Shown piece after piece: positions 1-64,000 of a DNA stretch of 64,000 nt. Origin of the DNA: Vibrio sp. CDRSL-10 TSBA (GTDB taxonomy: Bacteria; Pseudomonadota; Gammaproteobacteria; Enterobacterales; Vibrionaceae). The notes beneath the pieces were generated by a model. That model saw nothing but the letters and a program-made list of their open reading frames with translations. It ran no database searches and was not told where the DNA came from. Location: NCBI GenBank assembly GCA_039696685.1, contig CP155565.1:558001-622000 (forward strand), written 5' to 3'. A program made the translations under genes and the position numbers. The stretch's first letter is position 1. Each line of letters starts with the position of its first letter.

Positions 1-650
1 ATGCGTTCCGGGTAGCCCGCTTCGGCAACTAATTGACGCAGGTCATGCAGCGCACCTTGATCTTGCTGAGTATTAAACTGACTCATCACCCAGGTAATCA
101 GCTTTTCGTAACTGTAGCTGTAGTCTGACAACGAAACGTCTTTACAGCAGGATGCCCATTGACCATCACGATGATGGAAACTGCAGAAGCGATATTTATC
201 CAGGTTGTCGAGTGCGCCAAAGCTTTCAAGCGGCCACACCTTTTTCGCGATCCCTTTCGAAGCCGGGCCCCAATTCTTTTTCTCAGCCAGTTTCTTCACT
301 GTGGCGTTGCGGTAGGTAACGTCATTTAGCAGAGTCATCGACTCCGGCTCGATGCCAATCACCGAATCACCCAGATATTTCACCCGGGCAACCAGCGCAA
401 TTTCCGGTTCCATCTGCACTTTGGCCGAGGTTTCTTGTGGCAAACGCACCGTATCAAATGAATACGGATTCACTGCCAGGTACGCTTCTGAAGCACCAGA
501 GACATAAAACGGGAAAATAGCCTGAGGGCTGCTTGCGTCGACCTGGCCTTGTAAACCATTGGCTTCACCCGTTTGCTGCAGGTGGCCGGCAAAATTTCCT
601 GCGATACCGACCCCAAATAACGGGACTTTCTTATTATTTTTCGGGCTCAA
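1..650 (-). CDS. DUF5718-like conserved protein, C-terminus cut by window edge
   Basis: Partial: the frame is still open at base 1. The translated N-terminus reads VPLFGVGIAGNFAGHL, followed by PQAIFPFYVSG, a VQMEPEIALVARV stretch and EKKNWGPASKG. These resemble, from memory, the DUF5718 family found in vibrios and Helicobacter; function is unknown. I chose the TTG at 650 as start because GGAGG lies five bases upstream of it, and that GGAGG overlaps the alternative ATG at 662, which has no ribosome site of its own. No signal peptide or membrane segment is visible. It runs the same way as the TetR gene behind it, 32 bp away. Confidence 0.55.
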   Translation of the reverse strand, partial: MSPKNNKKVPLFGVGIAGNFAGHLQQTGEANGLQGQVDASSPQAIFPFYVSGASEAYLAVNPYSFDTVRLPQETSAKVQMEPEIALVARVKYLGDSVIGIEPESMTLLNDVTYRNATVKKLAEKKNWGPASKGIAKKVWPLESFGALDNLDKYRFCSFHHRDGQWASCCKDVSLSDYSYSYEKLITWVMSQFNTQQDQGALHDLRQLVAEAGYPER

Positions 651-682
651 TCTGTCCTCCATGAACCTGATGTGTTGAAGAG

Positions 683-1324
683 TTACGCTGTCACTTGTAG
701 CCCGCGTAGTACCATTTCGACTAAAAACTCCTGTGCCTGTTCAAACTCTTGTTCAGTCATAGGTGCGCCTTTAATCAACTGAATTTCCGTATCAAAATCG
801 GCATAAAACTGAGTTGCGCCCCAAATCAGAAACAGCAGATGCAGCGGCTGAATCGGACGAATTAACCCCTGCTCTATCCAGGCTTCTATAATGGTCGCCT
901 TGCCGGCTGCCCAGTTGACCATAGGGAACTGAATCGCATCGGCAATCACCGGCGCGCCCTGGATGATCTCCTGGGCAAAAATCTTCGATTCCTGCGGATG
1001 CGTGCGGCTGTATTGCATTTTACCGACAATATAATTTCGCAATACCGTTTCCGGTGGCAGACTGGCCGCCTCTTCCGAAAAGCCATCATTCCACATGGTG
1101 AGAATTTCTTGCAGCAGAGCCTTGTACAGCCCTGTTTTGGATTTGAAATAATACAGGATATTGGCTTTAGGTAAATTCACCCGGTCGGCAATCGCTTGTA
1201 CCGAGGTCCCTTTATAACCATGTTTTACGAATTCATCGACCGCAGCCTGCAAGATCATTTCCTCATTACGACGTCGGATCTCGCCTGAAATAGACCGTTT
1301 TTTCTGTCCCTGTTCCGTATCCAA
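683..1324 (-). CDS. TetR-family regulator, RutR-like
   Basis: 213 aa. The TetR DNA-binding domain occupies about residues 20-66 (AAVDEFVKHGYKGTSVQAIA, then the recognition helix region LPKANILYYFKSK). The C-terminal half resembles the ligand domain of the RutR/YcdC group (TetR_C_3). RutR of E. coli senses uracil/thymine and binds TTGACCAnnTGGTCAA. Palindromes of this type occur here at 1589, 5509, 6764 and 30680, in front of the purine uptake and oxidation genes, so this protein probably represses them and is relieved by a purine or its breakdown product; that is inference. It is divergent from the ABC importer at 1653. The frame is intact. Family call is firm, ligand unknown. Confidence 0.85.
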   Translation of the reverse strand: MDTEQGQKKRSISGEIRRRNEEMILQAAVDEFVKHGYKGTSVQAIADRVNLPKANILYYFKSKTGLYKALLQEILTMWNDGFSEEAASLPPETVLRNYIVGKMQYSRTHPQESKIFAQEIIQGAPVIADAIQFPMVNWAAGKATIIEAWIEQGLIRPIQPLHLLFLIWGATQFYADFDTEIQLIKGAPMTEQEFEQAQEFLVEMVLRGLQVTA

Positions 1325-1652
1325 ACCGGCTCCTTGTGCGTCCGTGTGTCTGATTTACTGCTGTTAAATGCAGCGGCTGTGGTGATATTGAGTGCCTGTT
1401 CTACTTGACTGTCTGTTTGAATAAACTGACCGCATGCCGCTGCTGATTCCCTAAATTAAGTATCGCTTCACTACCTGTTGTCAAGTGATGCAACACAATC
1501 CCGACTCCATCCCTGTTTTAGGGCAACTGCACTCTATTAGTACAGCGTAATACTGTCTGTCACTGTCTATCCCTTGTTGAATCTAGAGTTGAACAACAGG
1601 TCAGGTTTTTGCATTTACCTTTACGCAAAAACAAGAAAGGAATCAGTTTTCT
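1325..1652. promoter_or_regulatory. Divergent intergenic region between TetR gene and ABC importer
   Basis: 328 bp without a gene. The only clear signal is the RutR-box-like palindrome and possible sigma-54 promoter at 1589-1613 (separate entry). The ribosome site for the importer ATPase gene is AAGAAAGGAA just before 1653. I could not pick a convincing promoter for the TetR gene; no hairpin terminator or repeat was seen. Confidence 0.5.
1589..1613 (+). promoter_or_regulatory. RutR-box-like operator overlapping a possible sigma-54 promoter (importer operon)
   Basis: TTGAACAACAGGTCAG (1589-1604) matches the E. coli RutR box TTGACCAnnTGGTCAA at 11 of 14 defined positions. Its right half runs into AGGTCAGGTTTTTGCA (1598-1613), which has GG and GC ten bases apart and a consensus TTGCA -12 element, but a poor -24 element. 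The 14-mer GGTCAGGTTTTTGC is repeated exactly at 5519-5532 in front of the binding-protein gene. The predicted start of transcription would be near 1625, 28 bases before the start codon. Operator call moderate, sigma-54 call weak. Confidence 0.45.
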
Positions 1653-3182
1653 ATGACTACACCACTGCTTGAACTGTGGAATATCAGTAAGGTTTATACT
1701 GGTGTCGTGGCTAACGACACGGTCAATCTTACACTTTTCCCCGGAGAAATCCTCGCCTTACTGGGAGAAAACGGCGCAGGGAAATCGACTCTGGTCAAAA
1801 TGATCTATGGCGTAACGCCACCCAGCGACGGAGCCATTCTATGGCACAACCATGAAATCAAGATTACGTCACCGAATCAAGCCCGCGAACTGGGTATTGG
1901 TATGGTTTTTCAACATTTCTCCCTGTTTGAAACCTTAACAGTACAGGAAAACATCCAGCTCGGTCTGGATAAAACCTTTCTCGACACTCTCGATGACCTG
2001 CGTCAGACCATCATCGACAAAAGTGCCCAGTACCAATTGCACGTTGACCCGGACCGCTATGTGCACAGCCTGAGCATCGGCGAGCGGCAACGGGTTGAAA
2101 TCCTGCGCTGCCTTATCCAGAACACGCAACTGTTGATTCTGGATGAGCCGACCTCAGTCCTCGCACCGCAGGAAATTGAAGGCCTGTTTAAGGTCCTCAA
2201 CCAACTCTCTTCCGAAGGCTGCGCCATTTTATTTATCAGCCATAAACTCAAAGAGGTTACTGCACTGTGTCACCGCGCGGTGATCCTGCGTGGCGGTAAA
2301 GTCAGTGGCGAATGTAATCCGGCGCAGGAAACGCCTAACTCGATTGCCAGAATGATGGTCGGCGACGAGACGCAACTATCGGAAAGTTATCCCAAAGCCA
2401 GCGGTCAGGACGCTATTTTACAAGCCAAAGCGCTCTCCTTAACTCCTTCTCATCCCTTTGGTTGTGCCCTGAACAATATCAACCTTGACCTGCGTCGCGG
2501 CGAGATTCTCGGTCTGGCCGGTGTGGCCGGCAATGGGCAGGAAGATTTGCTCGCGGTCCTGAGCGGCGAAGACACCCGCGCCCCGTCCGACAGCATTTAC
2601 TGGCAGTCGCAACCAATAGGCAACATCAACGCCGGGCGACGGCGTAAACTCGGATTGGCTTATGTACCGGCCAACAGGCTCGGTCAGGGTGCGGTCCCGG
2701 ATATGACGTTAGAGGAGAATACTCTGCTCACGCACGGTCATTCATTAAGCCGACGTGGGGTCATTGCGTTTACTAAGCTACGCCGGCTAGCCAATCAACT
2801 GATTGAAAGCAACCAGGTAAAATGCCGCAACGCCCAGTCTCAGGCCAAAAGTTTATCCGGCGGCAATCTGCAGAAATTCACTATGGGTCGCGAAATTACT
2901 CACGCCCCCAAGGTACTGATTTGTGCCCATCCGACCTGGGGAGTCGATATCGGTGCTGCCAGTGCAATTCACCGCCAGTTAATTGCGCTGCGTGATCAGG
3001 GCGCGGCCATTCTGGTGGTGTCCGAAGACATTGATGAATTGTTTGTGCTGTGTGACCGCATTGCGGCCATATACGAAGGTCAGGTTTCTGCTGCAGTGAG
3101 CACCACTCAAACATCGATCGACCAGATTGGCGAGTGGATCGCCGGCGGATTCGTCTCCGCGCAGGAGGTGGCACATGCTTAA
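1653..3182 (+). CDS. BMP-type nucleoside/nucleobase ABC importer, double ATPase subunit
   Basis: 509 aa with two ABC ATPase domains in one chain, as in the YufO/NupO/RbsA class. Domain 1: Walker A GENGAGKST (residues 38-46), signature LSIGERQ (about 140), Walker B LLILDEPTS (about 157-165). Domain 2 has a degenerate Walker A (GVAGNGQEDLL), signature LSGGN (about 400) and a weak Walker B region (VLICAHPTWG), as usual in this class where the second site is poorly catalytic. It energises uptake through the two permeases that follow; the first permease gene overlaps its end by 8 bases. The setting among purine degradation genes suggests purine nucleosides, bases or urate as cargo; this is inferred. 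Confidence 0.9.
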   Translation: MTTPLLELWNISKVYTGVVANDTVNLTLFPGEILALLGENGAGKSTLVKMIYGVTPPSDGAILWHNHEIKITSPNQARELGIGMVFQHFSLFETLTVQENIQLGLDKTFLDTLDDLRQTIIDKSAQYQLHVDPDRYVHSLSIGERQRVEILRCLIQNTQLLILDEPTSVLAPQEIEGLFKVLNQLSSEGCAILFISHKLKEVTALCHRAVILRGGKVSGECNPAQETPNSIARMMVGDETQLSESYPKASGQDAILQAKALSLTPSHPFGCALNNINLDLRRGEILGLAGVAGNGQEDLLAVLSGEDTRAPSDSIYWQSQPIGNINAGRRRKLGLAYVPANRLGQGAVPDMTLEENTLLTHGHSLSRRGVIAFTKLRRLANQLIESNQVKCRNAQSQAKSLSGGNLQKFTMGREITHAPKVLICAHPTWGVDIGAASAIHRQLIALRDQGAAILVVSEDIDELFVLCDRIAAIYEGQVSAAVSTTQTSIDQIGEWIAGGFVSAQEVAHA

Positions 3183-4387
3183 CGTCCAACCGCGCCTGGA
3201 AAGCTCGCGCACCATGATGTGGCTGTCGCCATTTATCGCCGTCGCGATTACGCTGGCGATTTCCAGCCTGCTGTTTACCTGGCTTGATGTCAGTCCGGTT
3301 AAAGCGTTTGAAGTCTTCATTCTGATGCCGTTTTCTGACAGCTACAATCTGGGCGAAACTGCTGGTTAAAGCCACGCCGCTGATGCTGTGTGCAATTGGG
3401 CTGGCGTTATGTTATCGCGCCAATATCTGGAACATCGGTGCGGAAGGACAACTGCTGATCGGCGCTGTCGCTGCCAGCGCCGTCGCCGTTAACGCAACCG
3501 ATGAATCCGGCCCGGCCACCCTGCTTGCAGCGGTGTTGGCCGGTATGGCTGCCGGGGCATGCTGGTCTGCCATACCAACCTGGCTTAACCGCCGCTTTCA
3601 TACCAATATCATTCTGACCACCATCATGCTCAATTATATTGGTTTATACGTACTGCTGTGGGCAGTGCATGGCCCGCTGCGCGATCCGCAAGGTTTTGGT
3701 TTTCCGGAATCCGTCATGTTTGCCGATTCAGTGCTTTTGCCTGCGCTGGCTGAATCAGGCCGGGCAACGCTGGCGATTGTGGCCGCGGTGATCATCGCTG
3801 TGACTGCCGGATGGATGCTGTTTAAAACCTTACCCGGCTTTAGCCTTCGGGTGCTGGGTTCTGAACGGGCCGCCGCTCGTTACGCCGGATTTGCAGAGAA
3901 TCGTCTGGTATGGGGCGTGATGCTGTTTGCCGGCGCGCTGGCAGGTTTCGCCGGTGCCGCCGAAGTGACCGGACCAATTGGTCAGTTGATTCCTTCCGTG
4001 TCGCCCGGTTATGGCTATGCCGCGATCATTGTGGCTTATCTTGGCCGCCTCAATCCGATCGGCGTGATCCCGGCGGCCCTGTTTATGGGAGCACTTTATA
4101 TGGGCAGCGATCTGGCCCAGATTGAACTTGGCCTGCCGACAGCCGTGACCGGGCTGTTCCAGGGCACTCTGCTGTTTTGTCTGCTGGCATGCGATTTCCT
4201 GATTCATTATCGCTTCGTCCCGGCTTCATCACTGCGCAAAGCCCCTCCGCCTGCAGACAATGCAGCCTCATCCGTTAGCACAGCACAACCTGGCTACCAA
4301 GACAACGGACTTAACCAAGCAAGCGGAATTAACCAAGAGAACGAACTTAACGAAGAAAGCGGCGTTAGCCCAAAAGGAGCGGCATGA
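3175..4387 (+). CDS. BMP-type ABC importer, permease 1 (frame broken by one base)
   Basis: BPD_transp_2 family inner-membrane permease, 403 aa once one A is dropped from the run 3356-3358. That rejoins the N-terminal part (ending NLGE) to LLVKATPLMLCAIGLALCYR, then the family hallmark ANIWNIGAEGQ. Start ATG 3175 has AGGAGGTG upstream and overlaps the ATPase gene. Eight or more hydrophobic segments follow. The last 40 residues are hydrophilic and include a four-fold 18-bp repeat (separate entry) absent from typical relatives. The stop overlaps the next start as ATGA, so the operon is translationally coupled. Function as the first channel subunit is well supported; substrate is inferred from context. 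Confidence 0.88.
4304..4375 (+). repeat. Four tandem 18-bp repeats inside permease gene
   Basis: Units 4304-4321, 4322-4339, 4340-4357 and 4358-4375 are imperfect copies of a pattern like AACGGACTTAACCAAGCA. They encode alternating hydrophilic Asn/Glu/Ser-rich hexapeptides (NGLNQA, SGINQE and variants) at the C-terminal tail. Being 18 bp, copy changes keep frame. The copies have diverged, so the array is not brand new. Confidence 0.75.
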
Positions 4388-5316
4388 TGGATGCGCTATT
4401 ACTTCAATCGCTGTGCATTGCAGCATTAAAAACCGGTACACCTCTGCTAATCATCGCGCTTGGTGAACTGTTATGTGAAAAATCCGGCGTACTCAATCTC
4501 GGTCAGGAAGGCATGATGCTGATGGGCGCGATGGCGGGCTTTGCCGGTGCCTTTGTCTCCGGCAGCTTATTGGTGGGCATCATCGTCGCGATGCTGGCCG
4601 GAATGATGATGGCGTTGCTGTTTGGTGTTCTGACTCTGTCACTAAGCAGTAATCAGGTCGCGACCGGACTGGCACTCACGATCTTCGGCACAGGTTTGAG
4701 TGCGTTTCTGGGCAGCAATCTGGTCGGTTCCACCATTGACGGTTTCAAAGCGTTACCGGTTCCTTATCTGAGCGACATTCCGTTTATCGGTCCCTTGCTG
4801 TTTAACCATGACATTCTGGTATACAGCAGTTTTGCTCTGGTGGCCGGCGCTTGGTGGGTCATGCGTTATACCCGTATTGGCCTGATTATCCGCGCAGTAG
4901 GTGAAAATCCCCACTCTGCTAACGCGCTGGGTATCAAGGTGCTGAGAATACGTTACATTGTCACCTTATTTGGCGGTGCCCTGGCGGGTCTGGCTGGTGC
5001 CTATATGTCGCTGGCCTACACACCAATGTGGATGGAAAACATGACCGCAGGACGAGGCTGGATAGCGCTGGCTCTGGTGGTGTTTGCTTCCTGGCGCATC
5101 GGATACTTGGTTCTCGGTGCCTATCTGTTTGGCTTTACCTCCATCATGCACCTGATGATGCAGGGTATTGGCTTTGATATTTCGCCTAACCTGCTGGCGA
5201 TGACACCTTATGTCGCCACTATCGTGGTCATGGTGTTGCTCAGTTCCAATGAATTGCGTCAGAAACTGGCGACACCGATGAGCCTGGGTAAACCTTTTGA
5301 TCCCAAACGGCATTAA
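4384..5316 (+). CDS. BMP-type ABC importer, permease 2
   Basis: 310 aa, intact, all hydrophobic segments of the BPD_transp_2 family present. The conserved GELLCEKSGVLNLGQEGMML near residues 20-42 is the hallmark of the second permease (YufQ/NupQ type), and RAVGENPHSANALGI is the conserved cytoplasmic loop that meets the ATPase. It starts at an ATG overlapping the stop of permease 1. With 1653 and 3175 it forms the membrane part of the importer; the binding protein is encoded 308 bp downstream under its own control region. Confidence 0.92.
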   Translation: MMDALLLQSLCIAALKTGTPLLIIALGELLCEKSGVLNLGQEGMMLMGAMAGFAGAFVSGSLLVGIIVAMLAGMMMALLFGVLTLSLSSNQVATGLALTIFGTGLSAFLGSNLVGSTIDGFKALPVPYLSDIPFIGPLLFNHDILVYSSFALVAGAWWVMRYTRIGLIIRAVGENPHSANALGIKVLRIRYIVTLFGGALAGLAGAYMSLAYTPMWMENMTAGRGWIALALVVFASWRIGYLVLGAYLFGFTSIMHLMMQGIGFDISPNLLAMTPYVATIVVMVLLSSNELRQKLATPMSLGKPFDPKRH

Positions 5317-5624
5317 CTCTCAAACATAATCAGTTCTCAACCAACTAAAAACGCATCAACTTGGTGCATGAGTATGCAATAAGGCACTAATTTGAATCAT
5401 AACAGTGCAGCGTTTGGTAAAAGATAAAAATGGACCTTGCGCTGCTCTGCCTCATCACCCCTTATCGGTAAAGGGCTGAACAGAAAACGGAAAATAATTT
5501 TTCAAAATACGACCAATTGGTCAGGTTTTTGCTTTATCTCAACTTGGATGAGGCGCGCGCAGACAAACCTCGCACGTTGCACTGCGCGCCCGCATCCACA
5601 TTAAAAATGAAAACGGAGAATTTC
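5317..5624 (+). promoter_or_regulatory. Control region of the binding-protein gene
   Basis: 308 bp without a gene. It holds an NtrC-like half-site TGGTGCA at 5362-5368, a weak GG-N10-GC element at 5431-5446, the RutR-like palindrome at 5509-5524 overlapping a second GG-N10-GC element (own entry), and a GC-rich inverted repeat, GGCGCGCGCAG (5552-5562) against CTGCGCGCC (5582-5590), that would form a hairpin in the leader 35 bases before the start codon. No purine riboswitch core was recognised. Confidence 0.5.
5509..5533 (+). promoter_or_regulatory. RutR-box-like operator with overlapping sigma-54-like promoter (binding-protein gene)
   Basis: GACCAATTGGTC is a perfect 12-bp palindrome (5511-5522). 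In the frame ACGACCAATTGGTCAG it matches 11 of 14 defined bases of the RutR box, all mismatches being at the outer edges. TGGTCAGGTTTTTGCT (5518-5533) has TGG at -24, a perfect TTGCT at -12 and correct spacing, though the middle of the -24 element departs from TGGCAC. A repressor on the palindrome would block sigma-54 polymerase. Operator firm, promoter moderate. Confidence 0.55.
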
Positions 5625-6702
5625 ATGAAACTCAATCAGTGGATGACAGCAGCAGCACTTTCGGTATCTGCGCTTTTCTCAACTTCGACTCTGGCGCAGG
5701 ATCCGCTCAAAGTCGGGTTTGTCTATGTAGGGCCTATCGGTGATCACGGCTGGAGCTATGAACACGATCAGGGTCGTATCGAGATGGAAAAATACTTTGG
5801 TGACAAAGTCACGACGACCTATGTCGAAAACGTTGCTGAGGGCGCGGATGCAGAAACGCGTGATTACTCAGTTGGCTAAATCCGGCAACGAGGTCATATT
5901 TACTACCTCCTTCGGGTTTATGAACCCGACCGTCAAAGTCGCAAAACGATTTCCCAATATCACTTTTGAACACGCGACCGGCTATAAGATGAGTAAGAAC
6001 CTGGGCACTTACGCCCTGCGTACTTATGAAGGTCGTTACGTTTCCGGGGTTGCTGCCGGTATGGCGACCAAGAGCAATACGCTGGGCTACATCGCCACCT
6101 TCCCGATACCGGAAGTCATCCGCGATATCAATGCCACCTATATGGGGGCAAAAAGCGTCAATCCGGATATCCAGCTGAAAATCGTCTGGGTTAATACCTG
6201 GTACGACCCGGGCAAAGAGTCTGATGCAGCGAACGCTCTGATTGACCAGGGCGCAGATATCATTATCCAGCACACTGACAGCCCGGCGCCATTGATCGCA
6301 GCAGAGAAACGCGGCGTGATGGGGATTGGCCAGGCATCGGATATGAGCCATTTCGCTCCGAAAGCCCATATGTTTTCGGTACGTGACCACTGGGCTCCCC
6401 ACTACATTCAGGCTGTCCAAGGTGTGATGGATAACAACTGGCAGGCACAGGACTACTGGGGCGGCCTGAAAGAGGATTTATTGCAGATTGTCTCTATCAA
6501 TCCTAATCTTCCAGAAGAGATCAAAAAAGCGATTGAGAGCACCGAGCAGAAGATCAAATCCGGAGAAATCGTTCCGTTTACCGGCCCGATGAAGGACAAC
6601 CAGGGCAAAGAGGTAATCGCAGCGGGTCATTCGTTGACTGACAAAGAACTGGCCGCAGTCAACTGGTACGTTGAAGGTATCGACGCCAAGATTCCAAACT
6701 AA
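5625..6702 (+). CDS. BMP-family substrate-binding protein of the ABC importer (frame broken by one base)
   Basis: Periplasmic binding protein of the Med/BMP family (PF02608 type), 358 aa when one A is removed from 5854-5856; this rejoins ENVAEGADAE to RVITQLAKSG, the family's usual wording. Residues 1-24 are a Sec signal peptide ending STLA. Family motifs KVGFVYVGPIGDHGW and IFTTSFGFMNP are clear. Unlike many Gram-positive relatives it has no lipobox. Start ATG 5625 follows ACGGAGAA. It feeds the permeases encoded just upstream. Substrate is likely a purine nucleoside, base or urate; the sequence alone cannot say which. Confidence 0.9.
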
Positions 6703-6709
6703 TTCAACT

Positions 6710-6753
6710 CAGGCTCGCGTTTCCGGTGGAAGTCGGTGCGCGAGCTGTTTTTT
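6710..6753 (+). terminator. Rho-independent terminator after binding-protein gene
   Basis: CAGGCTCGCG pairs with CGCGAGCTG (one bulged G) across a GC-rich loop, followed by TTTTTT at 6748-6753. It sits 8 bases after the stop at 6702 and separates the importer from the xdh operon. Confidence 0.75.
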
Positions 6754-6763
6754 GGTTATTAAG

Positions 6764-6779
6764 TTGACCATTTGGACAA
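6764..6779 (+). promoter_or_regulatory. RutR-box-like operator upstream of xdhA
   Basis: TTGACCATTTGGACAA matches TTGACCAnnTGGTCAA at 13 of 14 defined positions, the best match in the window. It lies 24-39 bases before the xdhA start codon. A GG-N10-GC element (TGGACAAGTTTTAGCA, 6773-6788) overlaps it, but transcription from it would start next to the ATG and lose the ribosome site, so here I favour an operator only. TTGACC could double as a -35 box; no good -10 was seen. Confidence 0.6.
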
Positions 6780-6802
6780 GTTTTAGCAACACAGAGGAAG
6801 TT

Positions 6803-8216
6803 ATGTTAGAGCTCATGATTAACAGCGACGTAGTCAAAGTAGCGTCGGCACAAGCCGACACCATGCTGCTCAACTACCTGCGCGAAGAAAAGCAAATGAC
6901 AGGCTCTAAAGAGGGCTGCGCCAGCGGTGATTGCGGCGCTTGCACCGTGGTGATGGTGGATCTCGATGATGATCAGAGAATGCGCTATCGTCAGATCAAC
7001 GCCTGTATTACCCCCATTCATGCGCTGCACGGTAAACAAATCATCACCGTGGAGCACCTTAAACAACACGACCAACTGCATCCGGTTCAGCAAATGGTCG
7101 TCGATCGTCACGGCTCACAATGCGGTTTTTGTACCCCGGGGATCGTGATGTCGCTGTATGCGCTCTCTAAACAGGAGCAGCCGCCGCACAATCCGAGTGA
7201 TTTTCTCGCCGGCAACCTGTGCCGCTGTACCGGATACGGCCCGCTGATTGATGCCGCCAACGCCATCGCTGAGAGTAGCATTGACGATCCGCTCAGTCAC
7301 AACGACGCTTCGGTAAGAAACCTGGCTCCATTCGGTCGAGCCAAGCAGCGAAGCCGATTACGCCCGCCCGCAAAACCGTACCGAGCTGGCTACAGCTATC
7401 GCCGCCATGCCGGACGCCAAACTGATTGCCGGCGGAACCGACCTGGCGCTGGAGGTGACTCAGCAACATCATCCGCTTGAACAACTGATCGATCTGTCAC
7501 ACGTTGATGACCTGCTCACCATCACCCCGACTGAGACCGGCTGGCGTATCGGCGCTGCGGTGCCGATGAATCAGGTGCATGCATTTATCAAACAACACTA
7601 TCCGAGCGCTGACGAGGTGATTGAACGTCTCGGCAGCCTGACGATACGGAACCGTGCCACTTTAGGCGGCAGCCTGGGTCACGCGTCGCCAATTGGTGAT
7701 ATCGCCCCGCTGCTGATCAGCCTGCATGGCGAAATTGAAGTCGATGATGGCAAGCACAAAGCCCGCTTTGCACCAGATGCGTACATCACCGGTTATCGGC
7801 AGACCGCATTGAAAGCCAACCAATGGATCAGCGCCATTCACCTGCCCCACATGGCCGATAACGAGCGTCATGCGATCTACAAAATCAGTAAACGCTATGA
7901 AGACGATATCGCCACCGTCACGCTGGGTCTGAACATGACCTTTGATGAGCAGCAAACCGTGACCCGCTGCATCATTTCCGCCGGCGGCGTTGCTGCCAAA
8001 TCGGTACGCCTGAGTGAGCTGGAAGCGCTGTTCATTGGTCACCCGCTTACCCAGTCAGTAGTGAAGAAGGCCCAGAACAAAGTGCCTGAGGTGATTCAGC
8101 CACTCAGCGACGTGCGCGGCAGCGCGGCTTATCGGGTAAAACTGGTACAAAACCTGCTGCAACGTTTTTATCTCGAGTCCCGACATATCGAAACAAGGCT
8201 GGTGCAAGATGCGTAA
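6803..8216 (+). CDS. xdhA: Xanthine dehydrogenase small subunit, 2Fe-2S plus FAD domains (frame broken by one base)
   Basis: 470 aa after removing one A from 7318-7320. Residues 1-160 carry both iron-sulfur clusters: plant-type C39-x4-C44-x2-C47 (GCASGDCGAC) and the second cluster CGFCTPG with NLCRCTGYG. From about 190 the FAD-binding domain follows (LIAGGTDLALEV, TLGGSLGHASPIGD). It oxidises hypoxanthine and xanthine to urate with the molybdenum subunit XdhB, passing electrons to NAD+ or another acceptor in the cytoplasm. ATG 6803 follows GAGGAAG. Its stop overlaps the xdhB start (ATGCGTAA). First gene of an eight-gene purine oxidation operon under a RutR-like box. Confidence 0.93.
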
Positions 8217-10711
8217 ATTAACTTCTGTTACCACCGACCACACGGCCAGTCCGTCCGTGAAAAGCGATCCGTCTGTGAAAGGCAAGCCGCTGGCGCCGGT
8301 CAGTCAACCGGTTAAAGTCAGCCAACCGGTTAAACAGGTTGGCCAGGATGCGGCTGCCAGCCATTCGGTGGTCGGTCACTCATACAAACACGAAAGCGCA
8401 AAGAAACAAGTGGCTGGTGAAGCCCTGTTCGTCGACGACTACGTCACACCGCGTGACTGCTTACATGCTGCCGTGGTGACCAGCACCATCGCCAAGGGTA
8501 AAGTAAAACAGCTGGATCTCTCCGCCGTCTCAGCCGCTCCGGGTGTGGTTAAGGTCTTGACCGATGAGAGCATTCCCGGAGAGAAAGACATCGGCACGAT
8601 TTTAAAAGGCGATCCGTTGCTGACCATTCATAACGAAGTGCGTTATTTCGGCCAGCCACTGGCCTTGATACTGGCCACCAGTCATGAACTGGCTTGGCGA
8701 GCGGCCCGTTTAGCGCAAATAGAATACGAAAAAAGTGACACCGTCACCCTAACCCATACTCAGGCATGTCAGAACCCACCGCTGTTACCGACTCACCAGA
8801 TGGGTCAGGTGATCGCCAACGATGTGTTTACTCAGGCGCCGGTGCATCTGAGTGGCGACATTCATGTCGGCGGGCAGGAACACTTCTATCTCGAAGGTCA
8901 GGTCAGTCTGGCTGAACTGACCGAAGACGGAGGAATTTTCCTGCGCACTTCAACCCAGAACCCGAGTGAAGTACAGAAGCTGATTGCCGAAGTGCTTGCC
9001 ATCGATTTTAACCGCGTCACGATCGATATGCGCCGCATGGGCGGCGGTTTTGGTGGCAAAGAGAGCCAGGCGGCGCAATGGGCTTGTCTGGCCGCGCTGG
9101 GCGCACATCATACCAAACGCGCCGTCAAAATACGTCTGCCGCGCAGCATAGATATGACCGCTACCGGTAAACGCCATCCGTTTTATAACCGCTACCAATT
9201 AGCAGCAGATGCGGAAGGCAAATTAATCGCCGCCAATATGGAAGTGAATGGTCTGTGCGGCCACTCCGCCGATCTTTCGGATGCGATTGTCGACCGGGCG
9301 ATGTTTCACGCCGATAATGCCTACGCCCTTGGTAAGGCTTGTGTCATTGGCCATCGCCTGCAAACCGACATGGTTTCTCACACCGCTTTCCGCGGCTTTG
9401 GCGGCCCGCAAGGCATGATGGTGGTTGAAAAAGCGTTGCAAGAGCTTTCGCTCAAGGTCGGTAAAGACGCACTCGATGTACGCTATACCAACCTTTACAG
9501 TGCCGCTCAGCACACTACACCTTACGGCATGGAGGTTGAGCAGCATGCCGAGATGCGAGACATCATGCAGCAGCTGGAAAGTAGCAGTGACTACCGCGCG
9601 CGCCGAGCGGCGATTACCCAGTGGAACCAGACCCATCCGGTGCTCAAGAAAGGCCTGGCGCTGACGCCGGTCAAATTTGGTATCTCGTTTACTGCAACGC
9701 ACCTCAACCAGGCGGGTGCACTGATCCATGTTTACACCGACGGCACGCTGCAGGTTTCTCACGGCGGAACCGAAATGGGCCAAGGCCTGCATACCAAGGT
9801 TCAGCAAATTGTTGCGCAGAGCTTCGGCATTGACATCGACAAGGTACTGGTTACCTCCACCCGCACCGATAAAGTGCCGAACACCTCGCCGACCGCCGCT
9901 TCATCCGGCGCTGATCTGAACGGGATGGCCGCGCACAATGCAGCGATGATCATCAGACAGCGTCTGATCGAGTTTGCCTGTCAGCATTTTCAGGTCGATG
10001 GCGCCGACATCATCGATGGCAAACTAAGTGGTATCGAATCATCCCCAAGATATGAACATCCGCTCTCCTGGCCAGAGCTGATTCAGATGGCATATCTCAA
10101 CCGCGTGTCTCTGTCTGCGACCGGCTTTTACCAAACGCCGAAAATTGGCTACGACCGCAAAACCGCCTCCGGCCGGCCATTTTTCTATTTCGCGCTCGGT
10201 GCCTCCTGCTCTGAAGTGACCATCGATACCTTAAGCGGTGAAATGCGCGTTGATCGCGTCGATATCCTGCACGATGTCGGTAACAGCCTTAACCCGGCTA
10301 TCGATCGCGGTCAGATTGAAGGCGCCTTTATTCAGGGCCTCGGCTGGCTGACCACAGAAGAAACTGGTCTGGGCTAACGATGGCCGTCTGCTTAGCAACA
10401 GCCCGATGAATTACAAGATCCCGACCATAGGTGATTACCCGCAACAGATGCACATCGATCTGTATGACAAAGCGAACCCGGAGCACAGCATTTATCGCTC
10501 CAAAGCCGTCGGTGAACCGCCGTTTATGCATGCCATCAGTGTGTGGTGCGCGGTTTACGATGCGGTAGCGTCACTGAGCGGCTATCGCTGCGCGCCGCTG
10601 CTGCACGCGCCGGCAACCGGTGAAGCCATTCTCAATGCCTGTGAGCATCAGCTGCAGTGGCTGAATGAACACAGCGCTGCCAAGGAGACTGCCGATGTCA
10701 CCAACCAATAA
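8209..10711 (+). CDS. xdhB: Xanthine dehydrogenase large, molybdopterin-binding subunit (frame broken by one base)
   Basis: 833 aa after dropping one A from 10361-10363, which restores WLTTEELVWANDGRLLS. Molybdopterin motifs GQEHFYLEGQ, GGGFGGKE, FRGFGGPQG and GTEMGQGLHTK are present; the active-site glutamate region near the C-terminus is covered by IDRGQIEGAFIQGLGW. About 50 residues precede the usual family start (VGHSYKHESAKKQVAGEALF) and contain two doubled 18-bp units (8251-8286, 8299-8334), giving Lys/Pro/Val repeats of no known role. Overlaps xdhA by 8 bases and xdhC by 17. Confidence 0.93.
8251..8334 (+). repeat. Two doubled 18-bp units in the 5' end of xdhB
   Basis: CCGTCCGTGAAAAGCGAT (8251-8268) is followed by a variant copy at 8269-8286, and GTCAGTCAACCGGTTAAA (8299-8316) by a copy with one mismatch at 8317-8334. 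They lengthen the N-terminal extension without breaking frame and look recent. Confidence 0.8.
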
Positions 10712-11576
10712 CACGTTTTTATCCAGCCCCGGCCTGAGCTGGCTAAGTGCCTGTCAGCAGCTTGAACAACAGGGCGAAGCGTATTGCATCGCGACCATCG
10801 TCGCCTGTGTCGGTTCGGTACCAAGAGCCAGCGGCGCCAAAATGGTGATTACCCGCCATAGCCAGTTCGACACCCTGGGTGGCGGCAATCTGGAATATCA
10901 GGTGATTGCTAAAGCGCGTGACAGCCTGAGCAAGCATCACAGCGAACTTTTCATCGAGCGCTTTACTCTGGCCGCGGACCTTGGTCAGTGCTGTGGCGGC
11001 GCGGTGCAGGTGATGTTTGAGTTCTTCCACAACTGCACACCGCAAGTGGTGATTTTTGGCGCCGGCCATGTGTGTCAGGCGCTGACCAACGTACTAGCAG
11101 AGTTACCGTGTCACGTAAAAGTGATCGACAGCCGCAGCGAGTGGCTTGAACCACTGCAAAACAAAGGCATTGACACCGAACTCGCGCCGGCTCCGAGTGA
11201 ATGTGTCGCGACCCTGCGCGACAAGGCTTATGTGCTGATCATGACTCAGGACCACGCGCTGGATTATGACCTGACGCTGCGCGCGCTCGAACAACAGCGC
11301 TTTGCCTATATCGGCCTGATCGGTTCGCAGGGCAAACGTCAGCGCTTTGAATTTCGTCTCAAAGAGAATCTCAGCCAGCCGCAGCTGATTGACCAGCTCA
11401 CCTGCCCGATTGGTCATCCGGATGTGCAGGGCAAACTGCCGATGCAGGTTGCGGTCTCAGTGGCGGCGCAGTTGATACAGCAATTTGAACAACATACAAC
11501 CACTGAGCCAACGGGCGACGCGCAGTGGAAGCAAGTCAATAACGCCCGCCAGCAATTAAAGGAGAAGCATGAATGA
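10695..11576 (+). CDS. xdhC: Xanthine dehydrogenase accessory protein XdhC
   Basis: 293 aa, intact. XdhC family proteins bind molybdenum cofactor, aid its sulfuration and insert it into XdhB. Seen here: GSVPRASGAKM near residue 35, ADLGQCCGG near 95, and a Rossmann-type VVIFGAGHVCQAL near 118. ATG 10695 has AAGGAG upstream and lies inside the xdhB tail, and the stop overlaps the next start (ATGA), so it is coupled on both sides. Family call is firm. Confidence 0.92.
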   Translation: MSPTNNTFLSSPGLSWLSACQQLEQQGEAYCIATIVACVGSVPRASGAKMVITRHSQFDTLGGGNLEYQVIAKARDSLSKHHSELFIERFTLAADLGQCCGGAVQVMFEFFHNCTPQVVIFGAGHVCQALTNVLAELPCHVKVIDSRSEWLEPLQNKGIDTELAPAPSECVATLRDKAYVLIMTQDHALDYDLTLRALEQQRFAYIGLIGSQGKRQRFEFRLKENLSQPQLIDQLTCPIGHPDVQGKLPMQVAVSVAAQLIQQFEQHTTTEPTGDAQWKQVNNARQQLKEKHE

Positions 11577-12064
11577 GTTCAGAACTGTCGGTTATCGATC
11601 TGAACGACCAGCAACTGGCCAGGATCTGCACCAGCCAGCGCTGGCAGCAGCAAATGAAACAAGCCATGCCGTTTGCCAGCGGCCAGGATTTACTCCGGGC
11701 AGCAGAGCACGCCTTCGGGCAACTGGAAGAGGCAGACTGGCTGGAAGCGTTCGCCGGCCACCCGATGATCGGTGATCTCGCCAGCCTGGAAAAGAAATAC
11801 GCACAAGGCAAAGCCTTGAGTGAAAAAGAACAGAGCCAGGTTAAGCAGGCTTCAGCCGAGGTATTACACGAGCTGCTGACGCTCAATCAGCGCTACCGTG
11901 ACAAGTTCGGCTTTATCTTCATCGTTTGTGCCAGCAACAAAAGCGCCGACGAGATGCTTGGCCTGCTTAAAGCACGCATTGACCGTTCGCGCGCAGAAGA
12001 GCTGCAACAGGCAGCCATAGAACAACAAAAAATCAGTCATATCAGAATGGAAGTATATTTATGA
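11573..12064 (+). CDS. hpxQ: 2-oxo-4-hydroxy-4-carboxy-5-ureidoimidazoline (OHCU) decarboxylase
   Basis: 163 aa, the usual length. Decarboxylates OHCU to S-(+)-allantoin, the last step from urate. The catalytic histidine motif FAGHPMIGD (about residues 60-68), the helix SEKEQSQV and FGFIFIVCASNKSADEML match the family (also called UraD, HpxQ or PucL N-terminal domain). Overlaps xdhC by four bases and the HIU hydrolase gene by four (ATGA), so the two urate-processing enzymes would be made together. Confidence 0.93.
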   Translation: MSSELSVIDLNDQQLARICTSQRWQQQMKQAMPFASGQDLLRAAEHAFGQLEEADWLEAFAGHPMIGDLASLEKKYAQGKALSEKEQSQVKQASAEVLHELLTLNQRYRDKFGFIFIVCASNKSADEMLGLLKARIDRSRAEELQQAAIEQQKISHIRMEVYL

Positions 12065-12408
12065 AGCAACTCAGTTGTCATGTGCTCGATACCGCCAACG
12101 GCAAGCCGGCGGCCGGTATTGCAGTCAAACTGTTTCATCTGCAAGGTTCAGACACTGCTGATTCATTCAGCCTGGAGTGCCTGGCTGAAGGTGTCACCGA
12201 CCTGGATGGTCGCGCCAGATTCAGTGATATCAGCCTGATGCCACAAAACTATACCCTGCGTTTTATGGTCAGCCCCTATTGCCAGGCACAATTCGGCCAG
12301 GCTTTCTTTCCGTTTATCGACGTCAATTTCAGCGTCAGCGATGAACGCAACCACCACATTCCTCTGTTACTGTCTCCCTTCTCCTATTCCAGCTACCGAG
12401 GAAGTTAG
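12061..12408 (+). CDS. hpxT: 5-hydroxyisourate hydrolase (transthyretin-like)
   Basis: 115 aa. Hydrolyses 5-hydroxyisourate to OHCU. Family signatures at both ends: CHVLDTANGKPA at residues 6-17 with the catalytic His, the middle FPFIDVNF-type strand, and the C-terminal YRGS tetrapeptide that marks HIU hydrolases rather than thyroid-hormone transthyretins. No signal peptide, so cytoplasmic. Starts four bases inside the OHCU decarboxylase gene; guanine deaminase begins immediately after the stop. Confidence 0.94.
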   Translation: MKQLSCHVLDTANGKPAAGIAVKLFHLQGSDTADSFSLECLAEGVTDLDGRARFSDISLMPQNYTLRFMVSPYCQAQFGQAFFPFIDVNFSVSDERNHHIPLLLSPFSYSSYRGS

Positions 12409-12409
12409 T

Positions 12410-13721
12410 ATGTCGATTGTGGTACATCGCGGCCGTTTGCTGCACTTTCCAGAAGTGACATTGTCACCAAAAGACCATCATCATTACTGGGAAGATGGGG
12501 TTCTGGTGGTAGAAAACGGTCGGATTCAACATGTCGGTGACGCGGCGCAGTTCTTCTCTGTTTCCGCCAATAAAGCCTTGTTGATTCAGGGCAACGTGAC
12601 TGAGCATCGCGGCCTGTTAATTCCGGGCATGATCGATGCGCACGTGCATTACCCGCAGGTCGAAATGATTGCCAGTTATGGCAAGCAACTACTGGACTGG
12701 CTCAACAGCTACACTTTTCCGGCTGAGCTGCGCTACAGTGACGCGCTCTATGCTGCGGTGCAGGCTGGCTTCTTTTTGCAGCAGCTGTTTGCGCACGGCA
12801 CCACCACAGCCAGCGTATTTGCCACTGTGCACCCACAATCAGTGGATGCCTTTTTTGATGCGGCGCAGAAATATGACGCGCGTATGGTGTGCGGCAAGGT
12901 TCTGATGGACCGTTTCAGCCCGGACGAACTGCAGGATACACCAGACGCAGGCTATCGCGACAGCAAGACTCTGATTGAACGCTGGCACAAACAAGGCCGC
13001 GCTTTATATGCGATTACCCCGCGTTTTGCGCCAACCAGCAGCCCGCAGCAGCTCGCCAGAGCGGGTCAGCTTGCCAAAGAGCACCCGGACACCTTTATTC
13101 AGACTCACCTGAGTGAGAATCTCAATGAGGTCGCCTGGGTCAAGGATCTCTACCCGGACTGTGACGATTATCTGGATGTCTATCAGCGCTATAATTTGGT
13201 GCGGGAGCGGGCTTTGTTCGGTCATGCTATCCACCTGAGTGAGCGTGAGCAGCAAGCCCTGGCCAAAAGCGGTGCAGCGGTAGCGTTTCTGCCCGTCGTC
13301 AAATCTGTTCCTTGGCAGTGGTTTACTGCCTTATGAACAGCTCAAACAGGCACGTATTCCGGTCGCTATCGCCAGTGATGTTGGCGCAGGAACCAGCCTG
13401 AGTTTGCTGAAAAACCAGAGTGATGCCTACAAAATCTGTCAGCTGCAAGGCTATAGCCTGGATGCATTTGAATCTTTGTACCTCTGTACACAGGGAGCCG
13501 CCGCTGCCATGGGGCTCGAACACCTGATTGGCAACTTTAATATCGGCACTGAAGCCGATTTTGTCGAGCTCGATCTTGCTGCCTTCCCGATGCTCAAGCA
13601 GCGTTTTCTGCGCTGCAACGATTTAGCCGAGCAGCTTTTTGCCCTGATGACGCTGGGTGACGAGCGTACGATCGAGCGAACTTATGTTCATGGAAAATTA
13701 GTCTATCAAAAGGATATTTAA
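12410..13721 (+). CDS. guaD: Guanine deaminase (frame broken by one base)
   Basis: 436 aa after removing one T from 13286-13288, which restores VAFCPSSNLFLGSGLLPYEQ. An amidohydrolase that turns guanine into xanthine plus ammonia, feeding XdhAB. Metal and active-site motifs: DAHVHYPQ, FAHGTTTASVF, IQTHLSEN, LFGHAIHLS and SDVGAGTSLS in family order. ATG 12410 follows GAGGAAG, two bases after the HIU hydrolase gene. PuuD begins two bases after its stop, so all are one operon. Product call is firm. Confidence 0.92.
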
Positions 13722-13723
13722 TT

Positions 13724-14974
13724 ATGTGGCCTCAACTGTACGAATGGTTAGCACTGTTTATCAAATGGTTTCATGTCATCTGCGGTATCGCATGGATTGG
13801 CGCCAGTTTTTACTTCACCTGGCTGGATAACAGCCTGGAAACCCCGCCAAAATGGAAAAAAGATAAAGGCATCAAAGGCGACTTGTGGGCCGTGCACGGC
13901 GGTGGCTTCTACGAAGTCGCCAAGTATCAGGTTGGTCCGGAAAAGATGCCGGAAAAACTGCACTGGTTTAAGTGGGAAGCTTATACAACCTGGCTGACCG
14001 GCTCGGCTCTGCTGATCTGGATGTACTACTTTAACGCTCAGGCGTACCTGATTGACCCGCGTGTGATGGAACTGACCTCACTGCAGGCGGTCGGTCTGGG
14101 TGTCGGCGGCGTCCTGCTTGGTGTGGTGGTGTATGAAATCCTGATGCGTTCACCGCTGAGTCGGAACACGGTGCTATTCAGCGCAGCAATTGTGCTGTTC
14201 GGCGCCCTGTTCTTCTATGGCTTTACTCATCTGTTCAGCGGCCGTGGCGCCTTTATCCATATGGGCGCTCTGATCGGCTCGATCATGGTTAACAATGTCT
14301 TCCATAAAATCATTCCCGGACAGCGAAAAATGGTGGCGCAGGTGGCAGCAGGTGAGCCGGTCGATCCGGCTCCGGGTCTGGAAGGTAAGCGCCGTTCGAT
14401 TCACAACAACTACTTCACCCTACCGGTAATATTCCTGATGATCAGTAACCATTACCCGATGATTTACCAGCATGCTAACAGTTGGCTGATCGGTCTGCTT
14501 ATCATGGTGATCAGTGCCTATATTCGTCACTACTTCAACCTGAAACATACCGGCCAGAAAAAGCCAGCGGTCATGTTTATCGGGGCCGGCGCCATGTTCC
14601 TGCTTGCTGTGGCCATCAGTTGGCAGACCACGGCGCAGATGCAGGCCAAAAAAGCACTGGCGCAGCAAATCAGCACTAAGCCTGCCGCCACTCAACCGGC
14701 CTCTCAAGTAGCTGGTCTGAATGAAGATCAGCACATCGCTCAGCAGATCATTAAAGATCGTTGCAGCCAGTGTCACAGCTCAGCGCCGACTGATGATGTA
14801 TTCAAAGTCGCGCCAAGCGGCGCGGTGTTTGATAATTGGCAGGACATTGAACGCTGGAAAGCGCGTATTCTGGCCCGCGCGGTGGAAAGTGCCGATATGC
14901 CTTTCCTCAATAAAACCGAAATGACTGACAGCGAACGTCAGTTACTCAAGCAGGCATTAACCCAGGTGAACTAA
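13724..14974 (+). CDS. puuD: Membrane-bound urate oxidase with C-terminal cytochrome c domain
   Basis: 416 aa. PuuD-type urate hydroxylase: an N-terminal eight-helix membrane domain (DUF989 type; WLALFIKWFHVICGIAWIGA at residues 5-24) and a C-terminal cytochrome c domain with heme site CSQCH near residue 347. It oxidises urate to 5-hydroxyisourate and sends electrons through its heme to the respiratory chain rather than making peroxide. The Ala/Gln/Thr-rich stretch around residues 305-330 is the linker. It ends the purine oxidation operon and is followed by a terminator. Confidence 0.93.
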   Translation: MWPQLYEWLALFIKWFHVICGIAWIGASFYFTWLDNSLETPPKWKKDKGIKGDLWAVHGGGFYEVAKYQVGPEKMPEKLHWFKWEAYTTWLTGSALLIWMYYFNAQAYLIDPRVMELTSLQAVGLGVGGVLLGVVVYEILMRSPLSRNTVLFSAAIVLFGALFFYGFTHLFSGRGAFIHMGALIGSIMVNNVFHKIIPGQRKMVAQVAAGEPVDPAPGLEGKRRSIHNNYFTLPVIFLMISNHYPMIYQHANSWLIGLLIMVISAYIRHYFNLKHTGQKKPAVMFIGAGAMFLLAVAISWQTTAQMQAKKALAQQISTKPAATQPASQVAGLNEDQHIAQQIIKDRCSQCHSSAPTDDVFKVAPSGAVFDNWQDIERWKARILARAVESADMPFLNKTEMTDSERQLLKQALTQVN

Positions 14975-14996
14975 CCGCTTTCAATTCTTCGTCTCA

Positions 14997-15027
14997 AGCC
15001 ACCGGCTGCTCTGCTGGTGGCTTTTTT
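14997..15027 (+). terminator. Rho-independent terminator after puuD
   Basis: AGCCACC pairs with GGTGGCT around a GC-rich loop and is followed by TTTTTTG. It closes the xdhA-puuD operon 22 bases after the puuD stop. Confidence 0.85.
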
Positions 15028-15187
15028 GTTTGCGCTGGTTGTTAAACTTAGCACTCAGGATGGTCAGGCAATGTACTCAAATAAAACGTTTAGTTATTCA
15101 CCCATCGTAAAATAATGTAAAAGCCCGAACCACTTCGCGTGATGTGCGCTCCAATGCTGCGTTATTTCAACCATCAAGAGATTACCA

Positions 15188-15481
15188 ATGAAACACTTAC
15201 CAATGAAACACCTACCACTGACGCTGGCGCTGAGCTGCACTCTGTTTACTTCGTTCTCGTTCGCCCGGCAAGGGCCATCCGGCGATCAAGATATGGGGCC
15301 GCCACCTTCGTTTGCAGAGATGGACAACAATGGTGATGGCGTACTGACCGAGGATGAACTGCAAGGGCCGATGCAGCGTGATTTCTCACAAATGGACAGT
15401 AACAGCGATGGCGAAGTGACTGAATCGGAACTCGACAGCTTTATGCGTAGCCATAAGCCTCCGCAAAGACCGCAGGACTGA
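15188..15481 (+). CDS. Exported EF-hand protein
   Basis: 97 aa with two canonical EF-hand calcium loops, DNNGDGVLTEDE and DSNSDGEVTESE, after a signal peptide (LTLALSCTLFTSFSFA). Probably a periplasmic calcium-binding protein; partner unknown. Two ATGs lie 15 bp apart (15188 and 15203) because the leader is a tandem copy of TTACCAATGAAACAC (15182-15196, 15197-15211); I chose the first as it keeps the longer product, but either could serve. It stands alone between the puuD terminator and the terminator of the minus-strand operon, so a link to purine use is not shown. Confidence 0.75.
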   Translation: MKHLPMKHLPLTLALSCTLFTSFSFARQGPSGDQDMGPPPSFAEMDNNGDGVLTEDELQGPMQRDFSQMDSNSDGEVTESELDSFMRSHKPPQRPQD

Positions 15482-15555
15482 TTGAATATCGGCTAGGTAT
15501 TGATTATCACCAGCCTCCAATCACCGCGCCCTGAGGCATTATGGTAAGGGGACAA

Positions 15556-15584
15556 TAAAAAGCCCGGCTCAACTGGCCGGGCTT
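15556..15584 (-). terminator. Rho-independent terminator of the minus-strand ten-gene unit
   Basis: Read on the minus strand, AAGCCCGGC pairs with GCCGGGCTT around CAGTTGA and is followed by TTTTATT. It lies 36 bases beyond the allantoate amidohydrolase stop. The other strand lacks a T run. Confidence 0.85.
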
Positions 15585-15619
15585 AGATTACAGAATTGAG
15601 TCAGAAAAACGTAGCGCTA

Positions 15620-16858
15620 TCAGGCAAAGCTTTTCAGCATCTCGATAAAACAGTGTAAGCCCACAGCAACATCAGACTGAGTCACCTGCTCACGCGGGTT
15701 GTGGCTGATACCCTTCTCACAGCGGATAAACAGCATGCCAACATCGGTCATGGTCGCCATCGCCAGCGCATCATGGCCCGCACCACTTGGCAAAAAGCGC
15801 GGTTTCGTCTGCGTGACGCTTTCCACCACTGACGCCCACTTTTGCTGCAGTGATTCATGACACGGCACTGCTGCCGCTTCATAGATGTTCTGCGAACTGA
15901 ATTTCAGGCCACGCTTATCGGCGATCTTATTCAGTAACGCCAGAAGCTGGGTGGTACACGCTTCGAGAGTGTCCTGCGATAAACTGCGGATATCAATGGT
16001 AAAACGGGTTTCACCCGGAATCACATTGACCGCGCCCGGCAGTACTTCACACTTACCGACCGTCGCTACAATGCCCTTGTCGGCGGCGAATTTTTCGATG
16101 TAAGTGATCATTTCAGCAGTACCGCACAGCGCGTCGTTACGCAGATTGACCGGAACCGTACCGGCATGACCGGCCATCCCTTTGACACCACACTGAAAAC
16201 GTTTCGCCCCGGCAATACCGGTAACAACACCGACCGCGAGATCTTCCGCTTCCAGCACCGGGCCCTGCTCAATATGCGCTTCGAGATAAGCGAGCGTATC
16301 TTCAGCGCGGCGCGCATCGCTGCCTGCTTGTTCCGGATCCAGACCAAATGCTCGCATCGCTTCAGCCATACTGATGCCGTCAGCATCTTTCACATCCAGC
16401 CAGGCCGGATTAAAACAGCCCGCCACACCACTTGAACCAATCAGCGTGGTATTAAAACGGGTGCCTTCTTCATCAGCGAAAGCAACCACATCAATATGAA
16501 ACGGAAACTCCTGCTCAGATAAAGCCGCCAGGGCTTCAATCGCCATGATGACCCCCAGGTTGCCATCATACTTACCGGCATTACGGACCGTATCACTGTG
16601 CGAGCCGAGAATCAGAGTTGGCTGAGTCGGGTTCGCCGACACTTTACGTCCCCACTGGTTACCGACACTGTCTTCCCAGGTTTCCAGACCGGCTTTTTGC
16701 ATCCACACAGCCAGTTGATCATGGGCCAGACGGTGCTCAGGCGTGAGGTAAGCCCGGGTCACTTCCCCGGGCGTGTCGGTAAACGAGCCAAGCACATCGG
16801 CTTGTTCCATCAAGCGCTTTGCACGATCTTCCATAGTGATTCCATTCATCGTAGCCAT
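15620..16858 (-). CDS. hpxK: Allantoate amidohydrolase, M20 family
   Basis: 412 aa, intact. Hydrolyses allantoate to (S)-ureidoglycine with release of CO2 and ammonia, the step feeding the aminotransferase encoded upstream. M20 metal-binding motifs are in place: LGSHSDTVRNAGKYDGNLGV, the catalytic DEEGTRF, EAHIEQGPVLE, and PSGAGHDALAM near the C-terminus. The related N-carbamoyl amino acid and ureidoglycolate amidohydrolases look alike; neighbours favour allantoate (AllC/HpxK). ATG 16858 follows AAGGAG. Last gene of the minus-strand unit, 22 bp after the aminotransferase gene. Confidence 0.88.
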   Translation of the reverse strand: MATMNGITMEDRAKRLMEQADVLGSFTDTPGEVTRAYLTPEHRLAHDQLAVWMQKAGLETWEDSVGNQWGRKVSANPTQPTLILGSHSDTVRNAGKYDGNLGVIMAIEALAALSEQEFPFHIDVVAFADEEGTRFNTTLIGSSGVAGCFNPAWLDVKDADGISMAEAMRAFGLDPEQAGSDARRAEDTLAYLEAHIEQGPVLEAEDLAVGVVTGIAGAKRFQCGVKGMAGHAGTVPVNLRNDALCGTAEMITYIEKFAADKGIVATVGKCEVLPGAVNVIPGETRFTIDIRSLSQDTLEACTTQLLALLNKIADKRGLKFSSQNIYEAAAVPCHESLQQKWASVVESVTQTKPRFLPSGAGHDALAMATMTDVGMLFIRCEKGISHNPREQVTQSDVAVGLHCFIEMLKSFA

Positions 16859-16880
16859 TGGCGCTCCTTAAACCGATTGA

Positions 16881-18114
16881 TTAACCAAAGTATTCCATTG
16901 CTGCAACCACTGCCTGTCCAGGTACGATTGCTGCTTTGTGCTTGATAAGAACCGCTTCCAGAGCAGCCAGAGTAGACAGCACGCATTCCTGACGCGCGTT
17001 GTAACCCATGGTACCGATACGCCAGATCTTACCGTGCAGCGGACCAAACGAGGTACCGATCTCGATACCGAAGCGGTTCAGCAGTTCCATACGGACTGCA
17101 TCACCGTTGACGCTGGCCGGGATATAAACACCGACGACGTTATTCATCTTGTAAGCCTGGTTACCAAACAGTTCCAGACCCATCGCACGCAGACCAACCG
17201 CCAGTGCATCACCGGCTTGCTTATGACGAGCAACCACATTATCCACCCCTTCTTCCAGGAAGATACGTGCACATTCACGTGCTGCATACAGCATGCTGGT
17301 GGCTTCGGTGTGGTGGTTAAGACGTTCAGGCCCCCAGTAATCCATGATCATCGCCAGATCAAAGTAGTTAGACTGGATCATCGCATCTTCACCCTGCGTG
17401 TGGTGATCGGCGCGAATACCGGCTTCTACGTGTTTACGACGGTTGATCACTTCTGCACAGCGATCGCTCAGCGTGATTGGCGCAGAAACCTGAAGGGCCA
17501 CCCAGACATTTCTGCAGACCGGCAGAGACCGCATCCAGATGCCATTCGTCCACTTTGAGATCGTTACCTGCGATTGATGCCGTGGCGTCACAGTAGAACA
17601 GTACACCATAACGCTGACAGATTTCGCCCATCTCAGCCAGAGGCTGGTTCATTGTGGTTGAGGTATCTCCCTGTACCGTTGCCAGCATTTTAGGCTGGAA
17701 CGATTTAATCGCCGCTTCCACTTTATCCGCCGGACACACTTCACCCCATTCGATATCGATGGTTTTCACCACTGCACCGACACGCTGCGCGATTTCGCAC
17801 AGCAGGTGGCCAAAACGGCCAATCACAGGGATCAGGACTTTGTCACCAGGTTGCAGAACGGAAACCAGTACCGCTTCAATACCGGAACGCGCTGTACCAT
17901 CCACCAGCATGGTTTGCTTATTTTCAGTCTGGAATACACCACGGTACAGTGACTGTACCTGGTTCATATAACCGGTCATCACCGGATCATACTGACCAAT
18001 CAGTGACTGAGAGATCGCCTGATGAACTCGTGGGTAAGCATTAATCGGACCCGGGCCCATCAACAGACGTTGTGGCGGGTTCAGGGTTTCAAATAGTTCG
18101 TTTTGGGCTTTCAT
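16881..18114 (-). CDS. hpxJ: (S)-ureidoglycine-glyoxylate aminotransferase (frame broken by one base)
   Basis: 410 aa after removing one A from 17486-17488, which joins QKCLGGPSG to SAPITLSDRCAEVI. A class V PLP aminotransferase of the PucG type: LLMGPGPINAYPRV near the N-terminus, DGTARSGIEAVL, and the PLP lysine in LQKCLGGPSG. Known PucG/HpxJ enzymes move the amino group of ureidoglycine to glyoxylate, making oxalurate and glycine. Start ATG 18114 has TTGGAGA upstream; a longer start at 18144 would lack a ribosome site. It overlaps the region of the HpxW stop, so the genes are coupled. Confidence 0.9.
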
Positions 18115-18115
18115 C

Positions 18116-19681
18116 TCATTCTCCAAGTATACTGCGTCCATCACTACGAGGATCGCTGGTTGCGCACGCTTTTCCTTCGCTATTCAATACGATAGCGCCA
18201 GCATGTCCCATTAATTCGTTCACATCGGCCACGTAAGTAACATCGTGTCCGCGTTGCATCAGTTGCTCGCCGTATGCGTCATACAGCGAACGTTCAAGTC
18301 GTAAGTTGTTGGTGCTGTTACCCCAGGTACGTCCCAGCAGCCAGCGCGGCTTCGCCACCGCATCAGCCAGGGTGTCGCCCTGATAATGGTAACGGCTGAA
18401 CAGGCAAGCCTGTGTCTGTGGCTGGCCTTCTCCGCCCATGGTGCCGTAACTCATGCGGCTGCCATCATTAAGCTCGGCATACGCCGGGTTAAGGGTGTGG
18501 AACGGTTTTTTGCCCGCAGCCAGTACGTTGTGATGACTTGCATCGAGCGAGAAACTCTTGCCGCGACAATTCCACAAAATACCGGTCTCAGGCAGAAACA
18601 AACCGGAGCCGAACTCCCAGTACACACTCTGGATAAAGCTCACCATGGTGCCGTACTGATCCGAAGCGCCCATCCAGATAGTGTCACCCGGCTTCGCCTG
18701 ATGTGGCCACGGCAGCGCTTTTTGCAGTGACACATTGGCAACACATTCATCAATCACAGATTCAGTCAGCCACTCCTGCAGCGGCTGAGTCAGGTTCTCT
18801 TCATCGCACACTTCACGGTCACGGATGATGAAAGCCTGTTTGGTGGCTTCAACCAGCAGGTGGATGTGGTCAATTTCACTTTCCGCCTGCGCTGCCAGAC
18901 GATCATAAATCGCCAGAATGAGCAGTGATGCCACGCCCTGCGTCGGCGCACCAAAGTTATACAAACGTCCTTTCGATGTTTGTACGCTGAGCGGTGCCAG
19001 CACGCGCGCCTGATGAGCATGAAAATCTTCCAGACACAACGGGCTGCCGGCCTGTTGCAGCTCTTTCGCTGCCGATTCGGCAATCTCACCGCGGTAGAAA
19101 TCATCCAGGCCAGACTCGGCAAGACGGGTCAGGGTGTTAGCCAGCGCTTCGTTCACCAGCGTATCGCCCACCTGCAGTGTTTTACCCTGTTTAAGGAAAC
19201 GCTCGGCAAACGCTTGTAAAGAAGCCAGGCGCTCGTAAGTTTTTTCACTGGCATTGACCAGACTTTGTGTCACTTCAATACCGGAACGCGCAGCGTCAAT
19301 CGCCGGTTGCAACAGTTGGATCAGCGGCAGATTGGTGGCATCCATTTCCAGCGCTTTTTGCCAGGCTGCAACCGTACCGGCCATGGTAATTGAGGCATCA
19401 CCACCCGCTTCCGGCAGTTCACTGCCTTTGGCACGGAATGCGTCCACGTCGATATTGAGCGCTGCAGCGCCGCAGCCGTCGATAGCAACCGGAGTCTGGC
19501 CTTTCTTAGCAATCAGCCAGAAGCTGTCACCGCCAATACCATTCATGTGCGGGTACTGCACAGAAATCATCGCTGCCGCCGCCACCATGGCTTCACTGGC
19601 GGTACCGCCTGCATCGAGAATTTGCTGGCCTACCTGGGCAGCCTTATAGTGAGGGGCAGTAAACGCCGTTTGGTGCTTCAT
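18116..19681 (-). CDS. hpxW: Gamma-glutamyltransferase-family protein, probable oxamate amidohydrolase HpxW
   Basis: 521 aa, intact. GGT-fold, self-processing N-terminal-nucleophile family. The usual processing threonine motif is read here as GDTIWMGASDQYGTMVS (about residues 340-356); GGEGQPQTQACL and NSEGKACATSDPRSDGRSIL are the late family signatures. There is no signal peptide, unlike periplasmic GGTs. In Klebsiella the hpx relative HpxW hydrolyses oxamate to oxalate and ammonia; the aminotransferase next door leads toward oxalurate and oxamate, which supports the same role here. Substrate is inferred from family and context. Overlaps the amidase gene by four bases. Confidence 0.82.
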   Translation of the reverse strand: MKHQTAFTAPHYKAAQVGQQILDAGGTASEAMVAAAAMISVQYPHMNGIGGDSFWLIAKKGQTPVAIDGCGAAALNIDVDAFRAKGSELPEAGGDASITMAGTVAAWQKALEMDATNLPLIQLLQPAIDAARSGIEVTQSLVNASEKTYERLASLQAFAERFLKQGKTLQVGDTLVNEALANTLTRLAESGLDDFYRGEIAESAAKELQQAGSPLCLEDFHAHQARVLAPLSVQTSKGRLYNFGAPTQGVASLLILAIYDRLAAQAESEIDHIHLLVEATKQAFIIRDREVCDEENLTQPLQEWLTESVIDECVANVSLQKALPWPHQAKPGDTIWMGASDQYGTMVSFIQSVYWEFGSGLFLPETGILWNCRGKSFSLDASHHNVLAAGKKPFHTLNPAYAELNDGSRMSYGTMGGEGQPQTQACLFSRYHYQGDTLADAVAKPRWLLGRTWGNSTNNLRLERSLYDAYGEQLMQRGHDVTYVADVNELMGHAGAIVLNSEGKACATSDPRSDGRSILGE

Positions 19682-20863
19682 TCACGTTCTCCTTGGCTCA
19701 GTTTTTCACCCGTTGCCAGCAGATCTTCTTCCTGATCAGGCTGTCCCATCAGGGAAACGCCGCACGGGCCTTCTAATAATTCGTTCATCGGCAGATGAAG
19801 CTGAGGCAGGCCGGATAAACCGGCAATACTGGTCAGCCCCATTAACTGACTGCGGTATACCGCCAGTTCATCGGCCGGCATGGTCAGAGACGGCGGACCG
19901 GATGGCGTGGTCGGAATCGCCCACAGACACTGATTTTGCTGCAGATGGCTGACTAATTTCTGCGTCAGTTCGGTTTGTTCTTCTCTGGCGTGATGGTATT
20001 GCTCACGAGTAATGGTGCGGGCCCACGCCACGCGCTCGCCAATCGCAGGATCCATACTGTCAACGTGTTCACTCAGCCATTCATCGTGTTCGCGGATAAT
20101 GTCGAAGCCCTGAATGGTGCGGAACAAAAGGCTCAGTTCGGTCAGATTCCAGCCCAGATCGGCAAGAAAATCTCCTTCCAACAGCGTAAAACCATTTTGC
20201 TCACACCACTGCTGCAAACGCTCCAGACGCTGCTCAGACATAATCGCCTTACACTGACCATCCAGATAAAGGGTTTTGCACTCAACGCCCGACTGGTCGC
20301 GGCCGGAAAGTACCGACCACACCTGGCGCATCAGTCCGAGATCGCGGGTAAAAATGCCCGCTGTATCAAAGCTTTTTGCCAGTTCAAACGCGTGCGACAA
20401 ATCCAGACCGCCCAGAGTCGGACGCAGACCATACAGACCACAGTAACTGGCCGGTACGCGAACCGAACCACCAGTATCCGTGCCGATAGAAAACTCACAG
20501 TCACCGTTGGCAACCGCCACGGCGCTGCCACTTGAAGATCCACCCGGAATACAGTCCGGTGCCACCGGGTTAACCGGTGTACCGTAATGGACGTTTCTGG
20601 CCGTTGAGGCTATAAGCCAGTTCATCCGTTTGCACACGTCCGCTGCACTGAGCACCTGCGTCCAGCAACGCATCAATCAGAGGTGAAGTATGAGTGGCTT
20701 TCTCATGGGTCTTCAGCCAGGTTGGGTTTCCCGCTCCGGTCACAAAACCTGCCACATCGAACAAATCTTTAAACACAAAACGCGTACCTGACAGCTCACC
20801 CTGTGCGGTGGCAGGCAAAGATTGCGGGCCTTGTTGGCAGTAAACTCGAGCATCCCTACTCAT
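19678..20863 (-). CDS. Amidase-signature enzyme, HpxY-like (frame broken by one base)
   Basis: 394 aa after removing one base from 20594-20596, restoring SLNGQNVHYGTPVNPVAPD. The Ser-cisSer-Lys triad is visible: Lys in TRFVFKDLFDV, the GGSSSGSAVAVA motif and SIGTDTGGSVRVPAS. Length fits small amidases; the allophanate hydrolase C-terminal domain is missing. Klebsiella hpx clusters carry an amidase (HpxY) beside HpxW, and this pair repeats that order, so a ureido or oxamate-derived amide is the likely substrate; not provable here. ATG 20863 follows AAAGGAA; the longer open frame to 20908 has no ribosome site. Confidence 0.82.
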
Positions 20864-20930
20864 AACATTTCCTTTGTCGTATTCGTTTTCGTTCGTTAAG
20901 CGCCACACTTTCAGTGTGTGGCTGCTTTTA

Positions 20931-21929
20931 TCAGTTGGTTGCCGCTTTTAAAGTTTCACTCTGACGCGCATAACGGTTAGCCAGCACTGCACAGTAGAAA
21001 ATCTGAATTGGGTGATACAGCATGATTGGCAACAGAATCATACCCAGGGTCGGATCGGCACCGAAAATAACTTTGGCCATCGGGATACCTGCCGCCAGCG
21101 TTTTCTTGGTGCCACAGAATACCGCCGCCACTTCATCCGGCAGTGCAAATTTGACCCGGCGTGCGCCCCACTGAATCAGGTGCACCATGATGACCAGAGT
21201 AACCACACAAATAGCAATAGACGTTGCCAGCAGACCGACTGAGAATTCGCTCCACACACCGTTAACCACTGAATCACAAAACGCGTTGTAAACGATCAGC
21301 AGGATGACGTATTTGTCTACCTTGTTAACCACTGACTTATGACGGTCCACGAAAGAAACCAGATAAGGGCGCAGCAGCTGACCGACAATCATAGGAACCA
21401 GCAGCAACTTAGCAATCGACGTCACTGAATCCATCAGGTCCAGTTGTACACCTTCAAAGCCCATAAACAGTTGGATCAGCAGTGGTGTAATGAAGACACC
21501 CAGTACACTCGACAACGAGGCGTTAAAGATTGCGCCCGGAACGTTACCTTTACCCACACTGGTCATTGCAACTGAAGAAGAAATCGTACTTGGCAGCACC
21601 AGCAGGTAACAGAAACCAAACGCCAGAGCCGATGGCATGTAAGCCAGGAAGGCTTCGCCAAAAATAACCCACAGCAGCGGGTAAATCACAAAGGTCGCCA
21701 TCTGGATATAAATATGCAGACGCCAGTTAGTCACGCCCGCTTTAATCGCTTTTGGTGACAGGCCCAGACCGTGCAGAAAGAAGACAATGGCGACACCAAT
21801 ACCCGTAATTTGATCCAGATGAATCACACCACCGGAACGACCGATTTCAGACGTCATGGAAGCCAGCACAATGGCGACGACCATGCCGACCAAAAACCAC
21901 TCTTTTTTAATTTTTGCTAATACATTCAT
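20931..21929 (-). CDS. BASS-family (SBF-like) transporter
   Basis: 332 aa, about nine to ten hydrophobic segments, of the bile acid:sodium symporter superfamily, SBF-like (YfeH) branch. Seen: IGVAIVFFLHGLGLSPKAIK near residue 45, LPSTISSSVAMTSVGKGNVPGAIFNASLSS near 113, and FCGTKKTLAAGIPMAKVIFG near 270, the two helix-break motifs that bind sodium and substrate in the fold. It is encoded between the RpiR regulator and the amidase on the same strand, so a purine breakdown intermediate (for example an organic acid such as oxamate, oxalurate or allantoate) is a plausible cargo, in either direction. Substrate unknown. Confidence 0.82.
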   Translation of the reverse strand: MNVLAKIKKEWFLVGMVVAIVLASMTSEIGRSGGVIHLDQITGIGVAIVFFLHGLGLSPKAIKAGVTNWRLHIYIQMATFVIYPLLWVIFGEAFLAYMPSALAFGFCYLLVLPSTISSSVAMTSVGKGNVPGAIFNASLSSVLGVFITPLLIQLFMGFEGVQLDLMDSVTSIAKLLLVPMIVGQLLRPYLVSFVDRHKSVVNKVDKYVILLIVYNAFCDSVVNGVWSEFSVGLLATSIAICVVTLVIMVHLIQWGARRVKFALPDEVAAVFCGTKKTLAAGIPMAKVIFGADPTLGMILLPIMLYHPIQIFYCAVLANRYARQSETLKAATN

Positions 21930-21981
21930 ATCGTAAGTTTTGCTCTTGGTTGCTTTATAAATATCGACGGCAGACTCGCAA

Positions 21982-22797
21982 CTATTCCACTTCGCTAAGC
22001 AGCGAATAGCTGTGAGAAATATTCCGGCTCAGCTGAGCCGCATTCTGACCAAGGTGTCGGTACACCTTATTGACCAGGTATGATATTAAGCTCATAGGCA
22101 CCGCATAGCTATCTAAAGGTGCCTGATTATTCATATGACACAGCAGAAAATGCGTGACTTCTGATGCGTATTTCTGACCCGATTGATCGGTGATCAATAA
22201 ACAGGGTTTGCCATTCAAATGCTGAATGATCTTTTCAAACTGGCCGATGCGGCGGCGAATACCAATCACAATAACAAAATCGTCTTCACCTATAGAAACC
22301 AAATCTTCGCCCAGAGTTTGTCCCGGCAGCGGCAGCAGTTCAACGTCACTACGGCACTGCATCAGTTGCTGGCGAAAATGCATCGCTAACGGATAACTGT
22401 TGCGATAACCGATGATCTTAACCCGTTTTGCTCGTGCTATCGCATCAACCAAACCGGTCACATCAATCGCGGCCAACTGGGTCCAGAGCTGCTCCAGGGC
22501 ACGCATATCATTCTGAATGCCCGGATCATCGATGTTGGAAGTCAGGACCGGAATACCTTTATCGCGTTCCTGCATCAGCTCCTGACGGAGCGCGAGATGA
22601 TCGTCATAACCTAACTGTCTGATGAAACGACTCACGCTGGTTTTGGACACCGAACAGGACTCAGCAATTTCAGCGGTCGACAGCATGAGGATCTTTTCCG
22701 GGTTGAGCTGCAGGTAGTCTGCCACCCGGCGGCTGCTTTCCGTTAAACGCGAATACTGCTGCGTAATACGTTCGCTCAGTGAGTTGTGATTAGTCAT
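21982..22797 (-). CDS. RpiR-family regulator (HTH plus SIS domain)
   Basis: 271 aa. N-terminal HTH of the RpiR/MurR class (MLSTAEIAESCSVSKTSVSR, about residues 37-56) and a C-terminal SIS-fold domain (VKIIGYRNSYPLAMHF, then DDFVIVIGIRRRIGQFEKI). RpiR proteins usually sense phosphosugars, but many relatives control amino acid or nitrogen catabolism. Start ATG 22797 has GGGAG five bases upstream; an in-frame GTG two codons earlier overlaps that site. Encoded inside the minus-strand unit, so it likely controls that unit; the inverted repeat at 25780-25818 is a candidate operator, unproven. Confidence 0.85.
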   Translation of the reverse strand: MTNHNSLSERITQQYSRLTESSRRVADYLQLNPEKILMLSTAEIAESCSVSKTSVSRFIRQLGYDDHLALRQELMQERDKGIPVLTSNIDDPGIQNDMRALEQLWTQLAAIDVTGLVDAIARAKRVKIIGYRNSYPLAMHFRQQLMQCRSDVELLPLPGQTLGEDLVSIGEDDFVIVIGIRRRIGQFEKIIQHLNGKPCLLITDQSGQKYASEVTHFLLCHMNNQAPLDSYAVPMSLISYLVNKVYRHLGQNAAQLSRNISHSYSLLSEVE

Positions 22798-22823
22798 TCG
22801 CACTCCCTAGTTTCGATGAGCCG

Positions 22824-23553
22824 TTAGCGCACTGCCGACAAAAAGCTTTGCAGCTCTGGCGTCTGTGGCGCGGCAAACACTTCTTCACTCGGACCGGTTT
22901 CCCACACTTTACCCTGGTTCATGAACACCACGCGGTCGCCTACATCGCGGGCAAAGTTCATCTCATGGGTAACCAGAATCAGCGTCATGCCTTCAGCTTT
23001 TAACTGCTCCAGCACTTTAAGCACTTCACCCACCAGTTCCGGATCCAGCGCCGAGGTGATTTCATCACACAGCAGGACTTTCGGATTCATCGCCAGTGAA
23101 CGGGCAATCGCGACACGCTGCTGCTGACCACCGGACAGATTACTCGGATACGCATCAAACTTATCGGCCAGACCGACTTTAGCCAGCAGTTCACGTGCCT
23201 GGGCTTCACACTCTTTGCTGTCTTTCTTCAACACCAGTTTGGGTGCCAGCATCACGTTTCTCGCCCACAGTCATGTGCGGAAACAGGTTAAAGCTCTGGA
23301 ACACCATACCGACACTGCGGCTCAGCAGGCGCAGTTTGTATTCATCGTTTTCCACCGCCTGGCTGTCAACGATGATGGCACCTTCCTGATAATCTTCCAG
23401 GCCATTCATACAACGCAATAAGGTACTTTTACCTGAACCACTGCGACCGATGATCGAGACCACTTCACCACGTTTAATTTTCAGGTCGACGCCCTTCAGG
23501 ACGTGGTTTTCACCATAATATTTATGAACTTGTTCAACACTAACGAGTGACAT
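22824..23553 (-). CDS. Polar amino-acid-type ABC importer ATPase (frame broken by one base)
   Basis: 242 aa after dropping one base from 23257-23259, which joins FPHMTVGE to NVMLAPKLVLKKDS. Single ABC domain of the GlnQ/HisP class: Walker A GRSGSGKST, Q-loop MVFQSFNLFPH, signature LSGGQQQRVAIARSL, Walker B VLLCDEITSALDP, and the switch His in LVTHEM. Powers uptake with the two permeases and binding protein encoded upstream. Start at 23553 lies 14 bases inside the preceding permease gene. Family call is firm; cargo not known. Confidence 0.92.
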
Positions 23554-24190
23554 GATTGCGAGTCTCCAGGTATCGGGCTAACACAGAAAGCGGAAAGCAA
23601 ATAGCAAAGTAAAGTACAGCAACCAAAGCAAACACCTTGAACGGCTGGAAGGTCGCGTTGTTTAACATGGTGCCGGCTTTAGTCAGCTCGACAAAGCCAA
23701 TGATGGACGCCAGTGCCGTGCCTTTAACGATCTGCACGGAAAAGCCTACCGTTGGTGCAATGGCCATACGGGCCGCTTGCGGTGCGATAACATGACGCAT
23801 GGTCTGAAGATAGGTCATCCCCAGTGTGCGACACGCTTCCCACTGCCCTTTTGGCAACGACTCAATACAACCGCGCCAGATATCATGGAAAAATGCACTA
23901 CTAAATAGTGTCAGAGACAAAATTGCTGCCGTCCACGGGCTGACTTCGATGCCGACCAGCGACAAACCAAAGAAGGCCAGGAACAACTGCATCAGCAGTG
24001 GTGTGCCCTGAAACAGTTCCACATACAGTTTCACCACCGCCGTCATCACCGGGCTGCGGGTACTGCGTAATAAAGTGATGATAAGACCCAGTAGTCCACC
24101 ACCGACAAAAGCAATCAGGGATAGAGCCACCGTCCAGCGCGCGGCCATCAGCAGGCTGCGAAAGATATCCCAATCGGTAAATTGCATCAT
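23540..24190 (-). CDS. Polar amino-acid-type ABC importer permease B
   Basis: 216 aa, HisM/GlnP family with the N-terminal TM block, VELFQGTPLLMQLFLAFFGL and the conserved cytoplasmic EAA loop (SLPKGQWEACRTLGMTYLQTMRHVIAPQA) that docks the ATPase. Reading frame intact. Two adjacent ATGs (24190, 24187) follow GGAGAGCC, which comes directly after the stop of permease A. The two permeases form a heterodimer in this class. Confidence 0.9.
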   Translation of the reverse strand: MMQFTDWDIFRSLLMAARWTVALSLIAFVGGGLLGLIITLLRSTRSPVMTAVVKLYVELFQGTPLLMQLFLAFFGLSLVGIEVSPWTAAILSLTLFSSAFFHDIWRGCIESLPKGQWEACRTLGMTYLQTMRHVIAPQAARMAIAPTVGFSVQIVKGTALASIIGFVELTKAGTMLNNATFQPFKVFALVAVLYFAICFPLSVLARYLETRNHVTR

Positions 24191-24202
24191 ATTCCGGCTC
24201 TC

Positions 24203-24872
24203 CTACAACGATGGGTTTCTTGAATGTTTTGCGTTTTACCAGCACAAACATCTGTCGCATCACTATCGCCAGTACCAGATAAATCGCTGCCGTCAGCATG
24301 TACGATTCAAAACTCAGGAAGCTGCGTGACTGAACAAAGTTGGCGGCGAAGGTTAAATCTTCCACCGAAATTTGTGACACAACCGCTGAACCAAGCATCA
24401 CAATGATGCACTGGCTGACAATCGCCGGATAAACACGCTGATAGGCTGGCGGGAGCACGATGCGGGTAAAGATCTGCATCCGGGTCAGGCCCAGTGTTTT
24501 ACCTGCTTCCCACTGTCCTTTCGGTGTCGCTTCAATACCAGCACGAATGATTTCCGCTGAATACGCCCCCAGGTTGATAACCATGGCAATCAAACCGGCT
24601 TGCCAGGCACTGAGTTTAATGCCCAGCGCAGGCAGGCCGAAAAAGATAAAAAACAGTTGCACAATAAACGGGGTGTTGCGAATCACCTCGATATAACACG
24701 TGCAGACAAACTTAAGCCATTTCACCTGGCTGGTTTTGGCACCGGCACAAACGGTGCCAAGCAGTAACCCACCAATAGTTGAGATGACCGTCAGTTCAAC
24801 GGTGGTTCCAAGCCCTGCCACAAACTGTGGCAGGTAAGGAGTCAAACCGCTAAAATCCAACTGATAACTCAT
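24203..24872 (-). CDS. Polar amino-acid-type ABC importer permease A (end altered by one extra base)
   Basis: 222 aa. HisQ/GlnP family: VEVIRNTPF-like segment (YIEVIRNTPFIVQLFFIFFGL), EAA loop (ATPKGQWEAGKTLGLTRMQIFTRIVLP). As given, the frame runs on for 100 extra residues over permease B. Removing one base from 24216-24218 instead gives KTFKNPSL and a TAG stop at 24203-24205, a normal family length, and places GGAGA correctly for the next gene. I therefore end it there. Confidence 0.85.
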
Positions 24873-24905
24873 GCTTCGTCCTTAAAGTTCTTGGCTTGAA
24901 ACCGC

Positions 24906-25697
24906 TTATGCACCCAGGTCCGCAGGGAATGGTGCCTTGAGCCATTTTTGCGAGAAACCTTCCAGTACACCCTCTTCTTTCGCTTTTGAAATCAAACGGT
25001 TTACTTCTTTCAGCAGAGCGTCTTCACCTTTCATCACGCCGACAAAACATGGCGAGTTTTTCAGCAGGAACTTGGTCTGCGGTGCTTTGGCCGGATAACG
25101 GGTTGCAATTTCAGTCACCACCAGGTTGCCGGTCGCAATCAGGCTAACCTGACCTGACAAAAACGAAGACAGCGTTGCGTTGTTGTCTTCAAAACGTTTA
25201 ATCACGGTATCAGCCGGCGCAATCTTGCTCAGCTCAAGATCCTCAACCGAGCCGCGCGTCACACCAATCGTTTTGCCGCTCAGATCCTTCGCATCACTGA
25301 CCGCTTCACCTTCAGAGCCGAACACACCCAGATAGAAAGGTGCATACGCTTCACTGAAATCGATCACTTTGGCACGTTCCGGGTTTTTACCCATGCTGGA
25401 AATCACCAGATCCACCTTACCAGTTTGCAGGTAAGGAATGCGGTTAGCACTGGTTACCGGAATCAACTCCAGTTTAACGTCCAGTTTGTCAGCCAGATAA
25501 CCCGCCATATCAATGTCGTAACCTTGCGGTTTCAGATCGATGCCAATTGAACCGAATGGCGGAAAGTCCTGAGGAACCGCCACTTTAAGCACACCTTTCT
25601 GGTGAACCGAATCCAGCTGGTCAGCCTGAGCTGCCGTTGCGCCAACCAATAAGCTGGCAGATGCGAGTACACTCGCCATAAGGCCAAATAATTTCAT
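24906..25697 (-). CDS. Polar amino-acid-type ABC importer binding protein
   Basis: 263 aa periplasmic solute-binding protein family 3 (SBP_bac_3). Signal peptide residues 1-25 ending AAQA before DQLDSV. Family motifs: VAVPQDFPPFGSIG near the mature start, GYDIDMAGYLADKL, and VDLVISSMGKNPERAKVIDFS; the ligand arginine in the last motif is typical of alpha-amino or ureido acid binding. Start ATG 25697 has AAAGGAG upstream; a longer frame to 25733 lacks this. First gene of the minus-strand unit behind a sigma-54 promoter. The context suggests allantoate, ureidoglycolate or an amino acid made by purine breakdown; unproven. Confidence 0.9.
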   Translation of the reverse strand: MKLFGLMASVLASASLLVGATAAQADQLDSVHQKGVLKVAVPQDFPPFGSIGIDLKPQGYDIDMAGYLADKLDVKLELIPVTSANRIPYLQTGKVDLVISSMGKNPERAKVIDFSEAYAPFYLGVFGSEGEAVSDAKDLSGKTIGVTRGSVEDLELSKIAPADTVIKRFEDNNATLSSFLSGQVSLIATGNLVVTEIATRYPAKAPQTKFLLKNSPCFVGVMKGEDALLKEVNRLISKAKEEGVLEGFSQKWLKAPFPADLGA

Positions 25698-25746
25698 CGT
25701 TAATCTCCTTTTAAAATGAAACGCTTGAAACATTTACCTTACACTC

Positions 25747-25763
25747 TGCAACGATCGCGCCAA
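25747..25763 (-). promoter_or_regulatory. Sigma-54 promoter of the ABC importer/allantoate utilisation unit
   Basis: On the minus strand TTGGCGCGATCGTTGCA fits the sigma-54 consensus TGGCACR-N4-TTGCW with one mismatch (A to G in the -24 element), with exact spacing. The expected start of transcription is near 25736, about 40 bases before the ribosome site and ATG at 25697. Confidence 0.72.
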
Positions 25764-25855
25764 CTTTAATTAAAAATATAATCGCATTAATAACAACAAG
25801 TTAGACATCAATGCGATTTTTATACCTGACTTCATACTGAAACAATTGGAACTTT

Positions 25856-25883
25856 TGGTGCACCATCGATCACTTGTGGTGCA
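25856..25883 (-). promoter_or_regulatory. NtrC-like enhancer half-sites
   Basis: TGGTGCACCA (25856-25865) is a perfect palindrome and TGGTGCA recurs at 25877-25883, 21 bp (two helical turns) away. TGCACCA and TGGTGCA are the arms of the known NtrC site, although the spacing differs from the usual five bases. They lie about 110 bp upstream of the sigma-54 promoter, a normal enhancer distance. Confidence 0.5.
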
Positions 25884-26000
25884 ATCGTTTCAGCTTTTCC
25901 TTCCTGTCTTTTTACTTAATTCCGATGAAGATGGCAGTAGAACCCATAACTTCGGGGGACCTGCTGCTATCGCCACAGGCTTTTAGCCTTATTTTCTGTA

Positions 26001-26076
26001 GGTTAACTTACTGACTATCGGTTAACTTATTAGCTGTTGGTTAACTTGCGTATTGTCGGTTAACGTGCTGGCTCTT
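26001..26076. repeat. Four 19-bp tandem repeats beginning GGTTAAC
   Basis: Units start at 26001, 26020, 26039 and 26058, exactly 19 bp apart. The first nine bases are GGTTAACTT in three units and GGTTAACGT in the fourth; the last ten bases vary (for example ACTGACTATC, ATTAGCTGTT). A fixed core with a variable remainder suggests a repeated protein site or an old tandem duplication. Confidence 0.8.
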
Positions 26077-26100
26077 GCTTGAATCAACACCGGGTAAATT

Positions 26101-26123
26101 CGGGTCACCATCCTGGTGACCCG
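26101..26123 (-). terminator. Terminator-like hairpin after the NCS1 permease gene
   Basis: CGGGTCACC pairs perfectly with GGTGACCCG across ATCCT. The following bases on the minus strand (AATTTACCC) hold only a short T run, so termination may be partial. It lies 16 bp beyond the permease stop. Confidence 0.55.
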
Positions 26124-26139
26124 TTTAGTCTCAGTTTAC

Positions 26140-27580
26140 TTATGCTTTTTCATCGCTCAGGCGCAGCGCGGCAACCGATGATGAATTTTCCATGATGTAA
26201 CGGTAAGTAAACGCCGATACCAGACCACCAATGAAGAGTGCATAGTTGGCGAGTTCTGCGACCACAAACGTCGCCACGATAGCGATCAAGCTGGCAAACA
26301 CTAGTGCATAAACACTGTTCATGTTCACACCGTTACGGTACCAGTACAGCCCTTCTTTTGACTCGGTGTACAGTGATGGTACGTCGATATGACCTTTCTT
26401 AATGATGTAGTAATCGACAATGATAATGCCGTACAGCGGACCAATCATCGCAGCCAGTACATCAACCGTGTAGTGAATCACTTCCGGGTTGTTGAACAAG
26501 TTCCATGGTGTCAGCAGCACTGAACCGAACGCCGCAATAAAACCACCCATTTTAAAGCTGATTTTTTGTGGTGATACGTTAGAGAAGTCAAACGCAGGCG
26601 CCACAAAGTTCGCCACAATGTTGATACCCACGGTCGCGAAGATGAACGTCAGCGCACCAAGAACGGTAATCATGCCTGAATCAAGACGTTTTACCGTTTC
26701 AACCGGGTCAGTAATCATCTCACCAAATACAGGAATCGACGCTGATACAATCACCACGCTGAACACAGAGAAACAGCAGGAAGTTCAGCGGCAAGCCCAG
26801 CAGGTTACCCAGTTTTAGCTTTTTGTAACTGCCACAGTAACGTGAGAAGTCACTGAAGTTCAGTGTCGGACCAGCAAAGTAACCCGCTACCAGAGCAATC
26901 GCGATCACCATTTGCGTCACGACTTCCCAGCCTTGCAGGTTTTGTGAGCTCAGGTTAAAGCTGATGTTGTCCCAGCCAGCCAGATCAACCATGTAGATAC
27001 ACAGCGCAAACATAGCCACATAAATGGCAGGACCAGACCAGTCGATCACTTTACGAATCATATCCATGCCGAACATGAACACGATACCCTGCAGGATCCA
27101 CATCGAAACAAAACCAACCCAACCCAGGTAAGATAGACCGAGGAAGCTTGAGTCAGCCAGGCTTTCCATACCCGGGAAAAAGTACAGCAGCAAAATAATA
27201 AACGAGCTGGAAGCCAGGTAAGTCTGGATACCGTACCAAACCACAGCAATCAAACCACGAATCACAGCCGGAATGTTGGCACCAAACACACCAAATGACA
27301 TACGCGCAATAACAGGGAACGGTGCACCCGCCTGCTGACCTGGTTTACCCATCAGGTTGGCAAACACCAGCACGATTGAAATACCCACTAACAGACTGAT
27401 GAAGACCTGAATGCCGTTCAGACCCAACGCAAACAGACTAGCAGCAAAGACATAACCACCGACGCTGTGCACGTCTGACATCCAGAACGCAAAAATACTG
27501 TACCAACCCCACGTTTGTTCTTTCTCAGGGAGCAAATCAGCATTAGCTAATCTGTCGCTAACTGGTAATTCCTTTTTCAT
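26140..27580 (-). CDS. NCS1-family cytosine/purine/allantoin permease (frame broken by one base)
   Basis: 479 aa after removing one A from 26771-26773, which restores NFLLFSVFSVVIVSASIPVFG. Twelve hydrophobic segments; NCS1 marks include WGWYSIFAFWMSDVHSVGGY at the N-terminus, GAPFPVIARMSFGVFGANIPAVIRG and GPTLNFSDFSRYC. A sodium- or proton-coupled importer. Its HpxS-like operator, shared with hpxSAB, suggests allantoin (HpxC-like) as substrate, but cytosine or a purine is possible. Start ATG 27580 follows GAGGAAG. Divergent from hpxS. Confidence 0.88.
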
Positions 27581-27602
27581 AGTATAACTTCCTCGCACTT
27601 AA

Positions 27603-27614
27603 ATTGTATACAAT
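27603..27614 (-). promoter_or_regulatory. HpxS-type operator at the NCS1 permease gene
   Basis: ATTGTATACAAT is a perfect 12-bp palindrome sharing TTGTATACAA with the site in front of hpxS. It covers the predicted transcription start of the sigma-54 promoter at 27621-27636 and lies 23 bases before the ATG, a position suited to repression by a GntR-family protein. Confidence 0.65.
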
Positions 27615-27620
27615 CTCAAA

Positions 27621-27636
27621 TACAAGTACCGTGCCA
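27621..27636 (-). promoter_or_regulatory. Sigma-54-like promoter of the NCS1 permease gene
   Basis: Minus-strand TGGCACGGTACTTGTA has a perfect -24 element (TGGCACG) and correct spacing to TTGTA, whose last base departs from the invariant GC of the -12 box. Upstream at 27702-27740 are GCACCA and the inverted pair CCGTGCA/TGCACGG, NtrC-like arms. The -12 mismatch lowers confidence. Confidence 0.5.
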
Positions 27637-27789
27637 ATTTGTTAAAACCCCGTTTTTATTGACTTCAGCCTCATTAAGCCGGTGATAACGCAGTTCGTGG
27701 CGCACCATCATAGTTCACCGTGCAACAAGATAGTGCACGGTTTGCGGTGATTTTGGTGAGAAAAATCACCAACCCCCGCCGTTTATAGC

Positions 27790-27817
27790 TTGCTTCATCC
27801 GATTAACATGGTATACA
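27790..27817 (+). promoter_or_regulatory. Vegetative promoter of hpxS
   Basis: TTGCTT (27790-27795) and TATACA (27812-27817) are separated by 16 bp, a fair sigma-70 promoter. The predicted start, near 27824, lies just upstream of the operator at 27831, so HpxS would repress itself. Confidence 0.45.
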
Positions 27818-27830
27818 TATTGCAGTGGTA

Positions 27831-27844
27831 GGTTGTATACAACC
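27831..27844 (+). promoter_or_regulatory. HpxS-type operator in front of hpxS
   Basis: GGTTGTATACAACC is a perfect 14-bp palindrome, ten bases before the hpxS start codon. Its core TTGTATACAA matches 27604-27613 exactly and 30749-30758 in nine of ten bases. GntR/FadR-class regulators bind such short palindromes. Confidence 0.7.
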
Positions 27845-27853
27845 ATCTAGAGA

Positions 27854-28531
27854 ATGCTTATGTCTAACGACGAAAAAATTTATCAAAAGATGCTTAAAGC
27901 CATCGTTGAACATCAACTTCCGCCTGGTGAACGGTTACCTGAAGATAAACTTTCAGAAGCGTTTGGCGTCAGTCGCACCGGCATTCGGAAAGTACTTCAG
28001 CGCCTCGCCCTGGAACGTTTCGTGGTGATTCAGCCTAATAAAGGGGCGCAAGTGAATCGTCCCAGCCGCCAGGAAGCCGAAGAAGTACTCGATAGCCGTA
28101 TTCTCCTTGAACCATTATTAATGCAGGAAGTCAGCGAAAACTGGAACCTTAAAGTGTCTCAGCATTTTCGTGACATCGTTGATCAGGAAAAGCAGGCTGA
28201 ACGCAACAACAACCTGACCCGTTCAATTCAGTTGACTGCCCAATTCCACTATGAACTGGCCCGAATCGGTAACAATCGGGTGCTGGCAGAATTTATCGAA
28301 CAACTCTGCTACCGCTCTTCTCTAGTTATCGCTGCCTACGGTACCCGAGAAAGTGTGAGCTGTGACTGTGGCGATCACATCGAACTGATTGATCTGCTCG
28401 ATCAACGCAAAGTCGCGCAAGCCCAGCAATGGATGCGCCATCACCTGCAACATATTAAGCAGTCGATTTCACTGACTGGAAAACAAGAAGCGCAAGTCGA
28501 TTTCAATTCACTTTTTGCCCAAATGGATTAA
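27854..28531 (+). CDS. hpxS: GntR/FadR-family regulator, HpxS-like
   Basis: 225 aa. N-terminal winged helix (LPPGERLPEDKLSEAFGVSR, about residues 22-41) and a C-terminal all-helical FCD effector domain with metal-binding histidines (FHYELARIGN and MRHHLQHIKQS). The gene order regulator-racemase-allantoinase is that of Klebsiella hpxSAB, where HpxS is the GntR regulator of allantoin use. Palindromic TTGTATACAA sites at its own start and at two permease genes fit autoregulation and a three-site regulon. ATG 27854 is used; a second ATG two codons on is possible. Confidence 0.87.
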   Translation: MLMSNDEKIYQKMLKAIVEHQLPPGERLPEDKLSEAFGVSRTGIRKVLQRLALERFVVIQPNKGAQVNRPSRQEAEEVLDSRILLEPLLMQEVSENWNLKVSQHFRDIVDQEKQAERNNNLTRSIQLTAQFHYELARIGNNRVLAEFIEQLCYRSSLVIAAYGTRESVSCDCGDHIELIDLLDQRKVAQAQQWMRHHLQHIKQSISLTGKQEAQVDFNSLFAQMD

Positions 28532-28534
28532 TGG

Positions 28535-29267
28535 ATGAAAATTCAGTTAATAAACCCAAATACCTGCCAGGGTATGACCGACAAAATTGCCGTGTCAGCC
28601 CAAACTATCTGCTTACCTGGTACCGAGATAATTGCCCGCTCTCCGGCTCATGGCCCGGAAAGTATTGAATGTGCAGTGGATGAAACCATCGCAGCAGCAG
28701 CCATGCTGGATGTGATTGCCCAAGGTGAAGCGGAAGGCGTTGATGCGCATATCGTGGCGTGTTTTGGTGATCCGGCAATTGATGCGGCGCGCGAAACTGG
28801 CCAAAGCGCCTGTGATTGGTATTGCGGGTGCAGCATTTCAGCTGGCCAGCCTGGTTTCACATAAATTTGGCGTGGTGACTACCATGTCCCGCACCCTGCC
28901 TGCTGCTCATCACCTGTTGCACCGTTACGGCTACCACCATCTGTGTTCAGGCGTACGTGCAACCGATATTGCAGTACTGTATCTGGAACACATTCAAGCC
29001 GACGTATACAAACAACTGGTTGATGAATGCCGTGCAGCGATTGAACAAGATGGCGCTGAAGCGATTGTGCTTGGTTGCGCCGGAATGTCAGACCTGGCCA
29101 ATGAAATTTCTTCCGAGCTGCAGGTGCCGGTTATCGATGGCGTTGTCGCTGCGGTGAAACTGGCTGAATCTCTGCACGCCCTGAACCTGACTACATCCAA
29201 AAGCGGCCAGTACGCGGCCCCGTTTGGTAAAGCTTTCCACGGCCGTTATCAACACTGGAGCCGTTAA
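28535..29267 (+). CDS. hpxA: Allantoin racemase, Asp/Glu/hydantoin racemase family (frame broken by one base)
   Basis: 243 aa after removing one A from 28794-28796, which restores AIDAARELAKAPVIGIAGAAF. The two catalytic cysteines of the family are seen in IVACFGDP (about residue 79) and IVLGCAGMSD (about 182). It interconverts R- and S-allantoin so that urate-derived allantoin can be fully used by the stereospecific allantoinase encoded next. Three bases separate it from hpxS, 21 from hpxB. A hydantoin racemase is the alternative, less likely in this setting. Confidence 0.88.
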
Positions 29268-29288
29268 TTCTGTTTTAAGGACCCTGAT

Positions 29289-30219
29289 ATGGAAATCTCA
29301 AATCCACGCGATTACATTGGCTACGGACGTGACAACGTTCCGGATGCAAAATGGCCGGGCGGCGCGAAAATCGCCCTGCAATTTGTGATGAACTATGAAG
29401 AAGGTGGCGAAAACTGCGTTCTGCACGGCGATGAGCACGCTGAAACCTTTTTGTCGGAAATTGCCGGAGCTGCACCGTACCCGACCCGTCATATGAGTAT
29501 GGAATCTCTGTATGAATATGGTTCACGAGTGGGTGTGTGGCGTATTCTGAACGAATTTAAAAAGCGTGACTTACCGCTCACCGTGTTTGGTGTCGCGACA
29601 GCGTTACAGCGTAACTCTGAAGTCACCAAAGCGATCATCGAACAAGGCCATGAAATCGCCTGTCACGGCCTGAAATGGATCCATTACCAGGATATGTCAC
29701 CAGAGCAAGAGCGTGCCCATATGGTAGAAGCGCTGGATATTATCGAGAAACTTGACCGGTAAACGTCCGATTGGCTGGTATACCGGCCGCGATTCTCCCA
29801 ATACCCGTGAACTGGTTGCCGAGCAAGACGGCCTGCTGTACGACTCCGATTACTACGGTGACGACCTGCCTTTCTGGATGCCGGTTAACGATGTGAAAAA
29901 TCCGGGACAAAAGCGCCCTCACCTGGTAATCCCATACACACTGGATACCAATGACATGCGTTTTGCCTCACCTTACGGCTTCAGCCACGGTGAAGAATTC
30001 TTCCAGTACCTGAAAGAGAACTTTGACTGCCTGTATGAAGAAGGTCAGGACAAGCCAAAAATGATGAATATAGGCCTGCACTGTCGCATCATAGGTAAAC
30101 CAAGCCGCTTTATGGCACTGAAAAAATTCCTTGATTACGTGCAGTCGCACGAAGGTGTTTGGATCACAACTCGCGAGCAGATTGCCCGCCACTGGATTGA
30201 ACATCATCCGGCCAAGTGA
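29289..30219 (+). CDS. hpxB: Allantoinase of the polysaccharide-deacetylase type, PuuE/HpxB (frame broken by one base)
   Basis: 309 aa after removing one A from 29748-29750, giving IIENLTGKRPIGWYTGR. This is the metal-independent, cofactor-poor allantoinase (PuuE), unrelated to the amidohydrolase AllB. Family features: YIGYGRDNVPDAKWPGGAKIAL at the N-terminus, NYEEGGENCVLHGD, the deacetylase-fold GHEIACHGLKWIHYQ, and a C-terminal IGLHCRIIGKPSR. It opens allantoin to allantoate, which HpxK then cleaves. ATG 29289 follows TAAGGACC. Ends hpxSAB, followed by a terminator. Confidence 0.92.
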
Positions 30220-30307
30220 AGGCCAGGCAGCAGCACCAGTAATGATGAAAAATAGTCCATCAAGACAAACAGTCATCCTCTGAATCTGTTTGAACTGACT
30301 ATTTACA

Positions 30308-30345
30308 AGCCGTCGGGGTTCCTTCTAGCCCGGCGGCTTTTTTTT
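30308..30345 (+). terminator. Strong terminator after hpxB
   Basis: AAGCCGTCGGG pairs with CCCGGCGGCTT (one G-T type mismatch) over an 11-base loop, followed by an eight-T run. It lies 88 bases after the hpxB stop and isolates hpxSAB from the NCS2 permease gene. Confidence 0.88.
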
Positions 30346-30350
30346 ATTCT

Positions 30351-30438
30351 CCCCGCACTTTTATTCGCCCCGCAACGCTTATTCGTCGCAAAACCTTTAT
30401 TCGTCCCAAAACTAAATTTATCCCAAAGCTTTTATTTT
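30351..30438. repeat. Five degenerate 17-18 bp tandem repeats
   Basis: Units at 30351-30367, 30368-30385, 30386-30403, 30404-30420 and 30421-30438. Each begins with C/TCCC or TCGC, then CAAAAC-like, and ends TTTATTCG or a T-rich variant. Divergence between units is high. Confidence 0.6.
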
Positions 30439-30679
30439 TCCTGCAACAAGCATAGTTGCCTCGCTGCATGCTCAGACACGTCGCTTTTCCCCAAAAAAGC
30501 AGCTTTGCTCAGGAAAAAGTCTCTTTTCTCAGAAAATGCGCCTTGCTCAAGCCAACATTCGTTTGCTCGAGCCGATATGTCCTGGCTTGCCTATGCACCA
30601 AAGTTAACCTTTTTGCACCACCAGGGGACAGCGTACGCTTTAATTATTCAGGCGTGGTTTCATAACTCAATGAAATAAC

Positions 30680-30695
30680 TTGACTATTTAGTCAG
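30680..30695 (+). promoter_or_regulatory. RutR-box-like palindrome upstream of the NCS2 permease
   Basis: TTGACTATTTAGTCAG matches TTGACCAnnTGGTCAA at 11 of 14 defined positions, with symmetric changes (CA to TA on both arms). It ends eight bases before the sigma-54 -24 box at 30704. Confidence 0.4.
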
Positions 30696-30703
30696 GAAAT
30701 TAG

Positions 30704-30719
30704 TGGCACACTGTTTGCT
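30704..30719 (+). promoter_or_regulatory. Sigma-54 promoter of the NCS2 permease gene
   Basis: TGGCACACTGTTTGCT matches TGGCACR-N4-TTGCW at every defined position. Expected transcription start is near 30731, leaving a 38-base leader that contains the HpxS-like site TGTATACA (30750-30757) and AAGGAAG before the ATG at 30769. This is the clearest promoter in the window. Confidence 0.82.
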
Positions 30720-30748
30720 CTATAGCCTGTATCAGAATGTTAACAATA

Positions 30749-30758
30749 ATGTATACAA
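30749..30758 (+). promoter_or_regulatory. HpxS-type operator in the leader of the NCS2 permease gene
   Basis: ATGTATACAA contains the palindrome TGTATACA and matches TTGTATACAA in nine of ten bases. It abuts the ribosome site AAGGAAG, so a bound repressor would block transcription just after initiation. Confidence 0.5.
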
Positions 30759-30768
30759 GGAAGTCAGT

Positions 30769-32175
30769 ATGTCTCAACAACAAAGCCACGACCTGGTTTA
30801 CGGCTTGGAAGACAAGCCAGCACCGGGCGCTGCACTCTACGCAGGACTGCAACACGTGCTCGCCAGTTTCGTTGGTATCATCACGCCAACGCTGATCATT
30901 GGCGGTGTGCTCGGATTAGGAGAGCATGTGCCCTATCTGATCAGCATGGCATTAATTGTATCCGGTATCGGTACCTTTATTCAGGCACGTCGTATCGGGC
31001 CGATCGGCGCCGGTATGGTATGTGTGCAGGGCACCAGTTTTGCGTTTCTCAGCTCAGTATTGGCGGCCGGATTCATCGCCAAGTCGAATGGCGGCGGTCC
31101 TGAAGACATTCTTGCCATGATTTTCGGGGTCTGTTTTGTCGGCGCCTTTATCGAAATTATTCTCTCGCAGTTTATTGGCAAACTGGGCAAAATCATCACC
31201 CCAATCGTGACCGGTATTGTCGTCACCACGATTGGTATTTCATTGATCAAAGTTGGTATGACTGACTTAGCCGGCGGCGTCAAAGCACCCGATTTTGGTC
31301 AGTGGCACAACCTGGCGCTGGGTGCGATTGTCCTGGTGACCATTATTGCCCTTAACCGCTCCCGCAACCTGATGGTACGCCTGTCATCGATTCTGATCGG
31401 TATGGTGATCGGTTACATCGTCGCAGCCAGTATGGGCATGGTGCAGTTGCAAAACGCATTCAACCAACCTTTGGTCAGCATTCCGGTTCCGTTCAAATAC
31501 GGTTTTGACTTTGACTGGTACGCATTTTTGCCAATCGCGGTCATTTACGCGATTACCGCGATTGAATCGACCGGCGACATCACCGCAAACTGCATCATTA
31601 CCAAGCTGCCTCTTTCCGGCCCTCAGTATCTGAACCGGATTAAATCAGGGATCCTTGGTGATGGCGTGAACTCTATGATTGCCGCCGTGTTCAACACTTT
31701 TCCTAATACCACTTTCAGCCAGAACAACAGCGTAATTCACCTGACGGGCATTGCCAGCCGTTATGTAGGCTATTTTGTGGCGCTGATTCTGTGTGTGCTG
31801 GGGTTATTTCCTATAATCGGCGGGATCCTGACAACCATTCCTAAACCTGTAATTGGCGGTGCAACTCTGGTGATGTTCGGCACTGTGGCCGCAGCCGGAA
31901 TCAAAATCATCGCCAACGAGCATCTGGATCGTCGTAACCTGATGATTCTGGCCGTCTCTTTTGGTATTGGCCTCGGTGTTATGCTGGTTCCGGAAGTGAT
32001 GCAAGAGATGCCGAAACTACTGCAAAGCGTGTTTGGTTCACCCGTCACGACCAGTGGCATTGCAGCCGTTGTTATGACGCTGGTGCTACCGGAAAGTAAA
32101 GAGGCCGAGACAAAACAAGCACAGCAAACTGCAGCCCGGGTATCAGCGACACAGTTAAAAAACGAGAGCGCATAA
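30769..32175 (+). CDS. NCS2-family xanthine/uracil/urate permease
   Basis: 468 aa, intact, 13-14 hydrophobic segments. NCS2 (nucleobase-ascorbate transporter) features: GLQHVLASFVGIITPTLIIG near residue 27, the QxxAxxxG-like AITAIESTGDITANC with the substrate-binding Glu near residue 265, and the signature NTFPNTTFSQNNSVIHLTGIASRYVG near 320. It imports purines or urate with a proton or sodium ion. Start ATG 30769 (AAGGAAG upstream); longer in-frame extensions lack a ribosome site. Controlled by sigma-54 with HpxS- and RutR-like sites, so it belongs to the same purine programme. Confidence 0.92.
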   Translation: MSQQQSHDLVYGLEDKPAPGAALYAGLQHVLASFVGIITPTLIIGGVLGLGEHVPYLISMALIVSGIGTFIQARRIGPIGAGMVCVQGTSFAFLSSVLAAGFIAKSNGGGPEDILAMIFGVCFVGAFIEIILSQFIGKLGKIITPIVTGIVVTTIGISLIKVGMTDLAGGVKAPDFGQWHNLALGAIVLVTIIALNRSRNLMVRLSSILIGMVIGYIVAASMGMVQLQNAFNQPLVSIPVPFKYGFDFDWYAFLPIAVIYAITAIESTGDITANCIITKLPLSGPQYLNRIKSGILGDGVNSMIAAVFNTFPNTTFSQNNSVIHLTGIASRYVGYFVALILCVLGLFPIIGGILTTIPKPVIGGATLVMFGTVAAAGIKIIANEHLDRRNLMILAVSFGIGLGVMLVPEVMQEMPKLLQSVFGSPVTTSGIAAVVMTLVLPESKEAETKQAQQTAARVSATQLKNESA

Positions 32176-32250
32176 CCGAGCATGGGTTAAATGCATTCCG
32201 AGCCTCATTACACAGCTCAGTGCAACTGCATACTCATCGGCTTGACCGAT

Positions 32251-32279
32251 AAAAAAGGATGGCATCTGCCATCCTTTTC
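32251..32279. terminator. Bidirectional terminator between NCS2 permease and cupin genes
   Basis: AAAAAAGGATGGCA pairs with TGCCATCCTTTT; T runs are present on both strands (six on the minus, four on the plus). The two genes converge here. Confidence 0.85.
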
Positions 32280-32314
32280 ATTCTGTCTCAATAAATCCGA
32301 CTGATTATCTGAGA

Positions 32315-32822
32315 TTATTTTACTGAAGCCGCCGCCGCTGCGTACTCTTCTGCAGTCAGTTTTTCTTTCCAGATAACGTTTCTTGCCATCTTTTGATGCA
32401 GTTACAACCAGGTGAGTCATCTCTGCATCTGGTGTAGCGCCGTGCCAGTGATCGATACCTGGCGGACACCACACGCTTTCACCTTCATGGAAAGCAACGA
32501 CTTTACCGTCGCGGGTACCGGTCAAAGCTGTACCTTTAGTAACAATCATGTGCTGGCCAGCAGGATGTTCATGCCACGCAGTATGTGCGCCAGCTGCAAA
32601 GTTAACGTAGGCCGAGCTATAGTTTGCTACATCGTTTTCAGGGAACAGCATGTCCACTTTTACTTTACCGGTGAATAAGTTTTCCGGGCCTTCAAATGAT
32701 TTCAGATCTTGCTTAGTGTAATACACCTGTTCAGCCGTTTTATCCGCGGCAGACGCCGTAGACATCATCACGCCACCCGACACGAATGCTGTAAGTAGTA
32801 ATAAAGACGTTTGTTTTTTCAT
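32315..32822 (-). CDS. Secreted cupin protein (frame broken by one base)
   Basis: 168 aa after removing one base from 32379-32381, which gives DGKNVIWKEKLTAEEYA and a TAA stop at 32315-32317. Signal peptide MKKQTSLLLLTAFVSGGV...STASA, then one cupin_2 domain with metal ligands in AHTAWHEHPAGQHMIV (His, His, Glu-like site) and GIDHWHGA. Such small exported cupins are often next to carboxymuconolactone-decarboxylase proteins, as here (235 bp upstream). Enzyme activity unknown; metal-binding periplasmic protein is as far as sequence goes. Confidence 0.8.
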
Positions 32823-33057
32823 CAGACTGACTCCTTGCTTAGTTTTACCCCGATTGCTGTCAGTGACAGCGTTCGGAAATCTCCAGATTCAACACTCGGA
32901 ACGAACGTTTCTCTGCAATATATCGCTACAGTTTATGCCAATCGGTTTATGCCAATTCACTTCGCTATAAACTCGTTTTTGTAAGCAATGGATGATAGAC
33001 AACAAGCCAGATTGAACCGTAACAAGGCTCAACCCGGCTATTTTGTATCACTAACGA

Positions 33058-33777
33058 TTATTTATTTTTCAACACTTGATCCAGAACCTGCTGCGCGTTT
33101 TGTACCACTTCAGGGCTCAGATGAGTTTTCAATACAGTAATAAACTCTTTCAGGTTTTCCGGTGAAATATCATTGTTCATGCTGATATTGTAATGTGCAC
33201 CCAGTTGGCTGTTCACGCCCGGAATATTAGCCAGTGCTGCAATGGTTGCAATTTCGCGTTGTCTCCAGTTCAGTACGTCGCGCTCAAAAATATCGCCGAA
33301 CAGATGCGCTTTCAGATAAACATCAATTTCCGGTGAAAAATCAAACAACGGGCCCTTAACCGGCTGACCAATCAGCTTAGTTTGATTGTCAGTACCAAAT
33401 TCAAGGCTGGTTTTATCTGTTGGCAGCGGCTTAGATTCCGGGCCAACGGTATCTTCGATACCCTGGCTTTTACGCTCTTCAACCACGTTCATAAATGCGG
33501 CCAGGCCATTAAGGCTGCGAGGAAAACCGGCGTAAGCGTACAGCTGAGCTAACACTTCTTTGGTTTCGTTGATGGTCAGCCCCGCATCCAAGCCCTGGTT
33601 AAGGCTGACTTTTAATTTCTCAATCTCACCACTGGCCGTAAATGCCGCGATTGGAATAATCGCTTTTTCTTTTGTATCCAGAGCCGGTGACGCATTTGCC
33701 GCCCCTACCCACAGCAAAGCCATTACACCCGCGAGTAAGGCGGAAAACTTCTTCAAAACAGTAAAAGATCGCATCAT
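33058..33777 (-). CDS. Secreted carboxymuconolactone-decarboxylase-family protein
   Basis: 239 aa, intact. Signal peptide to about residue 29 (LLAGVMALLWVGAANA), then two CMD/AhpD-like helical repeats: KEKAIIPIAAFTASGEIEKL...GLTINETKEVLAQLYAYAGFP and RQREIATIAALANIPGVNSQLGAHYNISM. The AhpD CxxC pair is missing, so peroxidase activity is unlikely. It may form an exported two-component system with the cupin downstream. Function unknown. Confidence 0.8.
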   Translation of the reverse strand: MMRSFTVLKKFSALLAGVMALLWVGAANASPALDTKEKAIIPIAAFTASGEIEKLKVSLNQGLDAGLTINETKEVLAQLYAYAGFPRSLNGLAAFMNVVEERKSQGIEDTVGPESKPLPTDKTSLEFGTDNQTKLIGQPVKGPLFDFSPEIDVYLKAHLFGDIFERDVLNWRQREIATIAALANIPGVNSQLGAHYNISMNNDISPENLKEFITVLKTHLSPEVVQNAQQVLDQVLKNK

Positions 33778-34719
33778 CTAGTAACCTTCCGTTAGCCAAT
33801 TTATGAGCTGTTGTTCCATAAGAAACCTGTGCTCAACAATTATGGTTGATCAGATAAGTTTTCTCTATCCCTGCCCGGCGCTTTTCATTGCCTATAAACG
33901 CCTAATTATTGCCTATTCTTCCATGCAAAACGGAAATAACAAATCGTATAATTTCCACACAGTTTATTACCACCATTAACAACTTATTACGTATTATTTC
34001 TTGACGTTACTTTCAATGAAAGTTGTTGTAAAGTACCCACTTAATTCAGTGACACACTGCTTGAATACACCAATAAATAAATGAAAAAAAAGTCTCTACT
34101 TGCACTATTCATTGCTAAATTTAATTAAAATTAACAAGCCTATTTAAAATTAACCACCAAGATTTAATCAATTATTCTTTCGATAGTTTTATTGCTTATT
34201 CATATACCCAAACAACTTGGAGTTGCAGGTAGGCGGCAAATGAGTGAATCCCCATGAGCATAGAGACACTATGTGATTGGGGTGAACGAATGCAGCCAAC
34301 ACCGCTGCAGCTTCAAGTAGGAAGGGTATAACTTATTTCAAATAAAACCCATACGAAATTATATTTTATACCGCGCTTTTTCAGCCCATCTGTTACTCAT
34401 TCACCAATCTAATGTATAAAGATTGCTTTCAATAGCGACGCTATACAGCATAAGGCTCTGCATGGCGAAGGCGCGCATTTTCTGACAAGCTTTCAGGAAA
34501 ATCAGGCATAGTCGCGGGTTATTACATATTTTAAAATGACGTCACGGTTGATGCTTGCGCTTGTGCCAAGTTTTGCCTCCCAGTTTTATAACTATTGTTT
34601 ATATTTTTGTGTTCACTCGAACAACCGGGTTAACAGCCTTCTTAAAACAGACCGTTTCGCTCAAAGCCAGCCTGGTTGGAAAAGATTGTAGCTACATCGA
34701 TTTATTGAGGAATAAAGCA
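33778..34719. other. Long gene-free region with an ERIC element
   Basis: About 940 bp, AT-rich outside the ERIC element at 34203-34330. Frames are short and without ribosome sites. It divides the minus-strand CMD gene from the plus-strand MFS gene and should contain both promoters; none stands out clearly. Confidence 0.6.
34203..34330. repeat. ERIC-type intergenic palindrome (IRU)
   Basis: 128 bp, a full-length element from TATACCC to GGGTATA. The central segment GTGAATCCCCATGAGCATAG followed by CTATGTGATTGGGGTGA forms the long imperfect hairpin known from enterobacterial and vibrio ERIC sequences. Non-coding, non-autonomous; it may affect stability of RNAs that read through it. Confidence 0.88.
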
Positions 34720-35920
34720 TTGCAAACCAACGCTCATAAATTTTCGTTTATCGCTGCCGCATTGTCATTGATGGTGACTTACGTTACTTCGGCAGTACCT
34801 ATCCCTCTGTATGGGATTTATCAGACTCAGGACAACATTGGCTACGTTGAGTTATCTCTGAGCTCAGTGGTGTACTTTATCGGCGCGGTTACCGCTCTGG
34901 TTCTGTTCGGGCGTCTGTCGACGTTTCTGGGACGTAAACCGATCGCCTTGGTTTCTTTGGTGATGGCGGCGCTGTCGATTCTGTTCTTTGTTAATGTACA
35001 CAGTGCCTATCCGCTTATTCTGGGACGCTTGTGTCAGGGACTGGCTTGCGGACTGGCCTCCACAGCTCTGGCATCCTGGGTGGTTGACCACGGTCATTCT
35101 GTCCGTTTCCTGGATTGCACCTGCGGTGATCAGTTGCGGCCCCATGACCGGCCTCACCATCGGTGGTGTCGGATCCGGTTTTTTGATTGAGTACGGTCCG
35201 CTGCCACACCAGTTACCTTTTCTGGTTGCTTTAGTACTGATCGCCATCTGTATGGCGCTGGTGATTAAAGGCAAAGAAACCATGCCGGTCAAACCTGGTG
35301 CGTTAAAATCGATTAAACCTAATTTCACCCTGCCAAGTGCAGCACGTAAAGCTTTCCCTCTGGCGGCCGTAACCTTTGTCTGTACCTGGGCACTGGGTGG
35401 GTTCTTCCAGGCCTTTGGCCCTGCGATGGCACGTGAACAACTGCATTCCAGCAGCGCAATCGCTGCCGCACTGGTATTCGCGTCTATCATGGCACCGAGC
35501 TCTATCGGCGCATCACTGGCAGGTCGCATGACATCAAAACGTGCCCAGTTCGTCGGCATGCTCACCTTTACTCTGTTCGTTGGTGGTGTACTGCTTTCAT
35601 TACACATGGGCTTTTTGAGCACGTTCCTCGCCGCAAGTGTCATGGCAGGCATCGCGCAGGGTATGGTCCTGACCGGCAGTATCGGCACTATGGTGTCAGA
35701 ACTGAAACCGGAAGAACGAGCCAACGTCTTCTCGGTGATTTATGCTACTTCTTATGTCGGCGCCGCAGTACCGACCCTGATCGCTGGTCGTTTCTCTGAA
35801 CATTTCAGCCTGCTCGAAGTCGCCTGCAGCTACGGTGTTCTGGCGTTGTGCGGCACTGTGATTCTGGTGGTTGCCAAACTGCGCACCCGCACCGCAAGCG
35901 CTAATAATACACTGGCTTAA
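34720..35920 (+). CDS. MFS transporter (frame broken by one base)
   Basis: 399 aa after removing one T from 35106-35108, which gives GHSVRSWIAPAVISCGPMTG. Twelve hydrophobic segments of the major facilitator superfamily; the loop 2-3 motif appears as GRLSTFLGRKP (about residues 64-74). Start is TTG 34720, chosen because GAGGAA precedes it and family similarity begins just after; upstream in-frame codons lack a ribosome site. Single gene with its own terminator. Relatives are drug or sugar efflux pumps; substrate unknown. Confidence 0.82.
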
Positions 35921-36325
35921 ACAAGCAAAACGTCTGTGCCAGGAGCGGCGCAGACAGAGAGTTCAAAAGGGAAGAACAGGGTTCTTCCCTTTTTTGCTAT
36001 TATTCAAACAGATGCTTAATCAATGGTAAATCCGGGACTCGGCCGGCCCACAACGGGTAATGTAGGATTACAGCAGATAGCCGCTGCCAGAGGTCAAAAT
36101 CCTTAATGTTTGCCTGATTGTGTAATTCCTGGCTTGTCTCAGCACAGAGTGTTTATTCACTAACAAGGTTAAGATAAAATCTTTCGGTAAGCACAGAACA
36201 ATCAAGATGATATCAATAACAACAATGATACCGATATCTATGCCGCCCAACTAAAACGCGGCGAGAATATCGTACAATTTCCGCAGTACATAACACGTAT
36301 CTTTGTCTTATCTGGACAGTAATTC
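35921..36325. other. Gene-free region between MFS and ABC exporter genes
   Basis: 405 bp. It holds the MFS terminator at 35965-35995 and the promoter region of the exporter; no repeat or operator is evident. A 60-codon open frame on the minus strand is not convincing. Confidence 0.5.
35965..35995 (+). terminator. Terminator after MFS gene
   Basis: AAAAGGGAAGAAC pairs with GTTCTTCCCTTTT over an AGG loop, followed by T residues. Confidence 0.85.
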
Positions 36326-38066
36326 ATGCAGTTATTTCAACACTTAAGCTGGTTTTTCCGCCGACATAAGTTTACTTACTCTATTGCCCTGCTGATGCTC
36401 TTCACCGTGGCCATGCTCAATATGGCCATTCCATGGTTTATCGGCAACGCAATAGACAAACTATTGGCAACCAGAGATTTCTCACAAACAGAGTTCTACC
36501 TGTTCGCCTTGCTTGGCGTCAGTATACTGGTCTACCTGCTGCGTTATGGCTGGCGTCGGATGCTGTTTGGTACGTCTTACCAGCTTGGAAACATCTTGCG
36601 CGAGCGTTTTTACCAGCGTCTGCTTCGCCAGGGACAGGCTTTTTACAACCTGCATTCCACCGGCGATCTGATGGCAAGAGCCACCAATGATATTGATGCG
36701 GTTGAAATGGCAGCCGGTGAAGGCATACTTTCCGGATTCGACGGTCTGATGACCTTCATTCTGGTCCTGATCATGATGTTTGTTTTCATTGACTGGCAAC
36801 TCGCTATTCTGGCCATTATTCCGTTTCCGTTTATGGGTTACGGTTTTTACCGCCTGTCGAATCGGATACACCATCAGTTCAAACATACCCTGGATTCGTT
36901 CTCGACTCTCAACGAGCAGGCACAGCAGTCGGTTGCGGGTATCCGGATGATCAAATCCATGGGGCGCGAGTCTATCGAGAACGATAAATTCGCCAATATT
37001 GCCGAGCGGGCCGCGCAAACAACTTATAAAGTGCAGCGCTCTGAAGCCCTTTTTGATCCGATTATTCAGCTCAGCCTCGGCTCTGCACTGTTAATTGCGC
37101 TGCTGGTCGGCGGCTGGCAAATCAGTCAGGAAACGTCTCAGCGTCGGTCAACTGACCAGCTTTACCCTATATCTGTCTGAGCTGATTTGGCCAATGTACG
37201 CCTTTGGCTGGCTGATGAATATTCTCCAGCGTGGTAATGCCGCCGTCGGCCGACTGGAAGCGTTGCTCAATCTGCCTGATTCCATCAGCGATCAGGGCAA
37301 ACAGGATGTGACAGGCTATGATATTCACGTCGAACAGATGACCTTTCAATATCCGGATACGACTCAGCCTGCGCTGCACAATATCTCCCTGCAACTAAAG
37401 GAAAATCAGGTGCTGGGCATCGCCGGTGCGACCGGTTCAGGCAAATCAACACTGTTACAGTTGCTGATGCGCTACTGGGAAGCGGGTGAAGGCAAACTGG
37501 AAGTCGGACAGACTCCGATTCAGTCGATCCCCCTCGCCCAATTGCGCAGCCTGTATGCCTACGTTCCGCAGGATGCATTCCTGTTCAGTATGAGCATCAT
37601 GGAGAACATTCGGATTGGCCGATCTGACGCCAGCGATGAAGACGTGTATCAGGCTGCCCGTCTGGCCGCCATTCACGATGACATTCTGCAATTTCCCGAC
37701 GGCTACCAGACTCTGGTCGGCGAACGCGGTGTCACTCTTTCCGGTGGCCAGCGTCAACGTTTGTCTATTGCACGCGCGCTGCTCAGCAACGCACCGATTC
37801 TGGTACTGGATGATGCGCTGTCCGCCGTCGATATCAAGACTGAAAAGGTCATTATTGAACATCTGCAGCAGCGCCGTGAACAGACGTTAATCATCGTCAG
37901 CCATCGCCTTTCTGCTATTGAGCAGGCTGACCAAATTGTCGTTATGGCGCATGGCGAAATTGTCGAACACGGCAATCATCGCAGCCTGCTTGAACAGGAC
38001 GGCTGGTACGCCCGGATGGCGGCCTATCAACAGATGGAACAAGCGCTGGAGAACGACCTGAAATGA
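36326..38066 (+). CDS. ABC exporter half-transporter A (frame broken by one base)
   Basis: 579 aa after removing one A from 37131-37133 (QISQERLSVGQLTS). An ABC transmembrane domain with six helices, then an ATPase domain: Walker A GATGSGKST near 367, signature LSGGQRQRLSIARAL near 470, Walker B ILVLDDALSAVD near 490. The catalytic glutamate after Walker B is replaced by aspartate (LDD), marking a degenerate site. It pairs with the next gene (four-base overlap) as an MdlAB/BmrCD-type heterodimer exporting drugs or lipids. Confidence 0.9.
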
Positions 38067-39860
38067 GCACAGACACTAAAAAATCCGCGGCCAGTTCCGG
38101 CTCTCTGCGTATGCTGATGAGTTATGTTTTTGCAGAAAAAGCGCTGTTTATCAAAACATTACTCCTAGTGGTACTGGCAACCGCTTTCGATGTCCTCGGC
38201 CCGATGCTGAGTAAAGTCTTCATCGATGAATTTGTTATGCCTAACCACTATCCTACCGGACCTGTGGCTGGCGTCATTGCACTGTTTATTTTCTCGGTTC
38301 TGGCCGGCACCTATCTGAAATACAAACAGACGCTGCGTTTTCTTGATATTGCCCTCAATGCAGTACTCGATATTCGCAAACGTCTGTTCAAACATGTGCT
38401 GACCCTGCCGGTGGCCTTTTTTGACTATGCCCGCACCGGTCAGTTAGTCAGCCGGATAACTAATGACACTGAATCGATCAAAGATATCTATGTGCAGTTT
38501 CTGTCGAGCATTCTCGGTAACTTAATCATGCTGATCGGCATCCTGACCGCGATGGCGATTCTGGACGTTGATCTGATGCTGGTCGCCCTGATGCTGATCC
38601 CGGCCGTTGTGACCTTAATTTACTTGTATCAGAAGTTTAGTGTGAAAGCAGTGACCGACAGCCGTCAGCTGCGCTCGGACATCAACGCTAATATGAACGA
38701 GTCCATCAGCGGTATGGCGGTGATTCAGTCCACCAACCAGCAAGAGGCGAAATTCCAGCAGTTTCATGCCATCAATAACGCCTATTACACCACTCGACTG
38801 AAAACCGTGACCGTCGGTTCACTGCTGCTGCGTCCGGCGATCAACCTGCTAAGCATTTTGATCCTCGGTGGCGTGGTGTGGTTCTTCGGCCTCAAAGTCG
38901 TAGAAGGTGTCGCTGAAGTCGGCGTACTGTATGCCTATCTAAACTATCTTGGCCGTTTTACCGAACCACTGGTGGAAATTACCCAACGTTTCAGCCTGTA
39001 CCAGCAAGCGATTGTCGCTGGTGACCGGGTCTATGAATTGCTGCAGGAACCGGCACACGATCATCAACAGGCCCATCTTGATGCAATACCCAAAGGTGAC
39101 CTGAGTGTCGAACAACTGGTGTTCAGTTATCAGCAGGATAAACCTGTGCTGCATGATCTTAACTTCACAATAAAATCGGGCGAGTTTTATGCCATTGTCG
39201 GTCATACCGGCAGCGGGAAATCAACGCTGCTCAATTTGCTGCTCAGTTTTTATCAGCCGCAATCCGGTTCCATTAAGATTGATGGTCATGATCTTGAAGA
39301 GTATCACCAGCACGCCCTGCGCCAGGGCATCGGGTTCATTCCGCAAGAACCGTTTGTGCTGGCCACAACTGTGTTCGATAACATTGATATGGGCCGCGGT
39401 CTGTCTCAGCAAGCCGTCGAACGCGCAGCAAGCCAAGCTCACCTGCATGACGTCATTATGGAAATGCAGGACGGGTATCAAACCCAGCTCGGAGAAGGTG
39501 GTTTAAGATTGTCCACCGGCCAGCGTCAGCAACTAATCATTGCCCGGGCCCTGGCTGGCTCCCCTAAAATTCTGTTACTGGATGAAGCGACAGCCAACAT
39601 CGACAGTGAAACCGAGCAAGTGGTACAAAGAGCGCTCAATGAACTGCGTGGCCAGGTCAGCATGATTGTCGTTGCTCACCGTCTGTCGACGATTCACCAT
39701 GCCGACAGTATTATGGTGCTGGATAAAGGTCACCTGATTGAGCAAGGGAATCATCAGCAGTTGATGACTATCGAGCACGGACGTTACCGCGCCATGTACC
39801 AGTTACAGCAACAGGAAACTGCGTGTGGCTCAGGCCGAACAAGGCGCTTGCTTAGCCTGA
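38063..39860 (+). CDS. ABC exporter half-transporter B (C-terminus altered by one extra base)
   Basis: 598 aa. Transmembrane domain, then Walker A GHTGSGKST near residue 384, signature LSTGQRQ near 484 (non-standard, usually LSGGQ), and Walker B ILLLDEATANID with the catalytic Glu. Together with half A this makes one intact and one degenerate ATP site. As given, the last residues are out of frame and the stop is 39874; removing one A from 39816-39818 gives QELRVAQAEQGACLA and a TGA at 39858-39860. Followed by a terminator. Confidence 0.9.
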
Positions 39861-39886
39861 GATTTGGATGCTAAACAATCAGGAAC

Positions 39887-39912
39887 AAAAAGGGCCCGAA
39901 CGGGCCCTTTTT
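39887..39912. terminator. Bidirectional terminator
   Basis: AAAAAGGGCCCG / CGGGCCCTTTTT is a near-perfect palindrome. It serves the ABC exporter operon on the plus strand and possibly the SDR gene on the minus strand. Confidence 0.88.
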
Positions 39913-40055
39913 GTCAGGTTTCGCCAGATTTTATCAGGCTTTTATAAGGCATTACTGTGATGTTCTCACCTTACTCCGGATTACCAAAGAGCGGGTTTAC
40001 AGCAGCCCTTCCTTCCAGCAGCTTCAGTTTGTAACCGCAACAGCAGACTCACCAT

Positions 40056-40712
40056 TTAACGGCGCTGCAGATTTTGCACCGCTTCAGAGACCGCGATATC
40101 GCCATCGGTCAGCTCGATGATTTCCTGCTTAATTTGTGGTGTGTTGATCAACTCAGCCAATACCGCCGCCACGTTGCCTCTGGCGACTGTTCCGTAGTCA
40201 ATCGCGCGGTCAAGGTTGACCAAACCAGTCCCCTCTTCACTCACCAGGGTTCCGGGACGAACGATGACATAATCCAGCCCTGAAGCTACCAGCGCATTGT
40301 CCGCCGCGCGTTTCATTTTCATATAAAATTCAAAGCCTTCGCTGGTTTGCTGCCCGCGTAGCGAGTCCATAAACGCCGAGACCAAATAGAGACGATTGAT
40401 ACCGCTGCTTTGCGCAGCTAAGGTCAGGTTGACCGGTGTTTCAAAGTCAATCACCCGAGTGCGATCCGCGCCGCTGCCCGCCGCACCAGCCGAGAACACT
40501 ATCACATCATGACCGCGAATCATTTCAGTCAGTTTCTCAACCGACATTTCCATCAGATCGCCCAGATAAGGCGTGACACCAGCCTGACGCAGCTCTTCCG
40601 CCGCTTCTGTTCTGCGCACTAAACCTGAGACTTCATGGCCGTCTTTTAGCAGTTTTGGTACCAGTCGAGAGCCCACGCCACCGCTAATTCCAACGATAAA
40701 AATTTTGCTCAT
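40056..40712 (-). CDS. NAD(P)-binding SDR-like protein
   Basis: 218 aa, intact. Atypical short-chain dehydrogenase/NAD(P)H-binding fold: glycine motif IFIVGISGGVGSRLVPKLL at residues 3-21, then VIVFSAGAAGSG, and YVIVRPGTLVSEEGTG near 150. The YxxxK pair appears in FYMKMKRA. Similar to the YwnB/YtfG-like group of flavin or quinone reductases, with unknown substrate. ATG 40712 follows GGGGGAA; the longer frame to 40724 lacks one. Confidence 0.78.
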   Translation of the reverse strand: MSKIFIVGISGGVGSRLVPKLLKDGHEVSGLVRRTEAAEELRQAGVTPYLGDLMEMSVEKLTEMIRGHDVIVFSAGAAGSGADRTRVIDFETPVNLTLAAQSSGINRLYLVSAFMDSLRGQQTSEGFEFYMKMKRAADNALVASGLDYVIVRPGTLVSEEGTGLVNLDRAIDYGTVARGNVAAVLAELINTPQIKQEIIELTDGDIAVSEAVQNLQRR

Positions 40713-41145
40713 TAATTCCCCCACGGTTTGTCAGTCAGAAAATATCTTAAAAACAATACGCTATGAATGTCAGAAAAGAAACAGACTGAGACTATCAGGC
40801 AATAGTTAAAGAGAATTGAGCAAAACTGTAGCGGCAAAAATCGCTTATAAATGGGTAATAGGTTATCGGCGGCGCACTAAGTTCAGTGAGATTAAGTCAG
40901 CGTTTCCTCAGTTCGCCAACAGGGCGGAAAACCCGTCTGACCTCACTTCCAGCCAAGAAAGCAAAGTGACAGTTTTACAGTGTAAAACCCTGCTATTGAG
41001 GTTGGCTATTCATCCTGTTGAATTCATCACTCTGAGCCGTGAATTCGGACACCCCCAGGTCCCTGTTTGCACAATAAATCGGCATTCAGGGGCCGCCCCT
41101 CATTACGTCACGACAAAATTTTGTTACAGTCTGGCGACTACATCC
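40713..41145. other. Gene-free region upstream of msrA
   Basis: 433 bp. An open frame in phase with msrA runs back to a TTG at 40816, but the 110 encoded residues look like no protein and no ribosome site supports it. No terminator, operator or repeat was recognised. Confidence 0.45.
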
Positions 41146-41646
41146 ATGATTCAGTGTATTCAAACTATGGAAGAAATTTATTTCGCAGGCGGCTGTCTGT
41201 GGGGCGTGCAGGAATTTATTCGCCACCTGCCGGGTGTTATTCATACCGAAGCCGGCCGTGCGAACGGCACCGCCAGCGATACTTCAGGCGACTATGACGG
41301 TTATTCAGAGTGTGTACGCACCCAGTTCGATCCATCACAGGTCTCTGTCACACAATTGATGAGCTACTTCTTTGAAATTATTGACCCTTACAGCGTCAAT
41401 AAACAGGGAATAGATGTCGGTGAAAAGTATCGTACCGGCGTATACAGTGTGAATCCGCAGCATTTACAGCAGGCGTCTGATTTCATCACCGCACGGCATG
41501 ATGCAGACAAAATCGCGGTTGAAGTTCTGCCACTGACCAACTTCGTCAAGAGCGATGACGAACATCAGGATCGTCTGACGCTGCATCCGGGTGACTACTG
41601 CCATATTCCGCTCGATCTGCTACATAAATACCGAAAAGCGGATTAA
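41146..41646 (+). CDS. msrA: Peptide methionine-S-sulfoxide reductase MsrA
   Basis: 159-166 aa depending on start: ATG 41146 or 41167 (MEEIYFAGGCLWG); neither has a clear ribosome site. The active cysteine motif GGCLWGVQE and the conserved RTGVYSVNPQ and HQDRLTLHPGDYCHIPLDLL are those of the short MsrA branch. Reduces the S-epimer of methionine sulfoxide in proteins. Stands alone, followed by a terminator at 41783. Confidence 0.88.
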   Translation: MIQCIQTMEEIYFAGGCLWGVQEFIRHLPGVIHTEAGRANGTASDTSGDYDGYSECVRTQFDPSQVSVTQLMSYFFEIIDPYSVNKQGIDVGEKYRTGVYSVNPQHLQQASDFITARHDADKIAVEVLPLTNFVKSDDEHQDRLTLHPGDYCHIPLDLLHKYRKAD

Positions 41647-41781
41647 GCAATAAAAGCTTATTAAATCAGTAACATTTGTGTAAGAGAGCAAGGATAAATT
41701 GGAAACCGCTTAAGCATTCGTCTTGTTTACGCATACTCCATTAAAGGTCCATGTCCTTTTCCACACCACTATATTCGGTAC

Positions 41782-41808
41782 ACGCCAGTTTACACTGGCG
41801 TTTTTTTT
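41782..41808 (+). terminator. Terminator downstream of msrA
   Basis: ACGCCAGT pairs with ACTGGCGT across TTAC, then an eight-T run. It is 136 bases after the msrA stop, and faces the end of cbiB; on the minus strand it lacks a T run. Confidence 0.85.
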
Positions 41809-41882
41809 GCCTTTTCTGTTAGCGAAAACCGTACTCCCTGCACACAAACTGAGCGCTTTGAAAGTCAACTGGCTGACAACAA

Positions 41883-42834
41883 TCAGAACAGCAGATAACA
41901 CGTAGTGAACAGAGCCAAAGCAATCCAGGCCGCTGCTTTCATCAAACTGATCGACCGTACAATATCCTCAGCTTCGATTGCCCGTTGAGCATCACCTATC
42001 CATGGTTTATTGACCCATTCCCCAAAATACTGGTTCGGACCACCAAGACGAATACCGAGCGCACCGGCAACCGCAGCTTCCGACCAGGCACAATTCGGGC
42101 TTTTATGTTGGTAGCGATCGCGCCAGCCAATTATAAACGCCGCTTTATAATCCTGTTTCAGTAACCAGGCTGCACCGCTGAACAACAACCAGGTTAACCG
42201 GGCAGGAATGAAATTGGCCGCATCGTCGATCCGGGCAGAGACGCATCCGAGCTCCCGGTAACGTTCATTTTTATACCCAACCATGGAATCCAGCGTATTC
42301 ACCGCTTTGTAAGCCATTGCCAGCGGCACGCCACCGATAAACAGGTAAAACAGCGGTGCGATAATACCGTCTACGGTATTTTCCGCGACGGTTTCTACTG
42401 TGGCCCGGGTAATTTTATCTTTATCCAGCGAGCGCGTATCACGCCCCACAATATAAGAAAGCTTGATTCTTGCCTCAGCAATATCACCGCGCCGCAACGG
42501 TTTCGAGCACGTCCAGTGCGCAGTCCTGCAAACACTTGCCTGCTAATACAGTAAACGCCAGCCACAAATGCAGCACGATCCCCGCTAACCAATGGATTTG
42601 AAACGCTGCCCAGATGGCGAACCAGGTTGCCGCTGCACTGGATCCAACCACGATGATCCACAGTAATCCCCCCGCGATATAGAGTTGCGAGGGGCTGGTA
42701 AACCAACGCCGCAGCATTTTCTCACTGCGGCTGATGGTGTTGCCAATCCAGCGGATGGGATGCGGCCAGTTGACAGGATCGCCCAGCAGCACATCCAGTA
42801 CAAAAGCGCCAATACAGACCGCCAGTGAAATCAT
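41883..42834 (-). CDS. cbiB: Adenosylcobinamide-phosphate synthase CbiB (frame broken by one base)
   Basis: 316 aa after removing one base from 42501-42503, giving DVLEPLRRGDIAEARIKLSYIVGRDT. Integral membrane enzyme that attaches aminopropanol phosphate to adenosylcobyric acid. Family marks: DVLLGDPVNWPHPIRWIG, RDTRSLDKDKI, ETVAENTVDGIIAPLFY and AYKAVNTLDSMVGYKNERY. ATG 42834 overlaps the cbiA stop (CAATGA). Also called CobD in Pseudomonas nomenclature. Its substrate is made by the CobD-type decarboxylase and PduX encoded divergently. Confidence 0.92.
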
Positions 42835-44226
42835 TGCTTGCGGCCCCGCGCGATCCACTGTTTGAGAATCTCAGGTGATTGGGCAAAATGCAGATGCAGA
42901 TACATGGCTAATGTGTTGCCTTGCTGGTAACCGCCATGCCACTCGGACAGCACTTCGCCGTCACGACGTTTACTCAGTACAAACGCTGTTGGCAGTTGCG
43001 ATTCAAAGTCGGAGTAATGAAATTCGTGACCCCGTAACTCCTGACCCGCTTTACACAGTAAGGTATCCGTTTTCGCCTCAGCACAGCAGTAACCAAAGCG
43101 CTGCAACCTCGCCGTCATATGACTGTGACCATCCAGTACGCCAACCATTGCATGCACTTTATCTTCTTTGTCGCGCAGGCTGGAGCCAAGATACATCAGG
43201 CCGCCACATTCGGCATAAATGGCCACGTTGGCCTGATGAGCACACAAAATAGACTCACGCATCGACACGTTGGCAGCCAGTGTTTCGGCATACAGCTCCG
43301 GATAACCACCGCCCAAATAAACCATGTCACACTCAGGCAATTGCGCATCGTGCATCGGACTGAAATAACACAGCTTGGCACCGGTTTGTGCCAGCAGATC
43401 CAAATTGGATTGATAATAGAAGTTGAACGCCTGATCGCGCGCAATGGCGATGGTCAGTCCCTCACCAATCCCTGCCACACTTTCAAGCACTCCAGGCACT
43501 GCAGGTTGCTGACTGGCCTGCTCAGTCACCTGCGCCGGCGCCGCCGTTTGTGCGACTTCGAGTAACGCGTCCATATCGATGAACTCTTCCACCGCCGCCG
43601 CCAAACGGTTCCACATATCGGTCATATCCGGTGATTCATGCACGGTGACCAGGCCAAGGTGACGCGAAGGCAGTTCCACTTCCGCCAGTTTAGGTAAACG
43701 GCCCAATACGCGCATATTACAATAGGTCTCAACGGCATTTTTCAACAGCTGGTAGTGGTTTTCAGTATTGACTTGGTTAAAGATGACGCCGGCGATATTG
43801 ATGTCCGGCGCAAACGACTCAAAGCCTTTGACAATCGCTGCGGCCGAGGTCGACATGGCTTTGCCGTCCAGCACCAGTATCACCGGACAACCCAGCGTTT
43901 CTCGCCATGCCCGCACTGCTGCAGTAATAAGGATCAGTGCCAAAGCCATCGTAAAAGCCCATCACACCTTCGATAACTGCAATGTCTTTATCCGCCGTTT
44001 GCTGCTGATAAAGAGCCCGCAGTTCGTGAGGCGGCAGCATGAATTCATCCAGGTTGTGGGATTGAGTTCCCACCACTTTGCCGTGCCACGCAGTATCAAT
44101 GTAATCGGGTCCGACTTTGAACGGCTGGACTTTCAGTCCACGCAAACATAAGGCTTTGAGGATACCGAGTGTAGTGGTTGTTTTTCCGCTGCCGCTGTTG
44201 GTTCCGGCGATTAAAATTGCTGTCAT
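42831..44226 (-). CDS. cbiA: Cobyrinic acid a,c-diamide synthase CbiA (frame broken by one base)
   Basis: 464 aa after removing one base from 43898-43900, restoring GMARTLGCPVILVLDGKAM. N-terminal ATP-binding domain with P-loop GTNSGSGKTTTTLGIL, C-terminal class I glutaminase-like domain with the nucleophile Cys in VAIYAECGGLMYLG. Amidates the a and c carboxylates of cobyrinic acid using glutamine. Overlaps cbiB by four bases. Presence of CbiA rather than only salvage genes suggests that part of corrin synthesis is kept in this organism. Confidence 0.9.
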
Positions 44227-44546
44227 AGTTGTGTTCCAGGATCGTTACTTGTCCGCTAACACCTTGTCGTATCAGCGATAAAGCCATCAGAATGTGGCTA
44301 AACTACAGAGTTCACGCAACGAGTTCAATCTTAAATACTGTGTCGCGTGCGAATCTGCATCACATCAATACCATTGTTCGCGCCGGGGCCGCGATATCAC
44401 GGTTTAAGCCGATAAATCCTTTTCTTCCGCCAGTGGCAGTTGTACGCTACGCCGCTCAGGATTGAGCAGCGGATGGAATACCGGTTACGCTAGCTGGTGC
44501 GGCTCAACATCCATGATAACGGATAAGATAAAGATTGAAGGTAAAT
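44227..44546. promoter_or_regulatory. Divergent region between cbiA and the CobD-type gene
   Basis: 320 bp. I looked for a cobalamin riboswitch and did not find its conserved core. On the minus strand a short open segment (44400-44465) reads PLLNPERRSVQLPLAEEKDLSA before a stop and could be the tail of a lost gene, but it is too short to call. Ribosome site GAAGG precedes 44547. Confidence 0.35.
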
Positions 44547-45627
44547 ATGGCGAAAAGCGGACAACACGGCGGTAACGTACTGCAAATGGCAGAACAATTT
44601 AATCTCGACCCGACGAATGTGATCGATTTTAGCGCGAATATCAATCCGCTCGGAATACCGCCGCAGGTTCGTGACGCAATTATCAGTCAACTCGACTGCC
44701 TGCAGCATTATCCGGATATCGAGTATCGCCAACTGCACCAGTCTATCGCCGCTCATCACCACTGCTCGCCGCTGTCTGTCGTTGCCGGCAATGGTGCCAC
44801 TGAGCTGATCTTTCTGTGGGCGCAGCATGTCAAACCGCAAAAGGCATTGTTGATTGAACCCAGCTTCGCCGAATATCGCCGCGCCCTAAGCCGGGTTGGC
44901 TGTGCGATCGACAATTATGTCTTACGTGAAGAGGACGGTTTTGCCGTCACTGAGCGCGTGCTGGACGCGCTGCACGGCGAAACTGGACTGCCTGTTCATT
45001 TGCACGCCAAATAATCCGACCGGGCTGATTCCTGATGCAGAACTGCTGCAAGCGATTATTAAACGCTGTCAGCAACTGGATATTCACCTGTTTGTCGACG
45101 AATCCTTTATTGATTTTATGCCGGGTCGTCCGAGCCTGAGCCAGTGTTTAGCAGACAACCCTCACCTTTATGTACTGCGTTCGCTGACTAAGTTTTACGC
45201 GTTGCCGGGGCTGCGCCTTGGTTATCTGCTCTCTTCTGACCACCGTTTGCTGGCCAAAATTCGTGATGAACGCGAGCCCTGGACCATCAACGCACTGGCA
45301 GCGCTGGCCGGTGAGATCTTGTTTGAAGATGACTCCTACTGCCAGACCACCTATCAGTGGCTGACACAGGAGCAAGTCTACCTGCAAACGGAACTAGCGC
45401 AGTTTAAACAGTTGCAACTCTTTGCACCGAGCGCCAACTACCTGTTTTTTAAACATCTCAGCACCAACTCATTGCTGCAAAGTGAGCTGATGCAGCACGG
45501 AATTTTAATCCGAAGTTGTGCCAATTATATTGGCCTGAGTGATGCCTTTTATCGCGTTGCGATTAAATCCCATCAGGATAACCAGCGTTTGATTGAGGCC
45601 TTACAGATGATTTTTGCTCATGGCTGA
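44547..45627 (+). CDS. cobD: L-threonine-O-3-phosphate decarboxylase, CobD type (frame broken by one base)
   Basis: 359 aa after removing one A from 44980-44982, giving [21 protein letters not shown]. Class I/II PLP aminotransferase fold: HGGNVLQMAEQFNLDP and DFSANINPLG at the start, [24 protein letters not shown] and the PLP lysine in SLTKFYALPGLRLGY. Produces (R)-1-amino-2-propanol phosphate for CbiB. ATG 44547 has GAAGG upstream. Overlaps pduX by eight bases. The alternative, histidinol-phosphate aminotransferase, is less likely beside pduX and cbiB. Confidence 0.9.
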
Positions 45628-46486
45628 AGCCCGCTGCCCGGCCTCTTGTGGTGAGTTTATTCAAGGCTGGATTGGTGGCAGCGAAAAACTGATTTCCTGC
45701 CCGATTGACTGGTTCAGTACCGTGAGCGTCACTGACGGCAATGCCGCCAGCAGCCAGCAGCGCCCGCTCATGAGACAAGCGCTTGAGCTCGCTCTGCGAA
45801 CCATTGGCGTCGATGCCAGCGAAAGTCATGGTCTTAAAATCGAGTTTGACTCCACCATCCCTGTCGCCAAAGGCATGGCAAGCAGTACGGCGGATATTGC
45901 CGCCACCATCGCCGCGACCTATCGTCATTATCGCCAAGCCATATCCGAATCCGAACTGGCTGCGCTGTGCGCACAAATCGAACCCAGCGACAGCATTATG
46001 TTCAGCCGCTTCACCCTGTTTGATCATCACCGCGGAACCGTGACTGAACAGTTCGATACGGTAAACAATCTTGATGTTCTGGTGCTGGAAAGCACCCATC
46101 AGTTATGTACCGCCAGCTATCACCGTCTTGATCGGATGGCGAAGCTGCAGCGCTCCGCCACTAAGCTAGAACACTCGGTCGTTCAGTTTGCACAAGCCCT
46201 GCGCTCGCAGGATCTCTATCAACTCGGCAGGTCCGTGACCACCAGCGCGATAGAAAGCCAACATATTGTCATGAAGCCCCACTTCACTCAGCTTGTGCAG
46301 TTGGTTGAAAAACACAGCTTATACGGCATCAATGTCGCCCACAGCGGCACAGTGGCTGGCTTGCTGTTTGACCGTGCCAAACACGATATCGAGGCCGTGA
46401 TAGCAGACATCAACACAACTCACATCAACCAGACCTACACCCGCAATTATCTTTGCCGGGTGATCGCCGGGGGAACTGGCGGATAA
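45620..46486 (+). CDS. pduX: L-threonine kinase PduX, GHMP family
   Basis: 288 aa, intact. Starts ARCPASCGEFIQGWIGG, the PduX form of the GHMP N-terminus, with the phosphate loop PVAKGMASSTADIAATIAA near residues 80-98 and a late NVAHSGTVAGLLFD. Phosphorylates L-threonine for the CobD-type decarboxylase, the first step to the aminopropanol linker of cobalamin. ATG 45620 lies in the last codons of the cobD gene, so both are translated together. Confidence 0.9.
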   Translation: MAEARCPASCGEFIQGWIGGSEKLISCPIDWFSTVSVTDGNAASSQQRPLMRQALELALRTIGVDASESHGLKIEFDSTIPVAKGMASSTADIAATIAATYRHYRQAISESELAALCAQIEPSDSIMFSRFTLFDHHRGTVTEQFDTVNNLDVLVLESTHQLCTASYHRLDRMAKLQRSATKLEHSVVQFAQALRSQDLYQLGRSVTTSAIESQHIVMKPHFTQLVQLVEKHSLYGINVAHSGTVAGLLFDRAKHDIEAVIADINTTHINQTYTRNYLCRVIAGGTGG

Positions 46487-46515
46487 CATTCCAACCTGTA
46501 TGTTATCCGCTAATT

Positions 46516-46690
46516 TTAGTCTGATCGCGGCAGCAAACTGCGATTTTCTCCGACGATCTGCAAAATGACATTAACCAGTTCCTGAGCCGCTTTAGAAAGT
46601 GGTCGGTTTCTGCGCCACCATCAGGCCGATATCACGATACAGCCGTTCCTTAATTGGTATCAGGCACACATTGGGGAAACAATGGCAAAA
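46516..46690 (-). pseudogene. Remnant: C-terminal 58 residues of a LysR-family regulator
   Basis: Once extra bases at 46607-46609 and 46677-46679 are dropped, the minus strand reads LLPLFPNVCLIPIKERLYRD and on to AQELVNVILQIVGENRSLLP with a TAA stop at 46516-46518. This is the typical last part of a LysR effector domain. The DNA-binding domain and most of the effector domain are absent: homology stops near 46690, where the racemase fragment on the other strand begins. Confidence 0.65.
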
Positions 46691-47138
46691 GGACATTGAT
46701 CTGCTCGTAGTCAGCTGCGCCGCAGATCCCGGAGTAGCAGCCCTGCGCAGCGCACTGTCGATTCCGGTCATGGGCGCTGGCGAATCTTGCTGTCATTTGG
46801 CCCGTCAACATGGTGATGTTATCGGAATTCTGGGCATCGAACCTGAACAACCTGCGGCTTTTAGCCGGGCATTGCGAGACTGCAAGTTGATTTACCGGCG
46901 TCCGGACAAGGTGGACTGTACGCACGATATTCATACAGCCGAGGGCAAGGCATCGATCATCGCTGCCGCTCTCGAATGTGAGCGTCTCGGCGCCCAAGTG
47001 ATTGCCCTTGCCTGTACCGGAATGGCCACTACCGATGTCGCTGGGTTGCTGGCGCCCTACACTGATTTACCGGTGATAAATCCCGTGCTGGCCGTCGCAC
47101 AGCTTATTAAGCAACGCGATGAAGACAAAAGGATTTAG
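46690..47138 (+). pseudogene. Remnant: Asp/Glu/hydantoin racemase lacking its N-terminus
   Basis: About 149 residues from KDIDLLVVSCAADPGVAALR to the natural C-terminus. Both halves of the family fold are normally present (about 230 aa); here the first 60-80 residues, including the start codon, are gone. The first catalytic Cys (SCAADPG) and the second (LACTGM) remain. No in-frame start with a ribosome site exists. The family is that of HpxA; function before the loss is unknown. A terminator follows. Confidence 0.7.
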
Positions 47139-47142
47139 GTAT

Positions 47143-47176
47143 AAAACACCAGTTTCAGGCTGGTGTTTTGCTTTTC
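47143..47176 (+). terminator. Terminator after racemase remnant
   Basis: AAAACACCAG pairs with CTGGTGTTTT across TTTCAGG, then GCTTTT. Suggests that the now broken gene was once a transcribed unit end. Confidence 0.8.
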
Positions 47177-47341
47177 AATAACATTCACCGACCTAACACC
47201 TTTAAATCATTACTAAATCTCAAATCGACATTTTGTTGTCATAAGTTCGAATTCCTCGATTTGACTAGGAAAATCTGTTGTTTCTTTGCTAGCTTATTTA
47301 GTAACGAGACAAGGCTGTAACTCAACTGGATAAGAGTCAAC

Positions 47342-48961
47342 GTGGAACAACAGAACACACATGACAACGGATTTGAAACCGTATTCCGGTACTCCAAAGA
47401 TGGTCTGGCCCTTTTCAAAGACGGTGTTTTTGTAGATTGTAATCAATCCATGCTCGAGTTGGTTGGCTTACAGGAAAAAGAACAGTTTATTGGCCTGACT
47501 CCATTCGACTTTTCGCCTAAGTACCAATTTGATGGTCGCAACTCGGAAGAGAAAGGCATGGAATACATCAACCGCTGCTACGATGAAGGCAGTGTCCGCT
47601 TTGAGTGGATACACCAAAAATTCAACGGGGAGCCATTCTGGTGTGAAGTAATCATCACCACTATGATCCTGGACGGCGATGTGGTGGTACATACCAACTG
47701 GCGCAATATTAGTGAGAAGAAAGACCTCGAATTAAAACTTGCCGAACAGAAAGAAATCTTTGAGACCCTGTTTAACGAGTCCATGGATGGACTGTCCATT
47801 TTTGATGGTCATCAGTACATCGACTGCAACAAAGCGTTTTTGAACTTATTCGGATTCACCCACAAAGATCAGGTCATGGGGTTACATCCTATCAACCTTT
47901 CACCGGAGTTGCAGCCAGACGGAAGAACTTCAAGAGATTCGGTTCGTAAGGTGTTGCAGGATTCTTTAGGCAGAGGCAGTACCCGCTTTGAATGGGTGCA
48001 CCAGAAAGTCGACGGCACTAAGTTTTGGGCAGAAGTGATTCTGACCAAGGTGAAATTAAACGGCGTCTTTTCAATCTACGCGGCCATTAGGGATATTTCT
48101 GAAAAGAAACAGTTAGAGCTGGAACTGTATGAACGTAACGCAGAATTAGACAGAACCAATCAGGACCTGGAGAAAATGCTTGATCATCTGAAACAAACTC
48201 AGGACCAGTTGGTTGAGTCTGAAAAAATGGCCAGCCTTGGCTCACTGGTTGCTGGCGTAGCTCACGAAATCAATACCCCGGTCGGTGTGGGATTGATGGG
48301 AATCACTCATCTGATGGAAGAGAATGAAGCGATACGTAAGCGCTATCAAAACGGTGAACTCAGCGAAGAAGTGTTCGAAGATTACCTCAGCAACACTACC
48401 GACTTGTCGAAAATTGTACTCAAAAATCTCGACCGGACTGCACATCTGGTGCGCGGTTTTAAACAGATCGCTGTCGATCAAGCCAGTGAAGAAGAGCGGG
48501 CCATTAACCTCAAAGAGTACATAGAAGAAATCATTTTCAGTCTGGGTTCAGTGACACGTAAAGCCAATGCGAATATCGAGGTTGATTGCCCGCCAGACTA
48601 CCATGTCATCACCAACCCGGGACATTTATCACAGGTTGTCACCAACCTGATCGTCAATTCCATTACGCACGGTTTTCAAGACAAGAAAGGCGGTAAAATT
48701 AACATCAACATACGTGAAAAAAGCGCCAAGCAGTTTACGATGATTTACAAGGACGATGGCAAGGGGATCAGCAAAAGTAATCTTACCAAGATATTTGATC
48801 CTTTCTTTACCACCAATCGCGCCAATGGCGGCAGCGGCTTAGGCCTGAATGTGACTTATAATATCGTCAAAAACACCTTTCATGGCTCCATTACTTGTCG
48901 CAGTCAGGAAAATGAAGGCGTCGAATTCACGCTAAACCTGAAAGTAAAAGAAAGAGTGTAA
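47342..48961 (+). CDS. PAS-PAS sensor histidine kinase
   Basis: 539 aa, intact. Two related PAS domains (about residues 10-125 and 132-252; each with a FEW(I/V)HQK segment), a coiled coil (255-305), a dimerisation/phosphoacceptor helix with His in SLVAGVAHEINTPVG (about 307), and a HATPase domain (N box SITHGFQD, G1 DDGKGIS, G2 GGSGLGLNV). No transmembrane segment, so it senses a cytoplasmic signal. The start GTG 47342 is the only one that precedes PAS1. No receiver domain or response regulator follows on the same strand; the HD-GYP regulator converges from the other side. Confidence 0.88.
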   Translation: MEQQNTHDNGFETVFRYSKDGLALFKDGVFVDCNQSMLELVGLQEKEQFIGLTPFDFSPKYQFDGRNSEEKGMEYINRCYDEGSVRFEWIHQKFNGEPFWCEVIITTMILDGDVVVHTNWRNISEKKDLELKLAEQKEIFETLFNESMDGLSIFDGHQYIDCNKAFLNLFGFTHKDQVMGLHPINLSPELQPDGRTSRDSVRKVLQDSLGRGSTRFEWVHQKVDGTKFWAEVILTKVKLNGVFSIYAAIRDISEKKQLELELYERNAELDRTNQDLEKMLDHLKQTQDQLVESEKMASLGSLVAGVAHEINTPVGVGLMGITHLMEENEAIRKRYQNGELSEEVFEDYLSNTTDLSKIVLKNLDRTAHLVRGFKQIAVDQASEEERAINLKEYIEEIIFSLGSVTRKANANIEVDCPPDYHVITNPGHLSQVVTNLIVNSITHGFQDKKGGKININIREKSAKQFTMIYKDDGKGISKSNLTKIFDPFFTTNRANGGSGLGLNVTYNIVKNTFHGSITCRSQENEGVEFTLNLKVKERV

Positions 48962-49011
48962 GCGTTAATATCACGCATTAAGTTCGATTGCAGCTCAACA
49001 CTGGCACAGAT

Positions 49012-49041
49012 GAAAAATGGCGTATTTAAATCAATACGCCA
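49012..49041 (-). terminator. Terminator of the HD-GYP gene
   Basis: On the minus strand GGCGTATT pairs with AATACGCC across GATTTA, followed by ATTTTTC. It sits in the convergent gap with the histidine kinase gene. Confidence 0.7.
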
Positions 49042-49079
49042 CTCTCTGCTCGATAATGCCCGGCCAATCTCTCTGCGCA

Positions 49080-50631
49080 CTAATCAGGATAGATATCACG
49101 CAGAGCCATAATACTGGCAAAGTGTTCAATGGCCAGATCACAAATCTGCGGGTCAAAGTGACGACCGCGCTCTTGCTTCAGCAGTTCAAGAATCTTATCC
49201 GCACTCCACGGCTCCTTATAAGAGCGACGGGCGGCAAGTGCGTCAATCACATCGGCAATCGCCATCAATCGCCCTTCGACCGGAATTTCCCGGCCTTTTA
49301 AGCCCGACGGATAACCAGAACCATCCCATTTTTCATGATGATAAAGCGCAATCCGCGCGCCCATTTGCGGCAATGCCCGTTTGGATTTACACAGCAGGTC
49401 ATAACCAACCTGGGCATGGGTTTTCATCACTTCCCATTCATCTGCATCCAGTTTACCGGGCTTATGTAGTATACGTTTCTGGTACCGCAATCTTGCCGAT
49501 ATCATGCATTGGCGTCGCGTGTTTAATCAGTTGCACGAAGTTTTCATCCAGTCGCAAACGCTGGGCCAAAAACTCACAAATCAGAGAAACCCTGCGTACA
49601 TGTGAACCGGTCTCCTTGCTGCGCATCTCAATGGCGTCACCCAAAATGTACATCAGCTCTTGCTGGGTGCGTTCAATATCTTCCCGACGAGTAAGGTTCT
49701 CAAAAATGATGGATACCTTGGTCAGTAAGACGTTGAGTAAACGCAGCGTCATTGGAGAAACTGGTACTGAATACGTTATCAGGGTCGAGCTCTCACTGAT
49801 TTCCGAAAGCTGCGTGAAATTGCAAAAGTGTCCGATGTCGACCTGATTTGCCTTGTGGCTTAACGTCTTGTCTAAATATTCACTGACCTGAGGCGAGAAA
49901 ATATCGTGGTCAAAACCGCTCTCCATTTTAAATTGCTGCCCATCAAACGACAGCAGGATCTGTTCCCGATTACCTAACGCGTTTATCTGCTGATATTTCA
50001 GGTAAAAACCAACGTTGTCTTGCCCTAGTAAATTCTGAGCTTCCTTCCGCACCTGCTCACTGAATCCTTCGCTGTTCGAGGCTTGTAGTACCCGGGTTGT
50101 TGCGCTGACGACATCTTCCAGCCCACGATGGCCCTGCTCAACTTCGAGAATATCGCGATAAGAACGAATCGCAGAATAGATGGTGGTTTTGAGACGAGTA
50201 GAATTAAGCTCAGTTTTACTTTTATAATCGTTGATGTCGTAATCACGAATCACATCTTCTTCCGGTGCCTCACCCGGTTGTCCGGTGCGTAACACTAGAC
50301 GAGTGGACGTATTACGTTCACGAATCCATTTTACTAACTCCAGACCAGCATGATTATTTTCCATCACCACATCGACCAGTGCGAGTGCAATGTCTGAATG
50401 CTGCTCAAAAAGAAGTTTGGCTTCTTCTGCTGAATGGGCTTTTAAAAACTGCAGAGGACGACTGTCTACCAGAACACGTTTTAGCACCATCTCAGACACA
50501 GTGATCACATCATCTTCGTCATCAATCAGGGCAACTTTCCAGGGAAAAAGAGTCTCTTCCTGATTGACCTTAACGGTATCAATCTTTGCAGTTTGTGCAG
50601 CAGCTTTCTTTGTAAACAATGGGTTTGGCAT
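49080..50631 (-). CDS. Response regulator with DUF3369 and HD-GYP domains (frame broken by one base)
   Basis: 516 aa after removing one base from 49476-49478 (KIAVPERILHKPGKLDADEW). Receiver domain at about 30-150 (ALIDDEDDV, phosphoacceptor in IALALVDVVMEN), a middle DUF3369-type domain, and an HD-GYP domain with HDIGK (about 374) and YHHEKWDGSGYPSGLKG (about 428). HD-GYP proteins hydrolyse cyclic di-GMP; the metal ligands look complete, so it is probably active. It is convergent with the kinase at 47342, a candidate partner. Confidence 0.9.
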
Positions 50632-50976
50632 AAAGTCTACCTGAACGTCTATTACAACAATTTACAGCTTCCTAAAACTATAGTTTGCCTCTGAATTAGC
50701 GTCTACTTATCTTGCACAAAACACGCACAAAGCCCATTTTGATCTTCAAATAAAATTAAAACTTGCTTTTCATCGATTAAGTTACTTATGAGCCAGACAT
50801 TTATTCGCACAAATATCTCATTGTTAGTATGCATATAAGTCGCACAACACTTCACACATTCTGCTTTTGAGATCGTAAATGCCAGTAAAAAGGCCAGACT
50901 GGTTATAACCAATCTGGCCTTTTGGATTAAACACAGCAGACTTAATGCTACCGCTCGATAATGTCCTGCTTAGGAC
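50632..50976. other. Gene-free region between HD-GYP and cytochrome genes
   Basis: 345 bp holding the terminator at 50886-50922 and presumably the HD-GYP promoter. A 69-codon minus-strand open frame (50703-50912) covers the terminator and is not believed. Confidence 0.55.
50886..50922 (-). terminator. Terminator of the gluconate-dehydrogenase-type operon
   Basis: AAAAGGCCAGA pairs with TCTGGCCTTTTT (minus strand) over a loop that itself contains GGTTATAACC; a five-T run follows on the minus strand. It lies 55 bases beyond the cytochrome stop. Confidence 0.85.
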
Positions 50977-52383
50977 TTAACGCTTACGACGCCACATCAA
51001 CCAACCGACCAGAGCAATAAGCACCAACACACCAGCCGCCACTCCAAGTTGCGCCAGTAATACCAGCGGAGACGTCGGACCGCCACGGCGGATTTCAGCA
51101 ACTTGTTCTGGTGACACCGTCACATCTTGCTTACCATAACGCTGCAGGATCCAGTTCGACAAGGTTGCCACCTGCTGATCATCTAAATGATTGAGCGCGT
51201 TGGGCTGGTCGCCAAACGGAGGCATAAACACGTCGCCTTCTGCGGTATCACGTTCCACACCAAACAGAATGGTCGCGATCAAATTCGATGGATTATGCTC
51301 TGCCGTAGCGCTGTTGTGGAACAGGCTTGGATAGAAACCATCTTTGGTGCCTTGCGCGCTGCTGCCGTGACAAGATGAACAGTTGCCGGAAAACAGACGG
51401 GCGCCTTCATCACTGACCGCTTCATTAAAGCCAATGCCGCGGATCGCCACCAGGTTATGACTCGCTTCTCCCTGAGTAAAGCGTGAAGGCCCGGAAGATA
51501 CGTTAGTCTGATCCGGCACACTATGCATATATTCAGCGATCGCGTTCAGATCCTCATCCGAGAGATATCGGAAGCTATGGGTAATCGCTTCAGCCATACT
51601 GCCTGCCGCCTGCGCTTTGCCTTCCAGACGGCCGGTACGCAGATAGGTGACCAGCTCCTGCTGTGACCACTCACCAATACCACTGACCGGATCCGAAGTA
51701 ATATTCGGCGCGTACCAACCACCAACCTGAGCGCCAGTCATCGCTTCAGCGGATTTTTCCTGCATCAGAAAGCCACGTGGCGTATGACAGGTACTGCAGT
51801 GCGCGGCCCCGTCCACCAGATAACGGCCACGGTTCCAGCTATCACTTTGTGTCGTATCCGGCTGGTAACCAGGATCATTCAGGAACAGTGCATTCCAGAC
51901 CATCATAGAGAAACGCAGATTGAGCGGGAATGGCAGTTGTGTCTCCGCCGTCGGACGATCAACCGGCTGCACTCCGGACATGAAATACGCATACAAAGCA
52001 TGAATATCGTCATCAGTCAGTGTGGCATAAGCGGTGTAAGGCATCGCCGGATAAAGACGCGCGCCGTCAGCACGAACACCTTTACGCAGCGCATCAGCGA
52101 ACTGCTGCTCAGTGTAGTTACCAATGCCGTTCGCTTTTGACGGCGTGATATTGGTGGCAATAATCTCACCTACCGGGGAAGCAATCGCTTTACCACCGGC
52201 AAAAGGCTGTCCGCCGTGTGCCGTGTGACACGCGGTACAGTCCGAGGCAACCGCCAGATACTGACCTTTTTGGATCAGCGCATCGTCGGCACCATGAGCA
52301 GCAACATCTGTAGCAGCATAAGCCGAACCGTAGCCCAGAGCGAGCATCAACGCGAGCGCGCCGGATTTGAGTGTCAGCATCAT
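50977..52383 (-). CDS. Triheme cytochrome c subunit of a membrane-bound GMC dehydrogenase
   Basis: 468 aa, intact. Signal peptide (LALMLALGYGSAYA), three cytochrome c domains with CTACH, CSTCH and CSSCH heme sites, and a C-terminal membrane anchor (LGVAAGVLVLIALVGWLMWRRKR). Carries electrons from the flavoprotein encoded upstream to ubiquinone or the oxidase chain, on the periplasmic face. Layout matches gluconate 2-dehydrogenase and alcohol/sorbitol dehydrogenase cytochrome subunits. Begins directly at the end of the flavoprotein gene. Confidence 0.9.
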   Translation of the reverse strand: MMLTLKSGALALMLALGYGSAYAATDVAAHGADDALIQKGQYLAVASDCTACHTAHGGQPFAGGKAIASPVGEIIATNITPSKANGIGNYTEQQFADALRKGVRADGARLYPAMPYTAYATLTDDDIHALYAYFMSGVQPVDRPTAETQLPFPLNLRFSMMVWNALFLNDPGYQPDTTQSDSWNRGRYLVDGAAHCSTCHTPRGFLMQEKSAEAMTGAQVGGWYAPNITSDPVSGIGEWSQQELVTYLRTGRLEGKAQAAGSMAEAITHSFRYLSDEDLNAIAEYMHSVPDQTNVSSGPSRFTQGEASHNLVAIRGIGFNEAVSDEGARLFSGNCSSCHGSSAQGTKDGFYPSLFHNSATAEHNPSNLIATILFGVERDTAEGDVFMPPFGDQPNALNHLDDQQVATLSNWILQRYGKQDVTVSPEQVAEIRRGGPTSPLVLLAQLGVAAGVLVLIALVGWLMWRRKR

Positions 52384-54011
52384 TACGCCTCCTGAGCCTG
52401 TTTAACAATGGCTTCAGCGGCCTTGAATGCCAACGCGACCATGGTAATTGTGCTGTTACCACAAGCGGTACTCGGCATAGCGCCGCCGCCAGGCAGGAAC
52501 AGGTTACGGTGATCGTGCGAACGACAAACATCATCGACCACAGAAGTCGCAGGATCACGGCCCATAATGGTACCGCCCATGATGTGTTTACTCGGGTTAA
52601 ACTGCTTGGAAAAGGTCTTATCAATCGCGCCCATCGCCTCGGCAATATCATTGGCAATCGGTTTTGAATACTGCTCGTGAGAACGACGAACGTAATCACC
52701 CACATCGTAATTGATCGCGGGTTTTGGCAGGCCGAGCCAGTCTTTTTTATCCGACAGGGTCAGGCGGTTATTGGAATCCGGCAGCATCTCATGCGCCATG
52801 ACAATATTGGCAGTACACGCGGTCATGCGACGGATTTCTTCATCCAGCGCTTTACCCACTAGGCCTTTCTGCAACGCACCGAAGGTAACAAATCGGTTAC
52901 GGGCAAAGTTGTTGAATCGGAAATACGCCCCCGCGTGCTGTGAGCGGAAATCGCCCTGCGAGGTTTCCATAATACCACTGTTCACCACCGGGCCAACACC
53001 CGCCCAGTAAGGTTCATCCAAGGTTACCGTCATGGTGATCTGCGGGTGGTCCATCATGTTACGACCAACCTGATCCGAACTGTTGGCAATCCCGTTCGGG
53101 TTGCGCGAATCGGTCGACATCAGCAGCAGCTTTGGTGTTTCCAGGCCGTTACAGGCGATGATAAACAAATTACCGTTCACCCGATGAGTCTGCTTATGCT
53201 GGTCATAGTAATGCACCGCTTCGATGTTGTTTTTGGCATTGGTTTCAATGCGCCACACCACCGAGTTATACAGAATCGTCGCACCTTTGGCTTCAAGACG
53301 GGATAACGCGGTCGCACCGTCATATTTAGCGCCTACCGGACAAACCGGCACACAGTTGTTGTTGGCACAACATGCAGGACGATCATCATAAGAAGTGCCG
53401 CTGTTACGCGCCTGCGCTGTCGGGATATTATGCAGACCGAGCTTTTCACGCACCACCGCAGTAAAACGCTCTTCTCCAGGACCAAACGGTAACGCCGGCA
53501 TCGGGTAAGGCTTGGAGCGCTTCGCCGGCCATTGCAGTGCCGGATCATCCGGGCCACAAATACCCAGTTTGTATTCTGCGCGCACATAGTAAGGTTCCAG
53601 CGTATCGTAGTCGAAGGCCCAGTCGCGACCGACGCCATACAGACTGTGCAGTCGCAGATCATCCGGCGTCATCCGCCAGCAGGTTCCGGCCCAATGCCAG
53701 GTCGAACCACCAGCATAACGGACGTAACTTTGCGCGTAGGCATCTTTACCGCTTAATTGCAGGTAGTCCTGACCCGGGCCGACCGGCTCCGGGTGAGGCG
53801 CCCACTCGCGAGACGGATAACACTCAATCGCCGTACCTTTGGCAGCCAGAGGCAGGTTACGATAGTTTTCTACAATTTCCGCACGTGATACACGCGGACC
53901 GGCTTCAATCATAAGGACCGGAACACCGGCATCGAGCAATTGCTCTGCGATCACCACGCCGACAACGCCGGTACCGACGATCACTACAGGTGACTGATTT
54001 GGGGATGTCAT
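52383..54011 (-). CDS. GMC-family FAD dehydrogenase, gluconate 2-dehydrogenase large-subunit type
   Basis: 542 aa, intact. FAD motif VVIVGTGVVGVVIAEQLLDAG at residues 9-29, GGSTWHWAGT, a four-cysteine segment (ACCANNNCVPVCPVG, near 216-230) that may hold an iron-sulfur cluster as in this family, and the C-terminal HIMGGTIMG and STACGNSTITMVALAFKAAE with the active His/Asn region. Oxidises a sugar acid or alcohol in the periplasm, exported with the Tat subunit encoded upstream. The exact sugar is not readable from sequence; gluconate is the family default. Confidence 0.88.
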   Translation of the reverse strand: MTSPNQSPVVIVGTGVVGVVIAEQLLDAGVPVLMIEAGPRVSRAEIVENYRNLPLAAKGTAIECYPSREWAPHPEPVGPGQDYLQLSGKDAYAQSYVRYAGGSTWHWAGTCWRMTPDDLRLHSLYGVGRDWAFDYDTLEPYYVRAEYKLGICGPDDPALQWPAKRSKPYPMPALPFGPGEERFTAVVREKLGLHNIPTAQARNSGTSYDDRPACCANNNCVPVCPVGAKYDGATALSRLEAKGATILYNSVVWRIETNAKNNIEAVHYYDQHKQTHRVNGNLFIIACNGLETPKLLLMSTDSRNPNGIANSSDQVGRNMMDHPQITMTVTLDEPYWAGVGPVVNSGIMETSQGDFRSQHAGAYFRFNNFARNRFVTFGALQKGLVGKALDEEIRRMTACTANIVMAHEMLPDSNNRLTLSDKKDWLGLPKPAINYDVGDYVRRSHEQYSKPIANDIAEAMGAIDKTFSKQFNPSKHIMGGTIMGRDPATSVVDDVCRSHDHRNLFLPGGGAMPSTACGNSTITMVALAFKAAEAIVKQAQEA

Positions 54012-54030
54012 AAATTTCTTCTTGTCAGAT

Positions 54031-54576
54031 TCAGAATTGAGGTACGGGAAGGACTGGGGTGTTTACACGCTGCCAGTTGTTCGGACCACTGATGCCATAA
54101 GACGGAATCGTGATCACATCCAGCGTGGTCTGCCAGGTAAGAGCCTGCTCGAAAGCGAAGGTTTTGGCAGTGCGCGTCGGAGTGAGGCTACCGGTATACC
54201 AACCAAAGATAATTTTGTAAGCCAGATCCTGTAACTCACCTTGCGGGATCGCAGGGAAGAAATCTTCTACTATTGAAGCATTACGTGAGCGGGCAATAGC
54301 GATTAACTGATAGATATTCTCCAGTACGCCCTGCTCTTCGCTTTCCAGGACCGCCAACATACGCTGCCCTACTGCTTCATCCAGTTGATGATTCACCAAC
54401 AAGCGAGAAATCTGCATAAAAGGAGAAAAACTTTTGGATGGTTTAGACTCTGCCATCACAAATGACGGTAGCGCGGAGGTGACTACACCACCAGCGATAA
54501 TCACCGCACCAGAAAGCAGGACTTTCCGGCGTGAAAACTGGACCTTCCCTTCGGAAAGATCGTCGGAGTGAAACAT
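54031..54576 (-). CDS. Gluconate 2-dehydrogenase subunit 3 family protein with Tat signal
   Basis: 181 aa, intact. N-terminal twin-arginine signal (SRRKVLLSGAVIIAGGVV) carries the complex, probably the flavoprotein too, which has no signal of its own. The mature part is the all-helical subunit 3 domain ending FAFEQALTWQTTLDV. First gene of the three-gene operon (subunit 3, flavoprotein, cytochrome), the usual order. Confidence 0.88.
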   Translation of the reverse strand: MFHSDDLSEGKVQFSRRKVLLSGAVIIAGGVVTSALPSFVMAESKPSKSFSPFMQISRLLVNHQLDEAVGQRMLAVLESEEQGVLENIYQLIAIARSRNASIVEDFFPAIPQGELQDLAYKIIFGWYTGSLTPTRTAKTFAFEQALTWQTTLDVITIPSYGISGPNNWQRVNTPVLPVPQF

Positions 54577-55420
54577 GTTATTTCCCTGAATGTTTACTTG
54601 GCACTATATAAAAATAGGATGCGAGAAAGCATTCATTATTATTCTGTCAATAATAATGAATATCAGGGGCGTATTCTATCTGGTGAGACATCAAAATCAA
54701 TAGAGATAGTTATTAATAATAAACAACAAACTTTATTTAAAAGTGGCCACCTTAAACATTTAGATGGATTATATATTTAAGGTGCAACGCATCAATGCAG
54801 TGAATTAATCTTAATTAAACATGACAAACCACTATCAGTAATCTACTAAAAAATAGTAAGTTAAATAGCTTGATTTAAATTGAATAATGGCGCACGCCCT
54901 TTTAAATACAATAACTTGTCATCATAATACATTAGATTATTTAGTCTAAGAATTTTCCACGCCTGTGAAAATTAGCTAATTCCAGACAAACAATTTAAAT
55001 CCACCTTTCCACACAACACATAACATTAGCAATACCTATATTAGATATGATGATTACAAAAAAAGAGAAGATAGTAGCATTACAATTGATGTTTTATAAT
55101 TTAAATCTATTATTTAATAGAATATTAATTTACTAAAGTAATGAGTGAACGCCTTACTGTTAGCCAAGGTAGCGGACAAAATTTCCGATTAATCTCAATT
55201 TATAACCTTCTTCCAAAACAAAAAACGTTTAAGCGACACAGTCACTTCCATTGCAATGGTTAGTTATAGAGTAATAGACAGTTTCAAAATGATTGCAGGG
55301 TGCGGCGCGAAATAAGGATATTTTTTCACCACCGACTGGCCACGAAAAACACCAACGCAAAAACACGCAATTAAGCGCTTTATTTGAATTAGTCAGGGAT
55401 TAACTACAGAAGAGAAAGCT
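54577..55420. other. Long AT-rich gene-free region
   Basis: About 840 bp, very AT-rich from 54600 to 55250. A 70-codon open frame at 54568-54780 starts inside the promoter area and has no ribosome site or family likeness. Short hairpins such as TTAGATTATTTAGTCTAA (54929 region) occur, but no repeat or mobile element boundary could be shown. The base composition may mark old inserted DNA; this is only a suggestion. Confidence 0.5.
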
Positions 55421-55496
<76 letters not shown>

Positions 55497-55664
55497 CATC
55501 GAAGCGATGAAGCTACTATGCCACAACCATTGAAAAAGAAAACCGTTTTTTCGTAAATTCAGGTTGTTTGCATAGTTAATAATCAATTAAACATCAATTG
55601 GTTAGCTTTTCGACATGCCGCACAGTTTTTCTAAGATTACTGATTTAGCGCTGCGTTACCGGTT

Positions 55665-55703
55665 TAGAACTTAATGACCGCTATAGAAACTTAATGACTG
55701 CTA
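55665..55703. repeat. Two 19-bp tandem copies, one carrying an extra A
   Basis: TAGAACTTAATGACCGCTA (55665-55683) is followed by a copy that reads TAGAAACTTAATGACTGCTA (55684-55703). Apart from one C/T change the copies differ only by GAAC against GAAAC, the same change that breaks the genes here. Confidence 0.8.
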
Positions 55704-55783
55704 TAGCGATGCGTCGCCGCAGATATGTTCATCGCTGACAAATAGGGCTACCCTAGGTGGACCCATTGACTGCCTGACCGATT

Positions 55784-57395
55784 ATGCAACCTTTACCCGT
55801 TTTGCCTGACGACTATTATCTGACGAACTTTCACAAGCTGACCTCACACGCATTGGAGTGGTATACCGATTTACTCCAGCCTGGTGAGCTAAAATGGTGT
55901 CATGATTTTCACCGGCTGTCTCATGATGCGCAGTGTCTGCTGGTTCGCCTGCTGTCACGCAAAGGGCATTGGTTTCGCAGCGATAAACTCAACTATGCGG
56001 AAATCACTGACCAGACACATGCACTGGATGAACTTGCCCGCTCAGGTTTTATCAGCCTCAATCCTGAGGTAGATGCCGTGGCAGTCGCCCGGGAACTTCT
56101 CACTAAAGCGGAAATTGTGGCGCTCTATCCACGGCTGGGCAGGTCATTACGCAAGCCGCAGCTGATCGAAGCGTTGAAGACAGAGCCGATCGAGCATGTG
56201 CCGAATCTGAGCTTTGACATTATCTATCTCAATCAAGGTGACATCATTGAGCTGTTGTTGATCTTGTTTTTCGCTAATACGCGACAAACCTTCTCGCAAT
56301 TTGTCCTTGATGACCTGGGTTTAAATAATTTCGAGCATTACCCGCTGAGTAAAGAAACGTCGCTTCTTTCAAACCCGTCAGCAGGTAGACCACCTGTTCG
56401 CTTTGAGCCGTATCCAGGCTCATTATGATGAACACCCCAAGCCCGATGAAGCGATGTTAGATAAGCTATTGTCTCAACTTCCTGAGCCTGGTGAGCATGC
56501 TTATATCGAGCGGCGCAGACAGCACCAGTTGAACCAGATCGCCCGCGACTATGAACGTCAGCAATGTCTGGATAAAGCACTCACCATTTACCAGCAAACC
56601 GAAGTGATTCCGTCACGTGAACGTCAGGCTCGTATCTATGAAAAGCTTGAGCAAGCGCAACACATGCGTGACATTGTTGAAGCCATGTTTCAACAACCAC
56701 TCAATTACTCTGAGTATGAAGTCGCTCAAACACTGCAAAAACGCCTGCTGCGCCTCGAAGGCCATAAAGTGGCGCGGGAAAGTAAACCTGCCTACCCTAC
56801 CCGCCACTTGCAACTCGACCTGTCACAGCAACGGGTCGAATTAGCGGTCAAACAACAATTAGAGAGTGAAGGTTATCAGGTTTATTATCTCGAGAACCAG
56901 TTTCTGAATACCCTGTTCGGGCTCACATTCTGGGACGCGATATTTGCTCCGGTAGAGGGCGCTTTCATCAACCGTTATCAATATCGCCCGCTAGATCTCT
57001 ATCACAGTGATTTTGCCAGCAAACGCAAGCTCTGGATAGAACAGGCAATCACCCGTCTGCGAAATGAAGGCGTCATGCCATTGTGGGAGCTTTGGCAAAA
57101 TAAATTCTCGCTGGCTAACCCATTTGTGTTTTGGGCCGGATGGGATAAGACCTTGTTTGAGCTTACGGAGCAGTGTTTTGCACCTGACATCCTGGTCGGG
57201 TTATTCGAGATAATGCTCAGTGATTTAAAACTCTATCGCAATGGCATGCCCGACCTGATTGCCTTTAAAGAAGGTCAGTTCGAATGGATTGAAGTGAAAG
57301 GCCCGGGCGACAAATTGCAGGACAATCAATACCGCTGGATGGCCCGGTTTGAGCAGCTCACAGTGCCGTTTTCTGTCTGCTACGTAAATCACTAA
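55784..57395 (+). CDS. FAN1-like VRR-NUC nuclease (frame broken by one base)
   Basis: 536 aa after removing one A from 56355-56357 (YPLSKERRFFQTRQQVDHLF). The C-terminal VRR-NUC domain has the PD-(D/E)xK pattern: GMPDLIAF then EWIEVKGPGDKLQDNQYRWM. The long helical N-terminal region and total length fit bacterial FAN1 (about 550 aa), a structure-specific 5' flap nuclease acting on interstrand crosslinks. Single gene. ATG 55784 chosen as first in-frame start before the conserved region; ribosome site is weak. Confidence 0.85.
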
Positions 57396-57467
57396 ATGAA
57401 GAAAAAAATGGTGATCTTTATCGCTTTTTGCTTTAATTACGGCACGATTAATCAATAAGTTAGCCGA

Positions 57468-59831
57468 ATGAAATTAAGAAAATTATTCGTCGTTGCGTTG
57501 GTGCCTTTATTCTACGGCTGTGCAGTGTTGGCCGGTTTTAACTTCGATCAGATGTTTGGTGATGAAGAGGTCCGCGATCGACAAGCGCCGATTGAATCAG
57601 CCCAGGCTCATTTCTTTCTCGATCAGGTCAAACCGATCATTGATAAACGCTGTGTGGTGTGTCATGCCTGTTACGATGCGCCCTGTCAGCTCAAAATGTC
57701 TTCTGTCGAAGGTATCGACCGTGGTGGCAGTAAAGACATGGTTTACCATGGTACACGTCTGACGGCCGCAACACCGACCCGTTTGTTTGAGGATGCCCAA
57801 CTGACCGAAGAGTGGCGCGACTTCAACTTTCATCCGGTACTTAATGAGCGCATCCAGTCACCTGAAGCCAACATTCAGGCAGGTCTGATGGCTCGTATGC
57901 TCAAGCAAAAAGAGCTGCATCCGTTACCTCAGCAGGATCAATTGGAAGGCTTCGATTTCTCAATCGATCGTGACCAACAATGCGTCACACTCGAAGAACA
58001 CGAGTCCTACCAGAAAGATTACCCGAACTGGGGAATGCCGTTTGGCATGCCAAATCTGGAGTCGTCGGAATACAATACTCTGATGACCTGGCTGAAAAAT
58101 GGCGGCGTGATGAATGAACATATCCCGCTGACAATGGAACAGCAGGCATTGGTCAATCATTACGAAAGTCTGTTTAATCAAGATTTACTCAAAAACCGTG
58201 TTGTTGGTCGTTACATTTACGAACACCTGTTTCTGTCACACCTTTATTTTTCCGACATCACCAAACCTGGCGAAACGCCTCGCTTTTTTAACCTGGTTCG
58301 CTCGGCAACACCGCCCGGACAGCCGGTTAAACGTATCAGCACACGTCGCCCGTATGACGATCCGGGCGTTGACCGTGTTTACTACCGCCTGATCCCTGAG
58401 CAAGGCACTACAGTGGATAAAACCCACATGCCGTACGCACTGAACATGGAGCGCATGAAACACTGGCGTGAATGGTTTATCGATGCGGATTATAAAGTCA
58501 CCGCTCTGCCAAGCTACGATGCTTCTGTGGCCGCGAACCCGATGACCTCCTTTATTGAACTACCAGTAAAAGCACGCTTTAAGTTCATGCTCGACAATGC
58601 ACAAAACACCATTATGTCCTTCATCAAAGGTCCGGTATGCCGTGGTCAGCTGGCGCTGAACGTGATTAATGACCGTTTTTGGGTGTTCTTCCTTGACCCG
58701 GACAAAGCAGACATGCCGGAGGTCAATGAGTTTTACCGCGATCAGGCTGAGAACCTCAAGCTGCCGGCAGAGCTGGAAAGTAATACCCTGCCACTGAGCA
58801 ACTGGATTCGTTTCTCCAACCAGCAGGCGCATTATCTGGAAGCCAAATCCGACTTTACCAACCGCTGGTTTAAGGACGGCAAACATCTGACGACCGATGT
58901 GATCTGGGATGGTAACGGAACCAACCCGAACGCAGCACTGACCATTATGCGTCATTTTGACAGTGCGTCGGTTGTACAGGGCCTGGTTGGTGAAAAACCA
59001 AAAACAGCCTGGGTGATTGACTATGCTCTGCTGGAACGTATTCATTACCTGCTGGTGGCAGGGTTTGACGTCTACGGTAACTTCGGACATCAGTTGATGA
59101 CCCGTATGTTTATGGACTTCCTGCGTATGGAAGGCGAAAGTAACTTTGTCGCCCTGCTGCCGCGCAGCATGCGTCACAAAGAGATGTCGAGCTGGTACGC
59201 AGACCAGAGCAAACAGTTCTCAAACTTCCTGCTACGTAACGTGAAACCGTTCGACCAGCCGACTCAGGTGCAGTACAAAACTACTGACTACAAGTCAGAA
59301 CTGTATGACAAGCTGATCGACAAAGTGAAACCGGTACTGAGTCACCGTTACGATATTGTTGATACCGGATTTACACCTGCGCATGAAAAAGCACTGGCCA
59401 GCATCAGTCATATCAAGGGAGAAGGTCTGCGTTCGATGCCACAAATCATCATGGCGATGATTGATACCGACAACGGCCCGTCGCAACTTTTCACGATTCT
59501 GCACAAAAACGCGCACAGTAATATCTCGAGTTTATTTGACGAAGAGAACAATCGTGACTACAAAAATGATGATCTCACGATCGTACGCGGTGTGATCGGA
59601 AGCTATCCGGCTGCGTACCTAAGTCTCAAAGAAAGCGAGATTCCGGAACTTGTGCAGCGCTTACAGACACTAAACAGTGAAGAAGACTACATCAAGCTTC
59701 TGGATCGGTTTGCAGTTCGTCGTAGTTCGCCACGCTTCTGGCCGTTCAGCGATAGAGTTCATGCCTGGTACAAGCAACATCAGCCTATCGAATTCGGTCT
59801 GCTGGACTACAATAGATTTGAGAACCGATGA
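57468..59831 (+). CDS. cti: Fatty acid cis/trans isomerase Cti
   Basis: 787 aa, intact. Periplasmic heme enzyme that turns cis-unsaturated membrane fatty acids to trans under solvent or heat stress. N-terminal export signal; LFYGCAV suggests a lipobox or cleavage site near residue 18. Heme motif CVVCHACYDAPCQLKMSS near residues 65-82 is diagnostic. Known from Pseudomonas and Vibrio. Independent gene between the nuclease and a small protein gene. Confidence 0.94.
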   Translation: MKLRKLFVVALVPLFYGCAVLAGFNFDQMFGDEEVRDRQAPIESAQAHFFLDQVKPIIDKRCVVCHACYDAPCQLKMSSVEGIDRGGSKDMVYHGTRLTAATPTRLFEDAQLTEEWRDFNFHPVLNERIQSPEANIQAGLMARMLKQKELHPLPQQDQLEGFDFSIDRDQQCVTLEEHESYQKDYPNWGMPFGMPNLESSEYNTLMTWLKNGGVMNEHIPLTMEQQALVNHYESLFNQDLLKNRVVGRYIYEHLFLSHLYFSDITKPGETPRFFNLVRSATPPGQPVKRISTRRPYDDPGVDRVYYRLIPEQGTTVDKTHMPYALNMERMKHWREWFIDADYKVTALPSYDASVAANPMTSFIELPVKARFKFMLDNAQNTIMSFIKGPVCRGQLALNVINDRFWVFFLDPDKADMPEVNEFYRDQAENLKLPAELESNTLPLSNWIRFSNQQAHYLEAKSDFTNRWFKDGKHLTTDVIWDGNGTNPNAALTIMRHFDSASVVQGLVGEKPKTAWVIDYALLERIHYLLVAGFDVYGNFGHQLMTRMFMDFLRMEGESNFVALLPRSMRHKEMSSWYADQSKQFSNFLLRNVKPFDQPTQVQYKTTDYKSELYDKLIDKVKPVLSHRYDIVDTGFTPAHEKALASISHIKGEGLRSMPQIIMAMIDTDNGPSQLFTILHKNAHSNISSLFDEENNRDYKNDDLTIVRGVIGSYPAAYLSLKESEIPELVQRLQTLNSEEDYIKLLDRFAVRRSSPRFWPFSDRVHAWYKQHQPIEFGLLDYNRFENR

Positions 59832-59869
59832 TGAATCTCAACTCACGTTAAACTAACAGGAGGTGCGAG

Positions 59870-60058
59870 ATGAACATTCGAGACAGTATTGATGCGCTGG
59901 AGCAGCAAATCTACGTGGCATGCTCTGAAGGGGATTTTGATACCGTCAATATGCTGGAACAAAAGCTCGAACGCCTGCGTGGCAAAATAGAGCATCCATT
60001 TGACGAAGATCCCTATTCGCTTGAAGGTCGCACCTTTATGGATGATGACTGGCGTTAA
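59870..60058 (+). CDS. Small conserved hypothetical protein
   Basis: 62 aa, acidic, predicted helical hairpin (ALEQQIYVACSEGDFDTVNM and LEQKLERLRGK) followed by an acidic tail FDEDPYSLEGRTFMDDDW. A very strong ribosome site (CAGGAGGTG) precedes the ATG, which makes it a real gene. 38 bp after cti and followed by a terminator, so it may be co-transcribed with cti. I do not recognise the family. Confidence 0.7.
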   Translation: MNIRDSIDALEQQIYVACSEGDFDTVNMLEQKLERLRGKIEHPFDEDPYSLEGRTFMDDDWR

Positions 60059-60128
60059 CTTTGCTGGGGCTGAATATTTCCATCAGCGAAGATTCGGCCC
60101 ACCAGCCTGTCTGGTAAGCATTCAGAGT

Positions 60129-60166
60129 AAAAAAATCCAGGTGTAGCGATACACCTGGATTTTTTA
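60129..60166. terminator. Bidirectional terminator
   Basis: AAAAAATCCAGGTGTA and TACACCTGGATTTTTT form a perfect hairpin with a GCGA loop; T runs on both strands. It separates the cti unit from the GGDEF gene. Confidence 0.92.
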
Positions 60167-60291
60167 TGCACCCGGACTTTTTACCCGGTCCTGATAGGCT
60201 GCAACTTATTGTTTGAATGCTTTCGGTTATTGGCTGCTTTGAGATATTTACTGCTTTGAGATAATCAGGGTTATTCGCAGTGTAACCAGCG

Positions 60292-61261
60292 TTAGCTCTC
60301 ACCCAGCACAGTCTGAACGTAACCGTTACGGCCCTGGCTTTTGGCCTGATACAGCGCCTGATCCGCCCCTTGATAGACTTCGGTCAGGGTTTCACTGCCA
60401 TTAGGCGTCAGAGTCACGACGCCCTGAGATAAAGTGACATGGCTGGCCACCGGGCTGAAATTATGTGGATAGTGCATATGTTCAATCGCGTCCTGCACCC
60501 TTTCCGCCGCAACGCGTGCGCCTTCCTGGTCAGTGTTGCTCAACATAATCACAAACTCTTCCCCACCATAGCGGCCAACGAACTCGCCGCTGCGACAGAA
60601 ACAGCTTGTTGGCGGCCTGAGCCAAGGTGTGTAAACAGCGGTCGCCTTCAATATGACCGTAATTGTCATTAAACAATTTGAAATGATCGACATCGAACAG
60701 AATCAACGACAGTGGCATGTTATGACGCCCGTGCCAGGTCAGCATTTCACCCAGCTTTTCATCCATAAAACGGCGATTAAACACCTTGGTCAGGCCATCT
60801 TCGTTAGCCTGATGCTGCAACTGCAAATTAAGCTCTTCAAGCTTTGCTGTGGTGCGCTTCAATTCCCGCCGCATATTAGCAATGCGCTGCATCGCCAGTA
60901 ATTTGGAACTCAACACCAGTTTATCAACCGGCTTGATAAGATAGTCATCGCCCCCGGAGTCGATCGCTTTCGCGATCATGGAAGGTTCGTCATGACTACT
61001 GAGGAAAATAATCGGTACCCAATCCTTTTGATAGCGTTTACGCAGCTCCTGAGCCACTTCAAACCCATCAATGTCCGGCATAGTGACATCGAGCAATACC
61101 AGCTCGGGATCAAAACGGGCAAAGACTTCCATCGCTTCACGGCCGCTGGAGGCAACCTCGACAGAGTGGCCCAGTTGTTTGAGGCGAATCGCGAGCTGCA
61201 TTCGTTCTAACTGCACATCATCCACCAGCAGAATTCTCATCGATGAACCCGTGCTCACCAT
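60292..61261 (-). CDS. Response regulator with GGDEF domain (frame broken by one base)
   Basis: 322 aa after removing one A from 60599-60601 (ANKLFCRSGEFVGRYGGEEF). Receiver domain 1-130 with phosphoacceptor Asp in LVLLDVTMPDIDGF, a coiled linker, and a GGDEF domain: SLILFDVDHFKLFNDNYGH and active-site GGEEF. The inhibitory RxxD site upstream of GGEEF is not intact (RSGE), so product feedback may be lost. Synthesises cyclic di-GMP; counterpart of the HD-GYP regulator at 49080. ATG 61261 has AGAGG upstream. Confidence 0.9.
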
Positions 61262-61399
61262 ATTAACCTCTGTGCAATACTATTCTATGCTTAGCTATAG
61301 CATAACTTTGTCACGCTTTCACTGCTTTATTTAGAGACTTGTATTGACATTTCGCCATAAGTTTTTAGCATTGCGGTTTTCATCAATGAGAACTTTTTC

Positions 61400-61837
61400 A
61401 TGTCAGACACTACACAAACAGAAGCCCCACAAGTGGACCTGGATTCCATTTCTCCAGAACTGCGTCAGGTACTGGAATTTGATCAGGTACCAGAAGGTAT
61501 GTTCCACATGGTGACTTCAATTCACGAAGTTTCCGAAGAAGCGGTCCGTGAAGCTTGGGATAGTCTGCCAGGCAGCGCGCAGAATATTCTCGATAACTTT
61601 GAACAGTTCCACGCGCTTATCTCAGTAAGCCAGGCGTTTGCCGGCATCAACGTAATGGAAGAGTTCCCGACTCTGAACCTGCCTAAAGACATGACCGAGC
61701 AGGACAAGGAAGAGTACCGTGCCCAGCTGCTTGACCAGGTGCTGCATAACTGTGTGAAAGACATGGTTAAACAGATCAAAAAAGCACGCCGCGATCCAAT
61801 CCTGAAACGTGACTTCAAAGAAGTATTCGACAAGTAA
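61400..61837 (+). CDS. Conserved hypothetical protein, possibly DUF3069
   Basis: 145 aa, acidic and mostly helical, no signal peptide or membrane segment. Contains ISPELRQVLEFDQVPEGMFHM, then LPGSAQNILDNFEQFHAL and a basic end KKARRDPILKRDFKEVF. I recall a similar vibrio family named DUF3069 but cannot confirm it. Single gene with a terminator; 138 bp from the divergent GGDEF gene. Confidence 0.7.
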   Translation: MSDTTQTEAPQVDLDSISPELRQVLEFDQVPEGMFHMVTSIHEVSEEAVREAWDSLPGSAQNILDNFEQFHALISVSQAFAGINVMEEFPTLNLPKDMTEQDKEEYRAQLLDQVLHNCVKDMVKQIKKARRDPILKRDFKEVFDK

Positions 61838-61865
61838 TTAAGCGTTTACAGATATAAATCGTTCC

Positions 61866-61890
61866 AAGCCCGCCACTGAGCGGGCTTTTT
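61866..61890 (+). terminator. Terminator after hypothetical gene
   Basis: AAGCCCGC pairs with GCGGGCTT across CACTGA, followed by a T run. 28 bases beyond the stop. Confidence 0.88.
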
Positions 61891-61903
61891 CATTTCAATC
61901 CGT

Positions 61904-61974
61904 TCTTTTTCAAAGAAGCGCTATCATTTTCAAAGAAGCCCCGTCTTTTTTCAAAGCAACGCTATCTTTTCATT
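61904..61974. repeat. Degenerate tandem repeat of TTTTCAAAGAAGC type
   Basis: CAAAGAAGC at 61911 and 61931 and CAAAGCAAC at 61952 recur every 20-21 bp, each preceded by four or more T and followed by GCTATC or CCGTC; a fourth partial unit ends at 61974. Confidence 0.65.
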
Positions 61975-62058
61975 GTATCGAAATTTAACGCCAGCCCTGT
62001 GAAACTGACGCTGCTAAGCTTACGAAATTTTGATTCTCAGCTCTCAAAAGTACATCTC

Positions 62059-62068
62059 TTTGTTCGAT
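62059..62068 (+). promoter_or_regulatory. Possible GlpR half-site upstream of glpD
   Basis: TTTGTTCGAT matches the E. coli GlpR half-site WATGTTCGWT in nine of ten bases. The second half is not evident, so binding is uncertain. Position, about 115 bases before glpD, is suitable. Confidence 0.3.
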
Positions 62069-62182
62069 CCAGATCAAAACTCTTTATTGTCAGGCTAGTA
62101 TTCATTACAGAGCATGCTTTGCTAGCGATAAAGGTTAAAAAGTCATCGCAGTCGTCACGTAACGTACATGGAGAGCACATTG

Positions 62183-63731
62183 ATGGAACCTATCCCGGGC
62201 TCAGCTCCTCAATCCCATAATAAGGTCCTCGATCTCATCGTAGTCGGAGGCGGTATTAATGGTGCAGGTATCGCTGCCGACGCTGCGGGGCGCGGACTGA
62301 AAGTGGGTCTTTACGATGCGCAGGATTTTGCTGGCGCAACGTCATCAGCCAGTTCAAAACTGATTCACGGCGGTCTGCGTTATCTTGAACAGTATGAGTT
62401 TAGCTTAGTGAGTGAAGCCCTTACCGAGCGTGAAATTCTTTTAAAAAAAGCACCGCATCTCATTAAAGCGATGCGCCTGCGCTTACCTTACCGGCCCTCT
62501 CTCCGCCCTTCCTGGTTACTCCGTGCCGGGCTGTTTTTATACGACAGCCTCAGCCGCCGCAGCTCTCTGCCAGGCAGCCATAAAGTGCGTTTACCGGCAG
62601 GTACGGTGACCAAACCGGAACTCACAACCGGATTTGAATATTCCGACTGCTGGGCGGACGATGCGCGTCTGGTACTGGCCAATGTCATGCAAGCCAAAGA
62701 AATGGGCAGTGAAGTGATCAACTATTGCCGGGTCGTCAGTGCAAAACGTAACGGCACCATATGGGAAGTTGAACTGTTTGATGAACGTCATCAGCGTTCA
62801 TTTAACCGTGAGTGCCGGGTCTTGGTAAATGCTACTGGCCCTTGGGTACGCTGCTTTTTTCATGATCACCTGCATCTCAGCTCCCCTTATGGTATCCGAC
62901 TGGTAAAAGGGTCGCATATTATTGTGCCCAAGATTCACTCTGAACCCTACGCCTACGTGCTGCAAAATCACGATAAACGACTGGTTGTCGTAGTCCCATA
63001 TCTCGACAAGTATTCGATGATTGGCACGACTGACGTCGAATACCAGGGCGATCCGCGTCAGGTCAAGATCTCCGACGATGAGAAACAGTACCTCATCGAC
63101 GTTGTGAACCAGCACTTTGTTAAAAACATCTGTAAAAACGATATCATTCATGAATTCAGCGGTGTTCGTCCCCTGCTGGATGATGAGGCTGTCACACCGC
63201 AACGCGTCACCCGTGACTACACCCTGGCATTGGATAACAAGAAACCACCAGGCCCCGCTCTTATCTGTTTTTGGTGGCAAGCTGACCACTTACCGTAAAC
63301 TGGCTGAAATCGCGATGCATCAGCTTCAACCGTGTTTCCCGCACATGAAGCCGGACTGGACCAGCCAGGCACCATTACCGGGCGGAGAAGAGTTCAATTT
63401 CCATCGCTTGCTGAGAGAATGCAAACAACGCTATCCGTTTATCGGTGAGAGTTTACTGGAACGTTGGCTTAACTGTTACGGCAGCCGTATCCGCACTTTA
63501 CTGGCCGGAGTCTGTCAGCCGGAAGATCTCGGTCAGGCTTTCAGCCCGTCTCTGTATCAGATAGAAGTCGATTATCTCGCTGAGCATGAATGGGTGTTCA
63601 GTGCACAAGATCTTTTCTGGCGCCGAACCAAGCTCGGTTTAGATCATGATGAACAAACCATTGAGCTGGTTGAACGTTACCTGAAAAAGCGTCGTCATCG
63701 GTTAAGAACCAATCTCAAGGCAGTCAGTTAA
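62183..63731 (+). CDS. glpD: Aerobic glycerol-3-phosphate dehydrogenase (frame broken by one base)
   Basis: 515 aa after removing one A from 63242-63244, which restores DNKNHQAPLLSVFGGKLTTYRKLAE. FAD-binding motif DLIVVGGGINGAGIAADAAGRGLKVGL near the N-terminus, SSKLIHGGLRYLEQYEF, and GTTDVEYQGDP, all standard. Oxidises glycerol-3-phosphate to dihydroxyacetone phosphate and reduces ubiquinone at the inner membrane. I chose ATG 62183 (GGAGAG seven bases upstream) over ATG 62168, which lies within that ribosome site. Confidence 0.93.
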
Positions 63732-63792
63732 ATTTGGCTCTGAAAGCGTCAAACCTTTAAGGCTTTAAGCGTTTTCATCTGATTTCAGAACA

Positions 63793-63870
63793 AAAGACCT
63801 CACTGTTGAAGCAAACAATCACTGTTAAAACAAACATTCATTGTTGAAACAAGCAAGCAGCGAGGTCTTT
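63793..63870. repeat. Hairpin AAAGACCTC/GAGGTCTTT whose loop is three 19-bp tandem repeats
   Basis: A nine-base inverted repeat (63793-63801, 63862-63870) encloses three 19-bp copies at 63801-63819, 63820-63838 and 63839-63857 of CACTGTTGAAGCAAACAAT type. On the minus strand GAGGTC is followed by TTTTG, so it may end the gene that comes in from the right edge; the T run on the plus strand is weak. Confidence 0.75.
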
Positions 63871-63951
63871 AGCTTTGTAGGGCGATACCAATTCAGCCAA
63901 TCAGGTTTGCGTGGCTATCGTAGTACTTTCGCATGGCTGCAAGTTACTGCC

Positions 63952-64000
63952 TTAGGCTTTACTCGCCGCCAGAGTACGGTTTTGACACACTTTGGCCAGC
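63952..64000 (-). CDS. C-terminal fragment of an unidentified gene
   Basis: Open frame entering from the right edge and ending at TAA 63952-63954: LAKVCQNRTLAASKA. Sixteen codons are too few to identify. Supported only by the open frame and the repeat-bearing hairpin that could be its terminator. Confidence 0.3.
   Translation of the reverse strand, partial: LAKVCQNRTLAASKA

What the first reader, a model, noticed from the sequence alone, without database searches (positions are those of the whole stretch)
3356..63244. All 25 resolved frameshifts are the same event: GAAC read as GAAAC
Seen directly: joining the broken genes requires deleting one base at A/T runs starting 3356, 5854, 7318, 10361, 13286, 17486, 20594, 23257, 24216, 26771, 28794, 29748, 32379, 35106, 37131, 39816, 42501, 43898, 44980, 46607, 46677, 49476, 56355, 60599, 63242. 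Every one turns GAAAC into GAAC (15 on plus, 10 as GTTTC). The preceding base is never T. The phase in the codon and the strand vary, so this is not translational recoding. Many GAAC sites are untouched; GTAAGAACCTGG is intact at 5993 but altered at 7309. Random sequencing error would not be so uniform. Most likely cause: a systematic read or consensus error, perhaps at a modified base in a GAAC-containing motif; a true mutational process is less likely because essential genes elsewhere would be hit.
Basis: partly seen in the sequence, partly recalled or inferred. Interest (0 to 1): 0.85.

Follow-up and report, generated by a model that had tools for sequence, protein, structure and literature searches.

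The report
Sulfur-marked DNA leaves false frameshifts
The apparently broken genes here are most likely sequencing mistakes made where this Vibrio puts sulfur into its DNA backbone at GAAC sites, so the assembly carries a partial map of that chemical mark.

Summary
All 25 sites read GAAAC/GTTTC. At 12 of 12 sites covered by Vibrio relatives the window has one extra base. A frame-tracking model with no motif knowledge found 138 insertion-type frame changes in 744 kb of this genome; GAAAC was the top 5-mer (116 of 138 against 690 of 5747 background points, p=4e-80). rpoB is split at such a word, so these are hardly real mutations.

The likely cause is DNA phosphorothioation, not base methylation. 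The genome has a dndBCDE-dptFGH cluster. Its DndB, C, D and E are 53-67% identical to those of E. coli B7A, whose published motif is GpsAAC/GpsTTC. About 5% of GAAC sites in the window are altered. Their neighbours (A favoured and T avoided before, A avoided after) largely match those published for phosphorothioated Salmonella sites. A second dnd+ Vibrio, G061, shows the same scar; 25 other dnd+ genomes and three without dndC do not.

Platform, reads and DNA chemistry were not available. Modification-caused read errors are known; I found no report of this scar in assemblies.

The parts
3356..63244 (.). Stretch over which the 25 listed GAAAC/GTTTC sites lie (15 as GAAAC, 10 as GTTTC on the + strand)
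5993..6004 (+). Intact copy of the 12-mer GTAAGAACCTGG
7313..7325 (+). Same context in altered form, with three A
6671..8216 (+). Xanthine dehydrogenase small-subunit region in two overlapping frames (6671-7480 and 7407-8216); the second piece matches only the later part of the family
16881..18144 (-). One coding region in two overlapping frames (16881-17609 and 17434-18144) with a listed site in the overlap
26140..27598 (-). One coding region in two frames (26140-26766 and 26720-27598) with a listed site at the overlap
36326..38066 (+). One coding region in two overlapping frames (36326-37180 and 37095-38066) with a listed site in the overlap
55784..57395 (+). One coding region in two frames (55784-56428 and 56403-57395) with a listed site near the overlap

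Best explanation
The living genome reads GAAC at these places. The strain's Dnd system (DndBCDE, with the DptFGH restriction partner) replaces a backbone oxygen by sulfur at GpsAAC/GpsTTC, at a small share of the available sites and with a preference for certain neighbours. The single-molecule reads used for the assembly (nanopore more likely, PacBio possible) were called with one base too many in the A/T run at such sites, often enough to fix the error in the consensus. The result is a genome-wide set of false +1 frameshifts, roughly 1,900 if the window is typical (25 per 64 kb over 4.9 Mb), whose positions are a partial map of phosphorothioate sites. Shown: the single dominant error class, its motif, its flanks, its spread in 744 kb, the hit in rpoB, the dnd cluster, and a second dnd+ Vibrio assembly with the same scar. 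Inferred: that the DNA carries sulfur, that the extra base arises in reading, and the platform.
For: One error class: 122 of 138 insertion-type frame changes lie within 30 bases of GAAAC/GTTTC, 3 of 17 deletion-type ones do. 12 of 12 covered sites have an extra base relative to relatives. rpoB is split at a GAAAC. dndB, C, D, E and dptF, G, H are present. DndB, C, D and E pieces are 53-67% identical to E. coli B7A, whose motif is GpsAAC/GpsTTC (PMC9069010). 25 of 524 GAAC-type sites in the window are altered, 4.8%; published occupancy is 12% by EcoWI-seq and 3.9-4.4% by nanopore in Salmonella Cerro 87. Neighbours: M-GAAC-K in 45 of 98 altered sites outside the window against 930 of 4613 (p=1.6e-8), and in G061 27 of 41 against 693 of 3248 (p=1.5e-9), the preference published for phosphorothioated sites. 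G061: 46 of 53 insertion-type changes near GAAAC, and its own dndC is broken with GTTTC at the junction.
Against: No reads, platform or chemistry were seen. 25 of 27 dnd+ genomes tested show no scar, which needs the added assumption of corrected assemblies, another platform or another Dnd motif. The flank match is partial: C at -1 is not enriched in this genome (23% against 23%), G at -1 is not avoided (22% against 18%), C at +1 is not avoided (27% against 21%); within the window's 25 sites C at -2 (7 of 25) and G at +2 (10 of 25) are not enriched, and in G061 these two miss significance (p=0.09 and 0.08). Intact and altered copies share a 12-mer. G061's rpoB is intact. PMC9069010 does not describe insertions as the error type.
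Confidence: 0.88

Rival explanations
1. A conventional DNA methyltransferase methylates a base in GAAC, and the reads are miscalled there.
For: Motif-locked consensus errors from methylation are known in nanopore assemblies (PMC10687267). Methyltransferases of this genome were not catalogued.
Against: About 5% of GAAC sites in the window are altered, while methyltransferases usually fill nearly all their sites (recalled). The neighbours fit published phosphorothioate preferences, and a Dnd system of the right kind is present.
Confidence: 0.07
2. The insertions are real mutations, for instance slippage at sulfur-marked or otherwise fragile GAAC sites, so the strain carries many broken genes.
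For: The bases are in the assembly, and modification sites can be mutation hot spots (general knowledge).
Against: rpoB is split, which should be lethal, as are dndD and dptH. In 744 kb there are 122 such insertion-type changes and only 3 deletion-type changes near the motif, while slippage would give both.
Confidence: 0.02
3. Ordinary homopolymer miscalling in an unpolished long-read assembly, without any modification.
For: The extra base lies in an A/T run.
Against: The run is only two bases before the change; the words that emerge are GAAAC and its overlaps, not longer runs, and deletion-type changes are few. The base before the G matters strongly.
Confidence: 0.02
4. Programmed ribosomal frameshifting at a slippery word.
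For: One conserved word marks the sites.
Against: The word lies on either strand of the genes, relatives lack the extra base, and the genes affected are unrelated.
Confidence: 0.005

Closest known systems
Dnd phosphorothioation with the GpsAAC/GpsTTC motif (E. coli B7A, Salmonella enterica Cerro 87)
   Same: Genes dndBCDE facing dptFGH, GAAC core, small share of sites altered, A favoured and A avoided at the same neighbouring positions
   Different: Sulfur was not measured here; the share altered (4.8% in the window) is a lower bound set by what breaks a reading frame and what was miscalled; some published flank preferences (C at -1, C at -2) are weak or absent in part of the data
Nanopore error signature at phosphorothioate sites (ELIGOS, PMC9069010; parts 1-3 of 4 and passages seen)
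   Same: Read errors at GAAC/GTTC in a dnd+ strain, falling strongly in the dndC deletion
   Different: There errors in reads relative to amplified DNA; here an insertion fixed in a deposited consensus. Their text does not mention insertions or assemblies
Modification-mediated nanopore consensus errors in Listeria (Modpolish, PMC10687267; part 1 of 5 and passages seen)
   Same: Motif-locked consensus errors tied to a lineage's modification system and removed by whole-genome amplification
   Different: There mainly mismatches, at GCAGC and GCTGG, with no mention of phosphorothioate; here one-base insertions at GAAC

Membership tests
GAAC-type Dnd phosphorothioation system | dndC, dndD, dndE and dndB genes | tested here: met
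   Family matches; DndD is in two frames. A dndA or iscS gene was not searched for
GAAC-type Dnd phosphorothioation system | Restriction partner dptFGH | tested here: met
   DptH is in two frames
GAAC-type Dnd phosphorothioation system | Core motif GAAC/GTTC | tested here: met
   Met only through the assembly errors
GAAC-type Dnd phosphorothioation system | Small share of motif sites modified | tested here: met
   25 of 524 in the window altered; published under 20% and 12%
GAAC-type Dnd phosphorothioation system | Flank preference C, A/C before and T/G, G after | tested here: met
   M-GAAC-K enriched in three sets; single positions partly not enriched
GAAC-type Dnd phosphorothioation system | Sulfur in the DNA backbone | not testable with these tools
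   Needs mass spectrometry or iodine cleavage
Modification-mediated read error | Consensus errors locked to one motif | tested here: met
Modification-mediated read error | Assembly made from native single-molecule reads; error absent from short reads or amplified DNA | not testable with these tools
   No reads or platform data available
Methyltransferase at GAAC | Nearly all motif sites modified | tested here: inconclusive
   4.8% altered in the window, but miscalling need not reach every modified site
Methyltransferase at GAAC | A methyltransferase gene with that specificity | not tested
   Methyltransferases of the genome were not catalogued

The most novel reading that the evidence does not exclude
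Public assemblies of some dnd+ bacteria hold a readable map of phosphorothioate sites, written as false +1 insertions at GAAC. From the letters alone, without raw reads, one can recover the core motif, the flank preference and a lower bound on occupancy, as done here for two Vibrio genomes. Scanning assemblies for motif-locked frameshifts could reveal the specificity of other unmapped DNA modifications.
Probability: 0.8. Interest if true: 0.62.

Novelty: new variant of a known kind. Interest (0 to 1): 0.55.

Why it matters
By extrapolation from the window the assembly would carry about 1,900 false frameshifts, which annotation would read as broken genes, among them rpoB and parts of the system that probably causes them. 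The scar is also useful: it gives a natural map of likely phosphorothioate sites in a Vibrio, with neighbours resembling those measured by another method in Salmonella. Motif-locked indels are a cheap test for faulty assemblies and a way to find unknown modifications.

Tried and rejected

GAAAC/GAAC ratio as a simple diagnostic: rejected. It is 0.375 in own and 0.400 in G061 and 0.25-0.35 in the eight other genomes, but 0.12-0.46 among the 20 genomes, so it overlaps.

Looking for the scar in E. coli: seven dnd+ regions show dnd and dpt genes not flagged as broken. Only these regions were seen, and RefSeq may exclude badly frameshifted assemblies (recalled), so this says little.

rRNA operons as a test: two 16S GAAC sites are intact in 11 of 11 copies each. 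One operon has 53 GAAC/GTTC and 16 GAAAC/GTTTC words; among the 25 most frequent indels printed against other copies and relatives none is an insertion at a GAAAC word. At 5% one would expect about two to three scars, so this is mildly against uniform scarring, not decisive.

Plasmid records with DNA like window 1653-6702: none. Relatives for sites 39816-49476: the search ran but its loci were not cut out, so these sites stayed untested by alignment except where the model saw them.
Full report
What was checked. The window is positions 558001-622000 of contig C1 in a two-contig genome of 4.90 Mb. It is a Vibrio by its nearest named loci: V. furnissii, Vibrio sp. J1-1, V. mytili and V. xiamenensis encode the closest relatives of its xanthine permease. 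All 25 listed sites read GAAAC or GTTTC. Blastn against eight relatives (L006-L009, L031-L034) covers 10 listed sites, each with one extra base in the window. Fourteen further loci (L243-L256) cover two more with the same result. The other 13 sites were not covered by relatives. One search also showed 18 of 37 net frame-changing clusters away from listed sites; by the ORF list all but one (11785, one relative) lie near ORF ends, between ORFs or at the tRNA.

A test blind to the motif. I wrote a frame-tracking model trained on long ORFs, with a penalty for frame shifts and no knowledge of any word. In the window it reports 16 changes, 14 insertion-type and 2 deletion-type; 13 of the 14 lie within 30 bases of a listed site. 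In 744 kb (window plus 34 stretches of 20 kb) it reports 138 insertion-type and 17 deletion-type changes, of which 122 and 3 lie within 30 bases of GAAAC/GTTTC. GAAAC is the most enriched 5-mer (116 of 138 against 690 of 5747 background coding points, Fisher p=4e-80, not corrected for the number of words). Of 12 insertion-type changes with no motif within 40 bases, 6 hold AAGGA, which I read as ribosome-binding sites at gene junctions. So the sampled assembly has essentially one kind of frame-breaking error. The model misses sites near gene ends: it saw 13 of the 25 listed.

It is hardly biology of the genes. rpoB is found in two pieces in this genome, with a GAAAC at the junction. Of 219 Vibrio genomes with an rpoB match, 210 have one match and nine have two: this one and eight others, all assemblies in ten or more contigs that I did not look into. 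dndD and dptH are also in two frames, with GAAAC or GTTTC words in the stretch around the junction.

The modifying system. GAAC/GTTC is the published phosphorothioate word of E. coli B7A and Salmonella Cerro 87 (PMC9069010, parts 1-3 of 4 and passages seen), so I searched for dndC and found it. The cluster on contig C2, about 1,196,000-1,211,300, holds dptF, dptG, dptH, an ORF without an NCBIfam match and a DGQHR protein on one strand, facing dndB, dndC, dndD and dndE on the other. The same facing arrangement is annotated in E. coli SE11 and B7A. Against B7A the identities are 66% (DndB), 67% (DndC, 452-residue part), 53 and 58% (two DndD pieces), 64% (DndE), 41% (DptF), 42% (DptG) and 45% (DptH, longer piece). 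DndE matches the solved DndE chains 4lrv and 5wtu; that 4lrv comes from B7A is recalled.

Occupancy and neighbours. In the window 25 sites are altered and 499 GAAC/GTTC intact, 4.8%. Published figures for Cerro 87 are 12% by EcoWI-seq (PMC9521924, passages only) and 3.9-4.4% by nanopore. Altered sites in this genome (111 unambiguous of 122; 11 ambiguous dropped) have A before the word in 52% and T in 4%, against 20% and 39% of all GAAC; A after it falls to 11% from 31%; G at +2 rises to 49% from 34%. G061 (41 of 46; 5 dropped) gives A 56%, T 0%, A after 12%, G at +2 39%, against 24%, 38%, 33% and 26%. PMC9521924 reports C at -2, A or C at -1, T or G at +1 and G at +2 as over-represented. The combined word M-GAAC-K is enriched in the window list (13 of 25 against 92 of 499, p=3e-4), outside the window (45 of 98 against 930 of 4613) and in G061 (27 of 41 against 693 of 3248). 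Not everything agrees: C at -1 is not enriched in this genome, G at -1 and C at +1 are not avoided, and C at -2 and G at +2 are not enriched in the window list and miss significance in G061. I still count this as the strongest single argument, because the published preference was measured by enzyme cutting and not by single-molecule base calling.

Other genomes. dndC is over the family cut-off in 29 of 227 Vibrio genomes and 22 of 394 in the order sample. I ran the model on 27 dnd+ genomes. Two are positive: own and G061 (53 insertion-type changes in 520 kb, 46 near GAAAC; 11 deletion-type, 1 near; GAAAC top, p=5e-29). Negative are G203, G212, G168, G234 and G130 with 80-120 kb each, and 20 more with 40 kb each, in which insertion-type changes near the motif number 0 or 1, against 5-8 per 40 kb in own-genome calibrations and 3 in each of three G061 calibrations. 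Weak scarring in those 20 is therefore not excluded. G121, G036 and G007, without a dndC over the cut-off (G121 has one weak match), are negative; G121 has 2 insertion-type (1 near) and 5 deletion-type changes in 80 kb. Why most dnd+ assemblies lack the scar was not tested; corrected assemblies, another platform or another Dnd motif are possible. G061 stands for another species in the collection. Its DndB is 85% and its DndC pieces 82 and 88% identical to own, and its dndC is broken with GTTTC at the junction.

What remains open. No reads, platform or chemistry were available. Nanopore is favoured because phosphorothioate disturbs its signal; PacBio is possible (inference). Why an extra base is called rather than a mismatch is not explained. 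One rRNA operon with 53 GAAC/GTTC words shows no clear scar.

Is it in print? Seven library searches gave the relatives named above but no report that I could see of phosphorothioate-caused insertions fixed in assemblies. The library lacks most subscription papers. PMC10687267 was seen in part 1 of 5 and passages, PMC9521924 in passages; all other papers only as listings.

Noticed in passing
L017 and L018 (contig C2, about 1,196,000-1,211,300; outside the window): dndBCDE facing dptFGH with an unassigned ORF and a DGQHR protein between; dndD and dptH are split by the same scar, so automatic defence-system annotation may call them broken.
   Followed up: yes
L113-L118, L173-L192 (genome G061): A second dnd+ Vibrio assembly in two contigs shows the same GAAAC insertion signature.
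   Followed up: yes
L027, 8001-13700: One rRNA operon with 53 GAAC/GTTC words shows no clear scar, and two 16S GAAC sites are intact in 11 of 11 copies each.
   Followed up: partly
window 6671-10377, 15620-16858, 30703-32175: Purine-related genes: xanthine dehydrogenase subunits, a hydantoinase/carbamoylase-type amidohydrolase close to allantoate amidohydrolase, and a xanthine permease.
   Followed up: no
L238, L240, L241 (E. coli dnd regions): The DGQHR gene beside dndE is annotated with different lengths (8122-8967 or 8122-8877) next to a short ORF labelled ParB-like or DndB-like.
   Followed up: no
genomes G203, G121, G036: Like own and G061 they are listed with 4-5% contamination in two or three contigs, but show no GAAAC signature in 80-120 kb.
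   Followed up: partly
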